DNA of 62,369 nt from Lachnospiraceae bacterium. GTDB lineage: Bacteria > Bacillota > Clostridia > Lachnospirales > Lachnospiraceae. A model generated the notes under the pieces. The model was not told where the DNA came from and did not search any database. It saw only the letters and a program-made list of their open reading frames with translations. The stretch spans positions 1 through 62,369 of the forward strand of contig CAJTEM010000029.1 of assembly GCA_910575255.1 (NCBI GenBank), read 5' to 3'. This document shows, one piece after another, positions 1-62,369 of the stretch; the first letter of the stretch is position 1; every line of letters starts with the position of its first letter. The translations under genes and the position numbers were made by a program.

Positions 1-23
1 CCTGAATTTTGCAAGGGATTGTG

Positions 24-65
24 TAAAAAATGCCCTGAAAACCGCATGAATAGCGGTGTTCAGGG
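24..65 (-). terminator. Terminator downstream of the transposase
   Basis: On the minus strand a GC-rich stem (33-45 pairing with 53-65, one mismatch, 7-nt loop) is followed by a run of T, the layout of an intrinsic terminator. It lies about 60 bp past the transposase stop codon and would end its transcript. Confidence 0.7.
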
Positions 66-124
66 TATTTCTGAAATGTATAAAACTGTTGTATTTTTCT
101 TGGTATTTTGAGTTTATAAAAATT

Positions 125-1900
125 TTATATTTCTATATCTTGATACATGGATATCCGCTTGATCTCTGAAAGCGGCATAATCTTTTTGCTTAGATCCAGA
201 CCGAAGGTCTTCTCCATGGTTAGAATGACATCGTCCCGGTAATCAAACAGGTAATAGTTTTGGTCCAGGTAGGAGCACGAATAGCTTGCCAGCGAATTTC
301 GGATCTGTCTGACAGAATGACACTTTCCTGTGAGCTGTTCTAAGACGCGCATAATCACCAGAGTTACAAAACAGATTAAAAAATGAGCCTGTATATGTTC
401 TTCCGTGGAAACAAAGACAGGTCTGGTTTTGAATTCACTCTTGATAATCTTAAAGGATTCCTCTATTTCCCATAAACCCTTGTAGATGCCGCGTATTTCC
501 TGGTCGGAAAGTTCCTTTTCACTTGTGACAATCGAGTAGTAACCGTCATACAGCGCTTCCCCGGCAATTTTTTCTTCATTAATAGAAAGCTCTTTTCCAT
601 CTACGATTTCCCCGGTATCTTTCGAGAAGGAGATATTGTTGATGTATGCGGTGCAGCCATAGCTGGTCGCCTTTGTATAGTTTGCGGGATGTTTGATCAG
701 ATCCCTTGCTTTCGCAACCGCTTTTTCCCTTTCATATCGCTGCTTTTTTGCGTATTTTTCGGAATAATATACCATCTGTTTCTGATAAATGGTCCTTTTA
801 AGCCTGCGCACGCCGTTGGAATCTTTTTCTGTTACCTCTTTTGCGTACAGCCTGGATTTATGTTTGAACGGAATCTCTTTCCCATCTTTATCTTTTTCCG
901 TGGTTATTACATATCCGTCCGGTTCCAGCACCCATTTTTTGAATTCCGCGTCAGCCCCCCGGACACTCTGTCCATAGACATAGCCGTCATTGTTTTTCCC
1001 ATCGGATGCGTTGACCCCGGAAAGGAGAAAGGTATTGTCACTGGTATTGAGCCCCCTGTCGGCGACGACAATGATCCTGTCGAGGCAGAAATCTTTTTTG
1101 ACTTCCCGTATTGCCGGAAGCATATTTGTTTTTTCGCTTTCATTGCCGGAAAAGGTGTGGAACGCCATTGGGATGCCGTTGGAGTCCATAAGAAGCCCCA
1201 TCTGTATGATCGGGTCTTTGCGGTGTTCTTTTGACGGCCCGCGTTTCCGCTTCACCTTTCTTTCCGCGTCCGGGCTGTCTTCATCTTCGTAGGGTATTTC
1301 AAAGTAGTAGTTTGTGACATCATAATAGGCTTTTTGAGAATCCCTGCCAATCAGACAGGAGATTCTGGCATGCAGATGTCTTTGGAGATCCTGTGAATAT
1401 CTGCAAAAATAGCCAAGCGCCCGGTAGACATCATCCAGCGAGAAGTCAAAACGGTCAAAAAAGCTGCCTTTTGTCTCAAAAGCGTTCTTTTTTGATGAGG
1501 GGAACAGGAACCTGTTGAATACCAACAGTGAGAAAATGCTGTTCAGGTTATACTCTGCGGGGATCTGGCGCTGTTTATTTTGGAAAAATTCACGGATTTG
1601 GAGCTTTGCATAGACAAGCTTAATTATGGCATAGCCAAGATTTTTTCGGTTGAGGCATTGATCCGGGAGTTTTTCCGAAAGTCCCACGGCAATGGTTTCC
1701 GGTGCTTGCTGCTTTTCATTCCATTCTTTTGCGATCTGTTGGAAATGTGCTACAGGGTCTTTATATTTGTCCAGGTAATCCTCCAAATATCCAAGATTTT
1801 GAATCACTTTATGTTTTACTTTCCCATCAACACGGTATCCCTGGACAAAAGAAAGCTGGGTCTTGTTTCTCTTTTGATTGAAGCTTTTTTTAAGGTACAA
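125..1900 (-). CDS. IS1634-family DDE transposase
   Basis: A full-length 591-residue transposase of the IS4 superfamily, IS1634 type, which catalyses cut-and-paste movement of its element. The N-terminus has the family's typical opening with YRVDGKVKHKVIQNLG. The RNase H-like catalytic core shows an aspartate in AYYDVTNYYF, a second in VVADRG, and the YxxLWxIEESFK block carrying the catalytic glutamate near residue 490. Translation starts at a TTG (1900) placed behind a strong GGGAGGTGA ribosome binding site. No frameshift or internal stop is seen, so the enzyme is probably functional. The gene stands alone, and the following operon is on the opposite strand. Confidence 0.9.
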   Translation of the reverse strand: MYLKKSFNQKRNKTQLSFVQGYRVDGKVKHKVIQNLGYLEDYLDKYKDPVAHFQQIAKEWNEKQQAPETIAVGLSEKLPDQCLNRKNLGYAIIKLVYAKLQIREFFQNKQRQIPAEYNLNSIFSLLVFNRFLFPSSKKNAFETKGSFFDRFDFSLDDVYRALGYFCRYSQDLQRHLHARISCLIGRDSQKAYYDVTNYYFEIPYEDEDSPDAERKVKRKRGPSKEHRKDPIIQMGLLMDSNGIPMAFHTFSGNESEKTNMLPAIREVKKDFCLDRIIVVADRGLNTSDNTFLLSGVNASDGKNNDGYVYGQSVRGADAEFKKWVLEPDGYVITTEKDKDGKEIPFKHKSRLYAKEVTEKDSNGVRRLKRTIYQKQMVYYSEKYAKKQRYEREKAVAKARDLIKHPANYTKATSYGCTAYINNISFSKDTGEIVDGKELSINEEKIAGEALYDGYYSIVTSEKELSDQEIRGIYKGLWEIEESFKIIKSEFKTRPVFVSTEEHIQAHFLICFVTLVIMRVLEQLTGKCHSVRQIRNSLASYSCSYLDQNYYLFDYRDDVILTMEKTFGLDLSKKIMPLSEIKRISMYQDIEI

Positions 1901-1920
1901 AAAATCACCTCCCTGAGAGT

Positions 1921-1949
1921 ATTATATCATTGTTTCACGTAAAACGCAA
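1921..1949 (-). promoter_or_regulatory. Sigma-A promoter of the transposase
   Basis: On the minus strand TTGCGT, a 17-bp spacer and TATAAT lie 20 bp upstream of the transposase start. The spacer contains a near-parS palindrome (1931-1946, 14 of 16 positions match TGTTTCACGTGAAACA). Confidence 0.65.
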
Positions 1950-1982
1950 TAAAAGACAACAAAAAAGTTCAAAAGTATTGAC

Positions 1983-2007
1983 ATAAAAAAAGTCCGCTAA
2001 TGCGGAT
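1983..2007 (-). terminator. Terminator upstream of the transposase
   Basis: Minus-strand stem TCCGC-loop-GCGGA followed by seven T residues. It would stop minus-strand readthrough into the transposase from flanking DNA, a common arrangement at IS ends. Confidence 0.55.
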
Positions 2008-2103
2008 GAATAAAGGCTTTTCAACTTATTATATCTATCGGAGGATGCAAAACAACGGGGAAAGACAAGGACAACGGGAAAAAATCGCTCTGAAAACTTT
2101 CGA

Positions 2104-2132
2104 TTGACTTTCTCCCTCCGCTGTGATAGACT
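2104..2132 (+). promoter_or_regulatory. Sigma-A promoter of the thiamine-precursor transport operon
   Basis: TTGACT (2104-2109), a 17-bp spacer and TAGACT (2127-2132) end about 14 bp before the riboswitch core. This is the expected place for the promoter of the leader RNA. Confidence 0.65.
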
Positions 2133-2145
2133 GGTTATGACAATT

Positions 2146-2240
2146 TAAAGGGGTGCTGGAATATCCTCCGGCTGAGATAAAATAGGATTTATTTTAAACC
2201 CTGGAACCTGATCTGGATAATGCCAGCGTAGGAAAGCCTT
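2146..2240 (+). promoter_or_regulatory. TPP riboswitch (THI element)
   Basis: The conserved TPP aptamer landmarks are present in order: GGGGTGC at the 5' stem, CTGAGA in the sensor helix near 2171, then ACCCTGGAACCTGATCTGG and a closing helix around 2225. The riboswitch binds thiamine pyrophosphate and folds so as to shut off downstream expression. A strong intrinsic terminator follows at 2287-2317, so control is probably by transcription termination. Its presence marks the downstream ABC operon as thiamine-related. Confidence 0.92.
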
Positions 2241-2286
2241 TTAGGAATCTGTTCATCAGCATTGTTTATCATGTGAACCTATCTCC

Positions 2287-2317
2287 TCCGTCTGGTCTCC
2301 AGGCGGATTTTTTATTT
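2287..2317 (+). terminator. Riboswitch-controlled terminator
   Basis: A 9-bp stem (2287-2295 with 2299-2307, one G-T pair) with a 3-nt loop is followed by TTTTTTATTT. It lies between the TPP aptamer and the first gene, as expected of the riboswitch expression platform. Confidence 0.8.
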
Positions 2318-2369
2318 CCCATCTCTGTTTCCCGGCAGGACACCTTATATCTGGAAAGGAGTATTTATT

Positions 2370-2666
2370 ATGAACGCAAGCGTAGCTATTCAATCATTAC
2401 CAGAGGCCGCCAACGACGAGGAGCTGATCCGCGTTGTCGATGAGGTAATCGCCTATATCAAAAGCACCGGGTTGAACTGTTATGTAGGCCCCTTTGAGAC
2501 TGCTATTGAGGGAGATTATGATGAACTGATGGATATTGTCAAGGAATGCCAGCACATCGCCATCCGTGCCGGAGCCCCGTCCGTGGCCGCCTATATCAAA
2601 GTAACCTATCGCCCGGAAGGAGATGTACTGACCATTGACAAAAAAGTCACCAAGCACCATCAGTAA
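2370..2666 (+). CDS. Thiamine-binding protein, MTH1187/YkoF type
   Basis: A 98-residue protein of the MTH1187/YqgV family (former DUF77), a small alpha-beta fold related to YkoF that binds thiamine or its hydroxymethylpyrimidine moiety. The sequence shows the family pattern: an N-terminal strand with ASVAIQSLP, a helix, the VGPFETAIEGD loop and a C-terminal IKVTYRP strand. It has no signal peptide, so it acts in the cytoplasm. AAAGGAG precedes the start at a good distance. It is the first gene behind the TPP riboswitch and its end overlaps the next gene, suggesting translational coupling to the importer. Its exact role in transport is not established. Confidence 0.85.
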   Translation: MNASVAIQSLPEAANDEELIRVVDEVIAYIKSTGLNCYVGPFETAIEGDYDELMDIVKECQHIAIRAGAPSVAAYIKVTYRPEGDVLTIDKKVTKHHQ

Positions 2667-3408
2667 ACTTTGGTCCTGTTCGGCTGTCCTGGCTGTTCTT
2701 CTGATCTGGCAGTTGATGACCGGATCCGGGATGATCGACGCCTTCCTTCTCCCCTCCCCCCTGCAGGTGGGAAAAACCCTTATCACGGAATTTCCCATTC
2801 TCATGGAACATTCCGTGATTACCCTGTCCGAAGCTTTTGTCGGCCTGGTTCTGGGAATCCTGCTTGGTTTTTTTATGGCTGTAATTATGGATCGGTTCAC
2901 TTTTTTATACCAGGCTCTTTATCCTTTGGTCGTTCTGACACAGACGATTCCCACAGTGGCCATTGCCCCGCTTTTGGTGTTATGGTTCGGATATGAGATG
3001 ATGCCAAAGGTAATATTAATTATTATCACCACCTTCTTTCCCATCACTGTGGGGCTTCTGACCGGGTTTCGGTCAGCTGACCCGGACGCAGTCAGCCTGC
3101 TGCAGGCCATGGGTGCCGGACAAAAGCAGATCTTCTTCTATATCAAGCTGCCGGAAGCTATGGATCCGTTTTTTTCCGGACTGCGAATCTCCGCATCCTA
3201 TGCTGTGGTCGGCGCAGTGATCTCTGAGTGGCTGGGCGGTTTTGGCGGGCTGGGTGTCTATATGACACGGGTCAAAAAGGCATTTTCCTTTGATAAAATG
3301 TTTGCGGTTATTTTTCTGATCTCCTTCATCAGCCTGCTTCTGATGCATGGAGTCGAGTTTTTACAGAAACTATGTATGCCCTGGAAGCAGAATCCAGCCG
3401 GTAAATGA
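2635..3408 (+). CDS. thiX: ABC transporter permease, thiamine precursor
   Basis: A 257-residue inner-membrane permease of the SsuC/TauC/ThiX family with about six membrane helices. The EAA loop that contacts the ATPase is visible as LLQAMGAGQKQIFFYIKLPEA in the middle of the protein. I take the TTG at 2635 as start because AAGGAGA lies about 15 bases upstream and no good ATG follows before the first helix. This makes it overlap the previous gene by 32 bases. With the next two genes it forms a three-part importer. The substrate (hydroxymethylpyrimidine or a relative) is inferred from the TPP riboswitch, not visible in this protein. Confidence 0.85.
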   Translation: MTKKSPSTISKLWSCSAVLAVLLIWQLMTGSGMIDAFLLPSPLQVGKTLITEFPILMEHSVITLSEAFVGLVLGILLGFFMAVIMDRFTFLYQALYPLVVLTQTIPTVAIAPLLVLWFGYEMMPKVILIIITTFFPITVGLLTGFRSADPDAVSLLQAMGAGQKQIFFYIKLPEAMDPFFSGLRISASYAVVGAVISEWLGGFGGLGVYMTRVKKAFSFDKMFAVIFLISFISLLLMHGVEFLQKLCMPWKQNPAGK

Positions 3409-3451
3409 CACATCGTCAAATACCTGCTGCAGGAAAAAACGGAGGTTTTTA

Positions 3452-4465
3452 ATGAAAAAAGGACAGATTATTGCTCTTAGCGCCGCCATGGCTCTCTCTT
3501 TGACGGCCTGTAAAACAGCATCGGACAAGGCTTCAACCAACCGTCCTGACACTGCCGCTCTCAAAAAGATCACTTTTGTTCTGGACTGGACTCCTAACAC
3601 CAATCACACCGGACTATATGTTGCTCAGGAAAAGGGATATTTTGAAAAAGCCGGTCTGGAGGTAGAGATCGTGCAGCCGCCGGAGGGCGGCGCCGAGGTT
3701 CTGGTGGCGTCTGGAAAGGCCCAATTCGGTGTCAGCTTTCAGGATACCATGGCACCAGCCCTAGTTGGTGACGATGCCCTCCCCATCCAGGCTGTCGCTG
3801 CCATCCTTCAGCATAACACATCCGGAATCGTTTCCCGTAAGGGGGAGGGCATGGATACCCCCAAAGGTCTCGAGAGCAAGAAATACGCTACCTGGGAATC
3901 TCCTATTGAGCTGGCCACACTTCAGAATGTAGTGGAAGGAGATGGCGGTGACTTCAGTAAAGTAGAGCTTATCCCCAACACCGTGACAGATGAGGTATCT
4001 GCCCTGAAGACAAAATCTGTGGACGCTATTTGGATTTTCTACGGCTGGGCAGGAATAAAGACCGAGCTGGAGCAACTGGAGACCGATTATTTTGCCTTTT
4101 CTGATCTGAATCCGGTATTTGACTATTACACTCCGGTGGTAATTGCCAGTGAACAATTCCTGAAGGAGGAACCGGATACTGCCAAAGCCTTTCTGACCGC
4201 CCTTGGTAAAGGCTATGAGGATGCTGCCGCTGATCCGGAAAATGCCGCTGATATTCTCTGTCAGGCTGTACCTGAACTGGATACAGAACTGGTATCAGCC
4301 AGCCAGAAATATCTCTCTGCCCAATACCTTGCAGATACCCGACAATGGGGCTATATCGATCCGGCTCGTTGGAACGGCTTCTATTCCTGGCTTAACGAAA
4401 ACGACCTCTCGGATCCTGAGCTTCCGGAAAATATTGGATTTTCCAATGACTATCTCCCTCAGTAA
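3452..4465 (+). CDS. thiY: ABC transporter substrate-binding lipoprotein, ThiY/NMT1-like
   Basis: A 337-residue extracytoplasmic binding protein. The N-terminus is a lipoprotein signal with lipobox LTAC, so the mature protein is anchored through the cysteine. The domain is NMT1/THI5-like, with the family signature VLDWTPNTNHTGLYVA soon after the signal, then QFGVSFQD and a type II binding fold. Family members bind pyrimidine precursors of thiamine. The start is set at 3452 because GGAGG precedes it by seven bases and the lipoprotein signal begins there; an in-frame upstream extension has no ribosome site. It lies 43 bp after the permease and 14 bp before the ATPase. Confidence 0.88.
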   Translation: MKKGQIIALSAAMALSLTACKTASDKASTNRPDTAALKKITFVLDWTPNTNHTGLYVAQEKGYFEKAGLEVEIVQPPEGGAEVLVASGKAQFGVSFQDTMAPALVGDDALPIQAVAAILQHNTSGIVSRKGEGMDTPKGLESKKYATWESPIELATLQNVVEGDGGDFSKVELIPNTVTDEVSALKTKSVDAIWIFYGWAGIKTELEQLETDYFAFSDLNPVFDYYTPVVIASEQFLKEEPDTAKAFLTALGKGYEDAAADPENAADILCQAVPELDTELVSASQKYLSAQYLADTRQWGYIDPARWNGFYSWLNENDLSDPELPENIGFSNDYLPQ

Positions 4466-4479
4466 GGAGGATAATGTTT

Positions 4480-5247
4480 ATGTCTGTTCTTAGAGTAGAC
4501 AGGATTACCAAGTCCTTTGACCAGGAAACCGTGATCGAGGATATATCTCTGGAACTGAATAAAGGGGAGCTTGTCTCCCTGTTAGGTGTCAGCGGTGGCG
4601 GAAAAACCACATTGTTTCATGTGATCGCCGGCTTAAGCAGGCCTGATCAAGGAAGAATCCTTTTAAACAATGTGGATATTACCGGGAGGCCAGGGCAGGT
4701 CAGCTATATGCTTCAAAAGGATCTGCTCCTCCCCTACCGCACCATAGAGGACAATGTGGCTCTTCCCCTGCTGATACAGGGAATGAAGAAAAAAGACGCC
4801 CGCAAAAGGGTATCCGGATACTTTTCTCAGTTTGGTCTTGAAGGCACCCAGAAAAAATATCCGGCCCAGCTTTCCGGCGGTATGAAGCAACGAGCTGCTC
4901 TGCTGCGGACCTATCTCTTTTCCGAACAGGTTGCCCTTCTCGATGAGCCCTTCTCTGCCCTGGACATGCTGACCAAAAGCGCAATTCATGACTGGTATCT
5001 GCAGGTGATGGAACAGATTCAGCTTTCCACCCTGTTTGTCACTCATGATATCGATGAGGCGATCCTTTTGTCAGACCGTGTCTGCCTCCTGACAGGAAAG
5101 CCCGGACATATTACCAGAGAAATCCGGATTGAGGAACCCCGGCCAAGGGGGAAGGACTTTCCGCTCTCCAGGCGTTTTCTGGAATACAAGCAGCAGATCC
5201 TTTCCCATCTGGAAAGTCAGTGCAGTGAAACAATATCAGTAAGTTAA
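4480..5247 (+). CDS. thiZ: ABC transporter ATP-binding protein, thiamine precursor
   Basis: The 255-residue ATPase that powers the ThiXYZ-type importer. Walker A is seen as GVSGGGKTT, the Q-loop as MLQKDLLLPYRT, the ABC signature as LSGGMKQR and Walker B as VALLDEPFSALD, with the switch histidine in FVTHDIDEA. The closest families are the SsuB/TauB nitrate-sulfonate-taurine ATPases. AGGAGG at 4465-4470 is nine bases before the ATG at 4480 but only three before the ATG at 4474, so I prefer 4480. This is the last gene of the operon; the sequence after it is a repeat fragment. Confidence 0.88.
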   Translation: MSVLRVDRITKSFDQETVIEDISLELNKGELVSLLGVSGGGKTTLFHVIAGLSRPDQGRILLNNVDITGRPGQVSYMLQKDLLLPYRTIEDNVALPLLIQGMKKKDARKRVSGYFSQFGLEGTQKKYPAQLSGGMKQRAALLRTYLFSEQVALLDEPFSALDMLTKSAIHDWYLQVMEQIQLSTLFVTHDIDEAILLSDRVCLLTGKPGHITREIRIEEPRPRGKDFPLSRRFLEYKQQILSHLESQCSETISVS

Positions 5248-5257
5248 GCTGTTCCTG

Positions 5258-5335
5258 CGCTGACGCCTGCCGGCATCAAAAAAACTAACCTGTGAAACAA
5301 TGTCAGCTCATTTAGGAAAGGCGTACCTTTTGGAC
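5258..5335. repeat. Fragment of the dispersed palindromic repeat family
   Basis: About 65 bp here match 46760-46822 (shared blocks TTGCCGACATC-like and AACCTGTGAAACAATGTC) and end in GGCGTACCTTT, the border motif of the large palindromes elsewhere in the window. No palindrome core is left. The 215-bp gap holds nothing else certain; TATAAT at 5401 could be part of a weak promoter for the next gene. Confidence 0.6.
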
Positions 5336-5462
5336 CCCCATTCCGCAAAAAGTAACAGTATAACAGAACATTTCTTATTTTCTTCCCTTCCTGTTTATTA
5401 TATAATAATTCCATACCAAGTATAAATTTTATAATAATAAAAGACGGAGAAGTTACTGTACT

Positions 5463-7382
5463 ATGAAAGAAAGAGCATTATTTCAGCCGATTCAGATTGG
5501 CCCCATGACCGTGAAAAATCGTTTCGTGATGCCGCCCATGGCCAATAATATGGCCAATACCGATGGCTCTCTGAGTGAAAAGTCCAAAGCCTACTATGCC
5601 GCGAGAGCCAAGGGCGGTTTCGGTCTGATTACGATTGAAGCCACAGTTGTCGATCCCAGTGCCAAAGGAGGGCTCCGGAAATCCTGTCTGTTTGATGATT
5701 CTGTGATCCCCAGCTTTGCCGCAGTGGCCGAGGTCTGCCACTCTTACGGTGCCAAGGTTTCGGTACAGCTTCAGCACGCAGGAGCCGAAGGGAATGCCAA
5801 AGCTGCCGGCGCTCCCCTGAAATCAGCCAGCCCGATTCCGGCGGCCTGCGGACGTGACATCCCACTGGAAATCACCAGAGAGGAAATCTATGCCCTGATT
5901 GAGCGCTACGGAGATGCCGCACTGCGGGCAAAGAAGGTCAACATAGATGCCGTGGAGATTCATTGCGCCCACGGATATCTTCTCAGCAGCTTTCTTTCTC
6001 CAAGAACGAATAAGCGGGTAGACGAATTTGGCGGAAGCTTTGAGAACCGGATCCGCATCGTAAAGCTGATCCTGGAGAATATCCGGAAAAAGGCCGAAGG
6101 ACTGGCTGTCCTCTGTCGTATCAACTGCCAGGATGAGATGCCTGGGGGACTGACGGTTCAGGATTCTGCGGCAATCGCCGCCTATTTGGAAGAGCTGGGT
6201 GTCGATGCCCTCCATATTTCAAGGGCCGTCCATATTAAGGATGAATATATGTGGGCCCCTACTTGTATCCACGGTGGATTTAATGCCGATTATGTCACGG
6301 AAATCAAGCGGGCTGTCCGCATTCCTGTTATGATTGTGGGACGCTTTACGGATCCTTATTATCCGGAGCTTCTCGTCCGGGAGGGCCGGGCTGACCTGAT
6401 TGTATTCGGTCGCCAGAGTATCGCTGATCCGGAACTGGTAAATAAGATTCAGGAAGGCCGAACAGAGGCTATTACTCCCTGCATTGCCTGTCTGCAGGGA
6501 TGTGTCGCCAATATGTACCAGGGACAGACTATCACCTGTCTGGCGAATCCTCTGGTGGGACGGGAAGCCGAACTGACTTCCGCCGAACAGGGAAAAAAAG
6601 TCGCTGTGATCGGCGGCGGCGTGGGCGGTCTGATGGCCGCCAGAATCTGTGCGTTGCGCGGACATCAGGTTGATCTTTATGAGGCATCCGATAAGCTGGG
6701 CGGCAATATGCGCATCGCTGCCTTTCCGCCTGGAAAAGGAGATATTTCCGGCATGGTTCGAAGCTTTATCGTGCAATGTGAAAAGGCCGGTGTCCGGATT
6801 CATCTGAACTCCCGGATTACCGAAGCCATGCTGAAGGAGCTTTCAGCGGATGCTATCATTCTGGCAACCGGTGCCGTTCCGTTCCTTCCTCCCATCCCGG
6901 GAATTGAAAATACAGGCGCGGTGTCGGCCAGCGACGTGCTGCAAGGGAAATCTGCCTGCGGCCGAAAGGTACTGATTGCCGGCGGCGGTATGATCGGATG
7001 CGAGACAGCAGATTTTCTCGGAGAGCTGCAGCATGAAGTTACCGTCATAGAACTCCAGAATACGGTAGGAACCGATATGATCGCAGAGCATCGCAAATAT
7101 GTCCTTCGAAGCCTGAATGAGAATTCTGTCAGCTGTATTACTGGTGCCAGGATCTCCCGCTTTTACAAAGACGGAGCGGATTATACTTCCAAAGACGGCT
7201 GTGAACAAACTTTGCGCGGTTTTGATACCGTGGTACTGGCACTCGGATATCAGAATTACGATCCGCTCAGCCAGGCTGCAAAGAACGTATGTAGGGAAGT
7301 ATTCGTGATCGGAGACGCCGTACATGCGCGCCGTGCCCTGGAAGCAACCAGAGAAGCCTTCGAGGCTGCCCTCCGGATCTGA
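5463..7382 (+). CDS. Old-yellow-enzyme/2-enoate-reductase family oxidoreductase
   Basis: A 639-residue flavoenzyme of the 2,4-dienoyl-CoA reductase / 2-enoate reductase / BaiCD-BaiH group. The first half is an FMN-binding TIM barrel (VKNRFVMPPMANN near the start, IHCAHGYLLSSFLSP with the catalytic region). A 4Fe-4S site follows as C340-x2-C343-x3-C347-x11-C359. The second half is a two-dinucleotide FAD/NAD module with GGGVGGLMAA and GGGMIGCE. The enzyme would reduce an activated carbon-carbon double bond in the cytoplasm using NAD(P)H. The substrate cannot be read from sequence. GACGGAG precedes the ATG. It appears monocistronic, with no linked acyl-CoA or bile-acid genes. Confidence 0.88.
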   Translation: MKERALFQPIQIGPMTVKNRFVMPPMANNMANTDGSLSEKSKAYYAARAKGGFGLITIEATVVDPSAKGGLRKSCLFDDSVIPSFAAVAEVCHSYGAKVSVQLQHAGAEGNAKAAGAPLKSASPIPAACGRDIPLEITREEIYALIERYGDAALRAKKVNIDAVEIHCAHGYLLSSFLSPRTNKRVDEFGGSFENRIRIVKLILENIRKKAEGLAVLCRINCQDEMPGGLTVQDSAAIAAYLEELGVDALHISRAVHIKDEYMWAPTCIHGGFNADYVTEIKRAVRIPVMIVGRFTDPYYPELLVREGRADLIVFGRQSIADPELVNKIQEGRTEAITPCIACLQGCVANMYQGQTITCLANPLVGREAELTSAEQGKKVAVIGGGVGGLMAARICALRGHQVDLYEASDKLGGNMRIAAFPPGKGDISGMVRSFIVQCEKAGVRIHLNSRITEAMLKELSADAIILATGAVPFLPPIPGIENTGAVSASDVLQGKSACGRKVLIAGGGMIGCETADFLGELQHEVTVIELQNTVGTDMIAEHRKYVLRSLNENSVSCITGARISRFYKDGADYTSKDGCEQTLRGFDTVVLALGYQNYDPLSQAAKNVCREVFVIGDAVHARRALEATREAFEAALRI

Positions 7383-7696
7383 TTTTTGACTTTATTATAA
7401 AATTTAAATATTTTTTTCTATCCTTAAGCATAATTCTCAATTTTAAATCATATGATAGTATCAGAGTCATGGAATCCTGAGCTGTTACTATGGTCTGCCC
7501 CTGCACTTTTTCCGATTGCTTTGGGCATTGCCATCAAACCAGAGTACGGAGTTTTCACAGTCAACACCTCCGCTTCAGGCAACAGGACATCAAGCTTGCT
7601 GCGCTGCAGAGCAGCGGGGTATGTGGTCTACGCTTCGCGTCGCAAGCACGGCACTTGACTCATTGCTCGCGGGAATAAACATAAGGAGAGAAAAAA
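7383..7696. other. Non-coding gap before the MerR gene
   Basis: The 314-bp gap begins with an AT-rich stretch, then becomes GC-richer from 7480. Short overlapping frames here have no ribosome binding sites and resemble nothing I know. A small inverted repeat (ACGCTTCGCGTCGCAAGC near 7630) is the only structure seen. The MerR ribosome binding site is at 7683-7688. Confidence 0.4.
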
Positions 7697-8374
7697 ATGG
7701 ACAAAACACGCTATTCCATATCAGAAGCCGGGAAACTGGTCGGGGTGGAATCCCACGTACTTCGTTATTGGGAGGACGAGCTTCAGCTTGACATCCCCAG
7801 AAATGGGAAAAGCCATCGCTATTACACAGAATTACATATCCGACTGTTTCAGAAAATAAAAGAACTAAAAGAAAAGGGATATCAATTAAAAGCCATTGAA
7901 CAGGTATTAAAAAAAATGATCGATGGCGATGAAGATATCAACCCGGATCAGGTATTGGAACAAAATGCAGTAAATATTTTAAAAGAAGGAAGTGCAGGGG
8001 ACGAGATGGAAGAGGATCTGAGTTTAAAGAGCATACCCAACCAGGAATCCACGGCAATCGCCGTCAATCCAGAAAAGATGGAGCAATTTCAGCAAATTAT
8101 GAATCAGATCATCGGCCGGGCAGTCGGACAGGCCATTCAGGAAAATAATGAAACATTAAGTGACGAAATCAGTCGCCAGATCAATGAAAAAATGATCCAG
8201 GAGCTGGAATATATGATGCGTGTCAACGATGAACGCGCCGAGGAACGTTTCAAGACCCTGGATGAAACACTCCGTGCCTATCAGAAGGAAAGCAAGGGGA
8301 AAGCAGAAGCTGCCGCAACCAGACTTCCGTTTTTTAAGAAAAAAAAGTTTGGACGAAGCGGAAAAAAGCTTTGA
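7697..8374 (+). CDS. MerR-family DNA-binding protein with coiled-coil tail
   Basis: A 225-residue protein with an N-terminal MerR winged helix-turn-helix (YSISEAGKLVGVESHVLRYWE, then the RYYTE wing) covering about the first 75 residues. After that come a variable acidic linker and a long charged helical region (about residues 130-205) that probably forms a coiled coil, ending in a basic KKKKFGRSGKKL tail. No effector-binding cysteine cluster is seen. HTH plus coiled coil is the layout of RacA-type chromosome-anchoring proteins as well as of some regulators, so the role is open. AAGGAGAG precedes the ATG. It converges on dnaB with a shared hairpin. Confidence 0.75.
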   Translation: MDKTRYSISEAGKLVGVESHVLRYWEDELQLDIPRNGKSHRYYTELHIRLFQKIKELKEKGYQLKAIEQVLKKMIDGDEDINPDQVLEQNAVNILKEGSAGDEMEEDLSLKSIPNQESTAIAVNPEKMEQFQQIMNQIIGRAVGQAIQENNETLSDEISRQINEKMIQELEYMMRVNDERAEERFKTLDETLRAYQKESKGKAEAAATRLPFFKKKKFGRSGKKL

Positions 8375-8376
8375 CA

Positions 8377-8424
8377 GCAAGATAAGAGAGCTGCCGCAAG
8401 TTTGCGGCCGCTCTCTTATCTTGC
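8377..8424. terminator. Shared stem-loop between convergent MerR and dnaB genes
   Basis: A perfect 15-bp outer stem (8377-8391 with 8410-8424) plus a GC-rich inner stem (GCCGCAA/TTGCGGC). It starts just after the MerR stop and covers the last codons of dnaB, so it can serve both strands. T-tracts are weak. Confidence 0.7.
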
Positions 8425-9747
8425 CAGATTCACAAACTTTGTGAACTCCGGCTGCCATAAAAGATTCACGGTTCCAATCGGACCATTCCTCTGCTTGGCT
8501 ATGATCACCTCTGCAATATTGGGAGTATCTGTATCCTTGTTATAATAATCGTCCCGGTACAGAAACATCACTACATCGGCATCCTGCTCGATCGCCCCGG
8601 ATTCTCGCAGATCAGAAAGCATCGGCCGGTGATCCTGCCTGGTCTCACACGCCCGGCTCAGCTGAGACAGTGCGATCACTGGTGCATTCATCTCTCTGGC
8701 CAGAGCCTTTAGGGATCGGGAGATCTCGGAGATCTCCTGCTGCCGGTTATCGTTGGTACGTCCACTCCCGGACATCAACTGCAGGTAATCAATAATAATC
8801 ATACTCAGGCCATATTCCAGCTTCATTTTCCTGCATTTGGAACGAAGCTCTGTAATTGAGATTCCCGGCGTATCATCAATAAACAAATGGGAATTCCCGA
8901 TTACCCCGATTCCCTCCACCACCGCATCCCAGTCTGAATCCGTCAGATTACCTGTACGCAGCTTCTGGGAATCCACATTCGACTCCATCGCCAACATACG
9001 GTTCACCAGTTGCTCCTTAGACATCTCCAGACTGAATATCATGCAGGGCTGACTTCTCCGCACTGCTACATAATCCACCAGATTCAGTACAAAAGCCGTC
9101 TTCCCCATAGAAGGACGAGCGGCAATCAGTACCAAATCTGACGGCTGCATACCAGAGGTCTTATAATCCAAGTCAATAAAGCCCGTGGGAATTCCGGTTA
9201 CGGTTCCCGGATTTTTCGAGGCAATCTCAATCTTTTCCAGCACATTCAGAGCTACCTGCCGAATCGGGATAAATTCTGCCGAGTCTCTGCTTTGCAGCAG
9301 ATCGAATACAGATTTTTCCGTATCAGCCAGAATCTGTTCCAGCGATTCTCTCCCTGCGTAGCAAGTATTGGCAATCTCCTCCGTAACTTTGATCAAACGT
9401 CTCAGCACAGCCTTTTCCCGTACGATTTGGGCATACGATCTGGCATTCGCTGAGGTAAAAACCATATTCAGGATATCCCGTACAAATTCCAGGCTGCTGA
9501 CCTCCGGCGGCACATCCTTCTCCTTCAGGCGATCCTGAAGGGTGACCAGGTCCACGGGCTTTCCCTCATTGAACAACTCCACGATGGCCTGGAACATCAC
9601 CCCATAGGCTCGCTGGTAAAAGTCTGCCTCAGAAAGAATCTCCGAAGCGGCAATGATAGCATCCTTATCCATCAGCATCGAGCCAATCACCGACTGCTCC
9701 GCCTGAATATTATGCGGGAGCACCCGCTTCATCAAGGCCTCTTCCAT
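8416..9747 (-). CDS. dnaB: Replicative DNA helicase
   Basis: The hexameric 5'-3' helicase of the replisome. The N-terminal domain (PHNIQAEQSVIGSMLMD) binds primase; the RecA-like C-terminal domain has Walker A in ARPSMGKTAF, Walker B in MIIIDYLQLMSG, and the SQLSRACE arginine-finger region. Length is normal at about 443 residues. An in-frame GTG at 9780 gives 11 extra residues, but GGGAGGA lies between it and the ATG at 9747, and family members begin close to the latter; the ATG at 9732 is also possible. It is third in the conserved gdpP-rplI-dnaB operon, with a terminator between rplI and dnaB. Confidence 0.95.
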   Translation of the reverse strand: MEEALMKRVLPHNIQAEQSVIGSMLMDKDAIIAASEILSEADFYQRAYGVMFQAIVELFNEGKPVDLVTLQDRLKEKDVPPEVSSLEFVRDILNMVFTSANARSYAQIVREKAVLRRLIKVTEEIANTCYAGRESLEQILADTEKSVFDLLQSRDSAEFIPIRQVALNVLEKIEIASKNPGTVTGIPTGFIDLDYKTSGMQPSDLVLIAARPSMGKTAFVLNLVDYVAVRRSQPCMIFSLEMSKEQLVNRMLAMESNVDSQKLRTGNLTDSDWDAVVEGIGVIGNSHLFIDDTPGISITELRSKCRKMKLEYGLSMIIIDYLQLMSGSGRTNDNRQQEISEISRSLKALAREMNAPVIALSQLSRACETRQDHRPMLSDLRESGAIEQDADVVMFLYRDDYYNKDTDTPNIAEVIIAKQRNGPIGTVNLLWQPEFTKFVNLAR

Positions 9748-9790
9748 ATCCGTCTTTATTCCTCCCGTCTTTTCAAACACGCTCCGGCGA

Positions 9791-9813
9791 AGAGAAAACC
9801 CCGCTATGCGGGG
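9791..9813 (-). terminator. Terminator between rplI and dnaB
   Basis: On the minus strand CCCCGCATAGCGGGG is followed by TTTTCTC. It lies 13 bp after the rplI stop and would reduce dnaB transcription relative to rplI. Confidence 0.75.
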
Positions 9814-9825
9814 CTCTTGGTTCTC

Positions 9826-10272
9826 CTATGCTTCCACAATCTTTACTGTCAGCTTTGCCGTCACATCCTTATGCAGCTTCAAAGGCACCTCATGGGTACC
9901 GAAGGTCTTTAAAGACTCTGGCAGTACCAGCTTTTTCTTATCGATCTCCATCCCCAGCTGATCCGCCGCCGCTGCCGCAATTTCCTTACTGGAAACAGAA
10001 CCGAATGCTTTACCGCTTTCACCGGCCTTCATGGAAAGTGTCACCGAAAGCTTCCCGATCTTGTCTGCCAGCTCCTTCGCTGCTGCCAGCTGTTCTGCTG
10101 CGACCTTTGCCTCATTCGCCTTCTGCAGCTTCAACTCATTCAGGTTCTTTGTTGTGGCTTCCACTCCCAGCTTCTTGGGAAGAATAAAATTCCGGGCATA
10201 GCCGTCATTCACCTTAACAATCTGCCCCTTCTTTCCTAACGCCTTTACATCCTCCAACAGTACTACTTCCAT
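9826..10272 (-). CDS. rplI: 50S ribosomal protein L9
   Basis: A 148-residue ribosomal protein that binds 23S rRNA near the L1 stalk. The N-terminal RNA-binding domain has the hallmark [20 protein letters not shown] followed by [10 protein letters not shown], joined by a long Lys/Ala/Glu-rich helix (about residues 45-75) to the C-terminal domain. Length is standard. Its ATG overlaps the gdpP stop codon by one base (TAATG), so translation is probably coupled. Confidence 0.97.
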
Positions 10273-12311
10273 TATGATATATCTCCTTTCTGCAACATAC
10301 TGTCAATAACCTCTTTCACCCGGTTCTTGGCTTCCTCCACTGTGGCTTTCTCCAGCTGAGCTCCGGCAACCGTGCGGTGTCCTCCGCCGCCAAGCTGCTC
10401 CATCATCACCTGAACATTGACCTCATCGATGGACCGGGCACTGATATAGATCTTTTCATGATATTCCGTCAACACCACAGACGCTTTGATTCCCTTGATA
10501 TCTAAAAGCTCATTCGCCGCCTGGGCGCCTACGATCGTAGGACTTTGCAGCCCCTCTGCCGGACAGATGCCAATCGAAAATGCTTCCCGGTAAATCTCTG
10601 CCGAAGTGATCGCGGATGCCTTAGCCTTATACTCTGCCATATCATCCCGGAAAAGCTTCCGCACCCTGGTGACATCCGCCCCATTGCGCCGCAGATAAGC
10701 TGCCGCTTCAAAGGTCCTCACGCCTGTCTGATTGGTAAAATTCAGCGTGTCGATCACAATGCCGGCATACATGGCATCCGCTTCCGATGATTTGATCTTG
10801 ATATCATCCGCTATATATTGCAACACCTCAGCTACCATCTCACAGGCAGACGACGCATAAGGCTCCACGTAGGAAAGCACGGCGTTGGTAATCACCTCGC
10901 TGCTCTGCCGGTGATGATCCAGCACAACAATCGTCTTCACCATATGCAGAAGCTCCGGTGCATCCGTAATGCTGGGACGGTTCACATCTACCACCACAAG
11001 CATGGTGTTGTTGTCCACCAGCTCCGCCGCCTGAGCACCGTTCAGGAACAGATCCTCCGGATATTCCGGATTGTTCAGAAAACGATCCAGCATCGGCTGA
11101 ACCGAAGTTGTCACCTCATTAATCACAATATGCGACTTTTTATTTAAGGAAGAAGCTATCCGATAGATTCCGATAGAGGCGCCAAAGGAATCGATATCTC
11201 CCAGCTTGTGTCCCATAATCAGCAGACGATCCTTCGTCTCCATCAGCTCGCGCAGGGCATGCGCCTTTACACGGGCTTTGACACGGGTTGACTTCTCCAG
11301 CTGCTGAGCCTTTCCGCCATAATACTGTATCCTTCCGCCATCCTTCACTACTGCCTGATCTCCGCCCCGTCCCAGTGCCATGTCAATCGAAACCCGGGCA
11401 TATTCATAATTCTGGCTATAGCTTTCTCCGTTCATGCCAATGCCGATACTCAACGTCACCGCCATTTCATTCCCGATATTTACTGCCTTCACATCCTCCA
11501 GAATACTGAATCGCTCCTCCTGAATCTGCTCCATATGCTTTTGCTTAATCATGAAAAAGTATTTATCCTTTTCCGTCTTTTTGACAATCCCGTCCAAAGC
11601 CCCGATATACTTGTTAATCTTCCGGTCAATAAGGGCTGTCAAAAGAGAACGGCGAACCTCCTCCACACTTTCCAAAGCCTCATCATAGTTGTCCAGATAA
11701 ATCAGACCGGCCACCATCTTTTCCTCTGTGATCTCCTGCTTATACCGAAGAATCTCCGTCTCATTAAACAGATAAACAGCCAGCATCTTCTGTGTCCCGG
11801 ATACAATGGCATTCTCATCCTCTTCATCTTCAGTGACATAGACAGGGCGAATATCCATGCGGAATTTATCCTCTCCATAGGAGGTATGGATATGTGACGG
11901 CTCTTCCGAACCCAGATCTGCCTTGGTTACCTCCGGAAACAGGGTGATAAGATTCTTCCGGAGTGCTTTTTTCTCATTCAAAATCTCCCGGAAGGCATCA
12001 TTGCTCCACAAGAGGCGTCCATCCTCATCCGCCAGAGCATACGGCACAGCCATGTCAGACAAAAGCTGCTTCTGAATCCAGGCATACTCTGCTGAGAATT
12101 CCACCAGACCACCCAGCACCCGCTTTCTCCGGTACAGATAAATCCAGGCAGCAATGGCAACATAGCACAAGGTAAAGGGCATGAGCACCAGCCCTCCCGC
12201 TTTACTGACCGCAGCCACCCCAAGATTCCCTACAACTAAAAACAACGATAATAACAGCGGCCAGGACAGGTAGAATTTGAGCTGACCCTTTATTTTAATG
12301 GTTTCTTTCAT
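10272..12311 (-). CDS. gdpP: Cyclic-di-AMP phosphodiesterase GdpP (YybT)
   Basis: A 679-residue membrane enzyme that hydrolyses the second messenger c-di-AMP. Two membrane helices occupy about residues 15-60, followed by a PAS-like domain, a degenerate GGDEF domain (no GGDEF motif in the [13 protein letters not shown] region), then DHH ([22 protein letters not shown]) and DHHA1 ([12 protein letters not shown]) domains. The catalytic aspartates and histidines of the DHH motif are intact. Length matches the family. It opens the gdpP-rplI-dnaB operon conserved in Firmicutes and faces away from the DUF4317 gene. Confidence 0.95.
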
Positions 12312-12407
12312 TTTGTGTCTCCTTGTAATGGGGAGCGTAAAATATCATTTTGCTTTGCGGATATTTTACCACAAAAACAAATTTTCGTCTACTGATTCAC
12401 AAAAGCT

Positions 12408-12436
12408 TTGGATTTATGGTAAACTTATGGTATAAT
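12408..12436 (+). promoter_or_regulatory. Sigma-A promoter of the DUF4317 gene
   Basis: TTGGAT, a 17-bp spacer and a perfect TATAAT at 12431-12436 lie about 65 bp before the start codon, in the divergent gap with gdpP. Confidence 0.6.
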
Positions 12437-12500
12437 CTTGGCAAATGTAAGGGTGAGCGCATTGCGAACCTATTTTCTATATTTGGGAGGCAATTGATCC

Positions 12501-13640
12501 ATGATAAAAAAGGAAATTTCCGAAATCAAACGCCAGTTTACCCCTTCCGGATGCTCGATTTCCCGAATCTGCGGATGCTATGTGGATGGCGAAAAGAATA
12601 AAAAGACAGAATTCAAAGAGGCATTCCTTTCTTTGCCGGAAGAAGATATGTTTAAATATTTTGAGATTCTCCGCAAGTCGCTATCCGGTACCATCGGCAA
12701 GAATCTGATCACGCTGGACTTTCCCCTTGAGACGGAAAAGGAGGGAGGAACTCAGGAATTCCTGCTGCGTCTGCGCAACAGCAGACTTCAGGACGATGAA
12801 TTACTGGACAGCTTCTATGACCGTGTTATCGATATCTATGAATACACTGGCAATTATCTGATTCTGCTGATTCATGATGCTTATGATATTCCCGGCCGCA
12901 CCTCGGACGGGCTTGATATGGAGGATGCCTCAGATGAAGTATACAGCTATATTCTCTGCTGCATCTGCCCGGTCGATCTGTCCAAGCCGGGGCTGAGCTA
13001 TAATGAACTGCAGAATACCTTTCAGAACCGCACACGGGACTGGGTAGTGGGAATGCCGGATCTCGGATTTTTGTTCCCGGCCTTTCATGACCGTTCCACA
13101 GACATTCACAGCTCCCTGTATTATTCTAAAAATGCCAATGACCTTCATGAGCCCTTTATCGAACGGCTCTTTGGATGCCCACTGCCTCTTGCCGCTGACT
13201 TCCAGAAGGAAACTTTCCAGGCAATCATTGAAGAAACTCTGGGGGATGCCTGCGATTATGATACGGTAAAGACGATTCATGAGAATCTGAATGAGATGCT
13301 GGAAGAGCATAAAGATGCGCCGGAACCGCTGATACTGGACAAGTATCAGGTTAAGGCTCTCCTGGAAAGCAGCGGCGTCGAGGAAGAACAGCTGCAGGAC
13401 TTTGATAAGAACTTTGATGAGGCGGCCGGTGAAAAAGCCTCCATTTATGCCACTAACATAGCCAATCCCCGGGCCTTTGAGGTCAAGACACCGGATGTCA
13501 TTGTCAAGGTGAATCCTGAACGTACCGATCTGATTGAGACCCGTGAGATCGGCGGCCGCCAGTGTCTGGTGATTGCCGTTGACGGAGGAGTTGAGGTCAA
13601 TGGGATCCTGGTACAGCCTTGCCTAAATTCCGAAGAATAA
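12501..13640 (+). CDS. DUF4317 family protein
   Basis: A 379-residue cytoplasmic protein recognised as DUF4317, a family of unknown function widespread in Clostridia. The N-terminus IKKEISEIKRQF and the block ISRICGCYVDGEKN are typical. No signal peptide, membrane segment or catalytic motif is visible. The C-terminal third is acidic and helical, then ends in a beta-rich piece with the VEVNGILVQP segment. GGGAGGCAATTGATCC precedes the ATG. The gene is monocistronic, with its own promoter and a stem-loop after it. I cannot assign a function. Confidence 0.8.
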   Translation: MIKKEISEIKRQFTPSGCSISRICGCYVDGEKNKKTEFKEAFLSLPEEDMFKYFEILRKSLSGTIGKNLITLDFPLETEKEGGTQEFLLRLRNSRLQDDELLDSFYDRVIDIYEYTGNYLILLIHDAYDIPGRTSDGLDMEDASDEVYSYILCCICPVDLSKPGLSYNELQNTFQNRTRDWVVGMPDLGFLFPAFHDRSTDIHSSLYYSKNANDLHEPFIERLFGCPLPLAADFQKETFQAIIEETLGDACDYDTVKTIHENLNEMLEEHKDAPEPLILDKYQVKALLESSGVEEEQLQDFDKNFDEAAGEKASIYATNIANPRAFEVKTPDVIVKVNPERTDLIETREIGGRQCLVIAVDGGVEVNGILVQPCLNSEE

Positions 13641-13651
13641 ACGTTTTCCCT

Positions 13652-13696
13652 ATATTGCAGAGCTTCCCGAAAACTTCTGAAGAAGCTCTGCAATAT
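13652..13696. terminator. Stem-loop between convergent genes
   Basis: A perfect 15-bp stem (13652-13666 with 13682-13696, arm ATATTGCAGAGCTTC) with a 15-nt loop separates the DUF4317 gene from the convergent 73-residue gene. It lacks a clear T-run on either strand, so termination is likely but not certain. Confidence 0.6.
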
Positions 13697-13734
13697 ATTA
13701 GAAAACCCCTCCAATATTTCAAAACAACCGAAGG

Positions 13735-13956
13735 TTACCACTCCTTTTGGATGTCTTCTCTGTTTACCCCATATTTTTTGATAAACAGCTGCAGATCCTT
13801 TTCATCCCGTATCACCATCAAATCCTCAAACCGGTTGCTTTTTATGTCTTTAAAGCCTGCCACCTTTTCCCCTGTACAAATGCTCGCACGAATAACCGGT
13901 ATCTTTCCGGTTCTGTCATACATTTCTTCTGAAGCCTTTTTTCTTTTCCAAAACAT
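13735..13956 (-). CDS. Small conserved hypothetical protein (73 aa)
   Basis: A short protein starting MFWKRKKASEEMYDRTGKIP. It contains VIRASICTGEKVAGF and ends with a helical LFIKKYGV segment. Proteins of this pattern are, from memory, common in Lachnospiraceae, but I know no function. The start is the ATG at 13956; a TTG seven codons earlier lacks support. The ribosome binding site (AAGGGCGG) is weak. A single cysteine and the conserved GEKVAGF block are the most notable features. Upstream lies a degenerate stretch and a palindrome fragment. Confidence 0.6.
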   Translation of the reverse strand: MFWKRKKASEEMYDRTGKIPVIRASICTGEKVAGFKDIKSNRFEDLMVIRDEKDLQLFIKKYGVNREDIQKEW

Positions 13957-14082
13957 TATCTTTTCCGCCCTTTCCAAAAATAGCAGGGAACCTCAGCCAG
14001 AAGCATTGCACTCCAACCGATGGCACAGGCCACTGCGATCCCCGATAAAAGCCCTGGAAGCCATTGGTAAAGGCCGGGTAGA

Positions 14083-14155
14083 GCAAGCTTAGAGTTTCTG
14101 CATCCGAAACCCGTAAGCCGGGGAACCCTTTTTCCAGAGCGTACCTTTCGGAACC
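14083..14155. repeat. Half copy of palindromic repeat (type F)
   Basis: This stretch matches the right half of the palindrome at 32857-33056 over about 70 bp: GCTTAGAGTTTCTGCATCC, then CCGGGGAACCCTTTTTCCAG and the GCGTACCTTTC border. The left arm is missing. The rest of the 13957-14315 gap holds a degenerate frame (13980-14080, minus) reading like the hydrophobic end of a membrane protein. Confidence 0.75.
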
Positions 14156-14214
14156 CTCCCCCGCGAAAAGTAACCAAAAGCTTGCGTTTACCGTGCCCAT
14201 TTCCCATGAATAAG

Positions 14215-14243
14215 TTGTTTTTTTCCTGAATATAGTTTATTAT
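14215..14243 (+). promoter_or_regulatory. Sigma-A promoter of the DUF885 lipoprotein gene
   Basis: TTGTTT, a 17-bp spacer and TATTAT. An 8-bp hairpin (14247-14254 with 14272-14279) sits in the presumed 5' leader before the start codon at 14316. Confidence 0.55.
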
Positions 14244-14315
14244 TATAGGAAACGCCATGAATTTTCTATGACGTTTCCTGTATTTATCCTATCTTACAAT
14301 TCAGGAGGATGCCCT

Positions 14316-16184
14316 ATGAATCTGATATCAGACACACAGAATCGCCCCTTGCCTTTGAAAAAGCGTATAACCAGCATGGCGCTGGTTTTTCTGCTTTTCT
14401 GCACCTTCCTGCTCAGTGGTTGCTCCCGGCCATCGAAAGGCCCCGCCCCGACCACTGCCGCTCCCTTTTCTGAGGTAACCACAGAAAGCTACGAACATTT
14501 TGACGAATCACAGCTCAAGGCTCAAGAAGAATTTGATGAGCTGATGAAAACCGTATTTCAGGACGAAGTCAGCCATAGTCTGCTGGATTTGCATTTTAAA
14601 CTGAAGGATCCCTCTGCCTACGGAATCGCCGGCGCAGAATTTCTGTATGGCGACTTCGGACTGAAGGCCATGGAAGAGGCTCGTCAGGAACAGCAGAATC
14701 TGCTGAAAACCCTGGACGGCTACGATCCGGGGCTTCTGACCGAAGATCAGCGGCTCACCCTCCGTATTCTGAAAAGCCTGCTGCATACAGAGGAGAAAAG
14801 CTATGGCCTGGAGCTATACAGCCAGCCGTTAGCTGTGACCATCGGCGTTCAGGCCCAGCTTCCCATTCTTCTCTCTGAATATGCCTTTTACCGAAAAGAA
14901 GATGTAGAGGATTACCTGTCCCTTTTAGGCGGCATCAAGGACTACTACGGGCAATTAATGGATTTTCAGCGCCAAAAAGCAGAAGCCGGACTGATGATGA
15001 GCAACACAACCCTGGATCATGTGATCGAATCGTGTGAAAGCTATCTGCTTACTCCGGGTGATAACTTTATGATCGATACCTTCAACAGCCGTCTGGACAC
15101 CCTTCCCGATCTTACGGAGGAAGAGAAGACCGCATACCGCCAGCAGAATGAAGCCCTGCTGGAAAGCTCCTTTATTCCTGCCTATCAAATGCTGATTGAA
15201 GAGTTGAATGAGCTTCGCGGTACTGGTACCAACGAAAAAGGATTGTGCCACTATCCGCAGGGAAAGGAATTTTATGAATATCTGGTCTATTCGTCCACCG
15301 GAACCTCCTATTCGTCAATCGAGGATCTCTTGCGGGACATGGAGCTTATGATGAACAAGCAGCTCGTGAAAACCTCCCTGCTGCTACGCCAGCATCCAGA
15401 GCTGCTCGATGAAGTCGATTCCGTCACTTACCGGCAGACCGAGCCAGGCAGTATCATGGAAGAGCTGAAAACCCTGTCCCTGAAGGAATTTCCCGCTCTG
15501 GCAGAGTGCAGCTACACTCTGAAGTCCGTTCCCAAATCACTGGAGCTTTCCCTGAGTCCTGCCTTTTATCTGGTTTCTCCCATGGATGATTATCAGGATA
15601 ATGTGATATTTATCAATGAGAATCCCCGGTTTGTATCCCAGGAGCTATACAACACCCTGGCTCACGAGGGCTATCCGGGACATTTATACCAAAACGTATA
15701 CTTCCATATTCATTGCAATTCCGACATCCGCAAGCTGCTGTCTTTTCGGGGCTACAGCGAAGGTTGGGCTACCTATGTGGAGCATCTCTCCTACGGTCTG
15801 GACAACGGGCTTAAGCCCGAGATGAGCGAGCTTTTGGCTGCCAACTCCCTGGCCTCTTTAGGTCTCCATGCCTGTCTGGATGTGTATATCAATTATATGG
15901 GCTGGGATAAGGAACAGGTCCGGGAATACCTTTTGGACTACTACGAGGATCCGGGAACCCTGACAGATGCCCTCTACAACGCCATGATTGAAAATCCCTC
16001 CAATTACCTCTCCTATTATGTAGGCTGTATGGAGTTTATGAATATGCGGGAAACCGCAGAAAAGGAACTGAAAAGTAAATTCGATCCCAAGGCTTTCCAC
16101 ACCTTCCTCCTGGATATCGGAGACGCTCCCTTTGACGTGATTCAGGCCTACTTTACCACCTGGTTAAAGGAACAGAAATCATAG
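14316..16184 (+). CDS. DUF885 family metallopeptidase-like lipoprotein
   Basis: A 622-residue surface lipoprotein. The signal peptide (basic start, hydrophobic core, lipobox LLSGC) predicts anchoring to the outer face of the membrane. The rest is DUF885, a mostly helical gluzincin-like family. It has the zinc-binding pattern H450-E451-G-Y-P-G-H456 and a downstream E482 in EGWATYVEH as likely third ligand. Family members are suspected carboxypeptidase-like enzymes, but the substrate is unknown. The start at 14316 is set by CAGGAGG and the lipoprotein signal; the frame is open 16 codons further upstream. A long hairpin follows. Confidence 0.85.
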   Translation: MNLISDTQNRPLPLKKRITSMALVFLLFCTFLLSGCSRPSKGPAPTTAAPFSEVTTESYEHFDESQLKAQEEFDELMKTVFQDEVSHSLLDLHFKLKDPSAYGIAGAEFLYGDFGLKAMEEARQEQQNLLKTLDGYDPGLLTEDQRLTLRILKSLLHTEEKSYGLELYSQPLAVTIGVQAQLPILLSEYAFYRKEDVEDYLSLLGGIKDYYGQLMDFQRQKAEAGLMMSNTTLDHVIESCESYLLTPGDNFMIDTFNSRLDTLPDLTEEEKTAYRQQNEALLESSFIPAYQMLIEELNELRGTGTNEKGLCHYPQGKEFYEYLVYSSTGTSYSSIEDLLRDMELMMNKQLVKTSLLLRQHPELLDEVDSVTYRQTEPGSIMEELKTLSLKEFPALAECSYTLKSVPKSLELSLSPAFYLVSPMDDYQDNVIFINENPRFVSQELYNTLAHEGYPGHLYQNVYFHIHCNSDIRKLLSFRGYSEGWATYVEHLSYGLDNGLKPEMSELLAANSLASLGLHACLDVYINYMGWDKEQVREYLLDYYEDPGTLTDALYNAMIENPSNYLSYYVGCMEFMNMRETAEKELKSKFDPKAFHTFLLDIGDAPFDVIQAYFTTWLKEQKS

Positions 16185-16246
16185 GAAACCGACCAGGCGG
16201 ACCTTACGAGATCTCCCGTAAGCAGTAGCTAAGCAACAAAACAAAC

Positions 16247-16318
16247 GGCAGGCTTCTGATAATGGATGACATATCCGCCTTGCAAAGCAGATATGTCATC
16301 CACTATCAGAAGCCTGCC
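16247..16318. terminator. Long bidirectional hairpin terminator
   Basis: Two 29-bp arms (16247-16275 and 16290-16318) pair with a single G-T, around a 14-nt loop, between convergent genes. It is unusually long for a terminator. T-runs are poor, so it may act as a processing or stability element as well. Confidence 0.65.
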
Positions 16319-16372
16319 TCTGTCTGTCAAAAACACGCTGATAATCCGCAGACACCCTCACGGAAATCCATG

Positions 16373-16954
16373 TTACTGTCCGGCATCCATCATTGACAGA
16401 TTTTCTGCTACAGTCTCTCCATTTACCTGAATCGTCAGATACACGACATTCAGATTCTCCAGAAACGTATTCGCCACTGCCTGCAGAAGCATCTCGTCCT
16501 TTGCATCCGGAAGCTTGCTTAAATTCAGTGTTCCGTACTCCCTGGTATCACTCTCGATCTCCACTCCCGGAATCTTTACCACCCCGGGTCCGACCTCCTC
16601 GCTGCTGGGAGCTCCCTCTGCTGCAAAGCTGATCAGCTCTGTGCCTTCCTCCAGCACATCGTACTGAATCAGAAGATCTGTCAGTACCTGAGGATCCAGC
16701 TCCTCCACTGCATCCATGGTTCCCTCCAGCTTCGAACCATCCTTGCTGACACTGTAAATGGAAACCACCTCCAGATCCGGAGCCGTCGGATCCGGATTCT
16801 TGTTGGTGGCCACACCACCGGCTGCCTCTGTCTGCTTCACCTGCCCGGTACGTCCCTTCTCGGGAGTCGGGGTACAGGCGGCCATGGATAATATCATCAT
16901 GGCTCCTGTCACACATAAAACAGTTCTGATTAATCGCACACTCGCCTTTTTCAT
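16373..16954 (-). CDS. GerMN domain lipoprotein
   Basis: A 193-residue lipoprotein with a signal sequence ending in lipobox MAAC. After a low-complexity Thr/Pro/Asn linker comes one GerMN domain (about residues 75-185; DPQVLTDLLIQYDVL and LQAVANTFLENLNVVYLTIQVNGE). GerMN domains occur in the spore germination protein GerM and in cell-wall or sporulation lipoproteins. The gene lies 18 bp after the MarR gene and near spmA/spmB, which fits a role in sporulation or envelope work. That role is inferred, not shown. Confidence 0.78.
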   Translation of the reverse strand: MKKASVRLIRTVLCVTGAMMILSMAACTPTPEKGRTGQVKQTEAAGGVATNKNPDPTAPDLEVVSIYSVSKDGSKLEGTMDAVEELDPQVLTDLLIQYDVLEEGTELISFAAEGAPSSEEVGPGVVKIPGVEIESDTREYGTLNLSKLPDAKDEMLLQAVANTFLENLNVVYLTIQVNGETVAENLSMMDAGQ

Positions 16955-16972
16955 AACGGAAAAATGCCTCCT

Positions 16973-17416
16973 TCAATCCTCCTGAAATCTGCGAAACCAC
17001 TGTTCCAGCTTGGACAGTGATCTCACCAGAGCTTCTGTCTCCTCTTCTGTCAGATCCTTTAAAATCTCGTCAATCATATGACGGTGGAATTCCTCATGAT
17101 GGCGATACGCACATTTACCTTTTTCCGACAGGGAAATATTGACTATCCTGCGGTCTTCTTTTCCCCGTTCCCGATTCACATACCCCTTCTTTACCAGGCT
17201 GTTCATCGCAATGGTCAGTGTTCCCACGGTCACGGAAAGCAGCTTCGCAATGGCAGACATATTCTTGGGCTCTCCCAATCCGACCGCTTCTATCACATGC
17301 ATATCGTTGTTGGTAATATCACTATATTCGGAAGTGATGATCGCATTCTCCTCAAGATTCATCACATCCCGAAACAAATTGACCAATACGCCGTTCAGCG
17401 TCTCATAAGTATCCAC
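16973..17416 (-). CDS. MarR-family regulator, FabT-like
   Basis: A 147-residue winged helix-turn-helix regulator. The HTH is seen as MSAIAKLLSVTVGTLTIAMNSLVKKGYV followed by the wing NRERGKEDRRIVNISLSEKG; flanking helices form the dimer interface. Its size and pattern resemble FabT, the MarR-family repressor of fatty-acid synthesis in streptococci. A FabT-like operator sits in front of the fab operon in this window, so it is a good candidate for that repressor. The start is a GTG behind GAGGG. spmA/spmB separate it from the fab genes and it has its own promoter. Confidence 0.78.
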   Translation of the reverse strand: MDTYETLNGVLVNLFRDVMNLEENAIITSEYSDITNNDMHVIEAVGLGEPKNMSAIAKLLSVTVGTLTIAMNSLVKKGYVNRERGKEDRRIVNISLSEKGKCAYRHHEEFHRHMIDEILKDLTEEETEALVRSLSKLEQWFRRFQED

Positions 17417-17457
17417 AAATTTCCCTCACTCTTTCGGAAGGCAAAAGCTTCCCAATG

Positions 17458-17486
17458 ATTATACATGATTTTGTGCAGACAAGCAA
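17458..17486 (-). promoter_or_regulatory. Sigma-A promoter of the MarR gene
   Basis: Minus-strand TTGCTT, a 17-bp spacer and a perfect TATAAT, about 40 bp upstream of the GTG start. No FabT-like palindrome is seen here. Confidence 0.65.
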
Positions 17487-17624
17487 CCTTCAATTCCTTA
17501 GAAAATTCTTACAAGCTTGTGTCTAATTTATAAAAAGAATCCTGCAAAGCAAGATTCTCCGCCTGCGGCGGATCGCTTAAGCGACACAATTCCTCTCCGC
17601 CGCAGTGCGATCCCAAGCGGATCA

Positions 17625-17663
17625 TTTTTATTTCATAGGACGCAATTCCCTATGAAATAAAAA
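17625..17663. terminator. Stem-loop at the end of spmB
   Basis: A 15-bp AT-rich stem (TTTTTATTTCATAGG, 17625-17639, with 17649-17663) covers the spmB stop codon. It may end the fab-spm transcript; a classical T-run after it is lacking on the minus strand. Confidence 0.5.
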
Positions 17664-18171
17664 AGGCAATGGCAATACTCGCCGCAATGCCGGCCGCTGT
17701 GGCAAGCATTGCACCCGGCAGCACATAGCGGGTCTTTGTCACATGAACCGAGCCAAAATAAATGCTGATGCAATAAAATACGGTCTCCGTACAGCTCATG
17801 ATGATCGATGCTGCCATCCCCAGAAAGGAGTCCGGGCCATAACGGGTAAAAATATCCAGTACCAGCCCGGTAGCTGCCGAATTGGAAATCAGTCGTACCA
17901 AAGTCAGCGGAATCAGAGGAGACGGTACATGCAGCCAGGCAGCCGGAACAGCCAGCCAAATAGTCAGCGCATCCAGAAATCCGGAAGCACGCAAGACTCC
18001 CACTGCAGTCATCAGCCCCGTCAGAGTCGGTACAATCCGGATTACGGTCTGAAGTCCATCTTTTGCGCCCGCCAGAAAATCGTCAAATACCGGCCGCCGG
18101 GACAGCATCCCGAAACCCACGATATAGCTGACAATCATCGGAACCAGAATCCGGGAGATCCAAGAAATCAT
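17650..18171 (-). CDS. spmB: Spore maturation protein B
   Basis: A 173-residue membrane protein of the nucleoside-recognition (Gate) domain family, with four to five hydrophobic segments and the family block LTLVRLISNSAATGLVLDI. In Bacillus SpmA and SpmB are needed for dehydration of the spore core. Its start overlaps the spmA stop by 4 bp, so the two are translated together. Length is normal. The gene shows the organism can probably form spores. Confidence 0.9.
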   Translation of the reverse strand: MISWISRILVPMIVSYIVGFGMLSRRPVFDDFLAGAKDGLQTVIRIVPTLTGLMTAVGVLRASGFLDALTIWLAVPAAWLHVPSPLIPLTLVRLISNSAATGLVLDIFTRYGPDSFLGMAASIIMSCTETVFYCISIYFGSVHVTKTRYVLPGAMLATAAGIAASIAIAFFIS

Positions 18172-18767
18172 CTTCTCCTCACCGCCCTTTTTAATGCCAT
18201 CAGCTTACAGAAGATAACTGCTGCCAGCGTCGAGCAGCCGGTAGCCAGCAATGCCGGACCAAGAACCGCCGCCGGATCCACAGAGCCATACTGGCTCCGA
18301 TAAGCAATCATACTGACCGGAACCAGCTGCAGAGAAGATATATTAATGATTAAAAAGGTGCACATATTATCACTGGCGCGATCCGGTTCCTCTCTGGAAC
18401 CTCTCTCCTGCTGCAAAAGCTTCATAGCCTCCAGCCCTGCCGGCGTTGCTGCCATTCCCAGCCCCAGCATATTAGCAACGATATTCACTGCAATCGGAAG
18501 TCTTGCCGGATGATCCTCTTCAATATCCGGAAAAAGAAAGCTTAACACCGGTCCCAGCCGTTTTGACAGCCATTCGATCAGTCCGGCCCGATTCCCCACC
18601 TCCAGAATTCCGCTCCAGAAAGCCATAATTCCTGCCATAGTTATGCCAAGGGTGATCGCCTCGGCCGAAGAATCCAGAAGTCCCTTTGTCACTGCCTCCA
18701 GATTATTATTCGCAATCCCCCACAGCATTCCGGTCAGAATCATAAAGCCCCATAGATAATTTAACAT
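18168..18767 (-). CDS. spmA: Spore maturation protein A
   Basis: A 199-residue membrane protein, partner of SpmB, with the same Gate-type fold. Hydrophobic segments lie at about residues 1-20, 35-55, 90-110 and 135-185. The motif VNIVANMLGLGMAATPAGL is characteristic of SpmA. The ribosome binding site is weak. It lies 78 bp after the last gene of the fatty-acid cluster on the same strand without a clear terminator, so read-through transcription from the fab operon is possible. Confidence 0.9.
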   Translation of the reverse strand: MLNYLWGFMILTGMLWGIANNNLEAVTKGLLDSSAEAITLGITMAGIMAFWSGILEVGNRAGLIEWLSKRLGPVLSFLFPDIEEDHPARLPIAVNIVANMLGLGMAATPAGLEAMKLLQQERGSREEPDRASDNMCTFLIINISSLQLVPVSMIAYRSQYGSVDPAAVLGPALLATGCSTLAAVIFCKLMALKRAVRRR

Positions 18768-18845
18768 TTTAAGCTCATTTCTATACTCTTTCTTTTAATC
18801 TATGGACAGGAATCCGGATTTATGAAACATTTCAGAATTATTCAC

Positions 18846-19997
18846 TTACAAGGCGGGAATCCCCAGAAGATCGCACATCACCGCATCCACCGTTTCTATG
18901 TGGTCTGACCGCCAGGCATTGCTGCCACAAAACAGCAGTGCGTGATCCAGATCCCCCTCGGCCGCATTCGACAGAGCCCTGGTAATGCAATACGGAATGT
19001 TTTTCGGGTCACAATGCTCCAGGCATTGGTAGCAGTGTTCGATTTTCGCCTTCTGCCCGCTGGCCATCTGCTCGATAACCTGATCCAGGAATTGATTGCG
19101 AATCGCCCTTCCCGGCATTCCGACCGGACTCTGGGTAATCACAATATCCTCCTTTCCGGCATCCAGATACGATTGCTTATAGGACATGGGCGCATCACAT
19201 TCTTCTGTAGTCACAAAGCGGGTGGCCACCTGTACGCCATCCGCTCCCAGATCCATTGCATGTTGTACATCTTCATGGGTATAAATGCCGCCGGCGATTA
19301 CCACCGGAATATGCTGACAATATTTCTCTTCAAATTGCTTTACCACCTTCATGATACCGCAGATTTCTTCATCATACGCAGTCTGGTCATACGTTTCCGG
19401 CACATTCCCGGTATCCGCGCCGTAACGGCTCAGCTGTTCCCGGGTAAATCCCAGATGTCCGCCGGCCAAAGGCCCCTCAATCACCAATAAATCCGGAATC
19501 CTTTTGTATTTGCGGTCCCAAATCTTGCAGATCACGGCTGCCGACTTGGCTGTAGAGACAATCGGAGCAATCTTCGTACGCACATTTTCCCCCGCTTCTG
19601 CTGCCAGCCGCTTTGCCTCTGCCAGGTATTCCGGCAGATCCACCGGAAGTCCCGCCCCGGAAATAATAATATCTGCCCCTGCCTTGATTGCTTCCTTCAC
19701 ATACTGGGCGTAATTCCTGGTTGCCACCATAATGTTAAAGCCGATAATTCCTTTGGGTGCAATTGTTCTTGCCTTCTTAAACTCACTCCGGATTGCCCGC
19801 ATATTGGCCTCCATTGGATTTTTAAGAAAATCAGGCTCCCGGAATCCAATCTGAGCCGTGGAGATGATCCCGATGCCGCCGGCCTTTGCCACTGCTCCAG
19901 CCAGAGAGGAAAGGCTGATTCCTACTCCCATACCGCCTTGTATTATCGGATGCTTTGCCACCATATCTCCAATTACTAATGGACTGCATTTTCTCAT
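18846..19997 (-). CDS. NPD/FabK-family FMN oxidoreductase
   Basis: A 383-residue TIM-barrel flavoprotein of the nitronate monooxygenase / 2-nitropropane dioxygenase family, to which FabK also belongs. FMN-binding signatures are seen: HPIIQGGMGVG at the start, IISGAGLPVDLPE, and VVIAGGIYTHEDV. Near the C-terminus CYQCLEHCDPKNIPYC gives four closely spaced cysteines not found in FabK, which might bind metal. I start at the ATG 19997 behind GGGGAGGAACAGGC; an upstream extension would overlap accDA. It is the last gene of the fab operon. Its reaction is unknown; a role in lipid metabolism is only suggested by position. Confidence 0.8.
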   Translation of the reverse strand: MRKCSPLVIGDMVAKHPIIQGGMGVGISLSSLAGAVAKAGGIGIISTAQIGFREPDFLKNPMEANMRAIRSEFKKARTIAPKGIIGFNIMVATRNYAQYVKEAIKAGADIIISGAGLPVDLPEYLAEAKRLAAEAGENVRTKIAPIVSTAKSAAVICKIWDRKYKRIPDLLVIEGPLAGGHLGFTREQLSRYGADTGNVPETYDQTAYDEEICGIMKVVKQFEEKYCQHIPVVIAGGIYTHEDVQHAMDLGADGVQVATRFVTTEECDAPMSYKQSYLDAGKEDIVITQSPVGMPGRAIRNQFLDQVIEQMASGQKAKIEHCYQCLEHCDPKNIPYCITRALSNAAEGDLDHALLFCGSNAWRSDHIETVDAVMCDLLGIPAL

Positions 19998-20022
19998 GCC
20001 TGTTCCTCCCCTTTCGCCGCGT

Positions 20023-21795
20023 TTATATATTCCGGAATCGCTGATAGCGTTGTCCGGCAATCTCATCCGGTGCCATTGCCTCGTATTTGATCAAAAATTC
20101 TTTCATTTTTTTCTGCATAATTCCTGCCAGTACCTGCAGGTTATCTTCACTCGCCGGCTCCTCCTCCGGGATTACCTGTTCGATCAGTCCTTTTTCGTAG
20201 AGATCCGTTGCTGTAATCTTCATAACCTCGGCTGCGTTCGGAGCTTTTTTACTGTCCTTCCACAGAATCGAGGCAAAGCCCTCAGGCGACAGGATAGAAT
20301 AAATCGCATTTTCCAGCATCCACACCTCATTGGCTACCGCCATGGCCAATGCTCCGCCGCTGCCTCCCTCTCCGATTACAACAGAAAGCACCGGCACTGT
20401 CAATGATGCCATCTCAAACAGATTCCGTGCAATCGCTTCTCCTTGTCCGCGTTCCTCAGCCTCCAGCCCGCAAAAAGCTCCCGGAGTATCAACAAAACAG
20501 ACAATGGGACGTCTGAAAGTCTCTGCCTGCTTCATCAGACGCAGCGCCTTTCGATAGCCGTCCGGAGAGGGCATGCCGAAATTGCGCCTGATATTATCCT
20601 TGGTGTTCTTCCCCTTCTGCTGGCCGATCACTGTCACCGGTCTACCGCAAAAGGCAGCGATGCCTCCTACAATTGCACCGTCATCGCTGAAATACCGGTC
20701 ACCATGCAGTTCCACGAAATCATCAAAAATCATCTCAATATAATCCGTAGCCACCGGACGTCCTGCCGCGCGGGAAAGCTGTACCGTATCCCAGGCTGTC
20801 TTCCCCTCTGTTGCTGCCGAGGGTTTACCCCCGTTCTTTTCTCTACGGCGCCCTTTCTTCTCCTGCCCTTCCAGGCTGAACGCATTCCCCTCCATCAGAG
20901 GCTCGGTCACGGACTCTCCTGACATGTCCATACCGGCATCCTGCCGATGAAGCCGCAAAAGCTGTGCCAGTACCTCCTTCTGATCCTTCCGTTCCACGAT
21001 TTTATCCACAAAACCATGAGCCAGAAGAAATTCTGAGCGCTGGAATCCCTCCGGAAGCTTCTGCCGTATGGTCTGTTCGATCACCCTCGGACCGGCAAAA
21101 CCAATCAATGCATTCGGCTCAGCCAGAATAATATCCCCCAGCATCGCAAAGCTGGCCGTCACACCGCCGGTAGTCGGATCCGTCAGTACACTGATAAAAA
21201 GCTGGCCGGCATCATGATGCTTCTTCAAAGCCGCGGAAGTCTTTGCCATCTGCATCAGGGATACAAGCCCTTCCTGCATCCTTGCCCCGCCGGAGCAGGC
21301 ATAGATAATCACCGGCAGCTTCCCGGCTGTCGCACGTTCCACCATCCGGGCAATCTTCTCTCCCACGATATGTCCCATGCTGCTCATCAAAAACCTGGCG
21401 TCACAAACACCGAATGCTGTTTCCTGACCGCTGATTCTTCCCTTTCCGGTCACGATCGCCTCATTCAGCTTTGTCCTCTCCTTCGCTGCCTGCACCTTCT
21501 TCTCATACCCCGGGAAATCCAGAGGATTAGAGAATTCCATATCAGCATCCCACTCCTCAAAGCTCCCCTCATCCATCAGCATTTCGATCCGGCGCCAGGC
21601 ATGAACACGGAAATATCCGCCGCATTTCGGACAGACGTAAAAATTATTCGTCACGTCCTCCACATAGATCGGCTGACCGCATTTATTACATTTCCGCCAA
21701 AGCCCCTGAGGGATGCTCGGCTCCTCCTCTTTTTTCTGAGACTTATACTTTGTATCAATGATGGTATATGTCTTTTTGAACATATTTTTTAACAT
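20023..21795 (-). CDS. accDA: Acetyl-CoA carboxylase carboxyltransferase, fused beta-alpha subunits
   Basis: A 590-residue fusion of AccD (beta) and AccA (alpha), the carboxyltransferase that moves CO2 from biotin to acetyl-CoA to form malonyl-CoA. The N-terminal half carries the AccD zinc finger C36-x2-C39 and C55-x2-C58 and the crotonase-like fold ([14 protein letters not shown]). A charged linker around residues 285-320 leads to the AccA half ([39 protein letters not shown]). In Escherichia coli these are separate polypeptides. The frame runs through with no stop, so the fusion is real. It follows accC in the operon. Confidence 0.93.
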
Positions 21796-21824
21796 GACCG
21801 AACATCCCTTTCTTTCTCATATTA

Positions 21825-21853
21825 TAACAGTTCAGATAACCCTTGAACTGTTA
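21825..21853. repeat. Small dyad repeat, copy 1
   Basis: A 10-bp dyad TAACAGTTCA / TGAACTGTTA between accC and accDA. The 27-base block from AACAGTTCAG to TGAACTGTTAC is identical to the one at 29812-29841. No function is evident. Confidence 0.7.
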
Positions 21854-21857
21854 CCTC

Positions 21858-23210
21858 TTATTTACAATACTCCGGAAAATACGTTGGAATAAAATGGGTA
21901 TCCGTATCTCCGTCCTCATATGCCGGATGGCACAAGATTTCAAACTGAAAATCAAGGTTGGTATCAATTCCCTCAATAATCAGCTCTCCTAAGGCGCTGC
22001 GCATCTTGGCAATCGCCTCCTGCCGGTCCCTCCCGTGGACAATCAGCTTCATTAACATCGAGTCATAGTTGGCGGGCACCTTGTAATCGTTATAAATATG
22101 GGTATCCACCCGCACGCCATTGCCGCCCGGCGTATGCACATTCGTGATCACTCCCGGACAGGGCATGAAATTCCTGGAAGGATTCTCGGCATTGATCCGG
22201 CATTCGATGGCATGCCCACGCAGGCACACCTGATCCTGCGTCACACTCAGCCTTTCTCCTGCTGCCACCCGGATCTGTTCCTTGATTAAATCCAGGCCGC
22301 TGACCATTTCCGTTACCGGATGTTCCACCTGAATACGGGTATTCATCTCCATGAAATAAAAATTCTTATCTTTATCCAGCAAAAATTCAATGGTTCCGGC
22401 ATTTTCATAGCCCACAGCCTTTGCCGCTTTTACTGCAGTCTCGCCCATCCTCTGGCGTAATTCTTCTGAAATTGCTGCCGAGGGTGATTCCTCCAAAACC
22501 TTCTGATGTCTCCGCTGGATCGAGCAGTCCCGCTCTCCTAAATGAACCACATTCCCGTACTTATCCGCCATAATCTGGAATTCAATATGACGCGGCTTTT
22601 CGATGTACTTTTCCAGATACATCGTATCATCGGAAAAGCCTTTGATCGATTCCATCTGCGCATTCTGAAAATTGGTCTCAAAATCCTCTTCTCCATAGGA
22701 GATCCTCATCCCCTTGCCGCCTCCGCCGGAAGATGCCTTAATCATCACCGGAAAGCCGATATATTTTGCAAGCTTAAGCGCCTCCTCAGCCGTGTGCACC
22801 GGCTCCTTGCCGCCAGGCACCACAGGGACTCCTGCTTCCATCATCGTCTTGCGGGCCTCGGACTTATTGCCCATCCGGTTGATCAGGGAAGAAGAAGGAC
22901 CGATAAATGCAATGCTGCATTTTTCGCACAGCTCAGCGAAACGGGTATTTTCCGAAAGGAAACCAAATCCCGGATGAATCGCCTCTGCCTTCATGGCAAC
23001 GGTTGCAGCCAGAATTCTCTCCATATTCAAATAGCTCTGTCCAGATGGCGCCGGACCGATGCAGATAGCCTCGTCAGCCAGCAAAGTATGCAGACAGTCC
23101 CGATCCGCCTCTGAATACACAGCCACGGTTTTAATGCCCATCTCCCGGCAGGCGCGGATAATTCTCACCGCGATCTCACCACGGTTCGCGATTAATATTT
23201 TGTCAAACAT
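21858..23210 (-). CDS. accC: Acetyl-CoA carboxylase biotin carboxylase
   Basis: A 450-residue ATP-grasp enzyme that carboxylates biotin on AccB with bicarbonate and ATP. Domains in order: biotin-carboxylase N-terminal domain (MFDKILIANRGEIAVRIIRA), ATP-grasp with glycine-rich loop SSGGGGKGMR, catalytic block EMNTRIQVEHPVTEMVSG, and C-terminal domain with GHAIECRINAENP. Length is standard. It lies 14 bp after fabZ and 62 bp before accDA. Together with AccB and AccDA it forms the complete first step of fatty-acid synthesis. Confidence 0.97.
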   Translation of the reverse strand: MFDKILIANRGEIAVRIIRACREMGIKTVAVYSEADRDCLHTLLADEAICIGPAPSGQSYLNMERILAATVAMKAEAIHPGFGFLSENTRFAELCEKCSIAFIGPSSSLINRMGNKSEARKTMMEAGVPVVPGGKEPVHTAEEALKLAKYIGFPVMIKASSGGGGKGMRISYGEEDFETNFQNAQMESIKGFSDDTMYLEKYIEKPRHIEFQIMADKYGNVVHLGERDCSIQRRHQKVLEESPSAAISEELRQRMGETAVKAAKAVGYENAGTIEFLLDKDKNFYFMEMNTRIQVEHPVTEMVSGLDLIKEQIRVAAGERLSVTQDQVCLRGHAIECRINAENPSRNFMPCPGVITNVHTPGGNGVRVDTHIYNDYKVPANYDSMLMKLIVHGRDRQEAIAKMRSALGELIIEGIDTNLDFQFEILCHPAYEDGDTDTHFIPTYFPEYCK

Positions 23211-23224
23211 AAGTCTACCTCTTG

Positions 23225-23653
23225 CTAACCAATCATAAATGTCAGTTCTGCAGACACTGCTACCTTTCCCTCTGCATTGGTAGCGGTTGCCTTGCCGATT
23301 CCTACCGGGCCTTTCTGCTTAATAATTTCACATTCCAGACGCAGACGGTCTCCGGGCACTACCTTTTGTTTGAACTTTGCGTTATTAATAGCGCCAAAAT
23401 ACGCTGTTCTTCCCTTATTTTCCTCCACACTCAGAATCGCGACAGCTCCTACCTGAGCCAACGCTTCGATCATCAGAACTCCCGGCATCACCGGCTCCTG
23501 CGGAAAATGTCCGGCAAACTGCGGTTCGTTATAGGTGATTGATTTATATCCTACGGCACGCACTCCCGGCTCCAGCTCTTCGATACAGTCAATCAGCAAA
23601 AAAGGATGCCGGTGCGGGATAATTTCCTGAATTTCTTTAATTCCCAGTTTCAT
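23225..23653 (-). CDS. fabZ: 3-hydroxyacyl-ACP dehydratase FabZ
   Basis: A 142-residue hot-dog-fold dehydratase that converts 3-hydroxyacyl-ACP to trans-2-enoyl-ACP. Family motifs are IPHRHPFLLID at the start and GHFPQEPVMPGVLMIEALAQ with the catalytic histidine and glutamate. Length is typical. No FabA or FabM isomerase is present in the cluster, so how unsaturated chains arise is not visible here. It sits between accB and accC with gaps of 14 bp. Confidence 0.96.
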   Translation of the reverse strand: MKLGIKEIQEIIPHRHPFLLIDCIEELEPGVRAVGYKSITYNEPQFAGHFPQEPVMPGVLMIEALAQVGAVAILSVEENKGRTAYFGAINNAKFKQKVVPGDRLRLECEIIKQKGPVGIGKATATNAEGKVAVSAELTFMIG

Positions 23654-23667
23654 AACGTTCCCCTCTT

Positions 23668-24204
23668 CTAACGGATTCGAAACAGCGGCTGGCCGTATTC
23701 CACTACATTCTCGTTCTCTACCAGAACCGCCTCCACAATCCCGTCATATTCACTTTCGATTTCATTCATCAGCTTCATGGCCTCAATAATTCCCAAAACC
23801 TGTCCCTTTTTGACACTGTCTCCTACCCGTACAAAAGGCTCCGCCTCCGGAGAAGGCGCACTGTAGAAGGTTCCCACTAGCGGCGAGGTAACCACCTTAT
23901 CAGAGCCGATATCCAGATGCTCCTCCTTCTCAGATGCTGCTTTGCCGGAAGCTTCTGTCTCTGTGCTTGCCGTATGAACAGCATTGGCCAATCCGGTCAC
24001 CTCTGCCGGCATGGTCACTGCCACCGGGCTCATAACCGGCGCGGCCGGCTGAGAGATCACTACCGGCGCCACTGGTGCCTGAGCGACATTTTTCTTCTTT
24101 TTCTTTTTCAGAATCAGCTTCTGATCGCCTTCCTCATATACAAAACTGGTCAGGCCATTATCCGATACTGCCTGGATCAGCGTTACGATCTCGTCAATGG
24201 TCAT
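23668..24204 (-). CDS. accB: Biotin carboxyl carrier protein of acetyl-CoA carboxylase
   Basis: A 178-residue carrier. An N-terminal helix is followed by a Lys run (residues 34-39) and an Ala/Pro/Val-rich flexible linker, then the biotinyl domain from about residue 103. The biotin-accepting lysine is K144 in EAMKLMNE. A protein ligase (BirA) outside the window would attach biotin. It lies 13 bp after fabF and 14 bp before fabZ. Confidence 0.96.
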
Positions 24205-24217
24205 TTTCTTCCCCTCC

Positions 24218-25456
24218 TTATCCCTGAAACTTCTTTACCAGCAGGGTTGCATTATGGCCGCCAAAGCCCAGAGAATTGCTGATAGCGCAATTGACCTCCA
24301 TAGATACACCCTCACCCTTTGTATAATCCAGATCACATTCCGGATCGTCCTTTTCAAGGCCGGCCGTGGCATGGACAAATCCTTCTTCGATGGATTTTAC
24401 GCAGGTAATGAATTCCACACCTCCGGCAGCGCCCAGAAGATGTCCGATCATGGACTTGGTGGAATTGATCTTCACCTTTTCTGCATGACTCCCTAAGGCC
24501 AGCTTGATCGCTTTGGTCTCAAAGAGATCATTGTGGTGGGTACTGGTGCCATGGGCATTGATGTAATCCACATCATCCGGCTTCATACCTGCATCTTTTA
24601 TCGCCATCTCCATGGCCTTTGCTGCCCCGCTGCCATCCTCTGCCGGAGAAGTAATATGATAGGCATCACAGGTAGCCCCATAGCCTGCCAGCTCCGCATA
24701 AATCCTTGCTCCTCTTGCCTGGGCATGCTCCAGGGACTCCAGGACTACAATGCCTGCGCCTTCCCCCATCACAAACCCGCCTCTTTCCGCATCGAACGGA
24801 ATCGAAGCCCGCAATGGATCCTCGGAGCAGCTTAAAGCTGTCAAAGCACTGAAACCGGCCACGCCAATCGGGGTAATGCTGGCCTCCGTACCGCCTGCCA
24901 CCATCACATCCGCCTCGCCGTACTGAATGGAACGGAAGGCCTCACCGATGCTGTGAGTACCTGTGGCACAGGCTGTCACTACATTAATGCACTTTCCCTT
25001 AAGACCGAACTGAATTGCCACGTTTCCTGCTGCCATATTACTGATCATCAGCGGAACCAGAAGCGGATTTACCCGGCCTGGCCCTTTATCCAGCAGCTTT
25101 TTATACTCACGCTCAATGGACTGAAGACTTCCGATACCAGAGCCGACACTGACGCCGATCCGGAACGGATCTTCCTTCTCTCTGTCAATTCCGGCATCCT
25201 CCAGAGCTTCCTTTGCGGCAATCACTGCAAACTGGCAGAACTGCTCCATTCTCTTGGCCGCTTTCGGATCCATATGCTTCCTGGCATCAAAATCCTTTAC
25301 CTGGGCTGCAAGCTTTGCTTTGTAATCAGCAGTATCAAAATAGGTGATTGGTCCGATTCCTACCTTTTTTTCCTTCAGGCCATTCCAAAACTCTTCCACA
25401 TTATTACCGATTGGGGTGATGGCACCCAGACCGGTCACAACCACTCTCCTGCTCAT
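24218..25456 (-). CDS. fabF: 3-oxoacyl-ACP synthase II
   Basis: A 412-residue condensing enzyme that elongates acyl-ACP with malonyl-ACP. It shows the thiolase-like fold with catalytic C163 in [10 protein letters not shown] and histidines in [11 protein letters not shown] and in the [11 protein letters not shown] region. Length is standard. It is the only KAS I/II enzyme in the cluster; in other Clostridia FabF alone covers saturated and unsaturated elongation, which may apply here. It follows fabG by 28 bp. Confidence 0.97.
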
Positions 25457-25484
25457 AGCTCATTCTCCTTTATCCTGTAATCCA

Positions 25485-26228
25485 TTACATTGCCATTCCA
25501 CCGTCCACACTGATTACCTGCCCGGTGATATATCCAGCCTCTTCGGAAGCCAGAAATGCCACTGCAGCAGCGATATCCTTTGTGGTTCCGAAATGTTTCA
25601 TGGGAATCTGCTCTGCTGCAGCATTCTTCACGGTCTCCGACAGTACCTGAGTCATCTCCGTGTCAATAAATCCAGGCGCCACCGCATTCACCGTGATGCC
25701 CCGACTGGCCAGCTCTCTTGCCACAGACTTGGTAAGCCCGATCAGTCCTGCCTTGGAAGCACAGTAATTCGCCTGTCCGGCATTTCCCAGAACTCCCGAT
25801 ACTGAGGACATGTTAATGATCCGCCCGGACTTCTGCTTTAACATCTGCCTTGCCACATGGCGGGTACAATTAAACGCTCCCTTCAGATTGGTAGCTATCA
25901 CGGCATCAAACTCTTCCTCACTCATCTTCATCAACAGATTGTCGCGGGTAATTCCTGCATTATTCACCAGAATATCTACTCTGCCATATTTCTTTATTAC
26001 ATAGTCAAACAGCTCTGCTGCTTTTTCATAATCCGAGACATTGCACTGCACGGCTTCTCCCTGGCCGCCGACAGCCTCTATCTCCTTAACCACCTCTTCT
26101 GCCTTTGCTGCGGAACCATTATAATTAACAATGACCATGGCTCCTTTTGCTGCCAGTGTGATGGCTATCTCCCGGCCGATCCCCCGGCTGGCTCCGGTCA
26201 CTACTGCAATCCTTGTTGACATCTGCAT
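25485..26228 (-). CDS. fabG: 3-oxoacyl-ACP reductase
   Basis: A 247-residue short-chain dehydrogenase that reduces 3-oxoacyl-ACP with NADPH. The nucleotide-binding motif TGASRGIG is at residues 11-18, NNAG at 89-92, and the catalytic triad is S142, Y155, K159 (counted from the ATG at 26228). Starts at 26228 (MQM) and 26222 (MST) both fit AAGGAAAGGA; a longer frame from 26249 has no such site. It lies between fabD and fabF. Confidence 0.96.
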
Positions 26229-26270
26229 TTTCCTTTCCTTAAAAAGCAATGGCTGCGTGCCGGCAGGCTT

Positions 26271-27191
26271 TTATGCCAGCGCTTCCACTACCTTATCCAC
26301 ATCCTCAAGCTTCTCTATATTCAGGACCTTTACAGCCCGATTAATCTTTTTCATAAATCCTGCCAGGGTCTTCCCTGGCCCGATTTCAATAAAGGTATCT
26401 ACTCCGTCAGCAAGCAAAAGCTCCATGCTTTGCTGCCAACGCACAGAAGAAGAGACCTGCTGCACCAGCAACGGCTTCACCTGATCCGCATCCTTTACAT
26501 AGCCCGCAGTTACATTCGCCACATAAGGCACTGCCGGAGTATGTACCTCTACCGGTTCCAGTACCTTTCCCAGCTTTTCTCCTGCTCCGGTCAGCATCCG
26601 GGAATGGAACGGGCCGCTGACATTCAGCATTACCGTCCGTTTGGCTCCTGCTTCCTTCAGCCTCTCACAGGCTGTTTCCACTGCCGCCTTTTTCCCGGAT
26701 ATTACGATCTGTCCCGGACAGTTGTAATTGGCAATCTCCACTCCCTCGATATCGGCAATCACTCCCTCGATCGAAGCGGCATCCATAGCCAGAATCGCCG
26801 CCATGCCGCCCTGTCCTGCGGGAACCTCTTCCTGCATCAGAATCCCTCTCTGCCGTACTGTGGCAATCGCATCCCTTTCACTCATCACGCCGGCCGCATA
26901 AAGGGCGCAGTATTCTCCCAGACTGAGACCTGCCGTCACATCCGGCTTCACTCCCTTTTCCTCCAGCACCTTTGTCATGGCAATGCTGGTCGTGACCATG
27001 GCTGCCTGGGTATATTCCGTGATATCCAGCCGGTCATTCTCCGTAAAGCATAACTCCGGCACGGAAAATCCCAGCAAATTACTGGCCAGGTCAAATACCT
27101 GCTTCCCTGTCTCGGTCTGTTCATAAAAATCCTGTCCCATTCCGCAGACCTGCGCACCCTGTCCCGGGTAAATAAATGCAATTTTACTCAT
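26271..27191 (-). CDS. fabD: Malonyl-CoA-ACP transacylase
   Basis: A 306-residue enzyme that loads malonate onto acyl carrier protein. The nucleophile is S90 in GLSLGEYC, after the N-terminal FIYPGQGAQ motif; the catalytic histidine is in VSGPFHSRM. I set the start at 27191 because GAAGGA precedes it and the conserved N-terminus begins there; the frame is open 29 codons upstream. Length is typical. Confidence 0.95.
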   Translation of the reverse strand: MSKIAFIYPGQGAQVCGMGQDFYEQTETGKQVFDLASNLLGFSVPELCFTENDRLDITEYTQAAMVTTSIAMTKVLEEKGVKPDVTAGLSLGEYCALYAAGVMSERDAIATVRQRGILMQEEVPAGQGGMAAILAMDAASIEGVIADIEGVEIANYNCPGQIVISGKKAAVETACERLKEAGAKRTVMLNVSGPFHSRMLTGAGEKLGKVLEPVEVHTPAVPYVANVTAGYVKDADQVKPLLVQQVSSSVRWQQSMELLLADGVDTFIEIGPGKTLAGFMKKINRAVKVLNIEKLEDVDKVVEALA

Positions 27192-27246
27192 TGATCGTAT
27201 TCCTTCTTTCTCTTTGCTGAGGTTTTCCAACCAGGTTTGTTTTCTA

Positions 27247-28176
27247 TTACCAGTTCTTATGCAGCAAGGTGTTCGCATGCTCCATCATCTCTTCCAGCAT
27301 TTCCCTGCAAGTCTGCTCCTTACTGACCATGCCGGCAATCTGTCCTGCCATTACGGTTCCGTTCACCACGTCACCTTCCTGCACCGCTTTGCGCAGCGCG
27401 CCCAATGTCAGATATTCCAGTTCCTCAAAACTTTTTCCTTCATTCTCCAGCTTTACATACTCTCTGGTCATCTGATTGCGCAGACAACGCACCGGATGTC
27501 CATGGCTTCTGCCCGTCACTGCCGAATCGATGTCCTTCGCCTTCAGCACTCGATCTTTGTATTTCTGATGCACCACACACTCCTTTGCTACCAGGAAACG
27601 GGTTCCCATCTGTACTGCCTCTGCTCCCAGCATAAAAGCTGCTGCGATCCCTCTGCCGTCCCCGATACCACCGGCCGCAATCACCGGAATTGATACCGCA
27701 TCGACTACCTGAGGAACCAAAGTCATTGTCGTCGCTTCCCCGATATGGCCGCCGGACTCTGTTCCCTCGGCAACCACAGCGTCCGCACCATACTTTTCCA
27801 TCCGTCTGGCAAGAGCCACGGAGGCCACCACCGGAATCACCCGGATCCCTGCCTCTTTCCACATATCCATATATTTTTCCGGATTACCGGCGCCGGTAGT
27901 CACTACCTTGACGCCTTCCTCCACTACAACCTTTGCCACTTCATCCGCATAAGGACTCATCAGCATTACATTTACACCAAATGGCTTGTCCGTCACTTCC
28001 TTAACCTTACGGACATAATCACGAATAACCTCGCCCGGCGCATTGGCGCCGCCGATCAGTCCGAGGCCTCCTGCCGCAGATACAGCAGCTGCCAGGTTAT
28101 TCTCCGCCACCCAGGCCATGCCTCCCTGAATAATCGGATATTCGATTCCCAATAGTTCCGTGATTCTTGTATTCAT
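27247..28176 (-). CDS. fabK: Enoyl-ACP reductase II (FMN)
   Basis: A 309-residue TIM-barrel flavoprotein that reduces enoyl-ACP with NADH, the last step of each elongation cycle. FabK hallmarks are IEYPIIQGGMAWVAE, TTGAGNPEKY, AEGTESGGHIGE and VIAAGGIGDGRG. The start at 28176 follows a perfect GGAGGAGAATT site; an in-frame extension to 28248 lacks one. No FabI is present in the cluster. FabK enzymes are known to be insensitive to triclosan, so the organism may be too. Between acpP and this gene lies a structured 184-bp leader. Confidence 0.94.
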   Translation of the reverse strand: MNTRITELLGIEYPIIQGGMAWVAENNLAAAVSAAGGLGLIGGANAPGEVIRDYVRKVKEVTDKPFGVNVMLMSPYADEVAKVVVEEGVKVVTTGAGNPEKYMDMWKEAGIRVIPVVASVALARRMEKYGADAVVAEGTESGGHIGEATTMTLVPQVVDAVSIPVIAAGGIGDGRGIAAAFMLGAEAVQMGTRFLVAKECVVHQKYKDRVLKAKDIDSAVTGRSHGHPVRCLRNQMTREYVKLENEGKSFEELEYLTLGALRKAVQEGDVVNGTVMAGQIAGMVSKEQTCREMLEEMMEHANTLLHKNW

Positions 28177-28231
28177 AATTCTCCTCCAGTTACACCTGAT
28201 CCCTGCCCGATATTTCCGGCTATTATTACAT

Positions 28232-28305
28232 ATCCGGGAAAACAGCAATCATCCTCTGACAGGATCTCAGAATCTGTTCCTGTCTGACTGCTCCTTTTCC
28301 CGGAT
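28232..28305 (-). other. Structured intergenic leader between acpP and fabK
   Basis: The DNA can form a long branched stem: 11-bp outer arm (28232-28242 with 28295-28305, ATCCGGGAAAA), then AGCA/TGCT, then a 7-bp inner arm (GACAGGA, 28258-28264, with 28278-28284) and a 3-bp tip. It is the only large gap inside the fab operon. It could be an mRNA processing or stability element; no known riboswitch class is recognised. Confidence 0.55.
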
Positions 28306-28360
28306 CTCCTATCACAACACTTTATTCCCTGGTAATTACAGAAGTCAAAGATGCAGGGCA

Positions 28361-28594
28361 TTACGCCTCTACACCCTTATCCTTCAGGTAATTCATAACA
28401 TCACCGACAGTCAGCAGATTCTGAAGATCATCAGAAGGAATCTCAATCGAGTACTCATCCTCCAGCGCCATCACCAGCTCAAACAGATCCAGAGAATCCG
28501 CACCCAAATCCTCCTTAAAGGAAGAAGACTCTGTAACGATCTCCTCCTCAACGCTCAGCTGCTCTGCAATAATCTCTTTCATTTTTTCTAACAT
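28361..28594 (-). CDS. acpP: Acyl carrier protein
   Basis: A 77-residue, very acidic four-helix carrier. The phosphopantetheine is attached at S34 in GADSLDLFELVM, the standard DSL motif. AAAAGGAGAAAAGATC precedes the ATG at 28594; an 11-codon upstream extension is not credible. It lies between fabH and fabK, as in many Firmicutes fab operons. Confidence 0.96.
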   Translation of the reverse strand: MLEKMKEIIAEQLSVEEEIVTESSSFKEDLGADSLDLFELVMALEDEYSIEIPSDDLQNLLTVGDVMNYLKDKGVEA

Positions 28595-28697
28595 GATCTT
28601 TTCTCCTTTTTGATATTTTTTTGGCAAGGCTGCCTATCCCATTATAGTTGCTTTTTTGATTTTTTTCTATATAAATTTTCTTATTTGATAAGAAAAT

Positions 28698-29660
28698 CTA
28701 CCATTCCAGCAAAGTGGCTCCCCAGGTAAGACCTGCTCCGAAACCGGATAATACAATTTTATCCCCAAAATTCAGTTTTCCTGACCGATTCAACTCGTCT
28801 AAAAGAACCGGAATCGTTGCCGCAGAGGTATTGCCATAACGCTCCATATTCATGGGAAACTTATCCATGGGCTGTTTCAGCCTCTTTGCCACCGACTCTA
28901 TAATCCGGTAATTTGCCTGATGAAGTACAAAATACTTCACCTCTTCCACAGCTGTCCCGGATTCCTTAAGCACCTGATCAATGCACTCCGGTACCCTCTT
29001 CACCGCAAACTTAAATACCTCCTGGCCATCCATATACAGATATCCGAGCTCCGGCGTCTTTCTGTTGAGCAGATTCCCGTTCGTGCGGGAGACACAGGAA
29101 AGCACTCTCCATTTCGTTCCGTCTGACCTCATCATGGTATGACATATTCCCGTATCCGATGCCTGAAGCACTGCTGCTCCCGCGCCGTCACCGAACAGCA
29201 CACAGGTGCCGCGATCCTTCCAGTCTATCAGCTTGCTTAAGCAATCCACCCCGATCACCAGACCGGTACGGTACATACCGGACTGAATGAATGCCTGCAT
29301 GGTGTTCATGGCAAACAGGAATCCGGAACAGGCGGCGCTGACATCAAAAGCCGATGCATTCACTGCCCCTATCTCTCCCTGCACCTCACAGGCCGCACTG
29401 GGAAAGCAATGGTCAGCGGAAGTCGTTCCCACTAAAATCAAATCGAGCTCCTCCGGATCGATCCCGGCACTCTCCAAAGCCCGCCTGGCTGCCTCGGTTG
29501 CCATGCCACAGGCGCTCTCTCCGACGGCGATCCGCCGCTGGCGGATCCCTGTCCTTCCGGCAATCCATTCATCACTGGTATCTACTACCTTTGCCAAATC
29601 ATCATTTGTCACAATCTGCGCCGGCATGTATGAGCCGGTCCCTATTATTCTGCTTGTCAT
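28698..29660 (-). CDS. fabH: 3-oxoacyl-ACP synthase III
   Basis: A 320-residue initiating condensing enzyme that joins an acyl-CoA primer to malonyl-ACP. The catalytic triad residues are C111 in SAACSGF, a histidine in VLHQANYRI and an asparagine in the YGNTSAATIP segment. Length is standard. It is the first gene of the fab operon, directly behind the promoter and FabT-like operator. An AT-rich 9-bp hairpin (28676-28684 with 28688-28696) follows its stop codon and might tune expression of downstream genes. Confidence 0.96.
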   Translation of the reverse strand: MTSRIIGTGSYMPAQIVTNDDLAKVVDTSDEWIAGRTGIRQRRIAVGESACGMATEAARRALESAGIDPEELDLILVGTTSADHCFPSAACEVQGEIGAVNASAFDVSAACSGFLFAMNTMQAFIQSGMYRTGLVIGVDCLSKLIDWKDRGTCVLFGDGAGAAVLQASDTGICHTMMRSDGTKWRVLSCVSRTNGNLLNRKTPELGYLYMDGQEVFKFAVKRVPECIDQVLKESGTAVEEVKYFVLHQANYRIIESVAKRLKQPMDKFPMNMERYGNTSAATIPVLLDELNRSGKLNFGDKIVLSGFGAGLTWGATLLEW

Positions 29661-29715
29661 AGTCGCTTCCCATAAACTTCAAAATTATTATTAAATTTAG
29701 TTTTAATCTCAAATG

Positions 29716-29730
29716 TTTTGATAATCAAAA
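29716..29730. promoter_or_regulatory. FabT-like operator of the fab operon
   Basis: TTTTGATAATCAAAA is a perfect odd-centred palindrome 12 bp downstream of the -10 box and about 55 bp before the fabH start. It resembles the FabT operator known from streptococci (core TTTGAT-ATCAAA). Binding of a MarR-family repressor here would block transcription. Confidence 0.68.
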
Positions 29731-29741
29731 TATTTATTCTT

Positions 29742-29770
29742 ATTCTATAAAAGAAAATCGGATTTGTCAA
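29742..29770 (-). promoter_or_regulatory. Strong sigma-A promoter of the fab operon
   Basis: On the minus strand a perfect TTGACA (29765-29770), a 17-bp spacer and TAGAAT (29742-29747). It is one of the best promoter matches in the window and lies directly upstream of the FabT-like palindrome and fabH. Confidence 0.85.
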
Positions 29771-29805
29771 GAGCTATTTCTCGACAAATCTCGGTAAACA
29801 CAATA

Positions 29806-29846
29806 TGTTAGTAACAGTTCAGATAACCCTTGAACTGTTACTAACA
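29806..29846. repeat. Small dyad repeat, copy 2
   Basis: Perfect 16-bp arms (29806-29821 with 29831-29846, TGTTAGTAACAGTTCA) around a 9-nt loop. The core is shared with the copy between accC and accDA. It covers the stop codon of the MalY/PatB gene and may end its transcript, though no T-run follows. Confidence 0.7.
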
Positions 29847-31022
29847 CTTTCTTTTCAGGCTGTTTACCGCATCTTTAAGCTGTCCTAATGCCTTTTCCAA
29901 TACACTTCTGGGGCAGGCTGCATTCAGTCGCATATATCCATTTAAGCTTCGTCCAAAGGTATTTCCTTCATTCAACCCCAGCTTTGCCTTTTCGATCATA
30001 AATTTTCTCAGGCTTTCATTGTCCATTCCCAACTTTCTGCAATCCAGCCATACCAGATAAGTGGCATCCGGCATATTCGGTTTGATCTCCGGGATATATT
30101 TCTCAAAATACTCTTTAATAAATGCAAAGTTGCCGGAAAGATATTCCAAAAGCTGTTCCAGCCATTCCTCTCCCTCGTTATAGGCAGCCTCCATGGCCAC
30201 AGAACTGAATGCATTATTTCGGTGAATATCCATATTCATCCAAAATCTGTCATACCTTTCCTTCATCTCCTGATTGGGAAAGATCGTTGTGGAGGCCTGA
30301 ATTCCTGCCAGGTTAAAGGTCTTGGTAGCAGACACGCAGGAAATAATCCTTGACTGGTTCTCCTCGGACAGGGAAGCTGTGGGGATATGCTTCTTTCCGT
30401 TAAAAATCAAATCCGAATGAATCTCGTCAGAGACTAACAGTACATCATTCTCTATGCAGATTCTTGCCATTCTCTCCAGCTCTTCCCTCTTCCAGACAAT
30501 TCCCAGGGGATTGTGAGGACTGCAGAGGAGAAAAATCTTTACCTCCTTGGCCTTTTTCTCAAAGTCATCAAAATCAATGGTCCAACATCCGTCCTTTTCC
30601 ACAATGGGATTTTCCACCACCTCACGTCCCCATGCCTCTGTCACATCATAGAATTCCGAATACACCGGTGTCTGAATCATCACCTTGTCATTTTCCTCAC
30701 TGAAAAGTTTTACGATTACTGACAGGGCAGGTACCACTCCCAGACTCCAGCTCATCAGAGAAGTATCCACATCCCAGTTATTTCTCCTCTTTTCCCAACT
30801 TCTTACAGCCTCAAAATAACTGTCCGGTCTGGATGTATAGCCCCAGATTCCTTCCTCTGCCTTTTGACGGCAGGCATCAATAATAGGCTGAGCTGTGCGA
30901 AAATCCATATCTGCCACCCACAAAGGAATCACGTCCTCTGTTCCAAACTTTTTCACCCGCTCATCATATTTTGCTGCTCTGTTCTTGCTGCGGTCGATTA
31001 CCTGATCAAAATCATACTTCAT
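29841..31022 (-). CDS. MalY/PatB-type PLP-dependent C-S lyase
   Basis: A 393-residue fold-type I aminotransferase-like enzyme of the MalY/PatB group; members cleave cystathionine and related C-S bonds. The PLP lysine is in SATKTFNLAG, the cofactor-contacting aspartate region is VLLVSDEIHSDL, and the N-terminus shows PLWVADMDF, all typical. I start at 31022 behind AGGGAGAG; the frame is open 28 codons upstream. A sigma-54 promoter lies 80 bp upstream, with an enhancer-like dyad and an activator gene behind it, so expression is probably conditional. It could alternatively act on other amino-acid thioethers; the substrate is not visible. Confidence 0.88.
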   Translation of the reverse strand: MKYDFDQVIDRSKNRAAKYDERVKKFGTEDVIPLWVADMDFRTAQPIIDACRQKAEEGIWGYTSRPDSYFEAVRSWEKRRNNWDVDTSLMSWSLGVVPALSVIVKLFSEENDKVMIQTPVYSEFYDVTEAWGREVVENPIVEKDGCWTIDFDDFEKKAKEVKIFLLCSPHNPLGIVWKREELERMARICIENDVLLVSDEIHSDLIFNGKKHIPTASLSEENQSRIISCVSATKTFNLAGIQASTTIFPNQEMKERYDRFWMNMDIHRNNAFSSVAMEAAYNEGEEWLEQLLEYLSGNFAFIKEYFEKYIPEIKPNMPDATYLVWLDCRKLGMDNESLRKFMIEKAKLGLNEGNTFGRSLNGYMRLNAACPRSVLEKALGQLKDAVNSLKRKC

Positions 31023-31100
31023 ATCCGCACTCTCCCTTTCCTTTTTTATTTTCCTGCTTTGGCATCTATTATCTCTTTTTGCCTTATGTCTTCTTATACC

Positions 31101-31115
31101 GCACAAACCGTGCCA
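31101..31115 (-). promoter_or_regulatory. Sigma-54 promoter of the MalY/PatB gene
   Basis: The minus strand reads TGGCACGGTTTGTGC: the -24 element TGGCAC is perfect, the -12 element is GTGC against consensus TTGC, and GG-to-GC spacing is exactly the required 12 positions. It would start transcription near 31090. Sigma-54 itself (rpoN) is outside the window. Confidence 0.8.
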
Positions 31116-31290
31116 AAATTCTCCTTCAATCTCAAATTTTTATTTTTTTGCAGATTATCTGCTCTTTTTTACTGTTTCAAAGGGAATCAAAAAGAATTCA
31201 AAGAGGTTGCAAAGGAATTTCAAGGGAATCTTGCTGGATAAAACAGAATTTTTTATCCATTTTCACCAACCACAAAGCAAAACTCAAATA

Positions 31291-31355
31291 AATTGGTTAA
31301 TATAGAACCGACCAATTAACCAATATTTAAAATCAAATTGGTTAATTGGTCGGTT
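31291..31355. promoter_or_regulatory. Probable enhancer (UAS) for the sigma-54 activator
   Basis: Perfect 19-bp arms (31306-31324 with 31337-31355) built from ATTGGTTAATTGGT, with a third half-site AATTGGTTAAT at 31291-31301. It lies 175-255 bp upstream of the sigma-54 promoter, the usual distance for an activator-binding site. A T-run after the right arm makes it look like a plus-strand terminator, but no plus-strand gene precedes it. Confidence 0.62.
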
Positions 31356-31377
31356 TTTTTGATTATCGTTTTTTAGG

Positions 31378-31425
31378 TCATTGGCTTTTTTGCTCATTGG
31401 CTTTTTTGCTCATTGGCTTTTTGGG
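31378..31425. repeat. Three tandem 16-bp repeats at the activator 3' end
   Basis: TCATTGGCTTTTTTGC occurs at 31378 and 31394 and, with a changed end, at 31410. The unit is not a multiple of three, so each copy is read in a different frame and gives the Lys-rich tail of the activator ([10 protein letters not shown]). Confidence 0.75.
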
Positions 31426-32499
31426 ATATCCGCTTTTTTGCCGTCTCTCCCACAGCTCTCTTCCTGCTGGCATCAGCCTGCTCCCTCCTCTGCCTCTTCC
31501 CACAGAAACCAGACCTTCTCTGGCCATATCGGTTAAAATATCCCTCACTTCCTTCTGGGATACCGGAAGATACCGCTCTCTTGCCTCAGCCAGAATCCGC
31601 TCTCTTCCAATTGACATGTGTTTAACTGACGCCTGATAGAGCTGATCCAGAACAAACCAATAGGACTCCGTTTCTTCCTTTATCTTTGTCTTCTTTTCTG
31701 TCTCTGCCCATGTTTTCCTCTCTGTAACCGGCCGGATTCCCACAGAATAATTCCGGAAAACCGTGGGAGGAAGTTCATCCATTGTGATCCTCTCCTGTCC
31801 TGTGTAAACAAAATATTCCACTACATTTCTCAGTTCCCGTATATTCCCCGGCCAGGAATAATCCCTGAGAAAATTTCTCACGCTCTCGGTCAATACAAAG
31901 TCCCCTCCCAGCTCCTTTTTCATACTTTCAATAATCAGAAACATATCCTCCCCCCTTTCCGCCAAAGTGAGAAGCATGATGGGCAGCGTATTCAGACGAT
32001 AGTACAGATCTCTGCGGAAGCTTCCCTCCTTCACTTTTTCCTCCAGAGATTCATTCGTTGCCGCTACGATCCGCACATCAATCTTAATTACCCGGTTACC
32101 TCCCACTCTCATAATTTCTCTTTCCTGAAGAACCCGAAGAAGCTTGATCTGAAGAGACTGACTCATTCCCTCCACCTCATCTAAAAATAAAGTTCCCTTA
32201 TGAGAAAATTCAAAAAGCCCGGGACGTCCTCCCTTTTTTGCCCCGGTAAATGCTCCCTCCTCATATCCAAACAACTCGCTTTCCAAAAGATTTTCCGGCA
32301 CTGCCGCAACATTAATGGCAACAAACGGTCCATCCTTTCTTTTTGATTCCCGATGAACTGCGTGGGCAAACAATTCTTTTCCCGTTCCCGTCTCCCCGAT
32401 CAAGAGGACAGGACTTTCGCTGACAGCCATACGTTTCAGGACAGACTTTGTTTTTCTTATTGCCTCTGATTCCCCAATTACATCATCAAAATTAGACAT
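31378..32499 (-). CDS. Sigma-54-dependent transcriptional activator without sensor domain
   Basis: A 373-residue enhancer-binding protein. The AAA+ domain starts almost at residue 1: Walker A GETGTGKE (35-42), the sigma-54 contact loop GAFTGA (82-87) and Walker B LFLDEV (104-109) are intact, followed by RRDLYYRLN and [10 protein letters not shown]. The C-terminal part is a winged-helix-like domain ([26 protein letters not shown]) instead of the usual Fis helix-turn-helix. No N-terminal PAS or GAF sensor exists, and no ribosome binding site precedes the ATG; a palindromic repeat begins 45 bp upstream. It may be N-terminally truncated. The adjacent sigma-54 promoter is the obvious target. Confidence 0.85.
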
Positions 32500-32543
32500 T
32501 ATGATAGAAAAAGATCAGATGGCGTAAATAATCTGAGAGGTAC

Positions 32544-32785
32544 GCCAAGGAGAAGGAGAGAGTCGCCGCAGGGAATGGTCTGCTACTTTTTTCAGTTTCG
32601 AGATTAAGAATTCCTAAAATCCCTGAATTTTGCTAAAAGCGAAACGAAAATTCACAAACTCGCTTCGCTCAGACAGTGTGAATTTTCGTTTCAACGCAAA
32701 ATTCAGAGATTTAAGGACTTCTAAATCTCTGCAAAGTCAAAAGTAGCAGACCATTCCCTGCGGCGACTCTCTCCTTCTCCTTGGC
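32544..32785. repeat. Palindromic repeat A (complete)
   Basis: Outer arms 32544-32590 and 32739-32785 are perfectly complementary over 47 bp. Inside are a weaker second stem (CCTGAATTTTGC with GCAAAATTCAG) and a perfect inner 16-bp stem (32641-32656 with 32677-32692) closed by the loop AACTCGCTTCGCTCAGACAG. GGTACGCC marks the left border. With repeat F it fills the gap between the activator and the EAL gene. Confidence 0.93.
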
Positions 32786-32856
32786 TGCGTTTCTCGTTTT
32801 CTCAATTTATTATTAAATTTTCATGAGTTATTTTCTTTGAAACAGGCAGGATACCA

Positions 32857-33056
32857 GCTCTGGAAAAAGGGTTCCCCGGATTGCGTTTGCAGGATGTCTG
32901 GAAACTCTTAGCTCGCAGGAATCTGCGTCAGTGTCAAAAATACAACTGTCTGAGCGAAGCGAGTTCTGTATTTTTGACACTGCTTTTAGCAGATTTCTGC
33001 AAGCTTAGAGTTTCTGCATCCGAAACCCGCAATCCGGGGAACCCTTTTTCCAGAGC
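32857..33056. repeat. Palindromic repeat F (complete, other subtype)
   Basis: Outer arms 32857-32885 and 33028-33056 are perfect over 29 bp; a weaker middle stem follows, and an inner perfect 16-bp stem (32929-32944 with 32967-32982) closes on CTGTCTGAGCGAAGCGAG, the reverse complement of the loop in repeats A, B and E. It ends at the border motif GCGTACC next to the EAL gene stop. Confidence 0.92.
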
Positions 33057-33069
33057 GTACCTTTCTGAA

Positions 33070-34374
33070 CTAAATCCAACGCAGCCCCCTCTTTTCCTCC
33101 AAAAACTGAATCAGTTCTTTCTCTGGCATCGGCCTGGCAAAATAGTATCCCTGAATCCGATCCAGTCTCCTCTCCTGGGCGGTCTTTGCCTGCTGCTCTG
33201 TCTCCACTCCCTCGGCAACTACCACACAATCATTCTCATGCATAATATCAGCCAGAAGTCCGATCGTCCTCAGACCCTTATCACTGCTGTTCATCGTCTT
33301 TACCAGTGACTGATCAAACTTAATCACCTCAAAGGGCAGAGAAAGCATACTGGAAATATTGGAATAACCTGTGCCAAAATCATCCAGATAGAAATGGATT
33401 CCCTTCCGAGACAGATATTCCATCACTTTCTTTACCTTCTCAAAATCCTCTGTAATAATACGCTCTGTGATCTCAATCCGCAGACGTCCTCCATCCGTAT
33501 GGTAGTTCTCCAGATGTTCTTCAATCCGCCTGACAAAACCGGGATTTAATATCTGCTTTCCTGTCATGTTGACCGAAACGGCAGATAACGGCAGATCCGG
33601 ATAATGGCCAAGAAATTCACACACCTTCTCCAGTACAATCCAGCTGATATCATCGATCAGCCCGTTAATCTCTGCCATGGGAATAAATTCTCCCGGAGAA
33701 ATAAAAGAACCATCCCTCCCAAACAGCCGAATCAGAGACTCCGCTGAATCAAATCTTTCCTTCTGGCAATCATAGATCGGCTGGTAATACATCTGAAACG
33801 TCTTATTTTCAATGGCATATCTTACCTCCTCCAGCACATACCTCTTGCGCTGCATATCGGCATTGATAGCCTCATCGAAAAATATTACATTGTCCTCCTC
33901 GTGAGAAGGAACCATAGAAATCGTATAATTAATCTTATCGAGAAGATCATTCTCTGTATCTCTTGGATCAAGAAACAGATGGAGCAGACAGGCACTCGAG
34001 AGAATCGCATACTCTTTCTCCCTGTAGCTTACTCTCCAATCCTTCTGAAAACGTTTATGAATGCCCTCGACAAACTCTTCTGCCTTGTGCTGAGTACATT
34101 CTCCTCCCATCAGCACCAGGCGCGAATTCCCTATCCGGTATGCTGTATATTCTTCATCCAGTTCCTTCAGATATTCAGAAATAACCCGAATCAGCTGATC
34201 TCCTACCTGTACTCCGTATCTACGGTTAATATGTGCCAGATGAGACAATTGAACTACAATAATATGAACATGTGCATCTAATTCTATATGATATCTTACA
34301 TCCTGAAAAAATGCACTTCGGTCTCCCAGACCTGTCATGGAATCATAATTGTAACAGGAAGATACATTGTTCAT
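33070..34374 (-). CDS. EAL-domain c-di-GMP phosphodiesterase with degenerate GGDEF
   Basis: A 434-residue cytoplasmic protein. The first 160 residues resemble a GGDEF domain (YDSMTGLGDRSAFF) but the GGDEF motif is replaced by a sequence around NSRLVLMGG, so no cyclase activity is expected. The EAL domain (from about residue 185) keeps MYYQPIYD, ESLIR in the EAL position, SVNMTGKQ, DDFGTGYS around residue 330 and VAEGVETEQQ, which are the metal and catalytic sites. It should therefore hydrolyse c-di-GMP. No membrane segments or sensor domain are seen. The GGDEF remnant may bind GTP as a regulator. Confidence 0.9.
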   Translation of the reverse strand: MNNVSSCYNYDSMTGLGDRSAFFQDVRYHIELDAHVHIIVVQLSHLAHINRRYGVQVGDQLIRVISEYLKELDEEYTAYRIGNSRLVLMGGECTQHKAEEFVEGIHKRFQKDWRVSYREKEYAILSSACLLHLFLDPRDTENDLLDKINYTISMVPSHEEDNVIFFDEAINADMQRKRYVLEEVRYAIENKTFQMYYQPIYDCQKERFDSAESLIRLFGRDGSFISPGEFIPMAEINGLIDDISWIVLEKVCEFLGHYPDLPLSAVSVNMTGKQILNPGFVRRIEEHLENYHTDGGRLRIEITERIITEDFEKVKKVMEYLSRKGIHFYLDDFGTGYSNISSMLSLPFEVIKFDQSLVKTMNSSDKGLRTIGLLADIMHENDCVVVAEGVETEQQAKTAQERRLDRIQGYYFARPMPEKELIQFLEEKRGLRWI

Positions 34375-34542
34375 TACACTCTCTCCGATTCTCTATATAT
34401 TTACTCCATACCTCGCCTCGTACTCTGCCCTTTTGCCATTATCTGCCTTACTTATACTGGAGTCTTCTTCTTTTTATCATATTACAAGCCATGAAAAATG
34501 TCAATTTTCTCCTGGATTGAAAAGCCTGCAGTAAATTTCCGG

Positions 34543-36252
34543 TTACTGCTCACTCAGAAACAACTTCACTTTCTCTTCAATTACAGAGCTGATATACCCT
34601 TTCCATGAAGGAGCATCGAATAAGTCTCTTTTTTCTTCGCACTTTTCAAGCAATTCCTGTAACCTGTCCGGTGTAGTCCTTTCCGCTTTAAACATTGCCA
34701 CAAAGAATTTGCGAAATTGCTCCAGAGTCAACGGTACAATATCCAGTCTCTGCTTTCGATCGTTCTTTGCATACCAGATACCATGTCTAAAGGTCTCCGC
34801 GGTATTGGTATCGATTTTAATCGCAATAAACATGCCGTATACAGGCTTATCATATTTCAAAACCGCATCCGAAACATGGCGTCTGACCGGCTCCCCCTCC
34901 ATGGCCTCCTGTTTGGATGACGTAGACATCGTCACTTCCGTTAATATGACAAAATCCTCATATTCCCAATACAAATCACCCTTTCCTCCACCAGCAGCCG
35001 AAACCGGGAAAAAATCAGAATCCAATCGGAAGCCTCGCACCTCATATGGTTGATTCACTATTTGACCCATTGCAAGAGCTGCCCTCCATAATACCCATTC
35101 GAGATATGCCGGGGTTTCCTCTTTTGGAATCTCAATCGCATTGTCATCATCGTAAACGATCTTCCCGCCGCCTTTGATAAGGAGAGACATATAATCTGCT
35201 ATTTCCCTCCACTGATTGCACTGTTCCTTTGCATAGGAAATCTCATCTGTCTGAGCCAATATATTTTCCAATCGCTGCCTGGCAATATTAATTTCTGTAG
35301 AATTCGTTAACGGAAGGTCAGAAATATGAAATACAATATGCCGCTCCCTCATCCGCTTCATCAGATCATCCAATAATATTTTCGCAGTATCTTTATCATC
35401 GGTTGGAAGCGGTGCACCATTACATAGCTTTTGATATTCTCTTATGATGGGTTCTTCATTTGCAGTCGACTTCGCAAGCTTTTCTGCCAGAATATGCTTG
35501 GAAGGAACAATAATAAGCCCCCTTCCTTTTCGCTGAAACACTCCTGAAATCCGGAGATATCTCATATTCATATCACTGTAGTCTAAAAAATTATCCCGTT
35601 TTTTCTGATAATTTCTGCTTCTTTTCGCAATCTCTTCCTTATCAAAAGAGCGCTTTGCCGATGCAAGCGCTCTTCGGCTTCTTAAGTCAAGGATATTGTC
35701 AACCACTTCTTTCAGCCCATATCCAGGATTGGTTGTATGTCCCCATAAAGCAAATTCAATCCGACTAAGCTCAGAACTTCCTGTTCTCTTTTCTAATTCC
35801 AACATAATTGCCAGAAGCCATCTTAACGGCGAAAAATAGCCTTTCTTATCTGGCATCGGAAACTGTTCCACACTCATGGCACGCAAATAGCATTCCTGTA
35901 CTGCCGGATAGGTATCTGCTTTTAAAAATGCTTTTCCAAACGGTGTCAAATCATCAAGCTTTCCTAATTCTTCCTGTCTCCCGTCCGTTTTACTGATTCG
36001 CGGATAAATAAAACCATTTTTTGCAAACATCAGTCTCCATTTTCGGGCATGACTCCCTGATTCGTCTTTTCCACTCTTATTTTGAATAATCCCCTTTTCA
36101 TTGAGCAAATTCATAAAGCCGATCTCATTATCCCTGCCATGAAGCTTTCCCACAAATGAAGAATTAGCAAAAACACAAAAGCCTTCCTGAATGCGATTCG
36201 GGTTCCTTAAACCAGTATTGCCTACCAGCCAGATATCAATTTGTTCATCCAT
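34543..36252 (-). CDS. AlwI-type type IIS restriction endonuclease
   Basis: A 569-residue enzyme matching the AlwI family, which recognises the asymmetric site GGATC and cuts outside it. The likely nuclease centre is near residue 420, where GGGKGDLYWEYEDFVILTEVTM supplies the acidic residues, followed by the conserved EGEPVRRHV. The N-terminal two thirds probably read the DNA. The fused methyltransferase lies 14 bp upstream in the same direction, giving a complete restriction-modification pair. The GGATC specificity is inferred from the family, not proved by sequence. Confidence 0.85.
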   Translation of the reverse strand: MDEQIDIWLVGNTGLRNPNRIQEGFCVFANSSFVGKLHGRDNEIGFMNLLNEKGIIQNKSGKDESGSHARKWRLMFAKNGFIYPRISKTDGRQEELGKLDDLTPFGKAFLKADTYPAVQECYLRAMSVEQFPMPDKKGYFSPLRWLLAIMLELEKRTGSSELSRIEFALWGHTTNPGYGLKEVVDNILDLRSRRALASAKRSFDKEEIAKRSRNYQKKRDNFLDYSDMNMRYLRISGVFQRKGRGLIIVPSKHILAEKLAKSTANEEPIIREYQKLCNGAPLPTDDKDTAKILLDDLMKRMRERHIVFHISDLPLTNSTEINIARQRLENILAQTDEISYAKEQCNQWREIADYMSLLIKGGGKIVYDDDNAIEIPKEETPAYLEWVLWRAALAMGQIVNQPYEVRGFRLDSDFFPVSAAGGGKGDLYWEYEDFVILTEVTMSTSSKQEAMEGEPVRRHVSDAVLKYDKPVYGMFIAIKIDTNTAETFRHGIWYAKNDRKQRLDIVPLTLEQFRKFFVAMFKAERTTPDRLQELLEKCEEKRDLFDAPSWKGYISSVIEEKVKLFLSEQ

Positions 36253-36266
36253 CCGATTACCTCATA

Positions 36267-38162
36267 TCAGAATCCCACAAATAAATATTCCTGAACCCTG
36301 TTTCTGCTGGTTTTCGCATTATTTTGGTTTCCAAATGAATACATGTAGTCTATCGGAATCACCTCCACCTGCTTTTTATATTTTGCCATAATAGCAACCA
36401 TTTCTTCCTGCGCGGGTAAACTGTTCGAGGAATATGACACAATTAAAATACTGTCCTTAAACTTCTTGAACAATTGATCAAAAGCATCCGTTGCTCCTCT
36501 GCGTGTCGAAAAGGGTGTCGGATAGGACTTGAATTTTTTTGTCAAAGTATTCTGCTGAATTTCCACTCCTTTCCAGTCACGGGCGAGACCTTCTACAAAA
36601 TGATATCGCCTCACATATTCATTATCAGAAAGCGGCGAATAATACGGCGGATCGATGTACACAAGATCCGGCGTTCCCGCTTTCAGCTCCATAGCATCTC
36701 CATGCTTTGCTTTATTCGTTCTGCCATTATCAAACACTGCCTTATTCACTGCCTGCACTGCCTCTAAAAACTGTTGTTCCAGGGATTTCTTTAAATCCAT
36801 CCGGCCATCATTATACCGATCTCCCGTATATGTAAAAATCCCGCGCGGCCGTTTCTTCGTACAGGCACGAATTAAAGCAGTCATGGCAATGGCGTGCTTA
36901 TACGGATCCTTTATGGATGCAATATTCATTCTCAGGGTATCAATCCTGTCATTTTCCTCATCTGTGTAATACAAGCCCTGAAATGTATCCGCAACAAAAT
37001 GATCCGACTCCTTATACTGAACCAGAAGCCTCTCCGCCTCCTCCATGGACAGGGTGATCCCATTATTTTCAATCATCGCTTTTGCAAAGACTGCGGACAT
37101 CGCCATATAGTCATTGCTTATCACTGCCTTTCCCTGAGCTTTGAACATATACCCGACGATCCCTGAGCCGGCAAATAAATCTACTGCAGTGTCAAACGAA
37201 AACTGAGCTGCGACCGACCAGATTTCAGAGAGCAATTTACTTTTAGAACCCATGAATCTGGTAGCCGGATACTTTAAAACCTGCTCCGGTAATGGTTCCG
37301 AAACCGGCCTGAGCATTGTTTTTTTTCTTGGTGTGACTGTAACTATGACATCCTCTCCCCTTCTGTTATTTCCACTGCAGGATATATAACGCTTTGTCTG
37401 AATTACTTCAATATTAAATGGCTTATACAATTCATGTACCAGCGAATGATTCGAGTTTGTAAGAATCACATGACATCCCAGCTCCTGCAATCGTAATACC
37501 TCATTCGCCAATTCCACATGATCCTCCTCATAAAACTGCTCCTTTGTATAACGTTTAAAATCCGCATACTCCGAAACAGGAAGATATGGCGGATCCAAAA
37601 AGATAAAATCGCCGGCTTTTGCGTACTCATGCAACACCGACAGATAATCTCCGCATACGATGACCGCCCTCTTCAATATCTCTGATGCCGTGTGCAACGC
37701 ATCTGCATCGCAGAAATTGGGAGCCTTATATTTTCCAAACGGAACATTAAACTTTCCCTTTTTATTTACCCGGTAAAGGCCATTAAAGCAGGTCTTATTC
37801 AAATAAATTGTCCTTGCTGCAGCCTCCGGTTTGGTTAGATTCTGCCATTCCAAATTGCGGACATGATAAAACATCTCCTGAGTATTTTCGTATTTTTGTA
37901 AGCAATCTATCACTGTATCAACATCATCTGCAACCTGCCGATACACATTAATCAATTCCGGATTACTGTCAGAAATAATCGCATGATCTGGATTCAATGC
38001 AAAAAACATTGCACCCCCACCGATAAACGGCTCTATATATCTGTTATAGGAAGCGGGAACCTTGGGCAATAAATTTCCTAACATTTGTGTCTTCCCGCCC
38101 GCCCATTTTAATATAGGCTTCGCCTGCACATTATTCTTTTTTTTCATTGCCTGCTGTGTCAT
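36267..38162 (-). CDS. Fused double D12-class DNA adenine methyltransferase
   Basis: A 631-residue protein with two complete N6-adenine methyltransferases in tandem. The first has WAGGK, the S-adenosylmethionine motif EPFIGGG and catalytic DPPY at 190-193; the second has RFMGSKSKL, DLFAGSG and DPPY at 504-507. An asymmetric site needs a different enzyme for each strand, and a fusion like M.FokI solves this, so it suits the AlwI-type partner. The start at 38162 follows AAAGGAAACGGA; a 58-codon upstream extension crosses the promoter and is rejected. Confidence 0.9.
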   Translation of the reverse strand: MTQQAMKKKNNVQAKPILKWAGGKTQMLGNLLPKVPASYNRYIEPFIGGGAMFFALNPDHAIISDSNPELINVYRQVADDVDTVIDCLQKYENTQEMFYHVRNLEWQNLTKPEAAARTIYLNKTCFNGLYRVNKKGKFNVPFGKYKAPNFCDADALHTASEILKRAVIVCGDYLSVLHEYAKAGDFIFLDPPYLPVSEYADFKRYTKEQFYEEDHVELANEVLRLQELGCHVILTNSNHSLVHELYKPFNIEVIQTKRYISCSGNNRRGEDVIVTVTPRKKTMLRPVSEPLPEQVLKYPATRFMGSKSKLLSEIWSVAAQFSFDTAVDLFAGSGIVGYMFKAQGKAVISNDYMAMSAVFAKAMIENNGITLSMEEAERLLVQYKESDHFVADTFQGLYYTDEENDRIDTLRMNIASIKDPYKHAIAMTALIRACTKKRPRGIFTYTGDRYNDGRMDLKKSLEQQFLEAVQAVNKAVFDNGRTNKAKHGDAMELKAGTPDLVYIDPPYYSPLSDNEYVRRYHFVEGLARDWKGVEIQQNTLTKKFKSYPTPFSTRRGATDAFDQLFKKFKDSILIVSYSSNSLPAQEEMVAIMAKYKKQVEVIPIDYMYSFGNQNNAKTSRNRVQEYLFVGF

Positions 38163-38199
38163 TCCGTTTCCTTTCCCTATGACTGATTCCCCACCATAT

Positions 38200-38228
38200 A
38201 GTATACCTCTAAAAATCAGCAAAAGCAA
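38200..38228 (-). promoter_or_regulatory. Sigma-A promoter of the restriction-modification operon
   Basis: Minus-strand TTGCTT, a 17-bp spacer and TATACT, about 38 bp upstream of the methyltransferase start. The methyltransferase is transcribed first, the endonuclease second. Confidence 0.72.
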
Positions 38229-38271
38229 TAATATAGGGGTACTTTTCACGGGGAAGGGTTCCGGGGGGGAC

Positions 38272-38515
38272 GCCTTGGAACAAGGGGAGAGCCGCAGCGG
38301 GAAATGGTCTGCAGATGTTTCCGGTTTCGAGATCAAGAATTCCTAAAATTTCTGACTTTTGCAAAAAGCGAAACGCAAATCCACAAACTCGCTCCGCTCA
38401 GACAGTGTGGATTTGCGTTTCCATGCAAAACTCAGAAATTTAAGGACTTCTAAATCTCTGCAAAGTCAACATCTGCAGACCATTTCCCGCTGCGGCTCTC
38501 CCCTTGTTCCAAGGC
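38272..38515. repeat. Palindromic repeat B (complete)
   Basis: Outer arms 38272-38319 and 38468-38515 are perfectly complementary over 48 bp, yet their middle part differs from repeat A. The inner stem GAAACGCAAATCCACA pairs with TGTGGATTTGCGTTTC around the conserved loop (CTCGCTCCGCTCAGACAG). It lies just upstream of the restriction-modification promoter. Confidence 0.93.
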
Positions 38516-38577
38516 TGAATATCCCTTTTCCATAAATGAACTGACATTACTTCATGGATGGTTCTTTCAATGTCAGC

Positions 38578-38616
38578 AGGTATCAGCTCTGGAAAAAGGA
38601 ATTCCACGAATTGCGT
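38578..38616. repeat. Left-arm fragment of a type F repeat
   Basis: GGTATCAGCTCTGGAAAAAG and the following bases resemble the left outer arm of repeat F. A degenerate GGTACGCC border occurs at 38731-38738. Nothing else is recognised between 38516 and 38770. Confidence 0.6.
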
Positions 38617-38773
38617 CCTCACTACAAAAACAACAGTGTAAAAAATGAAAACATACTGTAAACTCAAGTTTTTGACTATCTACCATTGGGTATGTCTAAT
38701 ATAACCCTGGATGAAAGGAGGGAAGCGGGAGGTACGCCCATCTCAAAATATCTCTCGTTCATCGAAGATAAAA

Positions 38774-38810
38774 ACAGTTGACAACTGTTATTATCTGTTA
38801 TATACTGTTA
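38774..38810 (+). promoter_or_regulatory. Promoter and operator of the GntR-ABC operon
   Basis: A perfect TTGACA (38778-38783), 17-bp spacer and TATACT (38801-38806). A 17-bp palindrome AACAGTTGACAACTGTT overlaps the -35 box, and CTGTTA recurs at 38785, 38795 and 38805, exactly 10 bp apart. These are probable binding sites for the GntR protein encoded next. Confidence 0.75.
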
Positions 38811-38829
38811 TCAAGAAAGGAGAGCTGAT

Positions 38830-39204
38830 ATGAACCTCATCATCAATCATTCATCCATGCAGCCGATTTATGAGCAGATCTCCGGACAGATCAAGGAAAA
38901 AATCATTCATAATGATCTGATTGAGGGATCCTGTCTTCCTTCGGTCAGGACTCTTGCCCGAGAGCTGCGAATCAGTGCTCTGACTGTCAAAAAGTCATAC
39001 GATATCCTGGAGCAAGAAGGCTTTATCATTACCGTTCACGGGAAAGGAAGTTTTGTCGCCAGCGCTAACCAGGAACTGCTGGCAGAAGAGAAAAGACGGG
39101 AAGTGGAAGCTGAACTGGAACAGGCAATCCGCAAAGGCAGAAGCTGCGGATTGAAGGATTCGGAGATCAGAGAGCTTTTTCAGATCCTTTTGGAAGAGGG
39201 ATGA
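38830..39204 (+). CDS. GntR-family regulator, YtrA type
   Basis: A 124-residue protein of the small YtrA subfamily. The winged helix-turn-helix (YEQISGQIKEKIIHNDLIEG, then LPSVRTLARELRISALTVKKSYDILEQEGFI and the wing GKGSFVAS) covers residues 10-78; a short helical tail for dimerisation follows, with no ligand-binding domain. YtrA proteins repress adjacent ABC exporter operons. AAGGAGAG precedes the ATG. It is first in a three-gene operon, with probable binding sites over its own promoter. Confidence 0.92.
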   Translation: MNLIINHSSMQPIYEQISGQIKEKIIHNDLIEGSCLPSVRTLARELRISALTVKKSYDILEQEGFIITVHGKGSFVASANQELLAEEKRREVEAELEQAIRKGRSCGLKDSEIRELFQILLEEG

Positions 39205-39287
39205 AGACTTCATCCATTCATCGGTATTTTTACATCATACATCAAGTGCACAGTAAGCGATCCACATATAGAACGGAGGTTATCATT

Positions 39288-40136
39288 GTGATTCAATTAT
39301 ACAATATCAGCAAACAATACCCCGGATTTCAGCTGCAATGCTCTCTGGAGGTACCGCCAAACCGTGTGACTGCGCTGATCGGTCCTAACGGTTCCGGCAA
39401 AAGCACCACATTCAAGGCTATCCTGGGACTGATCCATCCGGATAGCGGTGAGCTTCGGATATTGGGAAAGCCGGTTTCTAAGCTAACCGTTTCGGATCGA
39501 ACCCTGCTGGGAGTTGCCATGTCTGATTCCTGTTTTAGTGGTTATCTTTTGATTCAGGATATCATTCCGATTCTGTCTCAGATGTATCCGACATTTCAAA
39601 AGGAATATTTCCTGGAAAAGTGCCGACATTTTAACCTTTCTCTTACCAGAAGAATCAATGATCTTTCTACCGGAATGAAAGCCAAGCTAAAGGTTCTCAT
39701 TGCCATATCTCATCAGGCCCGGCTGTTGATCCTGGATGAGCCGACAACAGGCCTGGACGTACTGGCAAGGGAAGAGGTTTTGGATATGTTGAGGGAATAT
39801 ATGCTTCCCGGCGATCGCTCTATCCTGATCAGCTCTCATATTTCCGGCGATCTGGAAGGGCTTTGCGATGACTTCTACCTGATTCACGATGGCAGGATTC
39901 TCCTTCATGAGGAGACAGATACTCTTTTGGACTGTTATGGCATTCTTAAAGTAACAGAAGAACAATATCACACTCTGGATTCAAGCTATTTACTCAGAAA
40001 AAAAAGAGAATCCTACGGTTATCGGATTCTCACCACACAAAAGCAGTTTTACCAGGAAAATATGCCAGAGCTTGTAATCGAAAAATGCAATATTGACGAG
40101 ATTATTCTGATGATGACTAAGGGGGAGGTATTATGA
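39288..40136 (+). CDS. ABC transporter ATP-binding protein
   Basis: A 282-residue ATPase of the CcmA/YtrB export type. Walker A is IGPNGSGKSTT, the signature motif is the divergent LSTGMKAKL (in place of LSGGQ), and Walker B is LLILDEPTTGLD, with the switch region SSHISGDL. I start at the GTG 39288, preceded by ACGGAGG at an eight-base distance; the ATG at 39201 would overlap the GntR stop but has a poorer site and adds 29 residues with no family match. It overlaps the permease gene by 4 bp. Confidence 0.86.
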   Translation: MIQLYNISKQYPGFQLQCSLEVPPNRVTALIGPNGSGKSTTFKAILGLIHPDSGELRILGKPVSKLTVSDRTLLGVAMSDSCFSGYLLIQDIIPILSQMYPTFQKEYFLEKCRHFNLSLTRRINDLSTGMKAKLKVLIAISHQARLLILDEPTTGLDVLAREEVLDMLREYMLPGDRSILISSHISGDLEGLCDDFYLIHDGRILLHEETDTLLDCYGILKVTEEQYHTLDSSYLLRKKRESYGYRILTTQKQFYQENMPELVIEKCNIDEIILMMTKGEVL

Positions 40137-40777
40137 AAGGACTTTTAATTAAAGACTGGAAGCTCCTGAAAAATCAGGGCCGCTTCTTTTTGATGATCCT
40201 GGCAGCAAGCCTGATTCCGCTCTTTTTCTCTCAGAACTATGTCAACTTTATTACCAGTTATCTCACCTTTATCTTCTCTGTCTTTGTACTGAGCACCCTC
40301 AGCTATGACAGCTACGATAACGGCATGATCTTTCTTTTGTCATTGCCAGTCAGCCGCAGGATCTATGTACAGGAAAAATACCTGTTTTCTTTACTCCTGG
40401 CTTCCGGAGCCTGGCTGGTTTCGCTGATTTTGCGCGTGTCAGTCTTCTCCCTGCGCTCCTCTCTGCCAGAAGGCTTAAACGAGGTCCTTATGGATCCAAT
40501 CTATCTGATATTGGCCCTGTTCTTCCTTGAGTATTCCCTGCCCCTTCATCTGAAATTCGGGAATGAAAAGGGGCGCATACTTAGCTTTACTATTCTGGGA
40601 CTGCTTGCCTTTGCAATCTTTACGATAGCACGTACGAGCCAGGGATTCCTGCTCCTCTCTGCTTTAAAACACCAATCACCATTAATTATTATCGTAATAT
40701 TGCTTTTCCTTTGCATCCTGTTTTTGGGAATCTCCTATCATCTGTCCGTCAGGATCCTGGAAAAAAAGGAATTCTGA
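40133..40777 (+). CDS. ABC-2 type permease
   Basis: A 214-residue membrane protein with about six hydrophobic segments and the LSYDSYDNGMIFLLSLPVSR block typical of ABC-2 permeases of the YtrC/YhcI kind. It pairs with the ATPase before it; their reading frames overlap. The exported compound is unknown; related GntR-controlled systems respond to cell-wall antibiotics. It ends 23 bp before the convergent rsmI. Confidence 0.82.
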   Translation: MKGLLIKDWKLLKNQGRFFLMILAASLIPLFFSQNYVNFITSYLTFIFSVFVLSTLSYDSYDNGMIFLLSLPVSRRIYVQEKYLFSLLLASGAWLVSLILRVSVFSLRSSLPEGLNEVLMDPIYLILALFFLEYSLPLHLKFGNEKGRILSFTILGLLAFAIFTIARTSQGFLLLSALKHQSPLIIIVILLFLCILFLGISYHLSVRILEKKEF

Positions 40778-40799
40778 CCTGCAAAGTGTATCCGTTTTT

Positions 40800-41669
40800 T
40801 TATTTCTCCGCCAGAGACTGATAGATCTCTCTCTTACTGACTCCCCGGTCTCTGGCAACCATTTTCATGGCCTCCTTTTTTTCTATTCCCTGCTCTAAAT
40901 ACAGGTCCATATGTTCCTTCACACAGAGATCCTCCCAGGATCTCTGTTGTTCCTTCTGAAGTGCTTCCCTGCTTTTTCCTTCAATCACAATCACACATTC
41001 CCCTCTTGGTTTTTCCAGGCGGTATCGCTCCAATGCCTCACGAAAGGTCGTTTGGAAGGCTTCCTCATACTTTTTTGTCAATTCCCGACAGATCGTTATC
41101 CTACGCTCAGCTCCCAAATTCTCTGACAACTCCTTCAGCGTCCGTACCAGATGGTGTGGCGCCTCATAGACAATGATCGTCCTGGTTTCCTCCTTCAGTT
41201 CGTTAAGAATCCATTGCCGCTCTTTTTTATCTGCCGGCAAAAATGCCTCAAAACAGAATCTTCTGGTTGCCAATCCGGAAAGTGTCAATGCCGTCACACA
41301 AGCCGCAGGTCCTGGCAGGGATGTTACCTCAACCCCTGCCGCATAGCACTGCCGTACCAGCTCTTCTCCTGGATCTGAGATCCCCGGTGTTCCTGCATCT
41401 GTCACCAGCGCAATATTCACACCACGAAGGAGCTTATCCACAAGCTGCCTTGCCTTATCCACCTTATTATACTCATGATAACTGGTCATAGGCGTCCTGA
41501 TTTCAAAATGATTCAGCAGCTTAATGCTATGTCTGGTATCCTCCGCTGCAATCAGGTCCACCTGCTTTAGGGTATTCAATACCCTGAGCGTAATATCCTC
41601 CAGATTCCCTATTGGTGTCGCGCAGAGATACAGCTTACCTCTTCCCGAATTCTCAGCAGTTTTATCCAC
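40800..41669 (-). CDS. rsmI: 16S rRNA (cytidine1402-2'-O)-methyltransferase
   Basis: A 289-residue tetrapyrrole-methylase-fold enzyme that methylates the ribose of C1402 in the decoding centre of 16S rRNA. Motifs are LYLCATPIGNLEDITLR, AAEDTRHS and DAGTPGISDPGE. I start at the GTG 41669 because GAGGAGG is eight bases before it; the ATG at 41693 lies upstream of that site. Last gene of the yaaO-to-rsmI operon. Confidence 0.93.
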   Translation of the reverse strand: MDKTAENSGRGKLYLCATPIGNLEDITLRVLNTLKQVDLIAAEDTRHSIKLLNHFEIRTPMTSYHEYNKVDKARQLVDKLLRGVNIALVTDAGTPGISDPGEELVRQCYAAGVEVTSLPGPAACVTALTLSGLATRRFCFEAFLPADKKERQWILNELKEETRTIIVYEAPHHLVRTLKELSENLGAERRITICRELTKKYEEAFQTTFREALERYRLEKPRGECVIVIEGKSREALQKEQQRSWEDLCVKEHMDLYLEQGIEKKEAMKMVARDRGVSKREIYQSLAEK

Positions 41670-41701
41670 AATCCCTACCTCCTCGATCCACATGCTTTAA
41701 T

Positions 41702-42460
41702 CTAATACCCATAGGTAGTACAGATTTCCTCCGAATATACACCGGGTTCCTTAAATACAATCACCGGAGCTTCCACCTTCATCATCGCCCCGCCTCCTCT
41801 TACTGCTTCAATCAGGACCATATTGGCTTCCCGGTCTGCAAAAGGATGAACCATCTTCATTCGCTTTGGTTCCAGGGCATATTTCTGCAATATACAGATA
41901 ATCTCCGCCAGACGCCGCGGCCGATGCACCAGGTAAAATCTTCCTCCCGGTCTCAGAAGCAATGCTGCTTCCCGAGCCACATCCTCCAGAGTGCAGAAGA
42001 TCTCATGACGGGAGATTGCCTTCATGGTATCCGGGTTTTTCAGTCCCTGCTGACTCACCATATAAGGAGGATTGGATGTCACCACATCAAAAGAAGCCCT
42101 GCCACAGATCTGGCCGGCTTCCTTTATATCCCCATGAATGATCGTGATTCGTTCCTCTAATCCATTCAGCATCACACTTCTGAGAGCCATCTCTGCAACT
42201 TCTTCCTGAATCTCCAGACCAGTAAAATGATTCCCTTCTGTCTTCGCTTCCAACAGAATGGGAATAATCCCCGTGCCGGTTCCCAGATCGATCATCCTTT
42301 CTCCCTGCTTCACCTGTGCGAAACCTGACAACAGCACTGCATCCATTCCAAAACAAAATCCATTTTTCTTCTGAATAATCCGATAATGATTCCGCTGCAG
42401 GTCATCTACTCTCTCGTCCTCACCGATTCTTATCTCTTTTCTGGTATCTATTCTCTCCAT
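41702..42460 (-). CDS. trmN6: tRNA1(Val) (adenine37-N6)-methyltransferase
   Basis: A 252-residue class I methyltransferase of the TrmN6/YabB family. S-adenosylmethionine binding is at MIDLGTGTGIIPILL, and the adenine-N6 catalytic motif NPPY appears in VVTSNPPYMVS. The N-terminal QKKNGFCFGMDAVLLSGF is family-specific. It occupies the same place as yabB in Bacillus, next to rsmI. Length is normal. Confidence 0.92.
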   Translation of the reverse strand: MERIDTRKEIRIGEDERVDDLQRNHYRIIQKKNGFCFGMDAVLLSGFAQVKQGERMIDLGTGTGIIPILLEAKTEGNHFTGLEIQEEVAEMALRSVMLNGLEERITIIHGDIKEAGQICGRASFDVVTSNPPYMVSQQGLKNPDTMKAISRHEIFCTLEDVAREAALLLRPGGRFYLVHRPRRLAEIICILQKYALEPKRMKMVHPFADREANMVLIEAVRGGGAMMKVEAPVIVFKEPGVYSEEICTTYGY

Positions 42461-42478
42461 CTCACATTCTCTTAACTC

Positions 42479-43387
42479 TTATTCTTCAAGCTTTGATCTT
42501 CCCTCTTTCTTTTCCAACGCCTCCAGCTTTTTCAGCTCTGCATCCTCCACCTCGGTCTTCTTTTTCCTTTTTCTTGGCTTGAACCGCAGCTGCTCTACCT
42601 TATATTCCCGAATCTCCTTCTCATCATGGTCCACGATTACGATCACTTTTACCTGCTGACGCAGCACATTGACACTGTGCACCTCCCCCTTCAAACCATC
42701 ATCCGTAGTCACGAAATCTCCGACATTAGGAAGATTGCTGTTCAGATATTCATAAGTTTCTTCCTCATTCTTCAGACAGCACATCAGCCGTCCACATACC
42801 CCGGAAATCTTTGTCGGATTCAGAGAAAGATTCTGCTCCTTTGCCATACGGATCGAAACCGGAATAAATTCAGACAGATAAGAATGACAACAAAGTTCAC
42901 GTCCGCAGATTCCGACACCTCCTACAATCTTAGTCTCATCCCGGACACCTACCTGCCTCAGTTCAATCCTTGTCTTGAAAACAGATGCCAGATCCTTCAC
43001 CAGCTCCCGGAAATCGATTCGCCCGTCTGCGGTAAAGTAAAACAGAATCTTATTATTATCAAAAGTATATTCCACATCAATCAGCTTCATCTCCAGCCCA
43101 TGCTTGCGGATCTTTTCCTGACAAATACCAAAAGCATCCTTTTCCTTCCTTCGGTTGCTCTCTTCCTTTGCCCTGTCTTCTGCTGTCGCCATGCGGATCA
43201 CAGACTTCAGTGGCTGAATTACCTTGCTATCCTCCACCTGCCGGTTTCCCAGTACCACATAACCATATTCCACACCCCGCGCTGTCTCCACGATTACATG
43301 ATCCCCGCTCTTAATCTCCATCTGTCCCGGCCCAAAATAATAGACCTTTCCTCCACTCCGAAACCTGACTCCTATCACTGTTATCAT
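42479..43387 (-). CDS. ricT: PSP1 family protein RicT (YaaT)
   Basis: A 302-residue PSP1-domain protein. Two conserved cysteine clusters, GICGRELCCHSYL and GVCGRLMCCL, mark RicT, which in Bacillus works with RicA and RicF as an Fe-S complex affecting RNA processing and sporulation. The C-terminal 40 residues are highly charged. It lies 3 bp after holB and 18 bp before trmN6. RicA and RicF are not in the window. Confidence 0.93.
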   Translation of the reverse strand: MITVIGVRFRSGGKVYYFGPGQMEIKSGDHVIVETARGVEYGYVVLGNRQVEDSKVIQPLKSVIRMATAEDRAKEESNRRKEKDAFGICQEKIRKHGLEMKLIDVEYTFDNNKILFYFTADGRIDFRELVKDLASVFKTRIELRQVGVRDETKIVGGVGICGRELCCHSYLSEFIPVSIRMAKEQNLSLNPTKISGVCGRLMCCLKNEEETYEYLNSNLPNVGDFVTTDDGLKGEVHSVNVLRQQVKVIVIVDHDEKEIREYKVEQLRFKPRKRKKKTEVEDAELKKLEALEKKEGRSKLEE

Positions 43388-43390
43388 AAA

Positions 43391-44392
43391 TTAATTCTCC
43401 CTTCCGCCTTCCTTTATCACCAAAAGCATCAATTCCAATGCCAGTTCCATATTTACATTCGCATTCAGGCGCATTCTCGTCTTAGTGACTGCATCAGCTA
43501 TTTTTCCCAGTTTATCGTAACTGCTTCTCCTTCCTTCCTCTTCGATTGCCGGATACTCTTCCTTAAAAATCAGCAGATCTCCATCTTTCGTTGATTTTAA
43601 AACCAGTACATCCCGGTACCACATCTCGATAAAATCCAGACATTCCTGAATATCTGCCTTTTCCTCCTTCAACCTGCGAATCGTATCCAGAATTTCAGAA
43701 ATATCTGTCTCATGTATCTTCTTCAAAAGCTGCAAAACAGCCTGATACATCGCCTGAAAATTCTCTGAAGATGCAATCGAAACAGCCCTTCCCAAATTCC
43801 CCCTGGCAAATGCACTGTAGATCTCTGCCTGCGTAACAGATACTCCCAGCCTTTCTGTCAGATATCCTCTCACCACAGAATCTTGTAGCGGCTTTAGCTT
43901 AAGCTGTATGCACCGGGAAAGAATGGTAGGCAGAAAGGTTTCCTGATTAGCAGTCAGAAGCATCAAGACAGCATAACCTGGAGGCTCCTCAATCGTCTTC
44001 AGTATTGCATTCTGCGCCTGTATTGTCATTTTCTCCGCTTCATCCACAATATAAATCTTATAATCACCACTATATGGCATAATTGAGATGGTATCATGAA
44101 TCTGTTCCCGAATATCATCCACACCAATACTGGCAGCCTTTTCATGTGTCACTTCAATCAGATCCGGATGATTATTACTGAGAACCTGCCTGCAGGCATG
44201 ACAATGCATACACGCTCTTCCTGACCCTTCCTCACAGAGCAATGCCAGAGAAAACGCACGGGCAAGCATTTTCTTACCCATGCCGTCCTCCCCGCTGAGG
44301 ATATATGCATGAGAAACCTTCTTCTGTTCCATGGCTCTCTGAAAATGCTCTTTTATTGAATCATGTACCACTATTTCATCAAATCCAGGCAT
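43391..44392 (-). CDS. holB: DNA polymerase III delta-prime subunit
   Basis: A 333-residue clamp-loader subunit. The AAA+ fold shows a P-loop-like GEDGMGKKML, a zinc site CMHCHACRQVL with an upstream cysteine, the DEAEKM and AILKTIEEPP segments and SRCIQLKLKPL. AAAGGAG precedes the ATG at 44392. It lies between gmk and ricT as in the Bacillus yaa cluster. Confidence 0.93.
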   Translation of the reverse strand: MPGFDEIVVHDSIKEHFQRAMEQKKVSHAYILSGEDGMGKKMLARAFSLALLCEEGSGRACMHCHACRQVLSNNHPDLIEVTHEKAASIGVDDIREQIHDTISIMPYSGDYKIYIVDEAEKMTIQAQNAILKTIEEPPGYAVLMLLTANQETFLPTILSRCIQLKLKPLQDSVVRGYLTERLGVSVTQAEIYSAFARGNLGRAVSIASSENFQAMYQAVLQLLKKIHETDISEILDTIRRLKEEKADIQECLDFIEMWYRDVLVLKSTKDGDLLIFKEEYPAIEEEGRRSSYDKLGKIADAVTKTRMRLNANVNMELALELMLLVIKEGGREN

Positions 44393-44457
44393 GATGACTC
44401 CTTTCATACAGGAAAAAGTATAACATAAAATTGGACCCCTGTATAGAAAAATCCCTT

Positions 44458-45030
44458 TTACATCTCCTCCTTAATTTCCCTGATACAGCAATCGATATCA
44501 TCATTTCGGTAAACTCTGGTGATTCCGCAGCCTTTTAATTTCTCTTCTGAGAAATCCTCTTCATCTGCCAGAAATCTTCGGCAAAGCTCTGCATAATTCG
44601 GCTCTCTCTGCTGACGCTCACGCTTCAAAGCACGTTCCAGACGTAAGCCATCCTCCACGACAATATAGACAGGAAACACAATCTCGGTTCCAAAATAATC
44701 CCTCAGCTTTTCATAAGATTCCAATGTGCCGATCGCCAGATAATCCTCCTCGCTTCTCCCTGTTATTCCGTCATCAACGGTCGCATAACTCCAGGGTCCG
44801 GCCATTGTCTGGTAGACTCTGAGTTCAATAATCTTTCCCCTGATCCGGAAATCCTCCAGCTGTTCCTGATTTACAAAATAATACTCTGTCCCCTGTCTCT
44901 CTCCATCCCTCATGGGACGTGTTGTATAGAGAACGATCGGATGAAGCTTCGGACATTCCTTTAAAAGTCTTTTATAAATGGTATCCTTTCCGGATGCACT
45001 TTTTCCCATCAGATAAAATATTCTACCCAT
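44458..45030 (-). CDS. gmk: Guanylate kinase-like protein
   Basis: A 190-residue kinase with P-loop MGKSASGKDT and the guanylate-kinase block VLYTTRPMRDGERQGTEYYFV, which binds GMP. It would convert GMP to GDP with ATP. Several ATGs overlap the end of the previous gene (45051, 45048); I choose 45030 because the kinase fold begins there. In Bacillus the equivalent place between yaaO and holB is held by thymidylate kinase (tmk), so this is a position swap. Another gmk copy may exist elsewhere. Confidence 0.88.
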   Translation of the reverse strand: MGRIFYLMGKSASGKDTIYKRLLKECPKLHPIVLYTTRPMRDGERQGTEYYFVNQEQLEDFRIRGKIIELRVYQTMAGPWSYATVDDGITGRSEEDYLAIGTLESYEKLRDYFGTEIVFPVYIVVEDGLRLERALKRERQQREPNYAELCRRFLADEEDFSEEKLKGCGITRVYRNDDIDCCIREIKEEM

Positions 45031-45037
45031 GTTTTTA

Positions 45038-46561
45038 TCAGTCCTCATCATCCTTGCTTCTATTATGATCCGATTGATTCCCTGACCCCATATCACAGAC
45101 CTTCAGATATTCCGCCTTATGATCCTCCATTCCCTGGATCGGAAATCCCATCTCTTTATATCTGCAAATCTGCCCGATCAGATCCTGATCGATTCGTTCT
45201 CCCGGAGCGATAATCGGAATTCCCGGAGGATAGAGATAGATAAATTCTGAGGAAATTCTTCCCGCACAATTTTTAATTTTCAACCTTTCCCATCTTCCCT
45301 TCCTTGCCTCTGCCAATGTCATAGCAATCTCTGCACGGCGGCCCGGCCAAAACTCTGTGCATGAACTTTTTTCTCTTCTCTTATTTTTCTGAATCAACCA
45401 CTCATCAATCTCCAAAAACGCATTCCGCAAAGAACAAAGTCCCTCCTCCGTATCCAGAAAAGTGGTAATCGCTACCACATAATCTGCCCCACACATTTCC
45501 ATTTCCAGGCCATATTTATCCCTCAGTATCTTTCCCAGAGCCTCTCCGGAAAGAACAGATTTCCTGCATGAAACAACAATCTTGGAACAATCGATATCAT
45601 ATACCCCATAACTCCCGATTATATTTTCTCCTAACAGCTCCAGACATTTCATATTTGTGAGACCCTCCCGAAGCCGACGAAGTCTCTCTTCAAATCCCTG
45701 ATAATACTCCTTCCCTCTTTCATTCATTTCAAAAATACATCTCTCGATCCCGGACAGTAATAGATAGGAAGGACTGCTGCTCTGATAAACCTGAAGATAC
45801 CATTCCAGCCTCTCGATATCCACATATCCCTTCCGCACATGAAGCACTGCTGTCTGTGTGAAAGAAGGTAACGTTTTATGAAGGCTTTGAATCACCACAT
45901 CAGCCCCACAATCCAGGGCAGACATGGGAAATAATCTTTTCCTTTCTCCCCTGTCAAAAGAAAAATGCGCTCCATGCGCCTCATCAACAATCAATGGAAT
46001 TCCTCTTTGGTGTACTTTCTCAGCAATACCCCGGATATCTGATACGATTCCGTCATAAGTAGGAGAAACCACCAGCACTGCGCAGGCATCCTGATTGTTT
46101 TTTAAAGTTTTTTCCACATCTTTTGCAGAAATCCCACCAGTTATCCACATTTTATCAATAATTTGTGGATAACTATAAACTGTTTTCAAATTATTGAGGA
46201 TAATTCCATGATAAACAGATTTATGGCAATTGCGGCTGATAATTATCTTATCAGAATAGTTACTTACTCCACAAATTGCACTCAAAATCCCACAGCTGCT
46301 TCCATTTATCAAATAATAAGTTCGATCCGATCCATACACCTCTGCCGCCCAGTCCATCGATTCCTTTAGAATCCCCTCTGGATGATGCAGATTATCAAAT
46401 CCGTCAATTTCGGTAATATCAATCCCATAGGGATTCGGAAATTCCTCTGTAAATGGATGATTGCAGCGTTTATGTCCAGGCATATGAAACGGATATCTTC
46501 CGGACTTTCCATATCTCTCCAGGCGTTTCCACAGTAAATCCTCTTCACTTAATCTTCTCAT
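45038..46561 (-). CDS. Orn/Lys/Arg decarboxylase family protein (YaaO-like)
   Basis: A 507-residue PLP enzyme of the fold-type I basic amino-acid decarboxylase family. The PLP lysine is in VIQSLHKTLPSF, the cofactor aspartate region is LIVDEAHGAHF, and the N-terminus has YPFHMPGHKR. The N-terminal wing domain of larger decarboxylases is absent, as in YaaO/SpeA of Bacillus. Substrate (arginine, lysine or ornithine) cannot be decided. It is first in the operon with a strong promoter. Confidence 0.88.
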   Translation of the reverse strand: MRRLSEEDLLWKRLERYGKSGRYPFHMPGHKRCNHPFTEEFPNPYGIDITEIDGFDNLHHPEGILKESMDWAAEVYGSDRTYYLINGSSCGILSAICGVSNYSDKIIISRNCHKSVYHGIILNNLKTVYSYPQIIDKMWITGGISAKDVEKTLKNNQDACAVLVVSPTYDGIVSDIRGIAEKVHQRGIPLIVDEAHGAHFSFDRGERKRLFPMSALDCGADVVIQSLHKTLPSFTQTAVLHVRKGYVDIERLEWYLQVYQSSSPSYLLLSGIERCIFEMNERGKEYYQGFEERLRRLREGLTNMKCLELLGENIIGSYGVYDIDCSKIVVSCRKSVLSGEALGKILRDKYGLEMEMCGADYVVAITTFLDTEEGLCSLRNAFLEIDEWLIQKNKRREKSSCTEFWPGRRAEIAMTLAEARKGRWERLKIKNCAGRISSEFIYLYPPGIPIIAPGERIDQDLIGQICRYKEMGFPIQGMEDHKAEYLKVCDMGSGNQSDHNRSKDDED

Positions 46562-46611
46562 ATGCTACTCTTCCATCATCAACCTCTCACTTCTATCCTG
46601 CTTACTTTTTC

Positions 46612-46640
46612 ATTATACCGGACCATACTATAATAATCAA
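46612..46640 (-). promoter_or_regulatory. Sigma-A promoter of the yaaO-rsmI operon
   Basis: Minus-strand TTGATT, a 17-bp spacer and a perfect TATAAT, about 50 bp before the yaaO-like start. Confidence 0.72.
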
Positions 46641-46659
46641 CGAAAAATTTGTTACTTTA

Positions 46660-46825
46660 ACTAATTGACATGATACCAGGGTCAAAAGACCTTTTTCCCC
46701 AACATCTTGACATTGTTTCACGGGGTTGGGTTCCGAAAGATACCGCTCTGGAAAAAGGGTTGACGCTTGCCGACATCGAAAGAATCAACCTGTGAAACAA
46801 TGTCGATTTATTTAAGAAAGGGATA
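46660..46825. repeat. Patchwork of repeat fragments
   Basis: Holds GACATTGTTTCACGGGG (end motif of the TIR-bearing repeats), GATACCGCTCTGGAAAAAGG (left arm of type F) and a 60-bp block shared with 5258-5320. No complete palindrome remains. Confidence 0.65.
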
Positions 46826-46857
46826 TTCATCCTTGGAACAACAGCATTCTATATCCA

Positions 46858-46886
46858 TTGACTCAATAATCCAAAACGGATATAAT
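46858..46886 (+). promoter_or_regulatory. Sigma-A promoter of the 75-residue gene
   Basis: TTGACT, a 17-bp spacer and a perfect TATAAT, 36 bp before the start codon. Confidence 0.72.
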
Positions 46887-46922
46887 ATACTTGAATTTTA
46901 TCTTATAAAACGGAGCGAACTA

Positions 46923-47150
46923 ATGAGAGAAGTAGAATTTAAAATGGAGCGTCAGGGACTTGTCAAAACTGGTGACGAGGTTGAGATTATCGAGAGAGAA
47001 GGTGTTACTTACAGCTATATTATCGAACCAGCTGTGGCTATGTCCGGTTGCTTTCGTTCCCGGGATCGTATCAAATCCAGAAAAGGAATCGTCAAAGAAA
47101 TCCGGGAAAATGAAAGAGGGTTTTATGTAATCGTTTCTTTTGATGAGTAA
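46923..47150 (+). CDS. Small conserved hypothetical protein (75 aa)
   Basis: A 75-residue protein starting MREVEFKMERQGLVKTGDEV. It is beta-rich, contains MSGCFRSRDRIKSRKG and ends in FYVIVSFDE, suggesting a small SH3-like barrel. No known family is recognised. The ATG at 46923 follows CGGAG and a good promoter; an ORF extended to 46767 would run through promoter and repeat. A hairpin terminator follows. Function unknown. Confidence 0.65.
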   Translation: MREVEFKMERQGLVKTGDEVEIIEREGVTYSYIIEPAVAMSGCFRSRDRIKSRKGIVKEIRENERGFYVIVSFDE

Positions 47151-47153
47151 TAT

Positions 47154-47199
47154 AAAAAGGATATCCGTGATTATATGACAAATCATGAATATCCTTTTT
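47154..47199. terminator. Bidirectional terminator
   Basis: Stem AAAAAGGATAT (47154-47164) with ATATCCTTTTT (47189-47199) and an inner GTGATT/AATCAT pairing, between convergent genes. T-runs exist on both strands. Confidence 0.8.
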
Positions 47200-47213
47200 A
47201 TTTATAAAATAAT

Positions 47214-48890
47214 CTAATCTTTTATCCTCACACGGCTTCCATTGGGAATGACAAGTACATCTCTCCAAAGAATCTGAGGTGTCTCATCCTTCTGCCACTG
47301 ATAATCTTTCCAATAACAGTACACCTCATTATTTCTCATCATCACAAACTCAAGAGTATCATTTCCTGTAGTCTCGCGTGCGGCTCTCTGTTCTTCATCC
47401 TTTAAATAGCTCATCTGCCCGCTTTCGGAAATCACTGCGATTACACCGTGATTATTTTCCCAGTTTCTGGGGGTATAATTCCCATAGATTTGTCCGTTTT
47501 CCTGGCAATAATACATCTGGTGAATTCTTCCGGTAAATTCATCATGAATTTCTTCTCTTTTCTTATCTTCAACCAGTGATTTGCGGAAAAGTTTACTATA
47601 ATGAGCCCCTGAGCCACCTCTTCTGATATAGGCGCTGTAATATAACCAATCCCCGGCAATGCAGAAACTGTCTATGGTGGTTTCCTCCTGAAGGAATAGT
47701 TCCTCCACTCCGTTATTCGTACGGAAAATACCCTTTTTGGATTCTTCTATATTTTTAAGCTCATAAGTAAATCTCCCCTTTGTCTGTTGTGCAGGAATTA
47801 CATCTGCAATCCGATCCGAATCCATCAGCAAAATCCGATCTCCATAACGGATATTTCCGTCCTTTTCTGTCTCCAGCTTTCTTCCTAAGGTATCTCTTAG
47901 ATAGAACTCACAATTTTCTCTGTGAACATAAACCCCAGGTACAATCTTCTCAAATGTTTCCTCTGCTTCAATCACCTGAACCCGATCAAAACATTCAATA
48001 TAGATTCTTCCCTCCCACAGAAAAAAATCCTCTACCTCTCGGGAAATGATTTCAATCTCCTCTCTGCTATCCTTCATTCGATATAGGGTATGAAATAAAT
48101 CTGGTGATATATTTTTCAATACCGAATCTGTCCTTTCTGGACATGGAAGATAGTAAACCCATCCATCATCACTGCTTTGCACTTCCGGATTTCCTGGTCC
48201 TTCTGAAGCATATTCTGTCTGGTCCAGGGGAATAGAATATAATATCTGGCCGATATCTGACAGATAAACAACCTTATTTCCTATTTTGATATGATCCTTT
48301 TTGTTTCTTTGAGCTTCCAGACTATTCTCTTCCTCCATGGACAAAGATTCCAAAAAAGGAGCCCGTAACAAATCGACCTGATATTTAATTTTTTCTACTC
48401 CAACCACAATAGCAGCGACTGCTGCCACAAGCAATCCAATCGAAATGATATTTTTAAATATCAATCGTATTCCGGAAATATCTCGATCCGAATCTGAATT
48501 TTCATCCAACTTCAAATAATCAGTAATTTCTAAAAATACAGATGTCTCATCCAGCCTTTTTCTCTCCGGACTATTTTTATTGATCGTGCTTTCCTCTTTA
48601 ATATTTTCCTTTACCTGCAATGCCTTAATCTGTTCTGGCATGATACCCATCTTAACCTCTGCCAGTTCATCTGCCGTCTCCTTCAGCCAGTGTGCTACCC
48701 CCTTCCGACCAAATGGACCATCCAGATGATGATACAGTCTTGCATACGTAAGGATCAATAATTCTTTTACCTTTCTTTGGTCTGCAAGTAAAATTTTAAT
48801 ATGCTCATAGATTTCCTGAAATGTTTGGATATAAATTTCCTCAAAGTTTTCCAGATGTTCCTGCTTTTTAGTTTTTTTCTGCTCCCTCAT
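47214..48890 (-). CDS. Membrane protein with sigma-factor-like N-terminus and outer propeller-like domain
   Basis: A 558-residue protein I cannot assign to a named family. Residues about 14-75 (FEEIYIQTFQEIYEHIKILL and following) resemble region 2 of extracytoplasmic-function sigma factors, although no region 4 is present. A single membrane helix lies around residues 144-163. The remaining 390 residues are presumably outside the cell and rich in repeated beta segments with WxYY patterns (GWVYYLPC, DWLYYSAY), as in DUF5050-like beta-propellers. This predicts an inside-to-outside sensor. It lies 50 bp after the DUF4446 gene. Confidence 0.55.
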   Translation of the reverse strand: MREQKKTKKQEHLENFEEIYIQTFQEIYEHIKILLADQRKVKELLILTYARLYHHLDGPFGRKGVAHWLKETADELAEVKMGIMPEQIKALQVKENIKEESTINKNSPERKRLDETSVFLEITDYLKLDENSDSDRDISGIRLIFKNIISIGLLVAAVAAIVVGVEKIKYQVDLLRAPFLESLSMEEENSLEAQRNKKDHIKIGNKVVYLSDIGQILYSIPLDQTEYASEGPGNPEVQSSDDGWVYYLPCPERTDSVLKNISPDLFHTLYRMKDSREEIEIISREVEDFFLWEGRIYIECFDRVQVIEAEETFEKIVPGVYVHRENCEFYLRDTLGRKLETEKDGNIRYGDRILLMDSDRIADVIPAQQTKGRFTYELKNIEESKKGIFRTNNGVEELFLQEETTIDSFCIAGDWLYYSAYIRRGGSGAHYSKLFRKSLVEDKKREEIHDEFTGRIHQMYYCQENGQIYGNYTPRNWENNHGVIAVISESGQMSYLKDEEQRAARETTGNDTLEFVMMRNNEVYCYWKDYQWQKDETPQILWRDVLVIPNGSRVRIKD

Positions 48891-48940
48891 TATCCCGTCT
48901 CCGTCAGAACTAATTTATATAATTTTCGCTCAGCTGTTTT

Positions 48941-49447
48941 TCATTCTTTATATCCTAACGCCTGTTCTAACGCTTCCTTCTCCTCATTTCCCAATGATAT
49001 TTCTGTCTGACCACGGTCAACTGTCTTTAAATAGAGATAACATCCTTCTCTGCTATGAACAGAATTTAAAATAAACCCTGTATTCGTATAATCCAATAAA
49101 GCAAATGCAAAACTCAGATTTCCACCCATTCCTTTAAATGCATTGTATTTTATCATACCAAACTTCTGAAAAGAAGCCCTCATATTTTTATTATTTGTAC
49201 GAATCTGGTCTTTATTGGCACGATCCTGAGACTTCAGTTCCTGGATATCCTGAATATGTCCTATAATAATATCTTCCAGAGTCTCCGCATCTCTTCCCCT
49301 CATAAAATAATCGTAGCTTCTATATAACTTCTTCATTTTAAAAATACAGACGAGTACAATAAGCATCAAAATAATGGTTAATATACTTTGTCCCAATATT
49401 ATATATAAAGGGTCAATTCCCAGCTGATTCAATATACTTCCTTCCAT
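48941..49447 (-). CDS. DUF4446 family membrane protein
   Basis: A 168-residue protein with one N-terminal membrane helix (about residues 15-38), then a helical linker (MRGRDAETLEDII) and the conserved C-terminal block KFGMIKYNAFKGMGGNLSFA plus LLDYTNTGFILNSVHSRE that defines DUF4446. Function unknown. It lies 26 bp after parB, a linkage often seen in Clostridia, suggesting a role near the origin or division site. Confidence 0.85.
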   Translation of the reverse strand: MEGSILNQLGIDPLYIILGQSILTIILMLIVLVCIFKMKKLYRSYDYFMRGRDAETLEDIIIGHIQDIQELKSQDRANKDQIRTNNKNMRASFQKFGMIKYNAFKGMGGNLSFAFALLDYTNTGFILNSVHSREGCYLYLKTVDRGQTEISLGNEEKEALEQALGYKE

Positions 49448-49473
49448 GTTTTACTCCCGTCATTGACTTTAAT

Positions 49474-50433
49474 CTATCCGATTGTCTCAATCAATTCCAC
49501 AATTCTCTCTAACTCGGCCTCCGAATAATATTCAATTTCGATCTTTCCCTTACTGCGATCCTTACGATTAATATTTACTTTTGTCCCTACAACACTCTTC
49601 ATCCGTTCTTCCAGATTCCTGAATATCAGTTCCAGGGCTTCGTCTTCTTTTTCTTTTTCCCTTTTTTTCTCCTTTGAGACTTTTCCCATTGCTTTGACAG
49701 CCTTTTCTACCTCACGCACACTCAGATGATCCCGTATAATCCTCTCGGCCAAAAGAATCTGCTGTTCGGGATCGGAAAGTGCCAGAAGAGATCTCGCATG
49801 TCCGCTACTAATCAGGCCTTCCACCAGCATCTGTTGTACCTCTGGTACCAGATTCAAAAGACGCATACTATTCGTAATGGTACTTCTGTTTTTAGATACC
49901 CTTTCTGCTATCTCCTCCTGCTTCAGATGAAATTCCTGCATTAATCTCTGGTAAGCAATTGCCTCTTCAATGGGATTCAAATCCTCCCTCTGTACATTCT
50001 CAATCAAGGCAATTTCCATTGCCTGCTGTTTTCCATATTCACGAATTACTACCGGTATTTCCTTTATTCCTGCCATCTTTGCAGCCCGCCAGCGACGTTC
50101 CCCGGCAATAATTTCGTATAAATCTCCCCTTTTTTGCACTAACAAAGGCTGTAAAACCCCATATTGACGAATAGAATCCGCTAATTCCTGAAGCTGTTCT
50201 TCTTTGAAATCTTTTCTCGGTTGTTCGTGATTCGGTTCTATCCTGGATACTTTTACAAAGATCTCCCCTGATTCTTTGTCTTCCTCCTTCTTCTGTACAG
50301 CCGGATTATCACCATTTTCACTATCTCTTAATTCCCCTTTTTCACTCATCTGATCTCTCGTTACCTCTTGAACAACTTCGTCTCCAAAAAAGGCGCCAAG
50401 CCCTTTTCCTAACCCCCGTTTTGCCTTTGCCAT
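49474..50433 (-). CDS. parB: Chromosome-partitioning protein ParB (Spo0J)
   Basis: A 319-residue CTP-dependent DNA clamp that loads at parS. The CTPase/ParB domain shows GERRWRAAKMAG and ENVQREDLNPIEEA, followed by the helix-turn-helix KQEEIAERVSKNRSTITNSMRLL and a dimerisation end. Two perfect parS sites lie within 3 kb. It is separated from parA by one base, so translation is coupled. Confidence 0.96.
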   Translation of the reverse strand: MAKAKRGLGKGLGAFFGDEVVQEVTRDQMSEKGELRDSENGDNPAVQKKEEDKESGEIFVKVSRIEPNHEQPRKDFKEEQLQELADSIRQYGVLQPLLVQKRGDLYEIIAGERRWRAAKMAGIKEIPVVIREYGKQQAMEIALIENVQREDLNPIEEAIAYQRLMQEFHLKQEEIAERVSKNRSTITNSMRLLNLVPEVQQMLVEGLISSGHARSLLALSDPEQQILLAERIIRDHLSVREVEKAVKAMGKVSKEKKREKEKEDEALELIFRNLEERMKSVVGTKVNINRKDRSKGKIEIEYYSEAELERIVELIETIG

Positions 50434-50434
50434 A

Positions 50435-51202
50435 TTACATATCTCCTCTGCTAATCACTTCCGCTGCCAACATTCGATAGCTCTCTGCTCCTGATGATCG
50501 GTTATCATAAAAGTTAATTGGCATTCCATGGCTCGGTGCTTCTGCCAGTCTGACATTTCTTGGGATAATTGTCTTATAAATGGTTCCCTTTAAATAATTC
50601 TTTACATTTTCTACTACCTCCAGAGACAAGTTTGTCCTGGCATCATACATCGTAAAGACCACTCCCTCTAATTCTAATTTCGGATTCAATTTCTTTTTTA
50701 CCAGATCCACTGTCTGGATAATCTGGCTTAATCCCTCCAATGCATAATACTCACACTGAATGGGAACCAAAACCGTATCCGCCGCTGTCAATGCATTGAT
50801 TGTCAAAAGATTCAAGGAAGGAGGACAGTCTATAATAATAAAATCATAATGTTTCTCTATCTTTTCCAGTTCCTTGCGAAGCTTTGCCTCCTTATCTTTC
50901 TCCTCTAGCAGCTCAATCTCTGCCCCCGCCAGATCTACATCGGAAGGCAGAATATCCAGATTTTCATGAACATCCGGGATAATGCATTCGTCAATCCTAC
51001 ACTCTCCCATCAAAAGCTCATAGACCGTTTTACTCATATACCCCTTTTCAAATCCCAAACCACTTGTGGCATTCCCCTGTGGATCAAAATCCACGGTCAA
51101 TACCTTTTGTCCTGCTTCTGCCAGACAGGCAGAAAGATTGATTGCTGTGGTTGTTTTCCCAACTCCGCCCTTTTGATTTGCAATAGCTATTATTCTTCCC
51201 AT
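50435..51202 (-). CDS. parA: Chromosome-partitioning ATPase ParA (Soj)
   Basis: A 255-residue Walker-type ATPase with the deviant P-loop KGGVGKTT near the N-terminus, a Walker A-prime segment VDFDPQGNATSGLG and Walker B IIIDCPPSLNLLT. It cooperates with ParB in origin segregation and with DnaA in initiation control. Length is standard for the short chromosomal Soj type. It opens the parA-parB-DUF4446 group. Confidence 0.97.
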   Translation of the reverse strand: MGRIIAIANQKGGVGKTTTAINLSACLAEAGQKVLTVDFDPQGNATSGLGFEKGYMSKTVYELLMGECRIDECIIPDVHENLDILPSDVDLAGAEIELLEEKDKEAKLRKELEKIEKHYDFIIIDCPPSLNLLTINALTAADTVLVPIQCEYYALEGLSQIIQTVDLVKKKLNPKLELEGVVFTMYDARTNLSLEVVENVKNYLKGTIYKTIIPRNVRLAEAPSHGMPINFYDNRSSGAESYRMLAAEVISRGDM

Positions 51203-51366
51203 ATTTTTCCCTTTTATTTTATTCTAAGTGATCTATTTTTAAAATTAATCACTTTTCTCCACTCTATCCGTACCGTTTCTTACAGATAAATTCCAATTAT
51301 TAGTATATCATATCTTTCTTTATTTTCCTATGTGTAAAAAAAATAAAAGCGCGATTTTTTTCCTAA

Positions 51367-51382
51367 TGTTTCACGTGAAACA
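51367..51382. promoter_or_regulatory. parS site 1
   Basis: TGTTTCACGTGAAACA, a perfect 16-bp match to the ParB binding site, 165 bp upstream of parA. Confidence 0.95.
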
Positions 51383-51504
51383 TGGATAAAATCTTTGTGA
51401 TATGATTCAACCTGTTGTTCCACTAAAAAACAAATATAATACACCCTCTCGGTATTCAGTTATTCGCTGAGTTATCAGAATATTACTTCTACACTTCGTC
51501 GCAT

Positions 51505-51871
51505 CACGGGCAATGTCAGTTAGTTAAGCATTTCTCTGAAAGGTACGCCAAAAAAAAGAAGAAATAAGTCCTAAATTTTCTGTAAAGGTCAACATCTGCA
51601 GACCATTTTCCGCTGCGTCTCTCTCCTTGTTCCAAGGCTGAACAGCCCGTTCCCCGTTCTTTAGAGACTGGTAAATACCACCCCATGAAGCAATGTCAGT
51701 TAGTTAGGGAACCGAGAAACACAGCCAAGGAAATGAGGAGAGAGGCCCACCGGAAATTAAGGACTTTTAAATCTCTGCAAAGTCAAAATCCGCAGACTAT
51801 TTCCGGTGGCCCCTCTCCCCGTTTTCTTGACGTACCTTATGGAACAACTTAACTAACTGACATTGCCCATG
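51505..51871. repeat. Composite palindromic repeat C/D with terminal inverted repeats
   Basis: Bounded by CACGGGCAATGTCAGTTAG (51505) and its near complement ending at 51871. It contains a remnant (C, 51589-51638) equal to the right arm of repeat B, and a shortened complete copy (D, 51691-51865) with its own 16-bp inverted ends and arms 51725-51757 and 51799-51829. D lacks the central loop. The rest of the 51203-52022 gap holds parS and a promoter. Confidence 0.85.
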
Positions 51872-51919
51872 AACAGTAACCGATCATTATAAAATTTTAT
51901 TATAAGACTACATTTTTCA

Positions 51920-51948
51920 TTGTATCATCCTCTGTTTTGTATTATACT
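51920..51948 (+). promoter_or_regulatory. Sigma-A promoter of the hydrolase gene
   Basis: TTGTAT, a 17-bp spacer and TATACT, 74 bp before the start codon. Confidence 0.65.
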
Positions 51949-52022
51949 ATTCTTATGATGTTGATGTTAAAAGGTATTTGCCCCTATGATTCAACCGGTT
52001 TTTCATTTTACAGGAGGTATTC

Positions 52023-52973
52023 ATGAAAACTAAAAACAAGCTTTTAACTATGCTTATTTTGTCCTCCAGCGCTGTAACCATTACAGCCTTCATCAATAAA
52101 ATAGTTAAAATGCAAGCTATCAAAAATAACCTTTTAGAAGAAAAGGAAGCTCACTGCTATTCCTGGCGTTTGGGTAATATTTTTTATACCAAAACAGGAA
52201 CTGAAAAACCTATTCTTCTTGTACATGACTTAAACGCAATCTCCAGCAACTATGAATGGAATCAATTGATTTCTCTTCTTTCTGAGAATTATACCGTCTA
52301 TGCTATTGACCTTCTTGGTTGCGGACGTTCTGAAAAAGTAAATACTACTTACACTAACTATCTGTATGTACAGCTGATTACTGACTTTATCAAATCGGAG
52401 ATCGGTCATCGAACCAATATTGTCTGTACTGGTGAATCTTCCTCCATTGCCCTTATGGCATGTTCTAACGAGCCGGATCTTTTTGACCAGATTATGTTGA
52501 TTAATCCACTTCCTCTGTCAAAATATTGCAAGATGCCCGGTAAACGTTCCAGACTCTACAAAAAGATTATTGAAGTACCTATACTTGGAACTCTGCTCTA
52601 TCACATAGCTGTAAGTAAGAGATCTATAGAAGCAGAGATGAAAAATCTCTATTTTTATAATCCTTACACAATCAAAGCTGCCTGGATTGATTCCTATTAT
52701 AAGGCTGCTCATTTAGGTCTTTCACCTAAATCTGTCTATGCCAGCCAGAGATGTAACTATACTAAGTGTAATATTATCAATGCACTTAAAAAAATCAATA
52801 ATAGTATTTATTTAATCGGCGGAGGCGCTATCGAAGATATATTGATCAGACTGGACGAATATACTATGTATAATCCGGCAATCGAGGTTACTATAATTCC
52901 TGAAACCAAACAACTGCCGCAATTAGAGAGTCCACACAGCTTGAATGAATTGATAAAGACATATTTTTGTTAA
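52023..52973 (+). CDS. Alpha/beta hydrolase with N-terminal membrane anchor
   Basis: A 316-residue hydrolase. Residues 8-26 form a hydrophobic anchor or signal. The alpha/beta core has PILLVHDLNAISSNYEW (oxyanion region), IDLLGCGRSEK, and the nucleophile elbow G-E-S-S-S in VCTGESSSIALMA; the catalytic histidine is probably in the SPHSLNELI end. The elbow's x positions are unusual. Substrate is unknown. CAGGAGG precedes the ATG and a promoter stands upstream. The composition is AT-richer than its neighbours. Confidence 0.82.
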   Translation: MKTKNKLLTMLILSSSAVTITAFINKIVKMQAIKNNLLEEKEAHCYSWRLGNIFYTKTGTEKPILLVHDLNAISSNYEWNQLISLLSENYTVYAIDLLGCGRSEKVNTTYTNYLYVQLITDFIKSEIGHRTNIVCTGESSSIALMACSNEPDLFDQIMLINPLPLSKYCKMPGKRSRLYKKIIEVPILGTLLYHIAVSKRSIEAEMKNLYFYNPYTIKAAWIDSYYKAAHLGLSPKSVYASQRCNYTKCNIINALKKINNSIYLIGGGAIEDILIRLDEYTMYNPAIEVTIIPETKQLPQLESPHSLNELIKTYFC

Positions 52974-53122
52974 TACTTTTTTAAATCAACACCACTGCAG
53001 AAAACAACGGAACAGTAAGCTTGCAGAGCCTGCTCTCTATATTCGCTAAATACTCATGTCCTATAGACTGGCTCATCATCACGAGTACAGCACCTGTCTT
53101 ATTATTCAAAAAGTTAATAAAA

Positions 53123-53138
53123 TGTTTCACGTGAAACA
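53123..53138. promoter_or_regulatory. parS site 2
   Basis: A second perfect TGTTTCACGTGAAACA, 24 bp before the VOC gene start. ParB bound here could affect expression of that gene. The gap from 52974 holds nothing else recognised. Confidence 0.95.
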
Positions 53139-53162
53139 TAATATAAAAAAGGAGAATATTTT

Positions 53163-53528
53163 ATGATTAAGTTCAATCACTTCAATTTCAATGTTCTGAA
53201 TTTAGAAAAAAGCTTACAATTTTATAAGGATACCTTAGGTTTAGAACCCGTACGGGAAAAAATTGCTTCTGATGACTCATTTAAATTAGTATACCTGGGT
53301 GATCATAATTCCGACTTCACTTTGGAACTCACCTGGCTCAGAGATCGCAAAGAGCCATACAATCTTGGAGAATGTGAATTCCATCTGGCATTTGTTACAG
53401 ATGACTTCGATAATCTCCATAAAAAACATAAAGATCAGGGGGTAATCTGCTTCGAGAATGAGACAATGGGAATTTACTTCATCTCCGATCCAGACGGTTA
53501 CTGGATTGAGATTGTCCCGCAACGATAA
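53163..53528 (+). CDS. VOC family protein, glyoxalase I-like
   Basis: A 121-residue single-module vicinal-oxygen-chelate protein. The fold pattern is seen in NHFNFNVLNLEKSLQFYKDTLGL at the start, then ELTWLRDRKEPY, HLAFVTDDF and the end IYFISDPDGYWIEIVPQ with a metal-ligand glutamate. It resembles lactoylglutathione lyase (methylglyoxal detoxification), but members of this family do many reactions. AAGGAG precedes the ATG; a GC-rich hairpin follows. Confidence 0.85.
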   Translation: MIKFNHFNFNVLNLEKSLQFYKDTLGLEPVREKIASDDSFKLVYLGDHNSDFTLELTWLRDRKEPYNLGECEFHLAFVTDDFDNLHKKHKDQGVICFENETMGIYFISDPDGYWIEIVPQR

Positions 53529-53535
53529 GATATTC

Positions 53536-53563
53536 AGAACCCCGCAGTTTGCTGCGGGGTTCT
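53536..53563. terminator. GC-rich hairpin between VOC gene and tag
   Basis: A perfect 12-bp stem (AGAACCCCGCAG, 53536-53547, with 53552-53563) and 4-nt loop between convergent genes. T-runs are weak. Confidence 0.7.
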
Positions 53564-53575
53564 ATACAAATCGAC

Positions 53576-54157
53576 TCAATTTTTCAATCCCTTACTTTTA
53601 TAAAGGAAACACTTCTCATCATGTGAATAAATCATCCCGATTGCCTGCAGATAGGCGTAGATGATCGTTGTGCCGACAAATTTCATTCCTCTCTTCTTCA
53701 AATCCCCCGAAATCTGATCTGACAATTCGGAAGAAGTTTTATCACACTCATATATAATTCTATGATCCGTATAATTCCATATGTATTCAGAAAATGAACC
53801 ATACTCCTTTTGAATCAGGCGAAATATCTTTGCATTATTCACAGCTGCACATATCTTTCGATAATTTCTGATAATGCCAGAATTATTCACCAACTCCTGA
53901 ATTTTCTTTTCATCATAATTACACACATGATCTAAATCAAAATCATCAAAAGCCTTGCGAAAGTTTTCCCTTTTATTGAGTACACATTCCCAAGATAAGC
54001 CTGCCTGAAAACTTTCCAGAATCAATAATTCGAATAAGCGAGAATCCTCATACTGAGGAATTCCCCACTCCTGATCATGATACTCCACATATTTTATGTT
54101 CTTGAGGTTACACCATTTACATCTGCACTTATTTATATTGACATTCTTATTCTCCAT
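53576..54157 (-). CDS. tag: DNA-3-methyladenine glycosylase I
   Basis: A 193-residue base-excision repair enzyme that removes 3-methyladenine from DNA. The N-terminal CRCKWC and the family block VEYHDQEWGIPQYEDSRLFELLILESFQAGLSW are diagnostic; zinc ligands include the N-terminal cysteine and the late HDEKC. Length is normal. It stands alone between two non-coding gaps. Confidence 0.95.
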   Translation of the reverse strand: MENKNVNINKCRCKWCNLKNIKYVEYHDQEWGIPQYEDSRLFELLILESFQAGLSWECVLNKRENFRKAFDDFDLDHVCNYDEKKIQELVNNSGIIRNYRKICAAVNNAKIFRLIQKEYGSFSEYIWNYTDHRIIYECDKTSSELSDQISGDLKKRGMKFVGTTIIYAYLQAIGMIYSHDEKCFLYKSKGLKN

Positions 54158-54437
54158 ATATAATCCTTTTAATATAATGATATGATGTTTTGGTCAAAAG
54201 TTCTTTTGCCCCCTCTGATACCGGATTGCTCCGCACTTTGTGCTCCCGCTTCTTCACTCCGTTGCGGTCGGCGCTGAACAAACCTCCATCGGACGTTTAG
54301 CACCCTCAAAAACATTCAAAATTCTCCCTAATCAGGCTGCTTTTTCCTGTTTTTGGCGAGTCACAATTTCAAAAATCCTCTTGCAAACAAGCACATCGAA
54401 TTTTTTAACCTTAATTTCCTGGTATCATATAATTATT
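54158..54437. other. Non-coding gap between rsmG and tag
   Basis: The 280-bp gap holds no credible gene. At 54190-54230 a GGTCAAAAG-CTTTTGCCCC block resembles one at 46680-46700, both near a GATACC motif, suggesting another dispersed repeat. The rest is AT-rich without structure I can support. Confidence 0.4.
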
Positions 54438-55169
54438 TTACCCTATCGGCTCTTTTCCTGGCAATCCAGCTTTTCTTGGATATCTCTTTTCTGTATTTTT
54501 CACTTTCCTTATGACTACCAAATCCCGTTCAGCTTCCGTACCTGTCAAAATAAATTTTTCCAGAAGTTGAATCTCCCCACCGAGAATTTTAATTGCTTTT
54601 CTTCCCTTCTCCAGCTCTTCTTCCACTTTTCCTGACTTATAAGATACAAATCTTCCCCCCACTTTTACAAACGGAAGACAGTATTCTGCCAGCGTTGCAA
54701 TATTAGCAACTGCTCTGGATACACAAAGATCAAACTTCTCCCGATAATTCTTATCCCTGCCAAGATCTTCCGCCCTTCCATGAACCGCAGTAATCTCAGA
54801 CAAACCTAATCTGTCAATTACCTCTCCCAAAAATCCTACACGCTTATTCAAAGAATCTAAAAGAGTTACTGTTATATCAGGAAAAGCAATTTTTAAAGGA
54901 ATTCCAGGAAAACCAGCTCCGGTTCCTACATCAATGAAATGCTTATTCGAATCCTCCAAAATACTTTCTACCTTAACCAGTGAAAGACTGTCTATAAAGT
55001 GTTTATAAATCACATCTTCCCATTCTGTAATTGCCGTAAGATTCATAACCTTATTCCGCTCAATCAGTAATTCATAATATTGATAAAATTGCTCTAACTG
55101 AACTTCTGACAGACAAATTCCCAGTTCTCCACAAGCGGAAGCTATCCTATCCACAAAAACACGCTTCAT
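54438..55169 (-). CDS. rsmG: 16S rRNA (guanine527-N7)-methyltransferase
   Basis: A 243-residue class I methyltransferase that modifies G527 of 16S rRNA. S-adenosylmethionine is bound by DVGTGAGFPGIPL, and ILEDSNKHFI plus LDSLNKRVGFL are family-specific. I start at the ATG 55169, at a good distance from AAGGA; a GTG two codons upstream is too close to it. It lies 12 bp after mnmG in the conserved origin-region order. Confidence 0.94.
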   Translation of the reverse strand: MKRVFVDRIASACGELGICLSEVQLEQFYQYYELLIERNKVMNLTAITEWEDVIYKHFIDSLSLVKVESILEDSNKHFIDVGTGAGFPGIPLKIAFPDITVTLLDSLNKRVGFLGEVIDRLGLSEITAVHGRAEDLGRDKNYREKFDLCVSRAVANIATLAEYCLPFVKVGGRFVSYKSGKVEEELEKGRKAIKILGGEIQLLEKFILTGTEAERDLVVIRKVKNTEKRYPRKAGLPGKEPIG

Positions 55170-55181
55170 ATCCACTCATCC

Positions 55182-57068
55182 TTACCTTGCTGTTCTTCTC
55201 ATTTGCTCCAGATAAACCAAAAGCACAGAAATATCTGCCGGAGAAACTCCGGAAATTCTTGATGCCTGTCCAATAGATACCGGCTTATACAGATTTAGCT
55301 TCTGTACAGCCTCTTTTCTCAGACTCCCTACCTGATTATAGTCAAAATCAAGATCCAGCTTTTTACTTTCCAATTTTTTAAACTGAGCTACCTGTTGCTT
55401 TTGTCTTTTTAAGTATCCTTCATATTTTATACTTATGTTAACTTGTTCTTGAACATCATACGCCAAAACCGGACGTTTTTCATCAATATCAGTTAACATA
55501 AAATAATCCAATTCCGGCCGGCGAATCAACTCCGCAAGGGTAGATCCTGTTTTTAATAAAGTACTCCCATGGCAATTCAGAAAATCCTGTACCTTCGGAT
55601 TTGCCCCTGTCGGAGTATTCTCAACCCTCTTTATCTCTTCCTCTATCAATCTTTCCTTTTCCTTTACATATTGATAATCTTTTTCAGAGACAAGCCCCAT
55701 CTGATATCCGATCTCCCGCAATCTGAGATCTGCATTATCCTGCCGCAAAAGCAAACGATATTCTGCCCGAGAAGTCATCATACGATATGGTTCATGATTC
55801 TCCTTTGTCACCAGATCATCAATCAATACCCCAATATATGCCTGAGAACGATCTAAAACAAATGCTTCTCTTCCTATTACCTGCATGGCTGCATTCACAC
55901 CTGCCATAAATCCCTGTACAGCAGCCTCCTCATATCCGGAACTTCCGTTGAATTGTCCTCCGCTGAAAAGTCCATGAATTCTCTTAAATTCTAAGCTTGG
56001 TTTCAGCTGCAGAGAATTAATGCAATCGTATTCAATCGCATATGCATTTCTGACAATGCTTACTTTTTCCAGTCCCGGTACTGTGCGGTACATTCGATAT
56101 TGAACATCCTCCGGCAAAGAGCTAGACATTCCGCTTAAATACATTTCATTGGTATATAATCCTTCTGGCTCTATGAATACCTGATGGCGCTCTTTATCCG
56201 GAAACTTTATCACCTTATCTTCTATGGAAGGACAATACCGCGGACCAGTACCTTCAATCACGCCAGAAAATAAAGGAGAACGATCAATATTTTCACGAAT
56301 GATACGGTGAGTTTCCGAATTCGTATAAGTCAGCCAGCAGGAAACCTGTTCCTTTTGTACAGATTCCGGATCTGTCGAAAAAGAAAAGGGAACCACTGTC
56401 TCATCTCCCAATTGTTCCTCCATTTTAGAAAAGTCAATACTTCTCTTATCCACACGAGCAGGGGTTCCTGTCTTAAAGCGAAACATTTCAATCCCATGAT
56501 GAATCAAAGAATCTGTAAGATGATTGGCTGCCTGCAGTCCATTTGGTCCGGTGGGATTACTCACATCTCCATATATACATCGTGCCCGCAGATAGGTTCC
56601 GGTAGCCAAAACCACTGCCCTGGCATGATAAACTGCACCCGAGGAAGTCTTTACTCCTGTAATTCTATGATCTTCCACCAGAATATCCGACACCTCAGCC
56701 TGACGAATCGTCAAATGAGCCGTATTCTCTAATGTTCTTCTCATCTCACGACTGTAATCCTGCTTATCTGCCTGAGCCCTCAAAGAATGTACGGCCGGTC
56801 CTTTTGATTCATTTAACATTTTGGATTGAATAAAAGTCTTATCGATATTCTTTCCCATCTCCCCGCCAAGTGCATCCAACTCTCTTACCAAATGCCCTTT
56901 TGAGCTTCCGCCGATATTCGGATTACACGGCATTAGAGCAATGCTGTCAATACTAATCGTAAAAACAATCGTTTCCAATCCCAGACGGGCACAAGCCAAA
57001 GCTGCCTCGCACCCGGCATGTCCGGCTCCCACCACTACAATATCATAATATTCCTCTAAATAAGGCAT
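55182..57068 (-). CDS. mnmG: tRNA uridine-5-carboxymethylaminomethyl modification enzyme MnmG
   Basis: A 628-residue FAD enzyme (GidA) that with MnmE makes cmnm5U at the wobble position of certain tRNAs. The FAD motif GAGHAG is at residues 14-19; the signatures [18 protein letters not shown] and [21 protein letters not shown] are intact, and the C-terminal helical domain that contacts MnmE ends the protein. Length is typical. It lies between mnmE and rsmG. Confidence 0.97.
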
Positions 57069-57103
57069 TCCCGATCTCCTTGATATTTTCTGTAATTATC
57101 CTG

Positions 57104-58486
57104 CTATTTTCCCATACAAAAGCTTCCGAAAATCTCATTTACCAGATCCTCTTCAACAGATTCTCCTATAATCAGACCTAATTCTTCATAAACATCCATC
57201 AGATCAATCGTCAGAAAATCCTCCGGCACTCCCTTATCAATTCCCTCCATCACCATCTTAAGGCTATCCCGCGTCTTCTCCAAAGCTCTTTTATGCCGCA
57301 CATTGGTGATCACAACCTCATCATTAAAATCAATTTTTCCCTGCAAAAAAAGATCTGACACCATTTTTTCCAGCTCTTTCATCCCAGTCTCCTCCCTGGC
57401 CGAAACTGCAATCACCGGATGGCCTGTCTTCTCCTCCAGATATTCCTTACTAACCACCAAATCCAGATCCGTCTTATTTAACAAAATTATCGCCCGCCTG
57501 TTCCGGATCATATCCATGATTTTTTCATCATTTTCATCCAGCATACAGGCTCCATCCACCACATAGATAATCAGATCCGCTTCCTCTGCCGCTTCCTTTG
57601 CCCGGGAAACACCAATCTGTTCGATTATATCTGCTGTTTCCCGGATCCCTGCCGTGTCAATCAATTGCAGATAAACATCCCCCAGACGGATCTGTTCTTC
57701 CAACATATCCCGGGTAGTCCCTGCAATATCCGTAACAATCGCCCGCTCCTCTCCCACCAGAACATTCATGAGAGAAGATTTTCCCGCATTGGGCTTACCC
57801 AGAATCACAGTACGGATTCCCTCTGAGATAATCCTTCCGTTATCTGATGTACGAATCATCTGTTCCACATCATCAATCACAGGATTCAAAATCTTTCTAA
57901 GATCCTCCCCATATCCATCCAGAGAAATATGTTCCGGATCATCCAATGCCGATTCAATATAAGCCATCTGATACAGAATGATTTCTCTTAACTCCCTCAC
58001 CTTCCGGGAAACCGAACCCTTCAACTGGCAGATGGAACTTTTCCTTGCATACTCATTCTTGGCACAAATCACATCCATCACAGCTTCAGCCTGAGACAGA
58101 TCCATACGGCCATTCAAAAAAGCCCTTTTTGTAAATTCTCCGGGTTCCGCCGGTACAGCCCCATAACAAATCACAGTCTCCAGAATTCTCTTCATCATCA
58201 GGACACCACCGTGACAGTCAATCTCTACCGTATCCTCCCCAGTATAACTGTGAGGCCCCCTCATCACTAAAACCAATACCTCATCCAAAATCAGATCACC
58301 ATCATAAATCACTCCATAATGCACGGTATGAGAAGGTACTTCACTTAATCTCTTCTTTCCATTTCTGAAAATCCGATCCGCAACCGCAATCGCCTCTCCC
58401 CCGCTGATCCTTATAATTCCGATCCCAGAATTACTCAAAGCCGTTGAAATCGCCGCAATCGTATCCGACTCCCGTCCAATCCCCAT
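57104..58486 (-). CDS. mnmE: tRNA modification GTPase MnmE
   Basis: A 460-residue GTPase (TrmE), partner of MnmG. The N-terminal folate-binding domain (TIAAISTALSNSGIGIIRISG) dimerises; the G domain has G1 GKPNAGKSS around residue 230, G3 DTAGIRET and G4 NKTD. The C-terminal CMGK carries the functional cysteine (CxGK). GGAGG precedes the ATG. The gap to jag is filled by a palindromic repeat. Confidence 0.97.
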   Translation of the reverse strand: MGIGRESDTIAAISTALSNSGIGIIRISGGEAIAVADRIFRNGKKRLSEVPSHTVHYGVIYDGDLILDEVLVLVMRGPHSYTGEDTVEIDCHGGVLMMKRILETVICYGAVPAEPGEFTKRAFLNGRMDLSQAEAVMDVICAKNEYARKSSICQLKGSVSRKVRELREIILYQMAYIESALDDPEHISLDGYGEDLRKILNPVIDDVEQMIRTSDNGRIISEGIRTVILGKPNAGKSSLMNVLVGEERAIVTDIAGTTRDMLEEQIRLGDVYLQLIDTAGIRETADIIEQIGVSRAKEAAEEADLIIYVVDGACMLDENDEKIMDMIRNRRAIILLNKTDLDLVVSKEYLEEKTGHPVIAVSAREETGMKELEKMVSDLFLQGKIDFNDEVVITNVRHKRALEKTRDSLKMVMEGIDKGVPEDFLTIDLMDVYEELGLIIGESVEEDLVNEIFGSFCMGK

Positions 58487-58608
58487 CTCATCCTCCTGCT
58501 ACATAAAATAAAATCATCACTAAAATAATAACATCCCTGAACCATATTCTCAATATATTTTCAGTTGTTTTTTATATTCCATTCCGATTATTGTTACTTT
58601 TCACGGGC

Positions 58609-58960
58609 CAATGTCATTTAGTTAAGTTTTACCAGAAGGTACGCCTTGGAAAAGAGGTGGGAGGCGGCCAGAAATGGTCTGCTGCTTTTTCCGGTTTCGA
58701 GATTCACAGAAAACCTGCCACTGGCAGCTTTTCTGCGTGCTAAGGCAAAGAATTCCTAAAATCCCTGATTTTTGCTAAAAGCGAAACAAAAATCCCCAAA
58801 CTCGCTTCGCTCAGACAGAGTGGATTTTTGTTTCAACGCAAAACTCAGGAATTTAAGGACTTCTAAATCTCTGCAAAGTCAAAATCTGCAGACTATTTCT
58901 GGCCGCCTCCCACCTCTTTTTCAAGGCTGAATATTCTCAGAATTTAACTAAATGACATTG
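58609..58960. repeat. Palindromic repeat E with terminal inverted repeats
   Basis: Terminal inverted repeats of 17 bp (CAATGTCATTTAGTTAA at 58609, complement ending 58960) enclose a nested palindrome. Outer arms (58643-58689 with 58881-58927) pair with few mismatches; the inner stem closes on CTCGCTTCGCTCAGACAG. TTCACGGGC flanks both sides directly (58600-58608 and 58962-58970), as would a target duplication. The insert CACAGAAAACCTGCCACTGG near 58705 is unique to this copy. Confidence 0.9.
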
Positions 58961-58969
58961 TTTCACGGG

Positions 58970-59032
58970 CAATATCAGTAAGTTAAGAAATCGCGAGACA
59001 CAGCCAGGGAAACGCTTAACTTACTGACATTG
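58970..59032. repeat. Mini-repeat with the same terminal motif
   Basis: 18-bp ends CAATATCAGTAAGTTAAG and CTTAACTTACTGACATTG (one mismatch) around a 27-bp core, directly next to repeat E and followed by TTTCATGGG. It looks like an internally deleted relative. Confidence 0.8.
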
Positions 59033-59130
59033 TTTCATGGGTTGTAATTTCAAAAACAGGAACTTCAAGAAAAAATATTCCGACTGGCCGGCCGTCTCAC
59101 TCCTTCCTCTAAGGCGTAGCCTTCGGAATA

Positions 59131-59166
59131 AAAATTAAAGAAAGCGCCTGACAACTGCCAGACGCC
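59131..59166 (-). terminator. Terminator downstream of jag
   Basis: Minus-strand GGCGTCTG-loop-CAGGCGC (one G-T pair) followed by TTTCTTTAATTTT, right after the jag stop codon. It would end the rnpA-jag transcript, separating it from mnmE. Confidence 0.75.
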
Positions 59167-59172
59167 CTCCCC

Positions 59173-60294
59173 TTATTCAAATCCTTCTTCCGTCCTCTCT
59201 ACAACCGGTCTTTCCGTCTGCCTCTCGCGATGATTCTCATGTCCCTCTCTCCTGGACGAATAACGATCCCTTCTATTATAATTCTCACGCTTCAAAGATA
59301 TCACTACATGACGATAGGGATCCTCACCCTCACTTCTGGTCACCACATAACGATCATTCTGAAGTGCAGAATGGATAATCCGCCTTTCATAAGGATTCAT
59401 CGGCTCTAAAGAAACCGGCTTCTTGGTTCTCTTTACCTTATAAGAAATATTTCTTGCCAGGGTCTCCAGGGTCTCTTTTCTTCTTTCCCTATAATTCTCT
59501 GTATCCAGTTTTACACGCAGATACCCTTCCGTCTCCTTATTTACGACCAGACTCACCAGATACTGAAGAGAATCCAGCGTCTGACCACGCTTTCCAATCA
59601 GAATTCCCATATCATCACCTGACATCATCACCTGCAGCTCGCCTTCCTCTGCATTGACAACCGTCTCAATCAATACCTGCATTCCCATGGCTCCGAATAC
59701 CTGCTCCAGAAATTCTTTTGCCTTTTTCTGAACCACAGCCTCATCCATCTTAACCTCTGTCCTTACCTTAGGTTCCGGTTTTTCTGCATGAATCTCTGCA
59801 TTTCTTCTTTCTGTTTTATCGCGTCCTTCTTTTCTTCCGTATTTTTTCTTTTCAAAATCCTTCGGATCCGAATATTTTCTCTGACCTCTCTCTGGCTTTG
59901 ACTCCTCTGCCGGTTTTTCCACAGCCTTCTCTGCAGCTGGCTTCTCTTCGAACCTCACTGCTTTTGAGATCTGCACTTTTTCCGCCTCTAATTTTGCCTT
60001 CTCCGCTTTTTCTGCTTCTATTCTGGCTCTTTCTTCTGCCTGCTTCGCAGCCTTCTCTGCCTCAGACTTTGCCTTTCTTTCCGCTTCTTCCTTTGCCTTT
60101 TTGTTCTTTTCTTCCTCTTCACCCATTACCCGGGCACGGATCACACACTGCTTTCCGCCGAAAAGCCCCAAAAAGCCACTGCTCTCCTTTTGAACCACTT
60201 CATAATATAAATGCTCACTGGTAGTCTGCAGCTCTAACAATGCCTTGGTAATGGCTTCATCCAGTGTTTTTGCAGAAATGGTAATCATATCCAT
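59173..60294 (-). CDS. jag: Jag/KhpB RNA-binding protein
   Basis: A 373-residue RNA-binding protein. The N-terminal Jag domain (ITISAKTLDEAITKALLELQ, SSGFLGLFGGK) is followed by a very long Lys/Glu/Ala-rich linker (about residues 75-190), a KH domain with GILIGKRGQTLDSLQYL, and an R3H domain (RRIIHSALQ, RSEGEDPYRHVVI). A charged Arg/His/Glu tail ends it. With KhpA this family regulates RNAs and cell division. AGGGGG precedes the ATG at 60294. It lies 13 bp after yidC, as in most Firmicutes. Confidence 0.93.
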   Translation of the reverse strand: MDMITISAKTLDEAITKALLELQTTSEHLYYEVVQKESSGFLGLFGGKQCVIRARVMGEEEEKNKKAKEEAERKAKSEAEKAAKQAEERARIEAEKAEKAKLEAEKVQISKAVRFEEKPAAEKAVEKPAEESKPERGQRKYSDPKDFEKKKYGRKEGRDKTERRNAEIHAEKPEPKVRTEVKMDEAVVQKKAKEFLEQVFGAMGMQVLIETVVNAEEGELQVMMSGDDMGILIGKRGQTLDSLQYLVSLVVNKETEGYLRVKLDTENYRERRKETLETLARNISYKVKRTKKPVSLEPMNPYERRIIHSALQNDRYVVTRSEGEDPYRHVVISLKRENYNRRDRYSSRREGHENHRERQTERPVVERTEEGFE

Positions 60295-60307
60295 TATTCT
60301 ACCCCCT

Positions 60308-61606
60308 CTATTTATTGTGCTTCTCGTTGTATTTGGCAACCATAGCCGCTTTTGATGCTAAACTCCCTGGCTTCGCATCTTTATTATAATATTCGTTGGA
60401 TTCTTTCACCTGCTGTTTAGTTCTCTCGAGTTTCTCATTGCGGGCCTGCTCTTCACGCTGTTGCGCTGCCTGAATATTCCTGGCATTCATCGTCGCATTC
60501 TGAGAAATCTTCTGAGGAGGAAGTCCCTTTTTCGCTCTCTTGGCATTCGCCTTTTCCAGATTTTTCTTGATCATCTCATCCATATCCACTTTATTCAGAT
60601 AAGCATTGACAATCATCTGCTGAATAATCTGGAATACACTGCTTGCCACCCAGTAAATACCGATTGCTGCAGGAAATGTAAAACAGAAAAATACTGACAT
60701 CAAAGGCATCATCACATTCATCTGCTTCATCATCTGAGCACTGGTACTATTCTCATCCTGCTGGGGCTGATTGGACATCATCAGCTTGGCACTGAACCAC
60801 TGACTTAAGCCCGCCAGAATCGGAATCAGCCAGGCAGCACTGGGAGAAAAGCCCTGCCACGGATTAGTAGCCAGATTAATTCCCAGGAAAGAATTCATAC
60901 TTTCAATCGCTGCAGAATTCTCTGTAATTGCTGTCGCTGCTTCCGGAAATCTCTTAGCCAGCTCACTCCACTGTTCAGGATTCAGCTTGTAGAGAATATC
61001 CACCATCTTGTTACCAAGAACCTCTCCGCTATCTCCTACCAGATCCCCAATCTTTGTGATACCAGTCAGGGGAATATTATGATCGGTAGCAAACTGAAGC
61101 AGAGAAGCCCCTGCCCCCTCTGGAAGATCCGCTGCATTAGAAACATTGGTAATTGCATACACCACCTGCATAAAATAAGTCTTTACAGAACTAACATAAG
61201 CAGGAATATTATAAATCACCCGGTACAAAGCAAGAAGAATCGGCAGCTGAATCACCAGCTGCAGACAGCCTCCGGTCATGGAAGTACCATACTTTTCATA
61301 GACCGCCTTGGTCTCTACATTCATCTTCATCATGGACTCATTGTCCGTTTTTCCTTTGTATTTATTCTGAATTGCCTGAATCTCCGGCTGCATGACCGTC
61401 ATCAGCTTCGAGGATTTCTGCTGTTTGATTGTCAAAGGAAACATCAGAATCTTCACAACTAAAGTAAAAAGAATAATACAAAGTCCAATATTCAATATTC
61501 CTACAGAGCTGGTAAACCGAAAAAGAAGATCCATAATTACTCCCAGAATCTGGGAAACCGGCCCTAATATCATTCCTCCGGTCTTTGTCAATACTAAGTA
61601 ATCCAA
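60308..61606 (-). CDS. yidC: Membrane protein insertase YidC/Oxa1/SpoIIIJ
   Basis: A 432-residue insertase that helps proteins enter the membrane. Five membrane helices are visible; the conserved core is MFPLTIKQQKSSKLM, then LPILLALYRVIY and the C-terminal helices with IYWVASSVFQIIQQ. A large insert lies between helices two and three (about residues 145-230), longer than in Bacillus SpoIIIJ, and a Lys/Asn-rich cytoplasmic tail ends it. It has no lipobox. The paralog state is unknown. Confidence 0.94.
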   Translation of the reverse strand: MDYLVLTKTGGMILGPVSQILGVIMDLLFRFTSSVGILNIGLCIILFTLVVKILMFPLTIKQQKSSKLMTVMQPEIQAIQNKYKGKTDNESMMKMNVETKAVYEKYGTSMTGGCLQLVIQLPILLALYRVIYNIPAYVSSVKTYFMQVVYAITNVSNAADLPEGAGASLLQFATDHNIPLTGITKIGDLVGDSGEVLGNKMVDILYKLNPEQWSELAKRFPEAATAITENSAAIESMNSFLGINLATNPWQGFSPSAAWLIPILAGLSQWFSAKLMMSNQPQQDENSTSAQMMKQMNVMMPLMSVFFCFTFPAAIGIYWVASSVFQIIQQMIVNAYLNKVDMDEMIKKNLEKANAKRAKKGLPPQKISQNATMNARNIQAAQQREEQARNEKLERTKQQVKESNEYYNKDAKPGSLASKAAMVAKYNEKHNK

Positions 61607-61625
61607 ACTGTTACCTCCTCATACG

Positions 61626-61850
61626 TTACGGAACTGGATCATAACCGCCTTCTGCCCATGGATGACAACGCAGAATTCTTTTCATGGACAACCATAATCC
61701 TTTCACAACACCATATTTCTGAAGTGCCTCAATGGCGTATTGAGAACACGTAGGCGTGTAGATACAGTGAGTCCTCATTTTCAAAGGGGACAGAAATATC
61801 TGATATCCTCGAATCAAAAGAATCAAACCTTTTCTTATCCAATGCTTCAT
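61626..61850 (-). CDS. yidD: Membrane protein insertion efficiency factor YidD
   Basis: A 74-residue protein with the family signature [30 protein letters not shown] and [17 protein letters not shown]. Three conserved cysteines are present. It is thought to assist YidC at the membrane. It lies 7 bp after rnpA and 19 bp before yidC in the conserved order. Confidence 0.96.
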
Positions 61851-61857
61851 CTTTCAC

Positions 61858-62202
61858 TCACTTCGATTCCTTATTCATGTTATGCAGTCCGCACAGGTGC
61901 AAATATGCACGTTCCATATTTTTATAATTCGCTGTTGCTGCAGCAACCCTTGCCACTACCACAATGTCCAAACCAGTCGTCAGCTGCTCTTGATTCAATC
62001 GAAAACATTCCCGAATCAACCGGGTTACGCGGTGTCTGACCACACTGTTTCCTACTTTTTTACTCACAGAGATCCCTATTCTCTGCCCTGGGAACTCTGT
62101 TCTCTTTACATACATTACCAGTTCTTTATTGGCATAAGACTTGCCGGCACGATACACTGCCTGAAAATCCACACCTTTTTTAATACTCGGAAATTTTCTC
62201 AT
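61858..62202 (-). CDS. rnpA: Ribonuclease P protein component
   Basis: A 114-residue basic protein that supports the catalytic RNA of RNase P in 5' maturation of tRNAs. The RNR motif region is seen as KVGNSVVRHRVTRLIRECFRL, in which an otherwise common asparagine-arginine pair reads VVRHR. Length is standard. rpmH, its usual upstream neighbour, is not found in the 167 bp left in the window; a large hairpin occupies that space. Confidence 0.95.
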   Translation of the reverse strand: MRKFPSIKKGVDFQAVYRAGKSYANKELVMYVKRTEFPGQRIGISVSKKVGNSVVRHRVTRLIRECFRLNQEQLTTGLDIVVVARVAAATANYKNMERAYLHLCGLHNMNKESK

Positions 62203-62283
62203 CAGATAACCCCTGATCCGTTACCTCCCATGTTAATCTCTAGTATAACCCGTTTTAAATACCTTTCTGTTTCGGCAAGGATA

Positions 62284-62363
62284 CTTTTCCGAGAGTGCAG
62301 AGGGAAAAGCGGAGGCGTAGTGGGGCTACGTTGAGCATTTTCCCTCTGTGCTATCGGGAAAGC
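62284..62363. repeat. Palindrome upstream of rnpA, at the window edge
   Basis: Arms 62284-62310 and 62335-62363 pair imperfectly (core AGAGGGAAAA / TTTTCCCTCT perfect), with an inner CGTAG-TGGGG-CTACG hairpin. It is similar in style to the other palindromes but shares no clear sequence with them. It may continue beyond the window. Confidence 0.7.
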
Positions 62364-62369
62364 AGACTG

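Follow-up and report, generated by a model that had tools for sequence, protein, structure and literature searches.

The window, that is, the whole stretch of 62,369 nucleotides analyzed here, raises the question of what long nested palindromes represent in the intergenic DNA of a Lachnospiraceae bacterium, and whether they belong to a known kind of element. The initial annotation had described them as a dispersed family that may be a MITE, a REPIN or a structured RNA. Direct reading and an inverted-repeat search of the window confirm that the nested palindromes are real in copies A, B, D, E and F; all five are intergenic. The four copies that had been called complete were recovered by the search as two-armed palindromes, with arms at 32544-32633/32696-32785 for A (90 nt, 88%), 38272-38363/38424-38515 for B (92 nt, 87%), 58643-58704/58866-58927 for E (62 nt, 82%) and 32857-32896/33017-33056 for F (40 nt, 88%).

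The nested layout of stems is borne out in these copies, as is a common loop: direct reading finds the apex CTCGCTTCGCTCAGACAG in A, E and F (on the minus strand in F) and CTCGCTCCGCTCAGACAG in B. Borders are also shared: A and E have exactly GGTACGCC, B has GGGACGCC and F, read on its own strand, has GGTACGCT. Copy A is a hairpin unit with an A-type core (GGTACGCC ... GGCTG, 32539..32787, plus strand; model match 32593-32740, E 6.9e-40), and its apical loop AACTCGCTTCGCTCAGACAG lies at 32657..32676 on the same strand. Facing it head-on is copy F, an F-type unit on the minus strand at 32855..33061 (CAGC ... GCGTACC on the plus strand; model match 32881-33029), whose minus-strand loop at 32946..32965 was located, like that of A, by direct reading and loop search. 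Copy B, again A-type, spans 38267..38517 on the plus strand (model match 38322-38469), with its loop AACTCGCTCCGCTCAGACAG read directly at 38386..38405 (plus strand).

Copy E is a complete 352-bp unit at 58609..58960 (plus strand) with termini CAATGTCATTTAGTTAAG and TTTAACTAAATGACATTG, flanked by a 10-bp direct repeat, TTTCACGGGC, at 58599..58608 and 58961..58970. Within it, a plus-strand hairpin unit at 58638..58929 has its left arm lengthened by an insert of about 44 nt (model match 58735-58882). Also on the plus strand, an outer terminal repeat, GTTACTTTTCACGGG, with one mismatch to GTTACTGTTCACGGG, lies nearby at 58593..58607, and a deletion derivative that keeps the termini and stem base without the core adjoins E at 58970..59032. 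Copy D (51691..51865, strand unassigned) is indeed shortened, retaining one half of an A-type core between terminal repeats; an additional CAATGTCAGTTAGTTAAG terminus occurs upstream of it at 51511..51528 (plus strand). The fragments noted at 5258, 14083, 38578, 46660 and 51589 could each be traced to pieces of arm, terminus or flank. Four of them have no assigned strand: a coreless terminus and flank at 5231..5321, an F-type right arm and border at 14083..14154 (96% to the right arm of F), coreless unit flanks at 46657..46821, and an A-type right arm at 51585..51654, found by inverted-repeat and similarity search (89% to the right arm of B). The piece at 38578 is by eye an F-type arm. All five copies sit between genes with Pfam matches; mechanical reading frames touch only B, of which 65 nt are overlapped by a TTG-started extension of a D12 methyltransferase frame, and F, overlapped by a 142-aa frame, and we take both overlaps as spurious.

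A search of the whole genome left the family standing: the model matches at 150 or more places, some of these matches being partial, and Rfam gave none. The exact 20-nt loop pattern occurs 129 times in this genome (0 for the control), and at up to two mismatches the count is 146, compared with 23 for the reversed control. Hairpin units are about 200-290 nt long, with a variable outer stem of about 40-60 bp whose outer foot bears the short tag GGTACG. Unpaired or asymmetric internal motifs are conserved (TTTCGRGAT, CCTAAAA/TTAAG, GCTAAAA/AACGC and CTGCAAA) and rank, together with the loop, among the most conserved alignment columns. The apex is fixed as AACTCGCTNCGCTCARACAG, or CTGTYTGAGCGNAGCGAGTT on the opposite strand. 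The latter contains GCGNAGC, which we take to form a very stable DNA mini-hairpin with a free N at its tip. As an assembly effect, several carrier contigs begin within hairpins.

Two kinds of carrier unit, nested and both with terminal inverted repeats, hold the hairpins in their own genome. GTTAC units are the larger, with GTTACTGTTCACGGG ends, one to three hairpins and 8-bp duplications. Counting a duplication at 7 or 8 of 8 identical positions, we found one in 6 of 14 GTTAC units, including 4 of the 8 that bear hairpins, and in none of 182 mismatched pairings; the other 8 of 14 show no clear direct repeat. Among relatives, 6 of 10 such units, none of them hairpin-bearing and some sharing an end, have the duplication (control 0/90). 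CAATG units measure about 309 or 352 bp and have CAATGTCAGTTAGTTAAG ends and 9-10 bp direct repeats, frequently within the sequence GTTCACGGG; we presume from these ends and repeats a resemblance to IS231 (IS4/IS231-type). Here 8 of 21 units have the repeats (some share an end) and 13 of 21 have no clear one, and the same test is passed by 31 of 420 mismatched pairings of flanks, since these have GTTCACGGG in common; a single unit from relatives has a direct repeat (1/1). Eight other CAATG units have inverted flanks because they are located inside a GTTAC unit. The clearest case is L029, which lies apart from GTTAC ends and is flanked on each side by GGGAACAGGG. The 9-10 bp repeats are likely target duplications as well, on weaker evidence than the 8-bp ones.

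Recent duplicates also point to movement. Copy E has one on another contig, at G000:C11:104526-104895, which is 99% identical for about 370 bp and whose flanks are unrelated to those of E; each of the two matches its own tenth repeat base (C for E, T for the duplicate). In several recent duplicates the break falls at unit ends, in L013/L344 and L028/L029 at both, and in many of the 40 listed pairs the breakpoints lie elsewhere than the termini. No clean empty site aligned among the loci compared. The suggestion of a MITE therefore stands for the carrier units, through their terminal inverted repeats and 8-bp duplications with a clean control, and with a weaker control for the 9-10 bp repeats. 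Bacterial MITEs are likewise short and intergenic, with terminal inverted repeats, direct repeats and a stable stem-loop (PMC10969869); the present family differs in having two nested kinds of unit, and in carrying a separable hairpin that also occurs in other phyla and in genomes without the outer terminal repeat. In one congener, 17 exact loops occur and the outer terminus has no exact match. Hairpins thus occur without carrier units in some congeners, where the units do not explain what moves them.

We lean towards the view that the copies are non-autonomous mobile DNA, with a long hairpin at their heart that works as DNA. An enzyme acting in trans would recognize the apex together with the internal motifs when the DNA is extruded or single-stranded, and this recognition may be what the hairpin sequence is selected for.

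Long hairpins whose stems are unrelated carry the 20-nt apex at their tip in Bacteroidota, Pseudomonadota, Patescibacteria and others as well. Of 95 copies outside the genome, 64 outscore all 188 random positions, and the apical 12-nt arms of these copies are unrelated (median identity 25%). One Haemophilus species has an extra hairpin, with a boundary that is not clean, at a locus that by eye is the fabH-fabD gap. An element of high copy number conserved at its tip, on unrelated stems across phyla, fits poorly with mobile elements defined by their ends, and points to an enzyme or process that reads hairpins in DNA. Tentatively, and with more doubt than confidence, we may hypothesize a new, bacteria-wide class of mobile hairpins defined by the tip: the enzyme would read the apex CTGTYTGAGCGNAGCGAGTT, with its d(GCGNAGC) mini-hairpin, and the periodic internal loops in single-stranded DNA, and the second arm would be recopied from the first, so that stems drift while staying paired and copies act as head-on pairs. 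The apex provides a searchable handle for such a class, not found in Rfam.

The family offers a natural test of how pairing in palindromes survives sequence change. Stem covariation is strong, both sides having changed in 30 of 42 pairs and, within the genus, in 308 of 1722 cells. In the core stems of the genus, G.T (26 cells) does not outnumber A.C (34 cells), unlike in the tRNA control (16 versus 0), and the outer stem in the window's own genome shows no wobble preference either (24 versus 19). Within the genus, hairpin pairing thus looks constrained as DNA rather than RNA.

Covariation of this strength would also be expected of a transcribed structured RNA, whether an sRNA or a long hairpin RNA, made from the CTGTYTGAGCGNAGCGAGTT strand. 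On the AACTCG strand, copies from other phyla have more A.C than G.T (83 versus 39, p 0.0001), and congeners alone lean in the same direction (26 versus 10). This excess could be read as a wobble preference on the complementary strand, G.U there, the pattern expected if the CTGTYTGAG strand were transcribed. Moreover, the CTGTYTGAGCGNAGCGAGTT strand is often followed, by eye and uncounted, by a T-rich stretch together with another hairpin, GGTTACTTTT...AAAAGTAAC, in Bacteroidota and Pseudomonadota. Against this, wobble preference is absent from the core stems of the genus and from the outer stem in the window's own genome, and the check for positional bias gave no orientation relative to genes: of 67 copies in the window's own genome, 20 and 20 are co-directional, 12 lie between convergent and 15 between divergent genes. 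A separate count showed no replication-strand bias (33 versus 30 and 41 versus 44). Nor does Rfam match the hairpins: its sole match in the window is a TPP riboswitch at 2139-2248, and nine loci searched at a permissive threshold gave 24 matches, all under gathering scores. We found no named family, as the initial annotation had supposed, and skipping-rope RNA, followed as a lead, was dropped with no Rfam match. A structured RNA is thus disfavored in the genus, the two-to-one bias of other phyla being readable the opposite way, and overall we hold it unlikely.

The hairpins might instead be giant REPINs, single-stranded DNA hairpins moved in trans by a Y1 (RAYT-type) tyrosine transposase. Neighboring hairpins less than 700 bp apart in the window's own genome are head-on in 24 of 27 cases and never tail-to-tail, where about three neighbors would be expected, although most of the at least 150 places have no neighbor within that distance; elsewhere 7 of 9 are head-on and again none tail-to-tail. 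As described in PMC3116915, PMC2817692 and PMC3733652, REPINs and the REP doublets of RAYT systems are, like our family, intergenic palindromes of high copy number that pair as inverted doublets, change their stems in a compensatory way, bear a short tag at the outer foot and enclose no gene. In the same texts, however, the REPIN palindrome measures 20-40 bp, against about 200-290 nt here, the stem is conserved rather than the apex and internal loops, the tag is GTAG or CGTC instead of GGTACG, and a Y1 gene is nearby, whereas here it is not and carrier units leave direct repeats (PMC3116915, PMC2817692, PMC3733652). The multi-copy distribution is patchy and the hairpin-only units of congeners show no flanking duplication by eye, as REPINs would predict. 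Yet Y1_Tnp is present in 5 of 8 congeners with the exact loop and 12 of 16 without it; three of the eight carriers, in incomplete genomes, show no Y1, and none turned up in G013, 91% complete with 39 exact loops. The loop is found at none of 30 Y1 loci of the genus, with flanks of up to 1.5 kb, and a profile trained on only six IS200 sequences gave no Y1 match in the 94 hairpin loci. A RAYT/Y1 transposase was rejected as the mover, showing neither co-distribution with carriers nor adjacency. On C4, two copies are about 2.5 kb away from a Y1 gene whose product is presumably IS200-like. The REPIN suggestion therefore survives in the head-on pairing of doublets and fails on the other defining features, and its chances appear small.

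We give little credence to functionless palindromes that hitch-hike in unrelated MITEs and are kept paired by template switching between arms, since such copying, while predicting the equal G.T and A.C and suiting the swapped orientation of border and core in some copies (L011, L014 and L058), should erase the internal mismatches that are, with the loop, among the best conserved columns, and the presence of this loop in other phyla, on stems that are unrelated, would need selection or apex transfer.

Returning to non-autonomous mobile DNA, the statement that no transposase of matching type is in view holds for the window and for either unit end. For 14 termini lacking a hairpin, the longest reading frame inside matched no transposase family, and in 4 of the 14 it matched nothing in Pfam; a search for a parent insertion sequence sharing the termini gave no transposase in four viral contigs, and in the window's own genome covered 30 of 142 places as loci. 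Two gene-based leads were discarded: across phyla the largest cluster of neighboring frames spans 8 of 94 loci and no printed cluster looks transposase-like by eye, and the genes within a 1.6-kb spacing common to two loci look by eye like unrelated metabolic ones. Integron attC sites were rejected too, RYYYAAC/GTTRRRY ends occurring in 0 of 34 units on either strand. BOX elements of pneumococcus are modular, intergenic and stem-loop forming; their modules are presumably unrelated to these hairpins. According to PMC8632094, attC sites and the OTH-22-1 motif are structured single-stranded DNA elements of many phyla, as here.

The loop sequence was not found in print in any of six spellings, flank sequences led to seven papers unrelated by title, and among the matches listed no title on Lachnospiraceae MITEs concerned this family. 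A scan of viral contigs for the loop plus TTTGGTTACTTT was empty, and in viral contigs, phages and plasmids the termini either formed no unit flanked by matching repeats or gave single matches near estimated chance. A Mu-like viral locus had no match in phages, and the frames of phage record MT837089 look by eye like a fragment of bacterial chromosome. Copy A had no match in plasmids; two other loci had a few, unannotated.

The five palindromes that the initial annotation placed in intergenic DNA were confirmed at their positions in the window, which comprises the whole of contig C29, one of 106 in a draft genome of 5.14 Mb. The complete nested hairpins A and F share one gap, with a sigma-54 activator gene on one side and an EAL gene on the other; B has a D12 methyltransferase gene and a GntR gene as neighbours, and E has mnmE and jag. 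The shortened copy, D, stands between a ParA-type ATPase gene and a hydrolase gene. At up to two mismatches, the loop closing these hairpins occurs 146 times in the genome, versus 23 times for a reversed control. The genome-wide covariance-model search that the initial annotation had proposed returned at least 150 matches, including a few partial ones, with scoring limited to 150 of the 2108 candidates. The model describes a 148-position core and was built from 41 hand-chosen copies out of 90 usable: 16 of 56 A-type, 8 of 14 F-type and 17 of 20 congener copies.

A-type (A, B, E) and F-type (F) copies are a single architecture, with the loop and unpaired motifs in common and different stems. 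Pairing holds in 96.9% of the 1722 cells of the core alignment, with both sides changed in 30 of 42 pairs, and falls to 52 or 47% when partners are slid by one column. The outer stem was assessed in A-type copies with a length of exactly 244 nt, which kept 29 of 56 and dropped 27; Watson-Crick pairs fill 1137 of its 1276 cells, and at least two kinds of them occur at 34 of 44 positions. Judged by eye and by folding energy, the outer stems of two congeners, G004 and G018, seem unrelated in sequence, yet are long and well paired. Across 100 genus copies, loop column N holds T in 54, G in 23, C in 15 and A in 8, column R holds G in 81 and A in 19, and the remaining loop columns are 96-100% constant, a constancy inflated by loci fetched via the loop itself. 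GCGNAGC, contained in the complementary strand of the apex, forms a DNA mini-hairpin of exceptional stability.

RNA stems tolerate G.U, and the opposite strand then shows A.C. Mismatched cells are G.T in 26 and A.C in 34 cases in the genus core, and 24 and 19, respectively, in the outer stem of this genome; ten distinct tRNAs from the fetched loci gave 16 and 0, although the tRNA finder itself disfavours mismatches. Because G.T and A.C are thus similar in number, unlike in tRNAs, we read the covarying pairs in the genus as maintained at the DNA level. An RNA transcribed from the complementary strand could instead explain why A.C exceeds G.T in 95 copies from other phyla (83 versus 39) and, when the entire hairpin is counted, in 23 congener copies (26 versus 10); the congener excess falls mostly at positions 20-45 (16 versus 4), a stretch with conserved internal motifs. 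No gene-orientation preference was seen among 67 copies of this genome (20 and 20 co-directional each way, 15 divergent, 12 convergent), and the corresponding counts for 68 copies from other phyla are 25, 17, 9 and 17. Copies showed no preference for the G-rich strand.

Units that carry hairpins have duplicated within this genome. E has CAATGTCATTTAGTTAAG at one end and its near-inverse at the other, is flanked on both sides by TTTCACGGGC, and is 99% identical over about 370 bp to a copy on contig C11 whose flanks are unrelated and which has GTTCACGGGT on either side. Among 21 such CAATG-type units found in this genome, direct repeats of 9-10 bp (matching at 8 or more of 9; with an end common to some rows) flank 8, another 8 lie within a larger unit and so show inverted flanks, and the remaining 5 show neither pattern. 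As many flanks are GTTCACGGG-like, 31 of 420 mismatched left/right pairings pass the same test, so on their own these repeats do not settle the matter; the clearest case, L029, has GGGAACAGGG at both flanks. The larger GTTAC carrier units terminate in GTTACTGTTCACGGG. Flanking duplications of 8 bp (7 or 8 matching) were present for 6 of 14 units in this genome, whereas none of 182 mismatched pairings gave one; among relatives the numbers are 6 of 10 and none of 90. Among 40 listed duplicate pairs above 93% identity, several end at unit termini (L013/L344, and L028/L029 at both) and others elsewhere. On these findings, the initial suggestion of a MITE was correct for the carriers, and we classify the GTTAC units as MITEs. 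No transposase was among the longest frames enclosed by 14 hairpin-less GTTAC ends (10 match ordinary gene families, 4 nothing), and therefore no parent IS was identified for these ends.

Another family, about 144 bp long and present in this genome and congeners, also has the GTTACTGTTCAC ends but differs in its interior, some members with 8-bp duplications (L393 333-476; L397 76-219; L400 295-438; L402 1501-1643). In units L360, L372 and L364 (G000:C1:117664-118265, C1:175310-176103 and C4:55452-56055), the 8-bp flanks, e.g. TGACCGGA and CGGCAAAA, are swapped among loci, as if by recombination between copies or misassembly.

The hairpin is not the carrier, since counts of loops and of GTTACTGTTCACRNG ends disagree from genome to genome: 17 versus 0 in G004, 39 versus 2 in G013, 1 versus 69 in G019 and 0 versus 12 in G001. 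Among 24 genus genomes, exact ends occur in 7 and exact loops in 8. In a border scan of 14 congener loci, eight rows (seven distinct units) have GGTACG at one border and GGCTG at the other, and their flanks look unrelated by eye; the other loci did not match this pattern. The genes on either side of E were matched on a single contig in 18 of 23 relatives, 49 to 675 bp apart (71 bp in G004 and G018), with no exact loop in the gap; the intergenic DNA has diverged beyond placing of the junction. Of ten loci read by eye, five showed the gap, and no hairpin was seen there.

Neighbouring hairpins have a marked polarity. Among the at least 150 places in this genome, 27 pairs lie within 700 bp, against about 3 expected; 24 are head-on, as are A and F in the window, 2 and 1 are tandem and none is tail-to-tail. 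Nine pairs in other phyla comprise 7 head-on, 2 tandem and no tail-to-tail. This resembles REPINs as described in PMC3116915, namely as inverted doublets; we class the hairpin as REPIN-like in organisation, yet not as a REPIN. On balance we lean towards mobile DNA with a hairpin that a trans-acting enzyme would read in DNA form. Unit duplication, the 8-bp duplications, the polarity and, in the genus, DNA-type covariation were all observed. The enzyme would recognise the hairpin, possibly in a single-stranded or extruded DNA intermediate, and the apex may have been selected for this recognition. The 31 mismatched CAATG flank pairings that pass the repeat test make this reading slightly less probable, and a transcribed RNA or functionless palindromes slightly more so. 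A Y1 transposase, by analogy the natural candidate for the mover, is unsupported by distribution (present in 5 of 8 congeners with the exact loop and 12 of 16 without) or adjacency: the loop was not found in any of 30 Y1 loci, nor a Y1 match, with a small profile, in 94 hairpin loci.

The exact loop was found in 11 of 398 phylum-sample genomes (this one included), at 1 to 129 copies each. A scan of genome contigs gave at least 118 stretches with the loop (80 loci listed), against about 4 expected by chance on our estimate. By record title, we placed the listed matches in Bacteroidota, Pseudomonadota (including Haemophilus and Variovorax), Nitrospira, Patescibacteria, Gastranaerophilales, Selenomonas and others; viral contigs held 14 loop stretches. 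Arm-pairing scores of 64 of 95 other-phyla copies, at least one in each named group, exceed the maximum of 188 random positions, and the other 31, e.g. a Nitrospinota copy, are within the random range. Across these copies, the apical 12 nt of the arms show no relationship (median identity 25%, 84 of 95 distinct). The initial annotation knew of no named family with this layout; consistent with this, the hairpin had no Rfam match in the window and further loci, and the loop, in six spellings, was not found in the main text of openly available papers. Flank strings occurred in seven papers with unrelated titles. The OTH-22-1 DNA motif, which spans several phyla, might overlap this family; compared by description, it differs in its RYYYAAC end, absent from the hairpin units here (PMC8632094).

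In Haemophilus (L187, L165, L213 and G421 1007427-1008520), a small hairpin with ACTT/AAGT-rich arms precedes the long one. AAGTGCGGT, which we take to resemble the uptake signal, adjoins long hairpins there, and two species differ by a single hairpin at one locus. A viral contig (L438 2820-4658) carries, by eye, a reverse transcriptase near an Avd-like gene, likely a diversity-generating retroelement.

In the window, two exact TGTTTCACGTGAAACA sites at 51367-51382 and 53123-53138 (0 expected in shuffles), presumably the parS consensus, lie near a ParA-type gene; together with jag and mnmE, they suggest a replication-origin region. An identical 30-nt sequence, TAACAGTTCAGATAACCCTTGAACTGTTAC, itself an inverted repeat, occurs at 21825-21854 and 29812-29841. 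A 16-nt tandem unit (TTTTTTGCTCATTGGC-like) at 31354-31433 overlaps the 3' end of the sigma-54 activator gene, and a TPP riboswitch at 2139-2248 scores above the Rfam gathering threshold.
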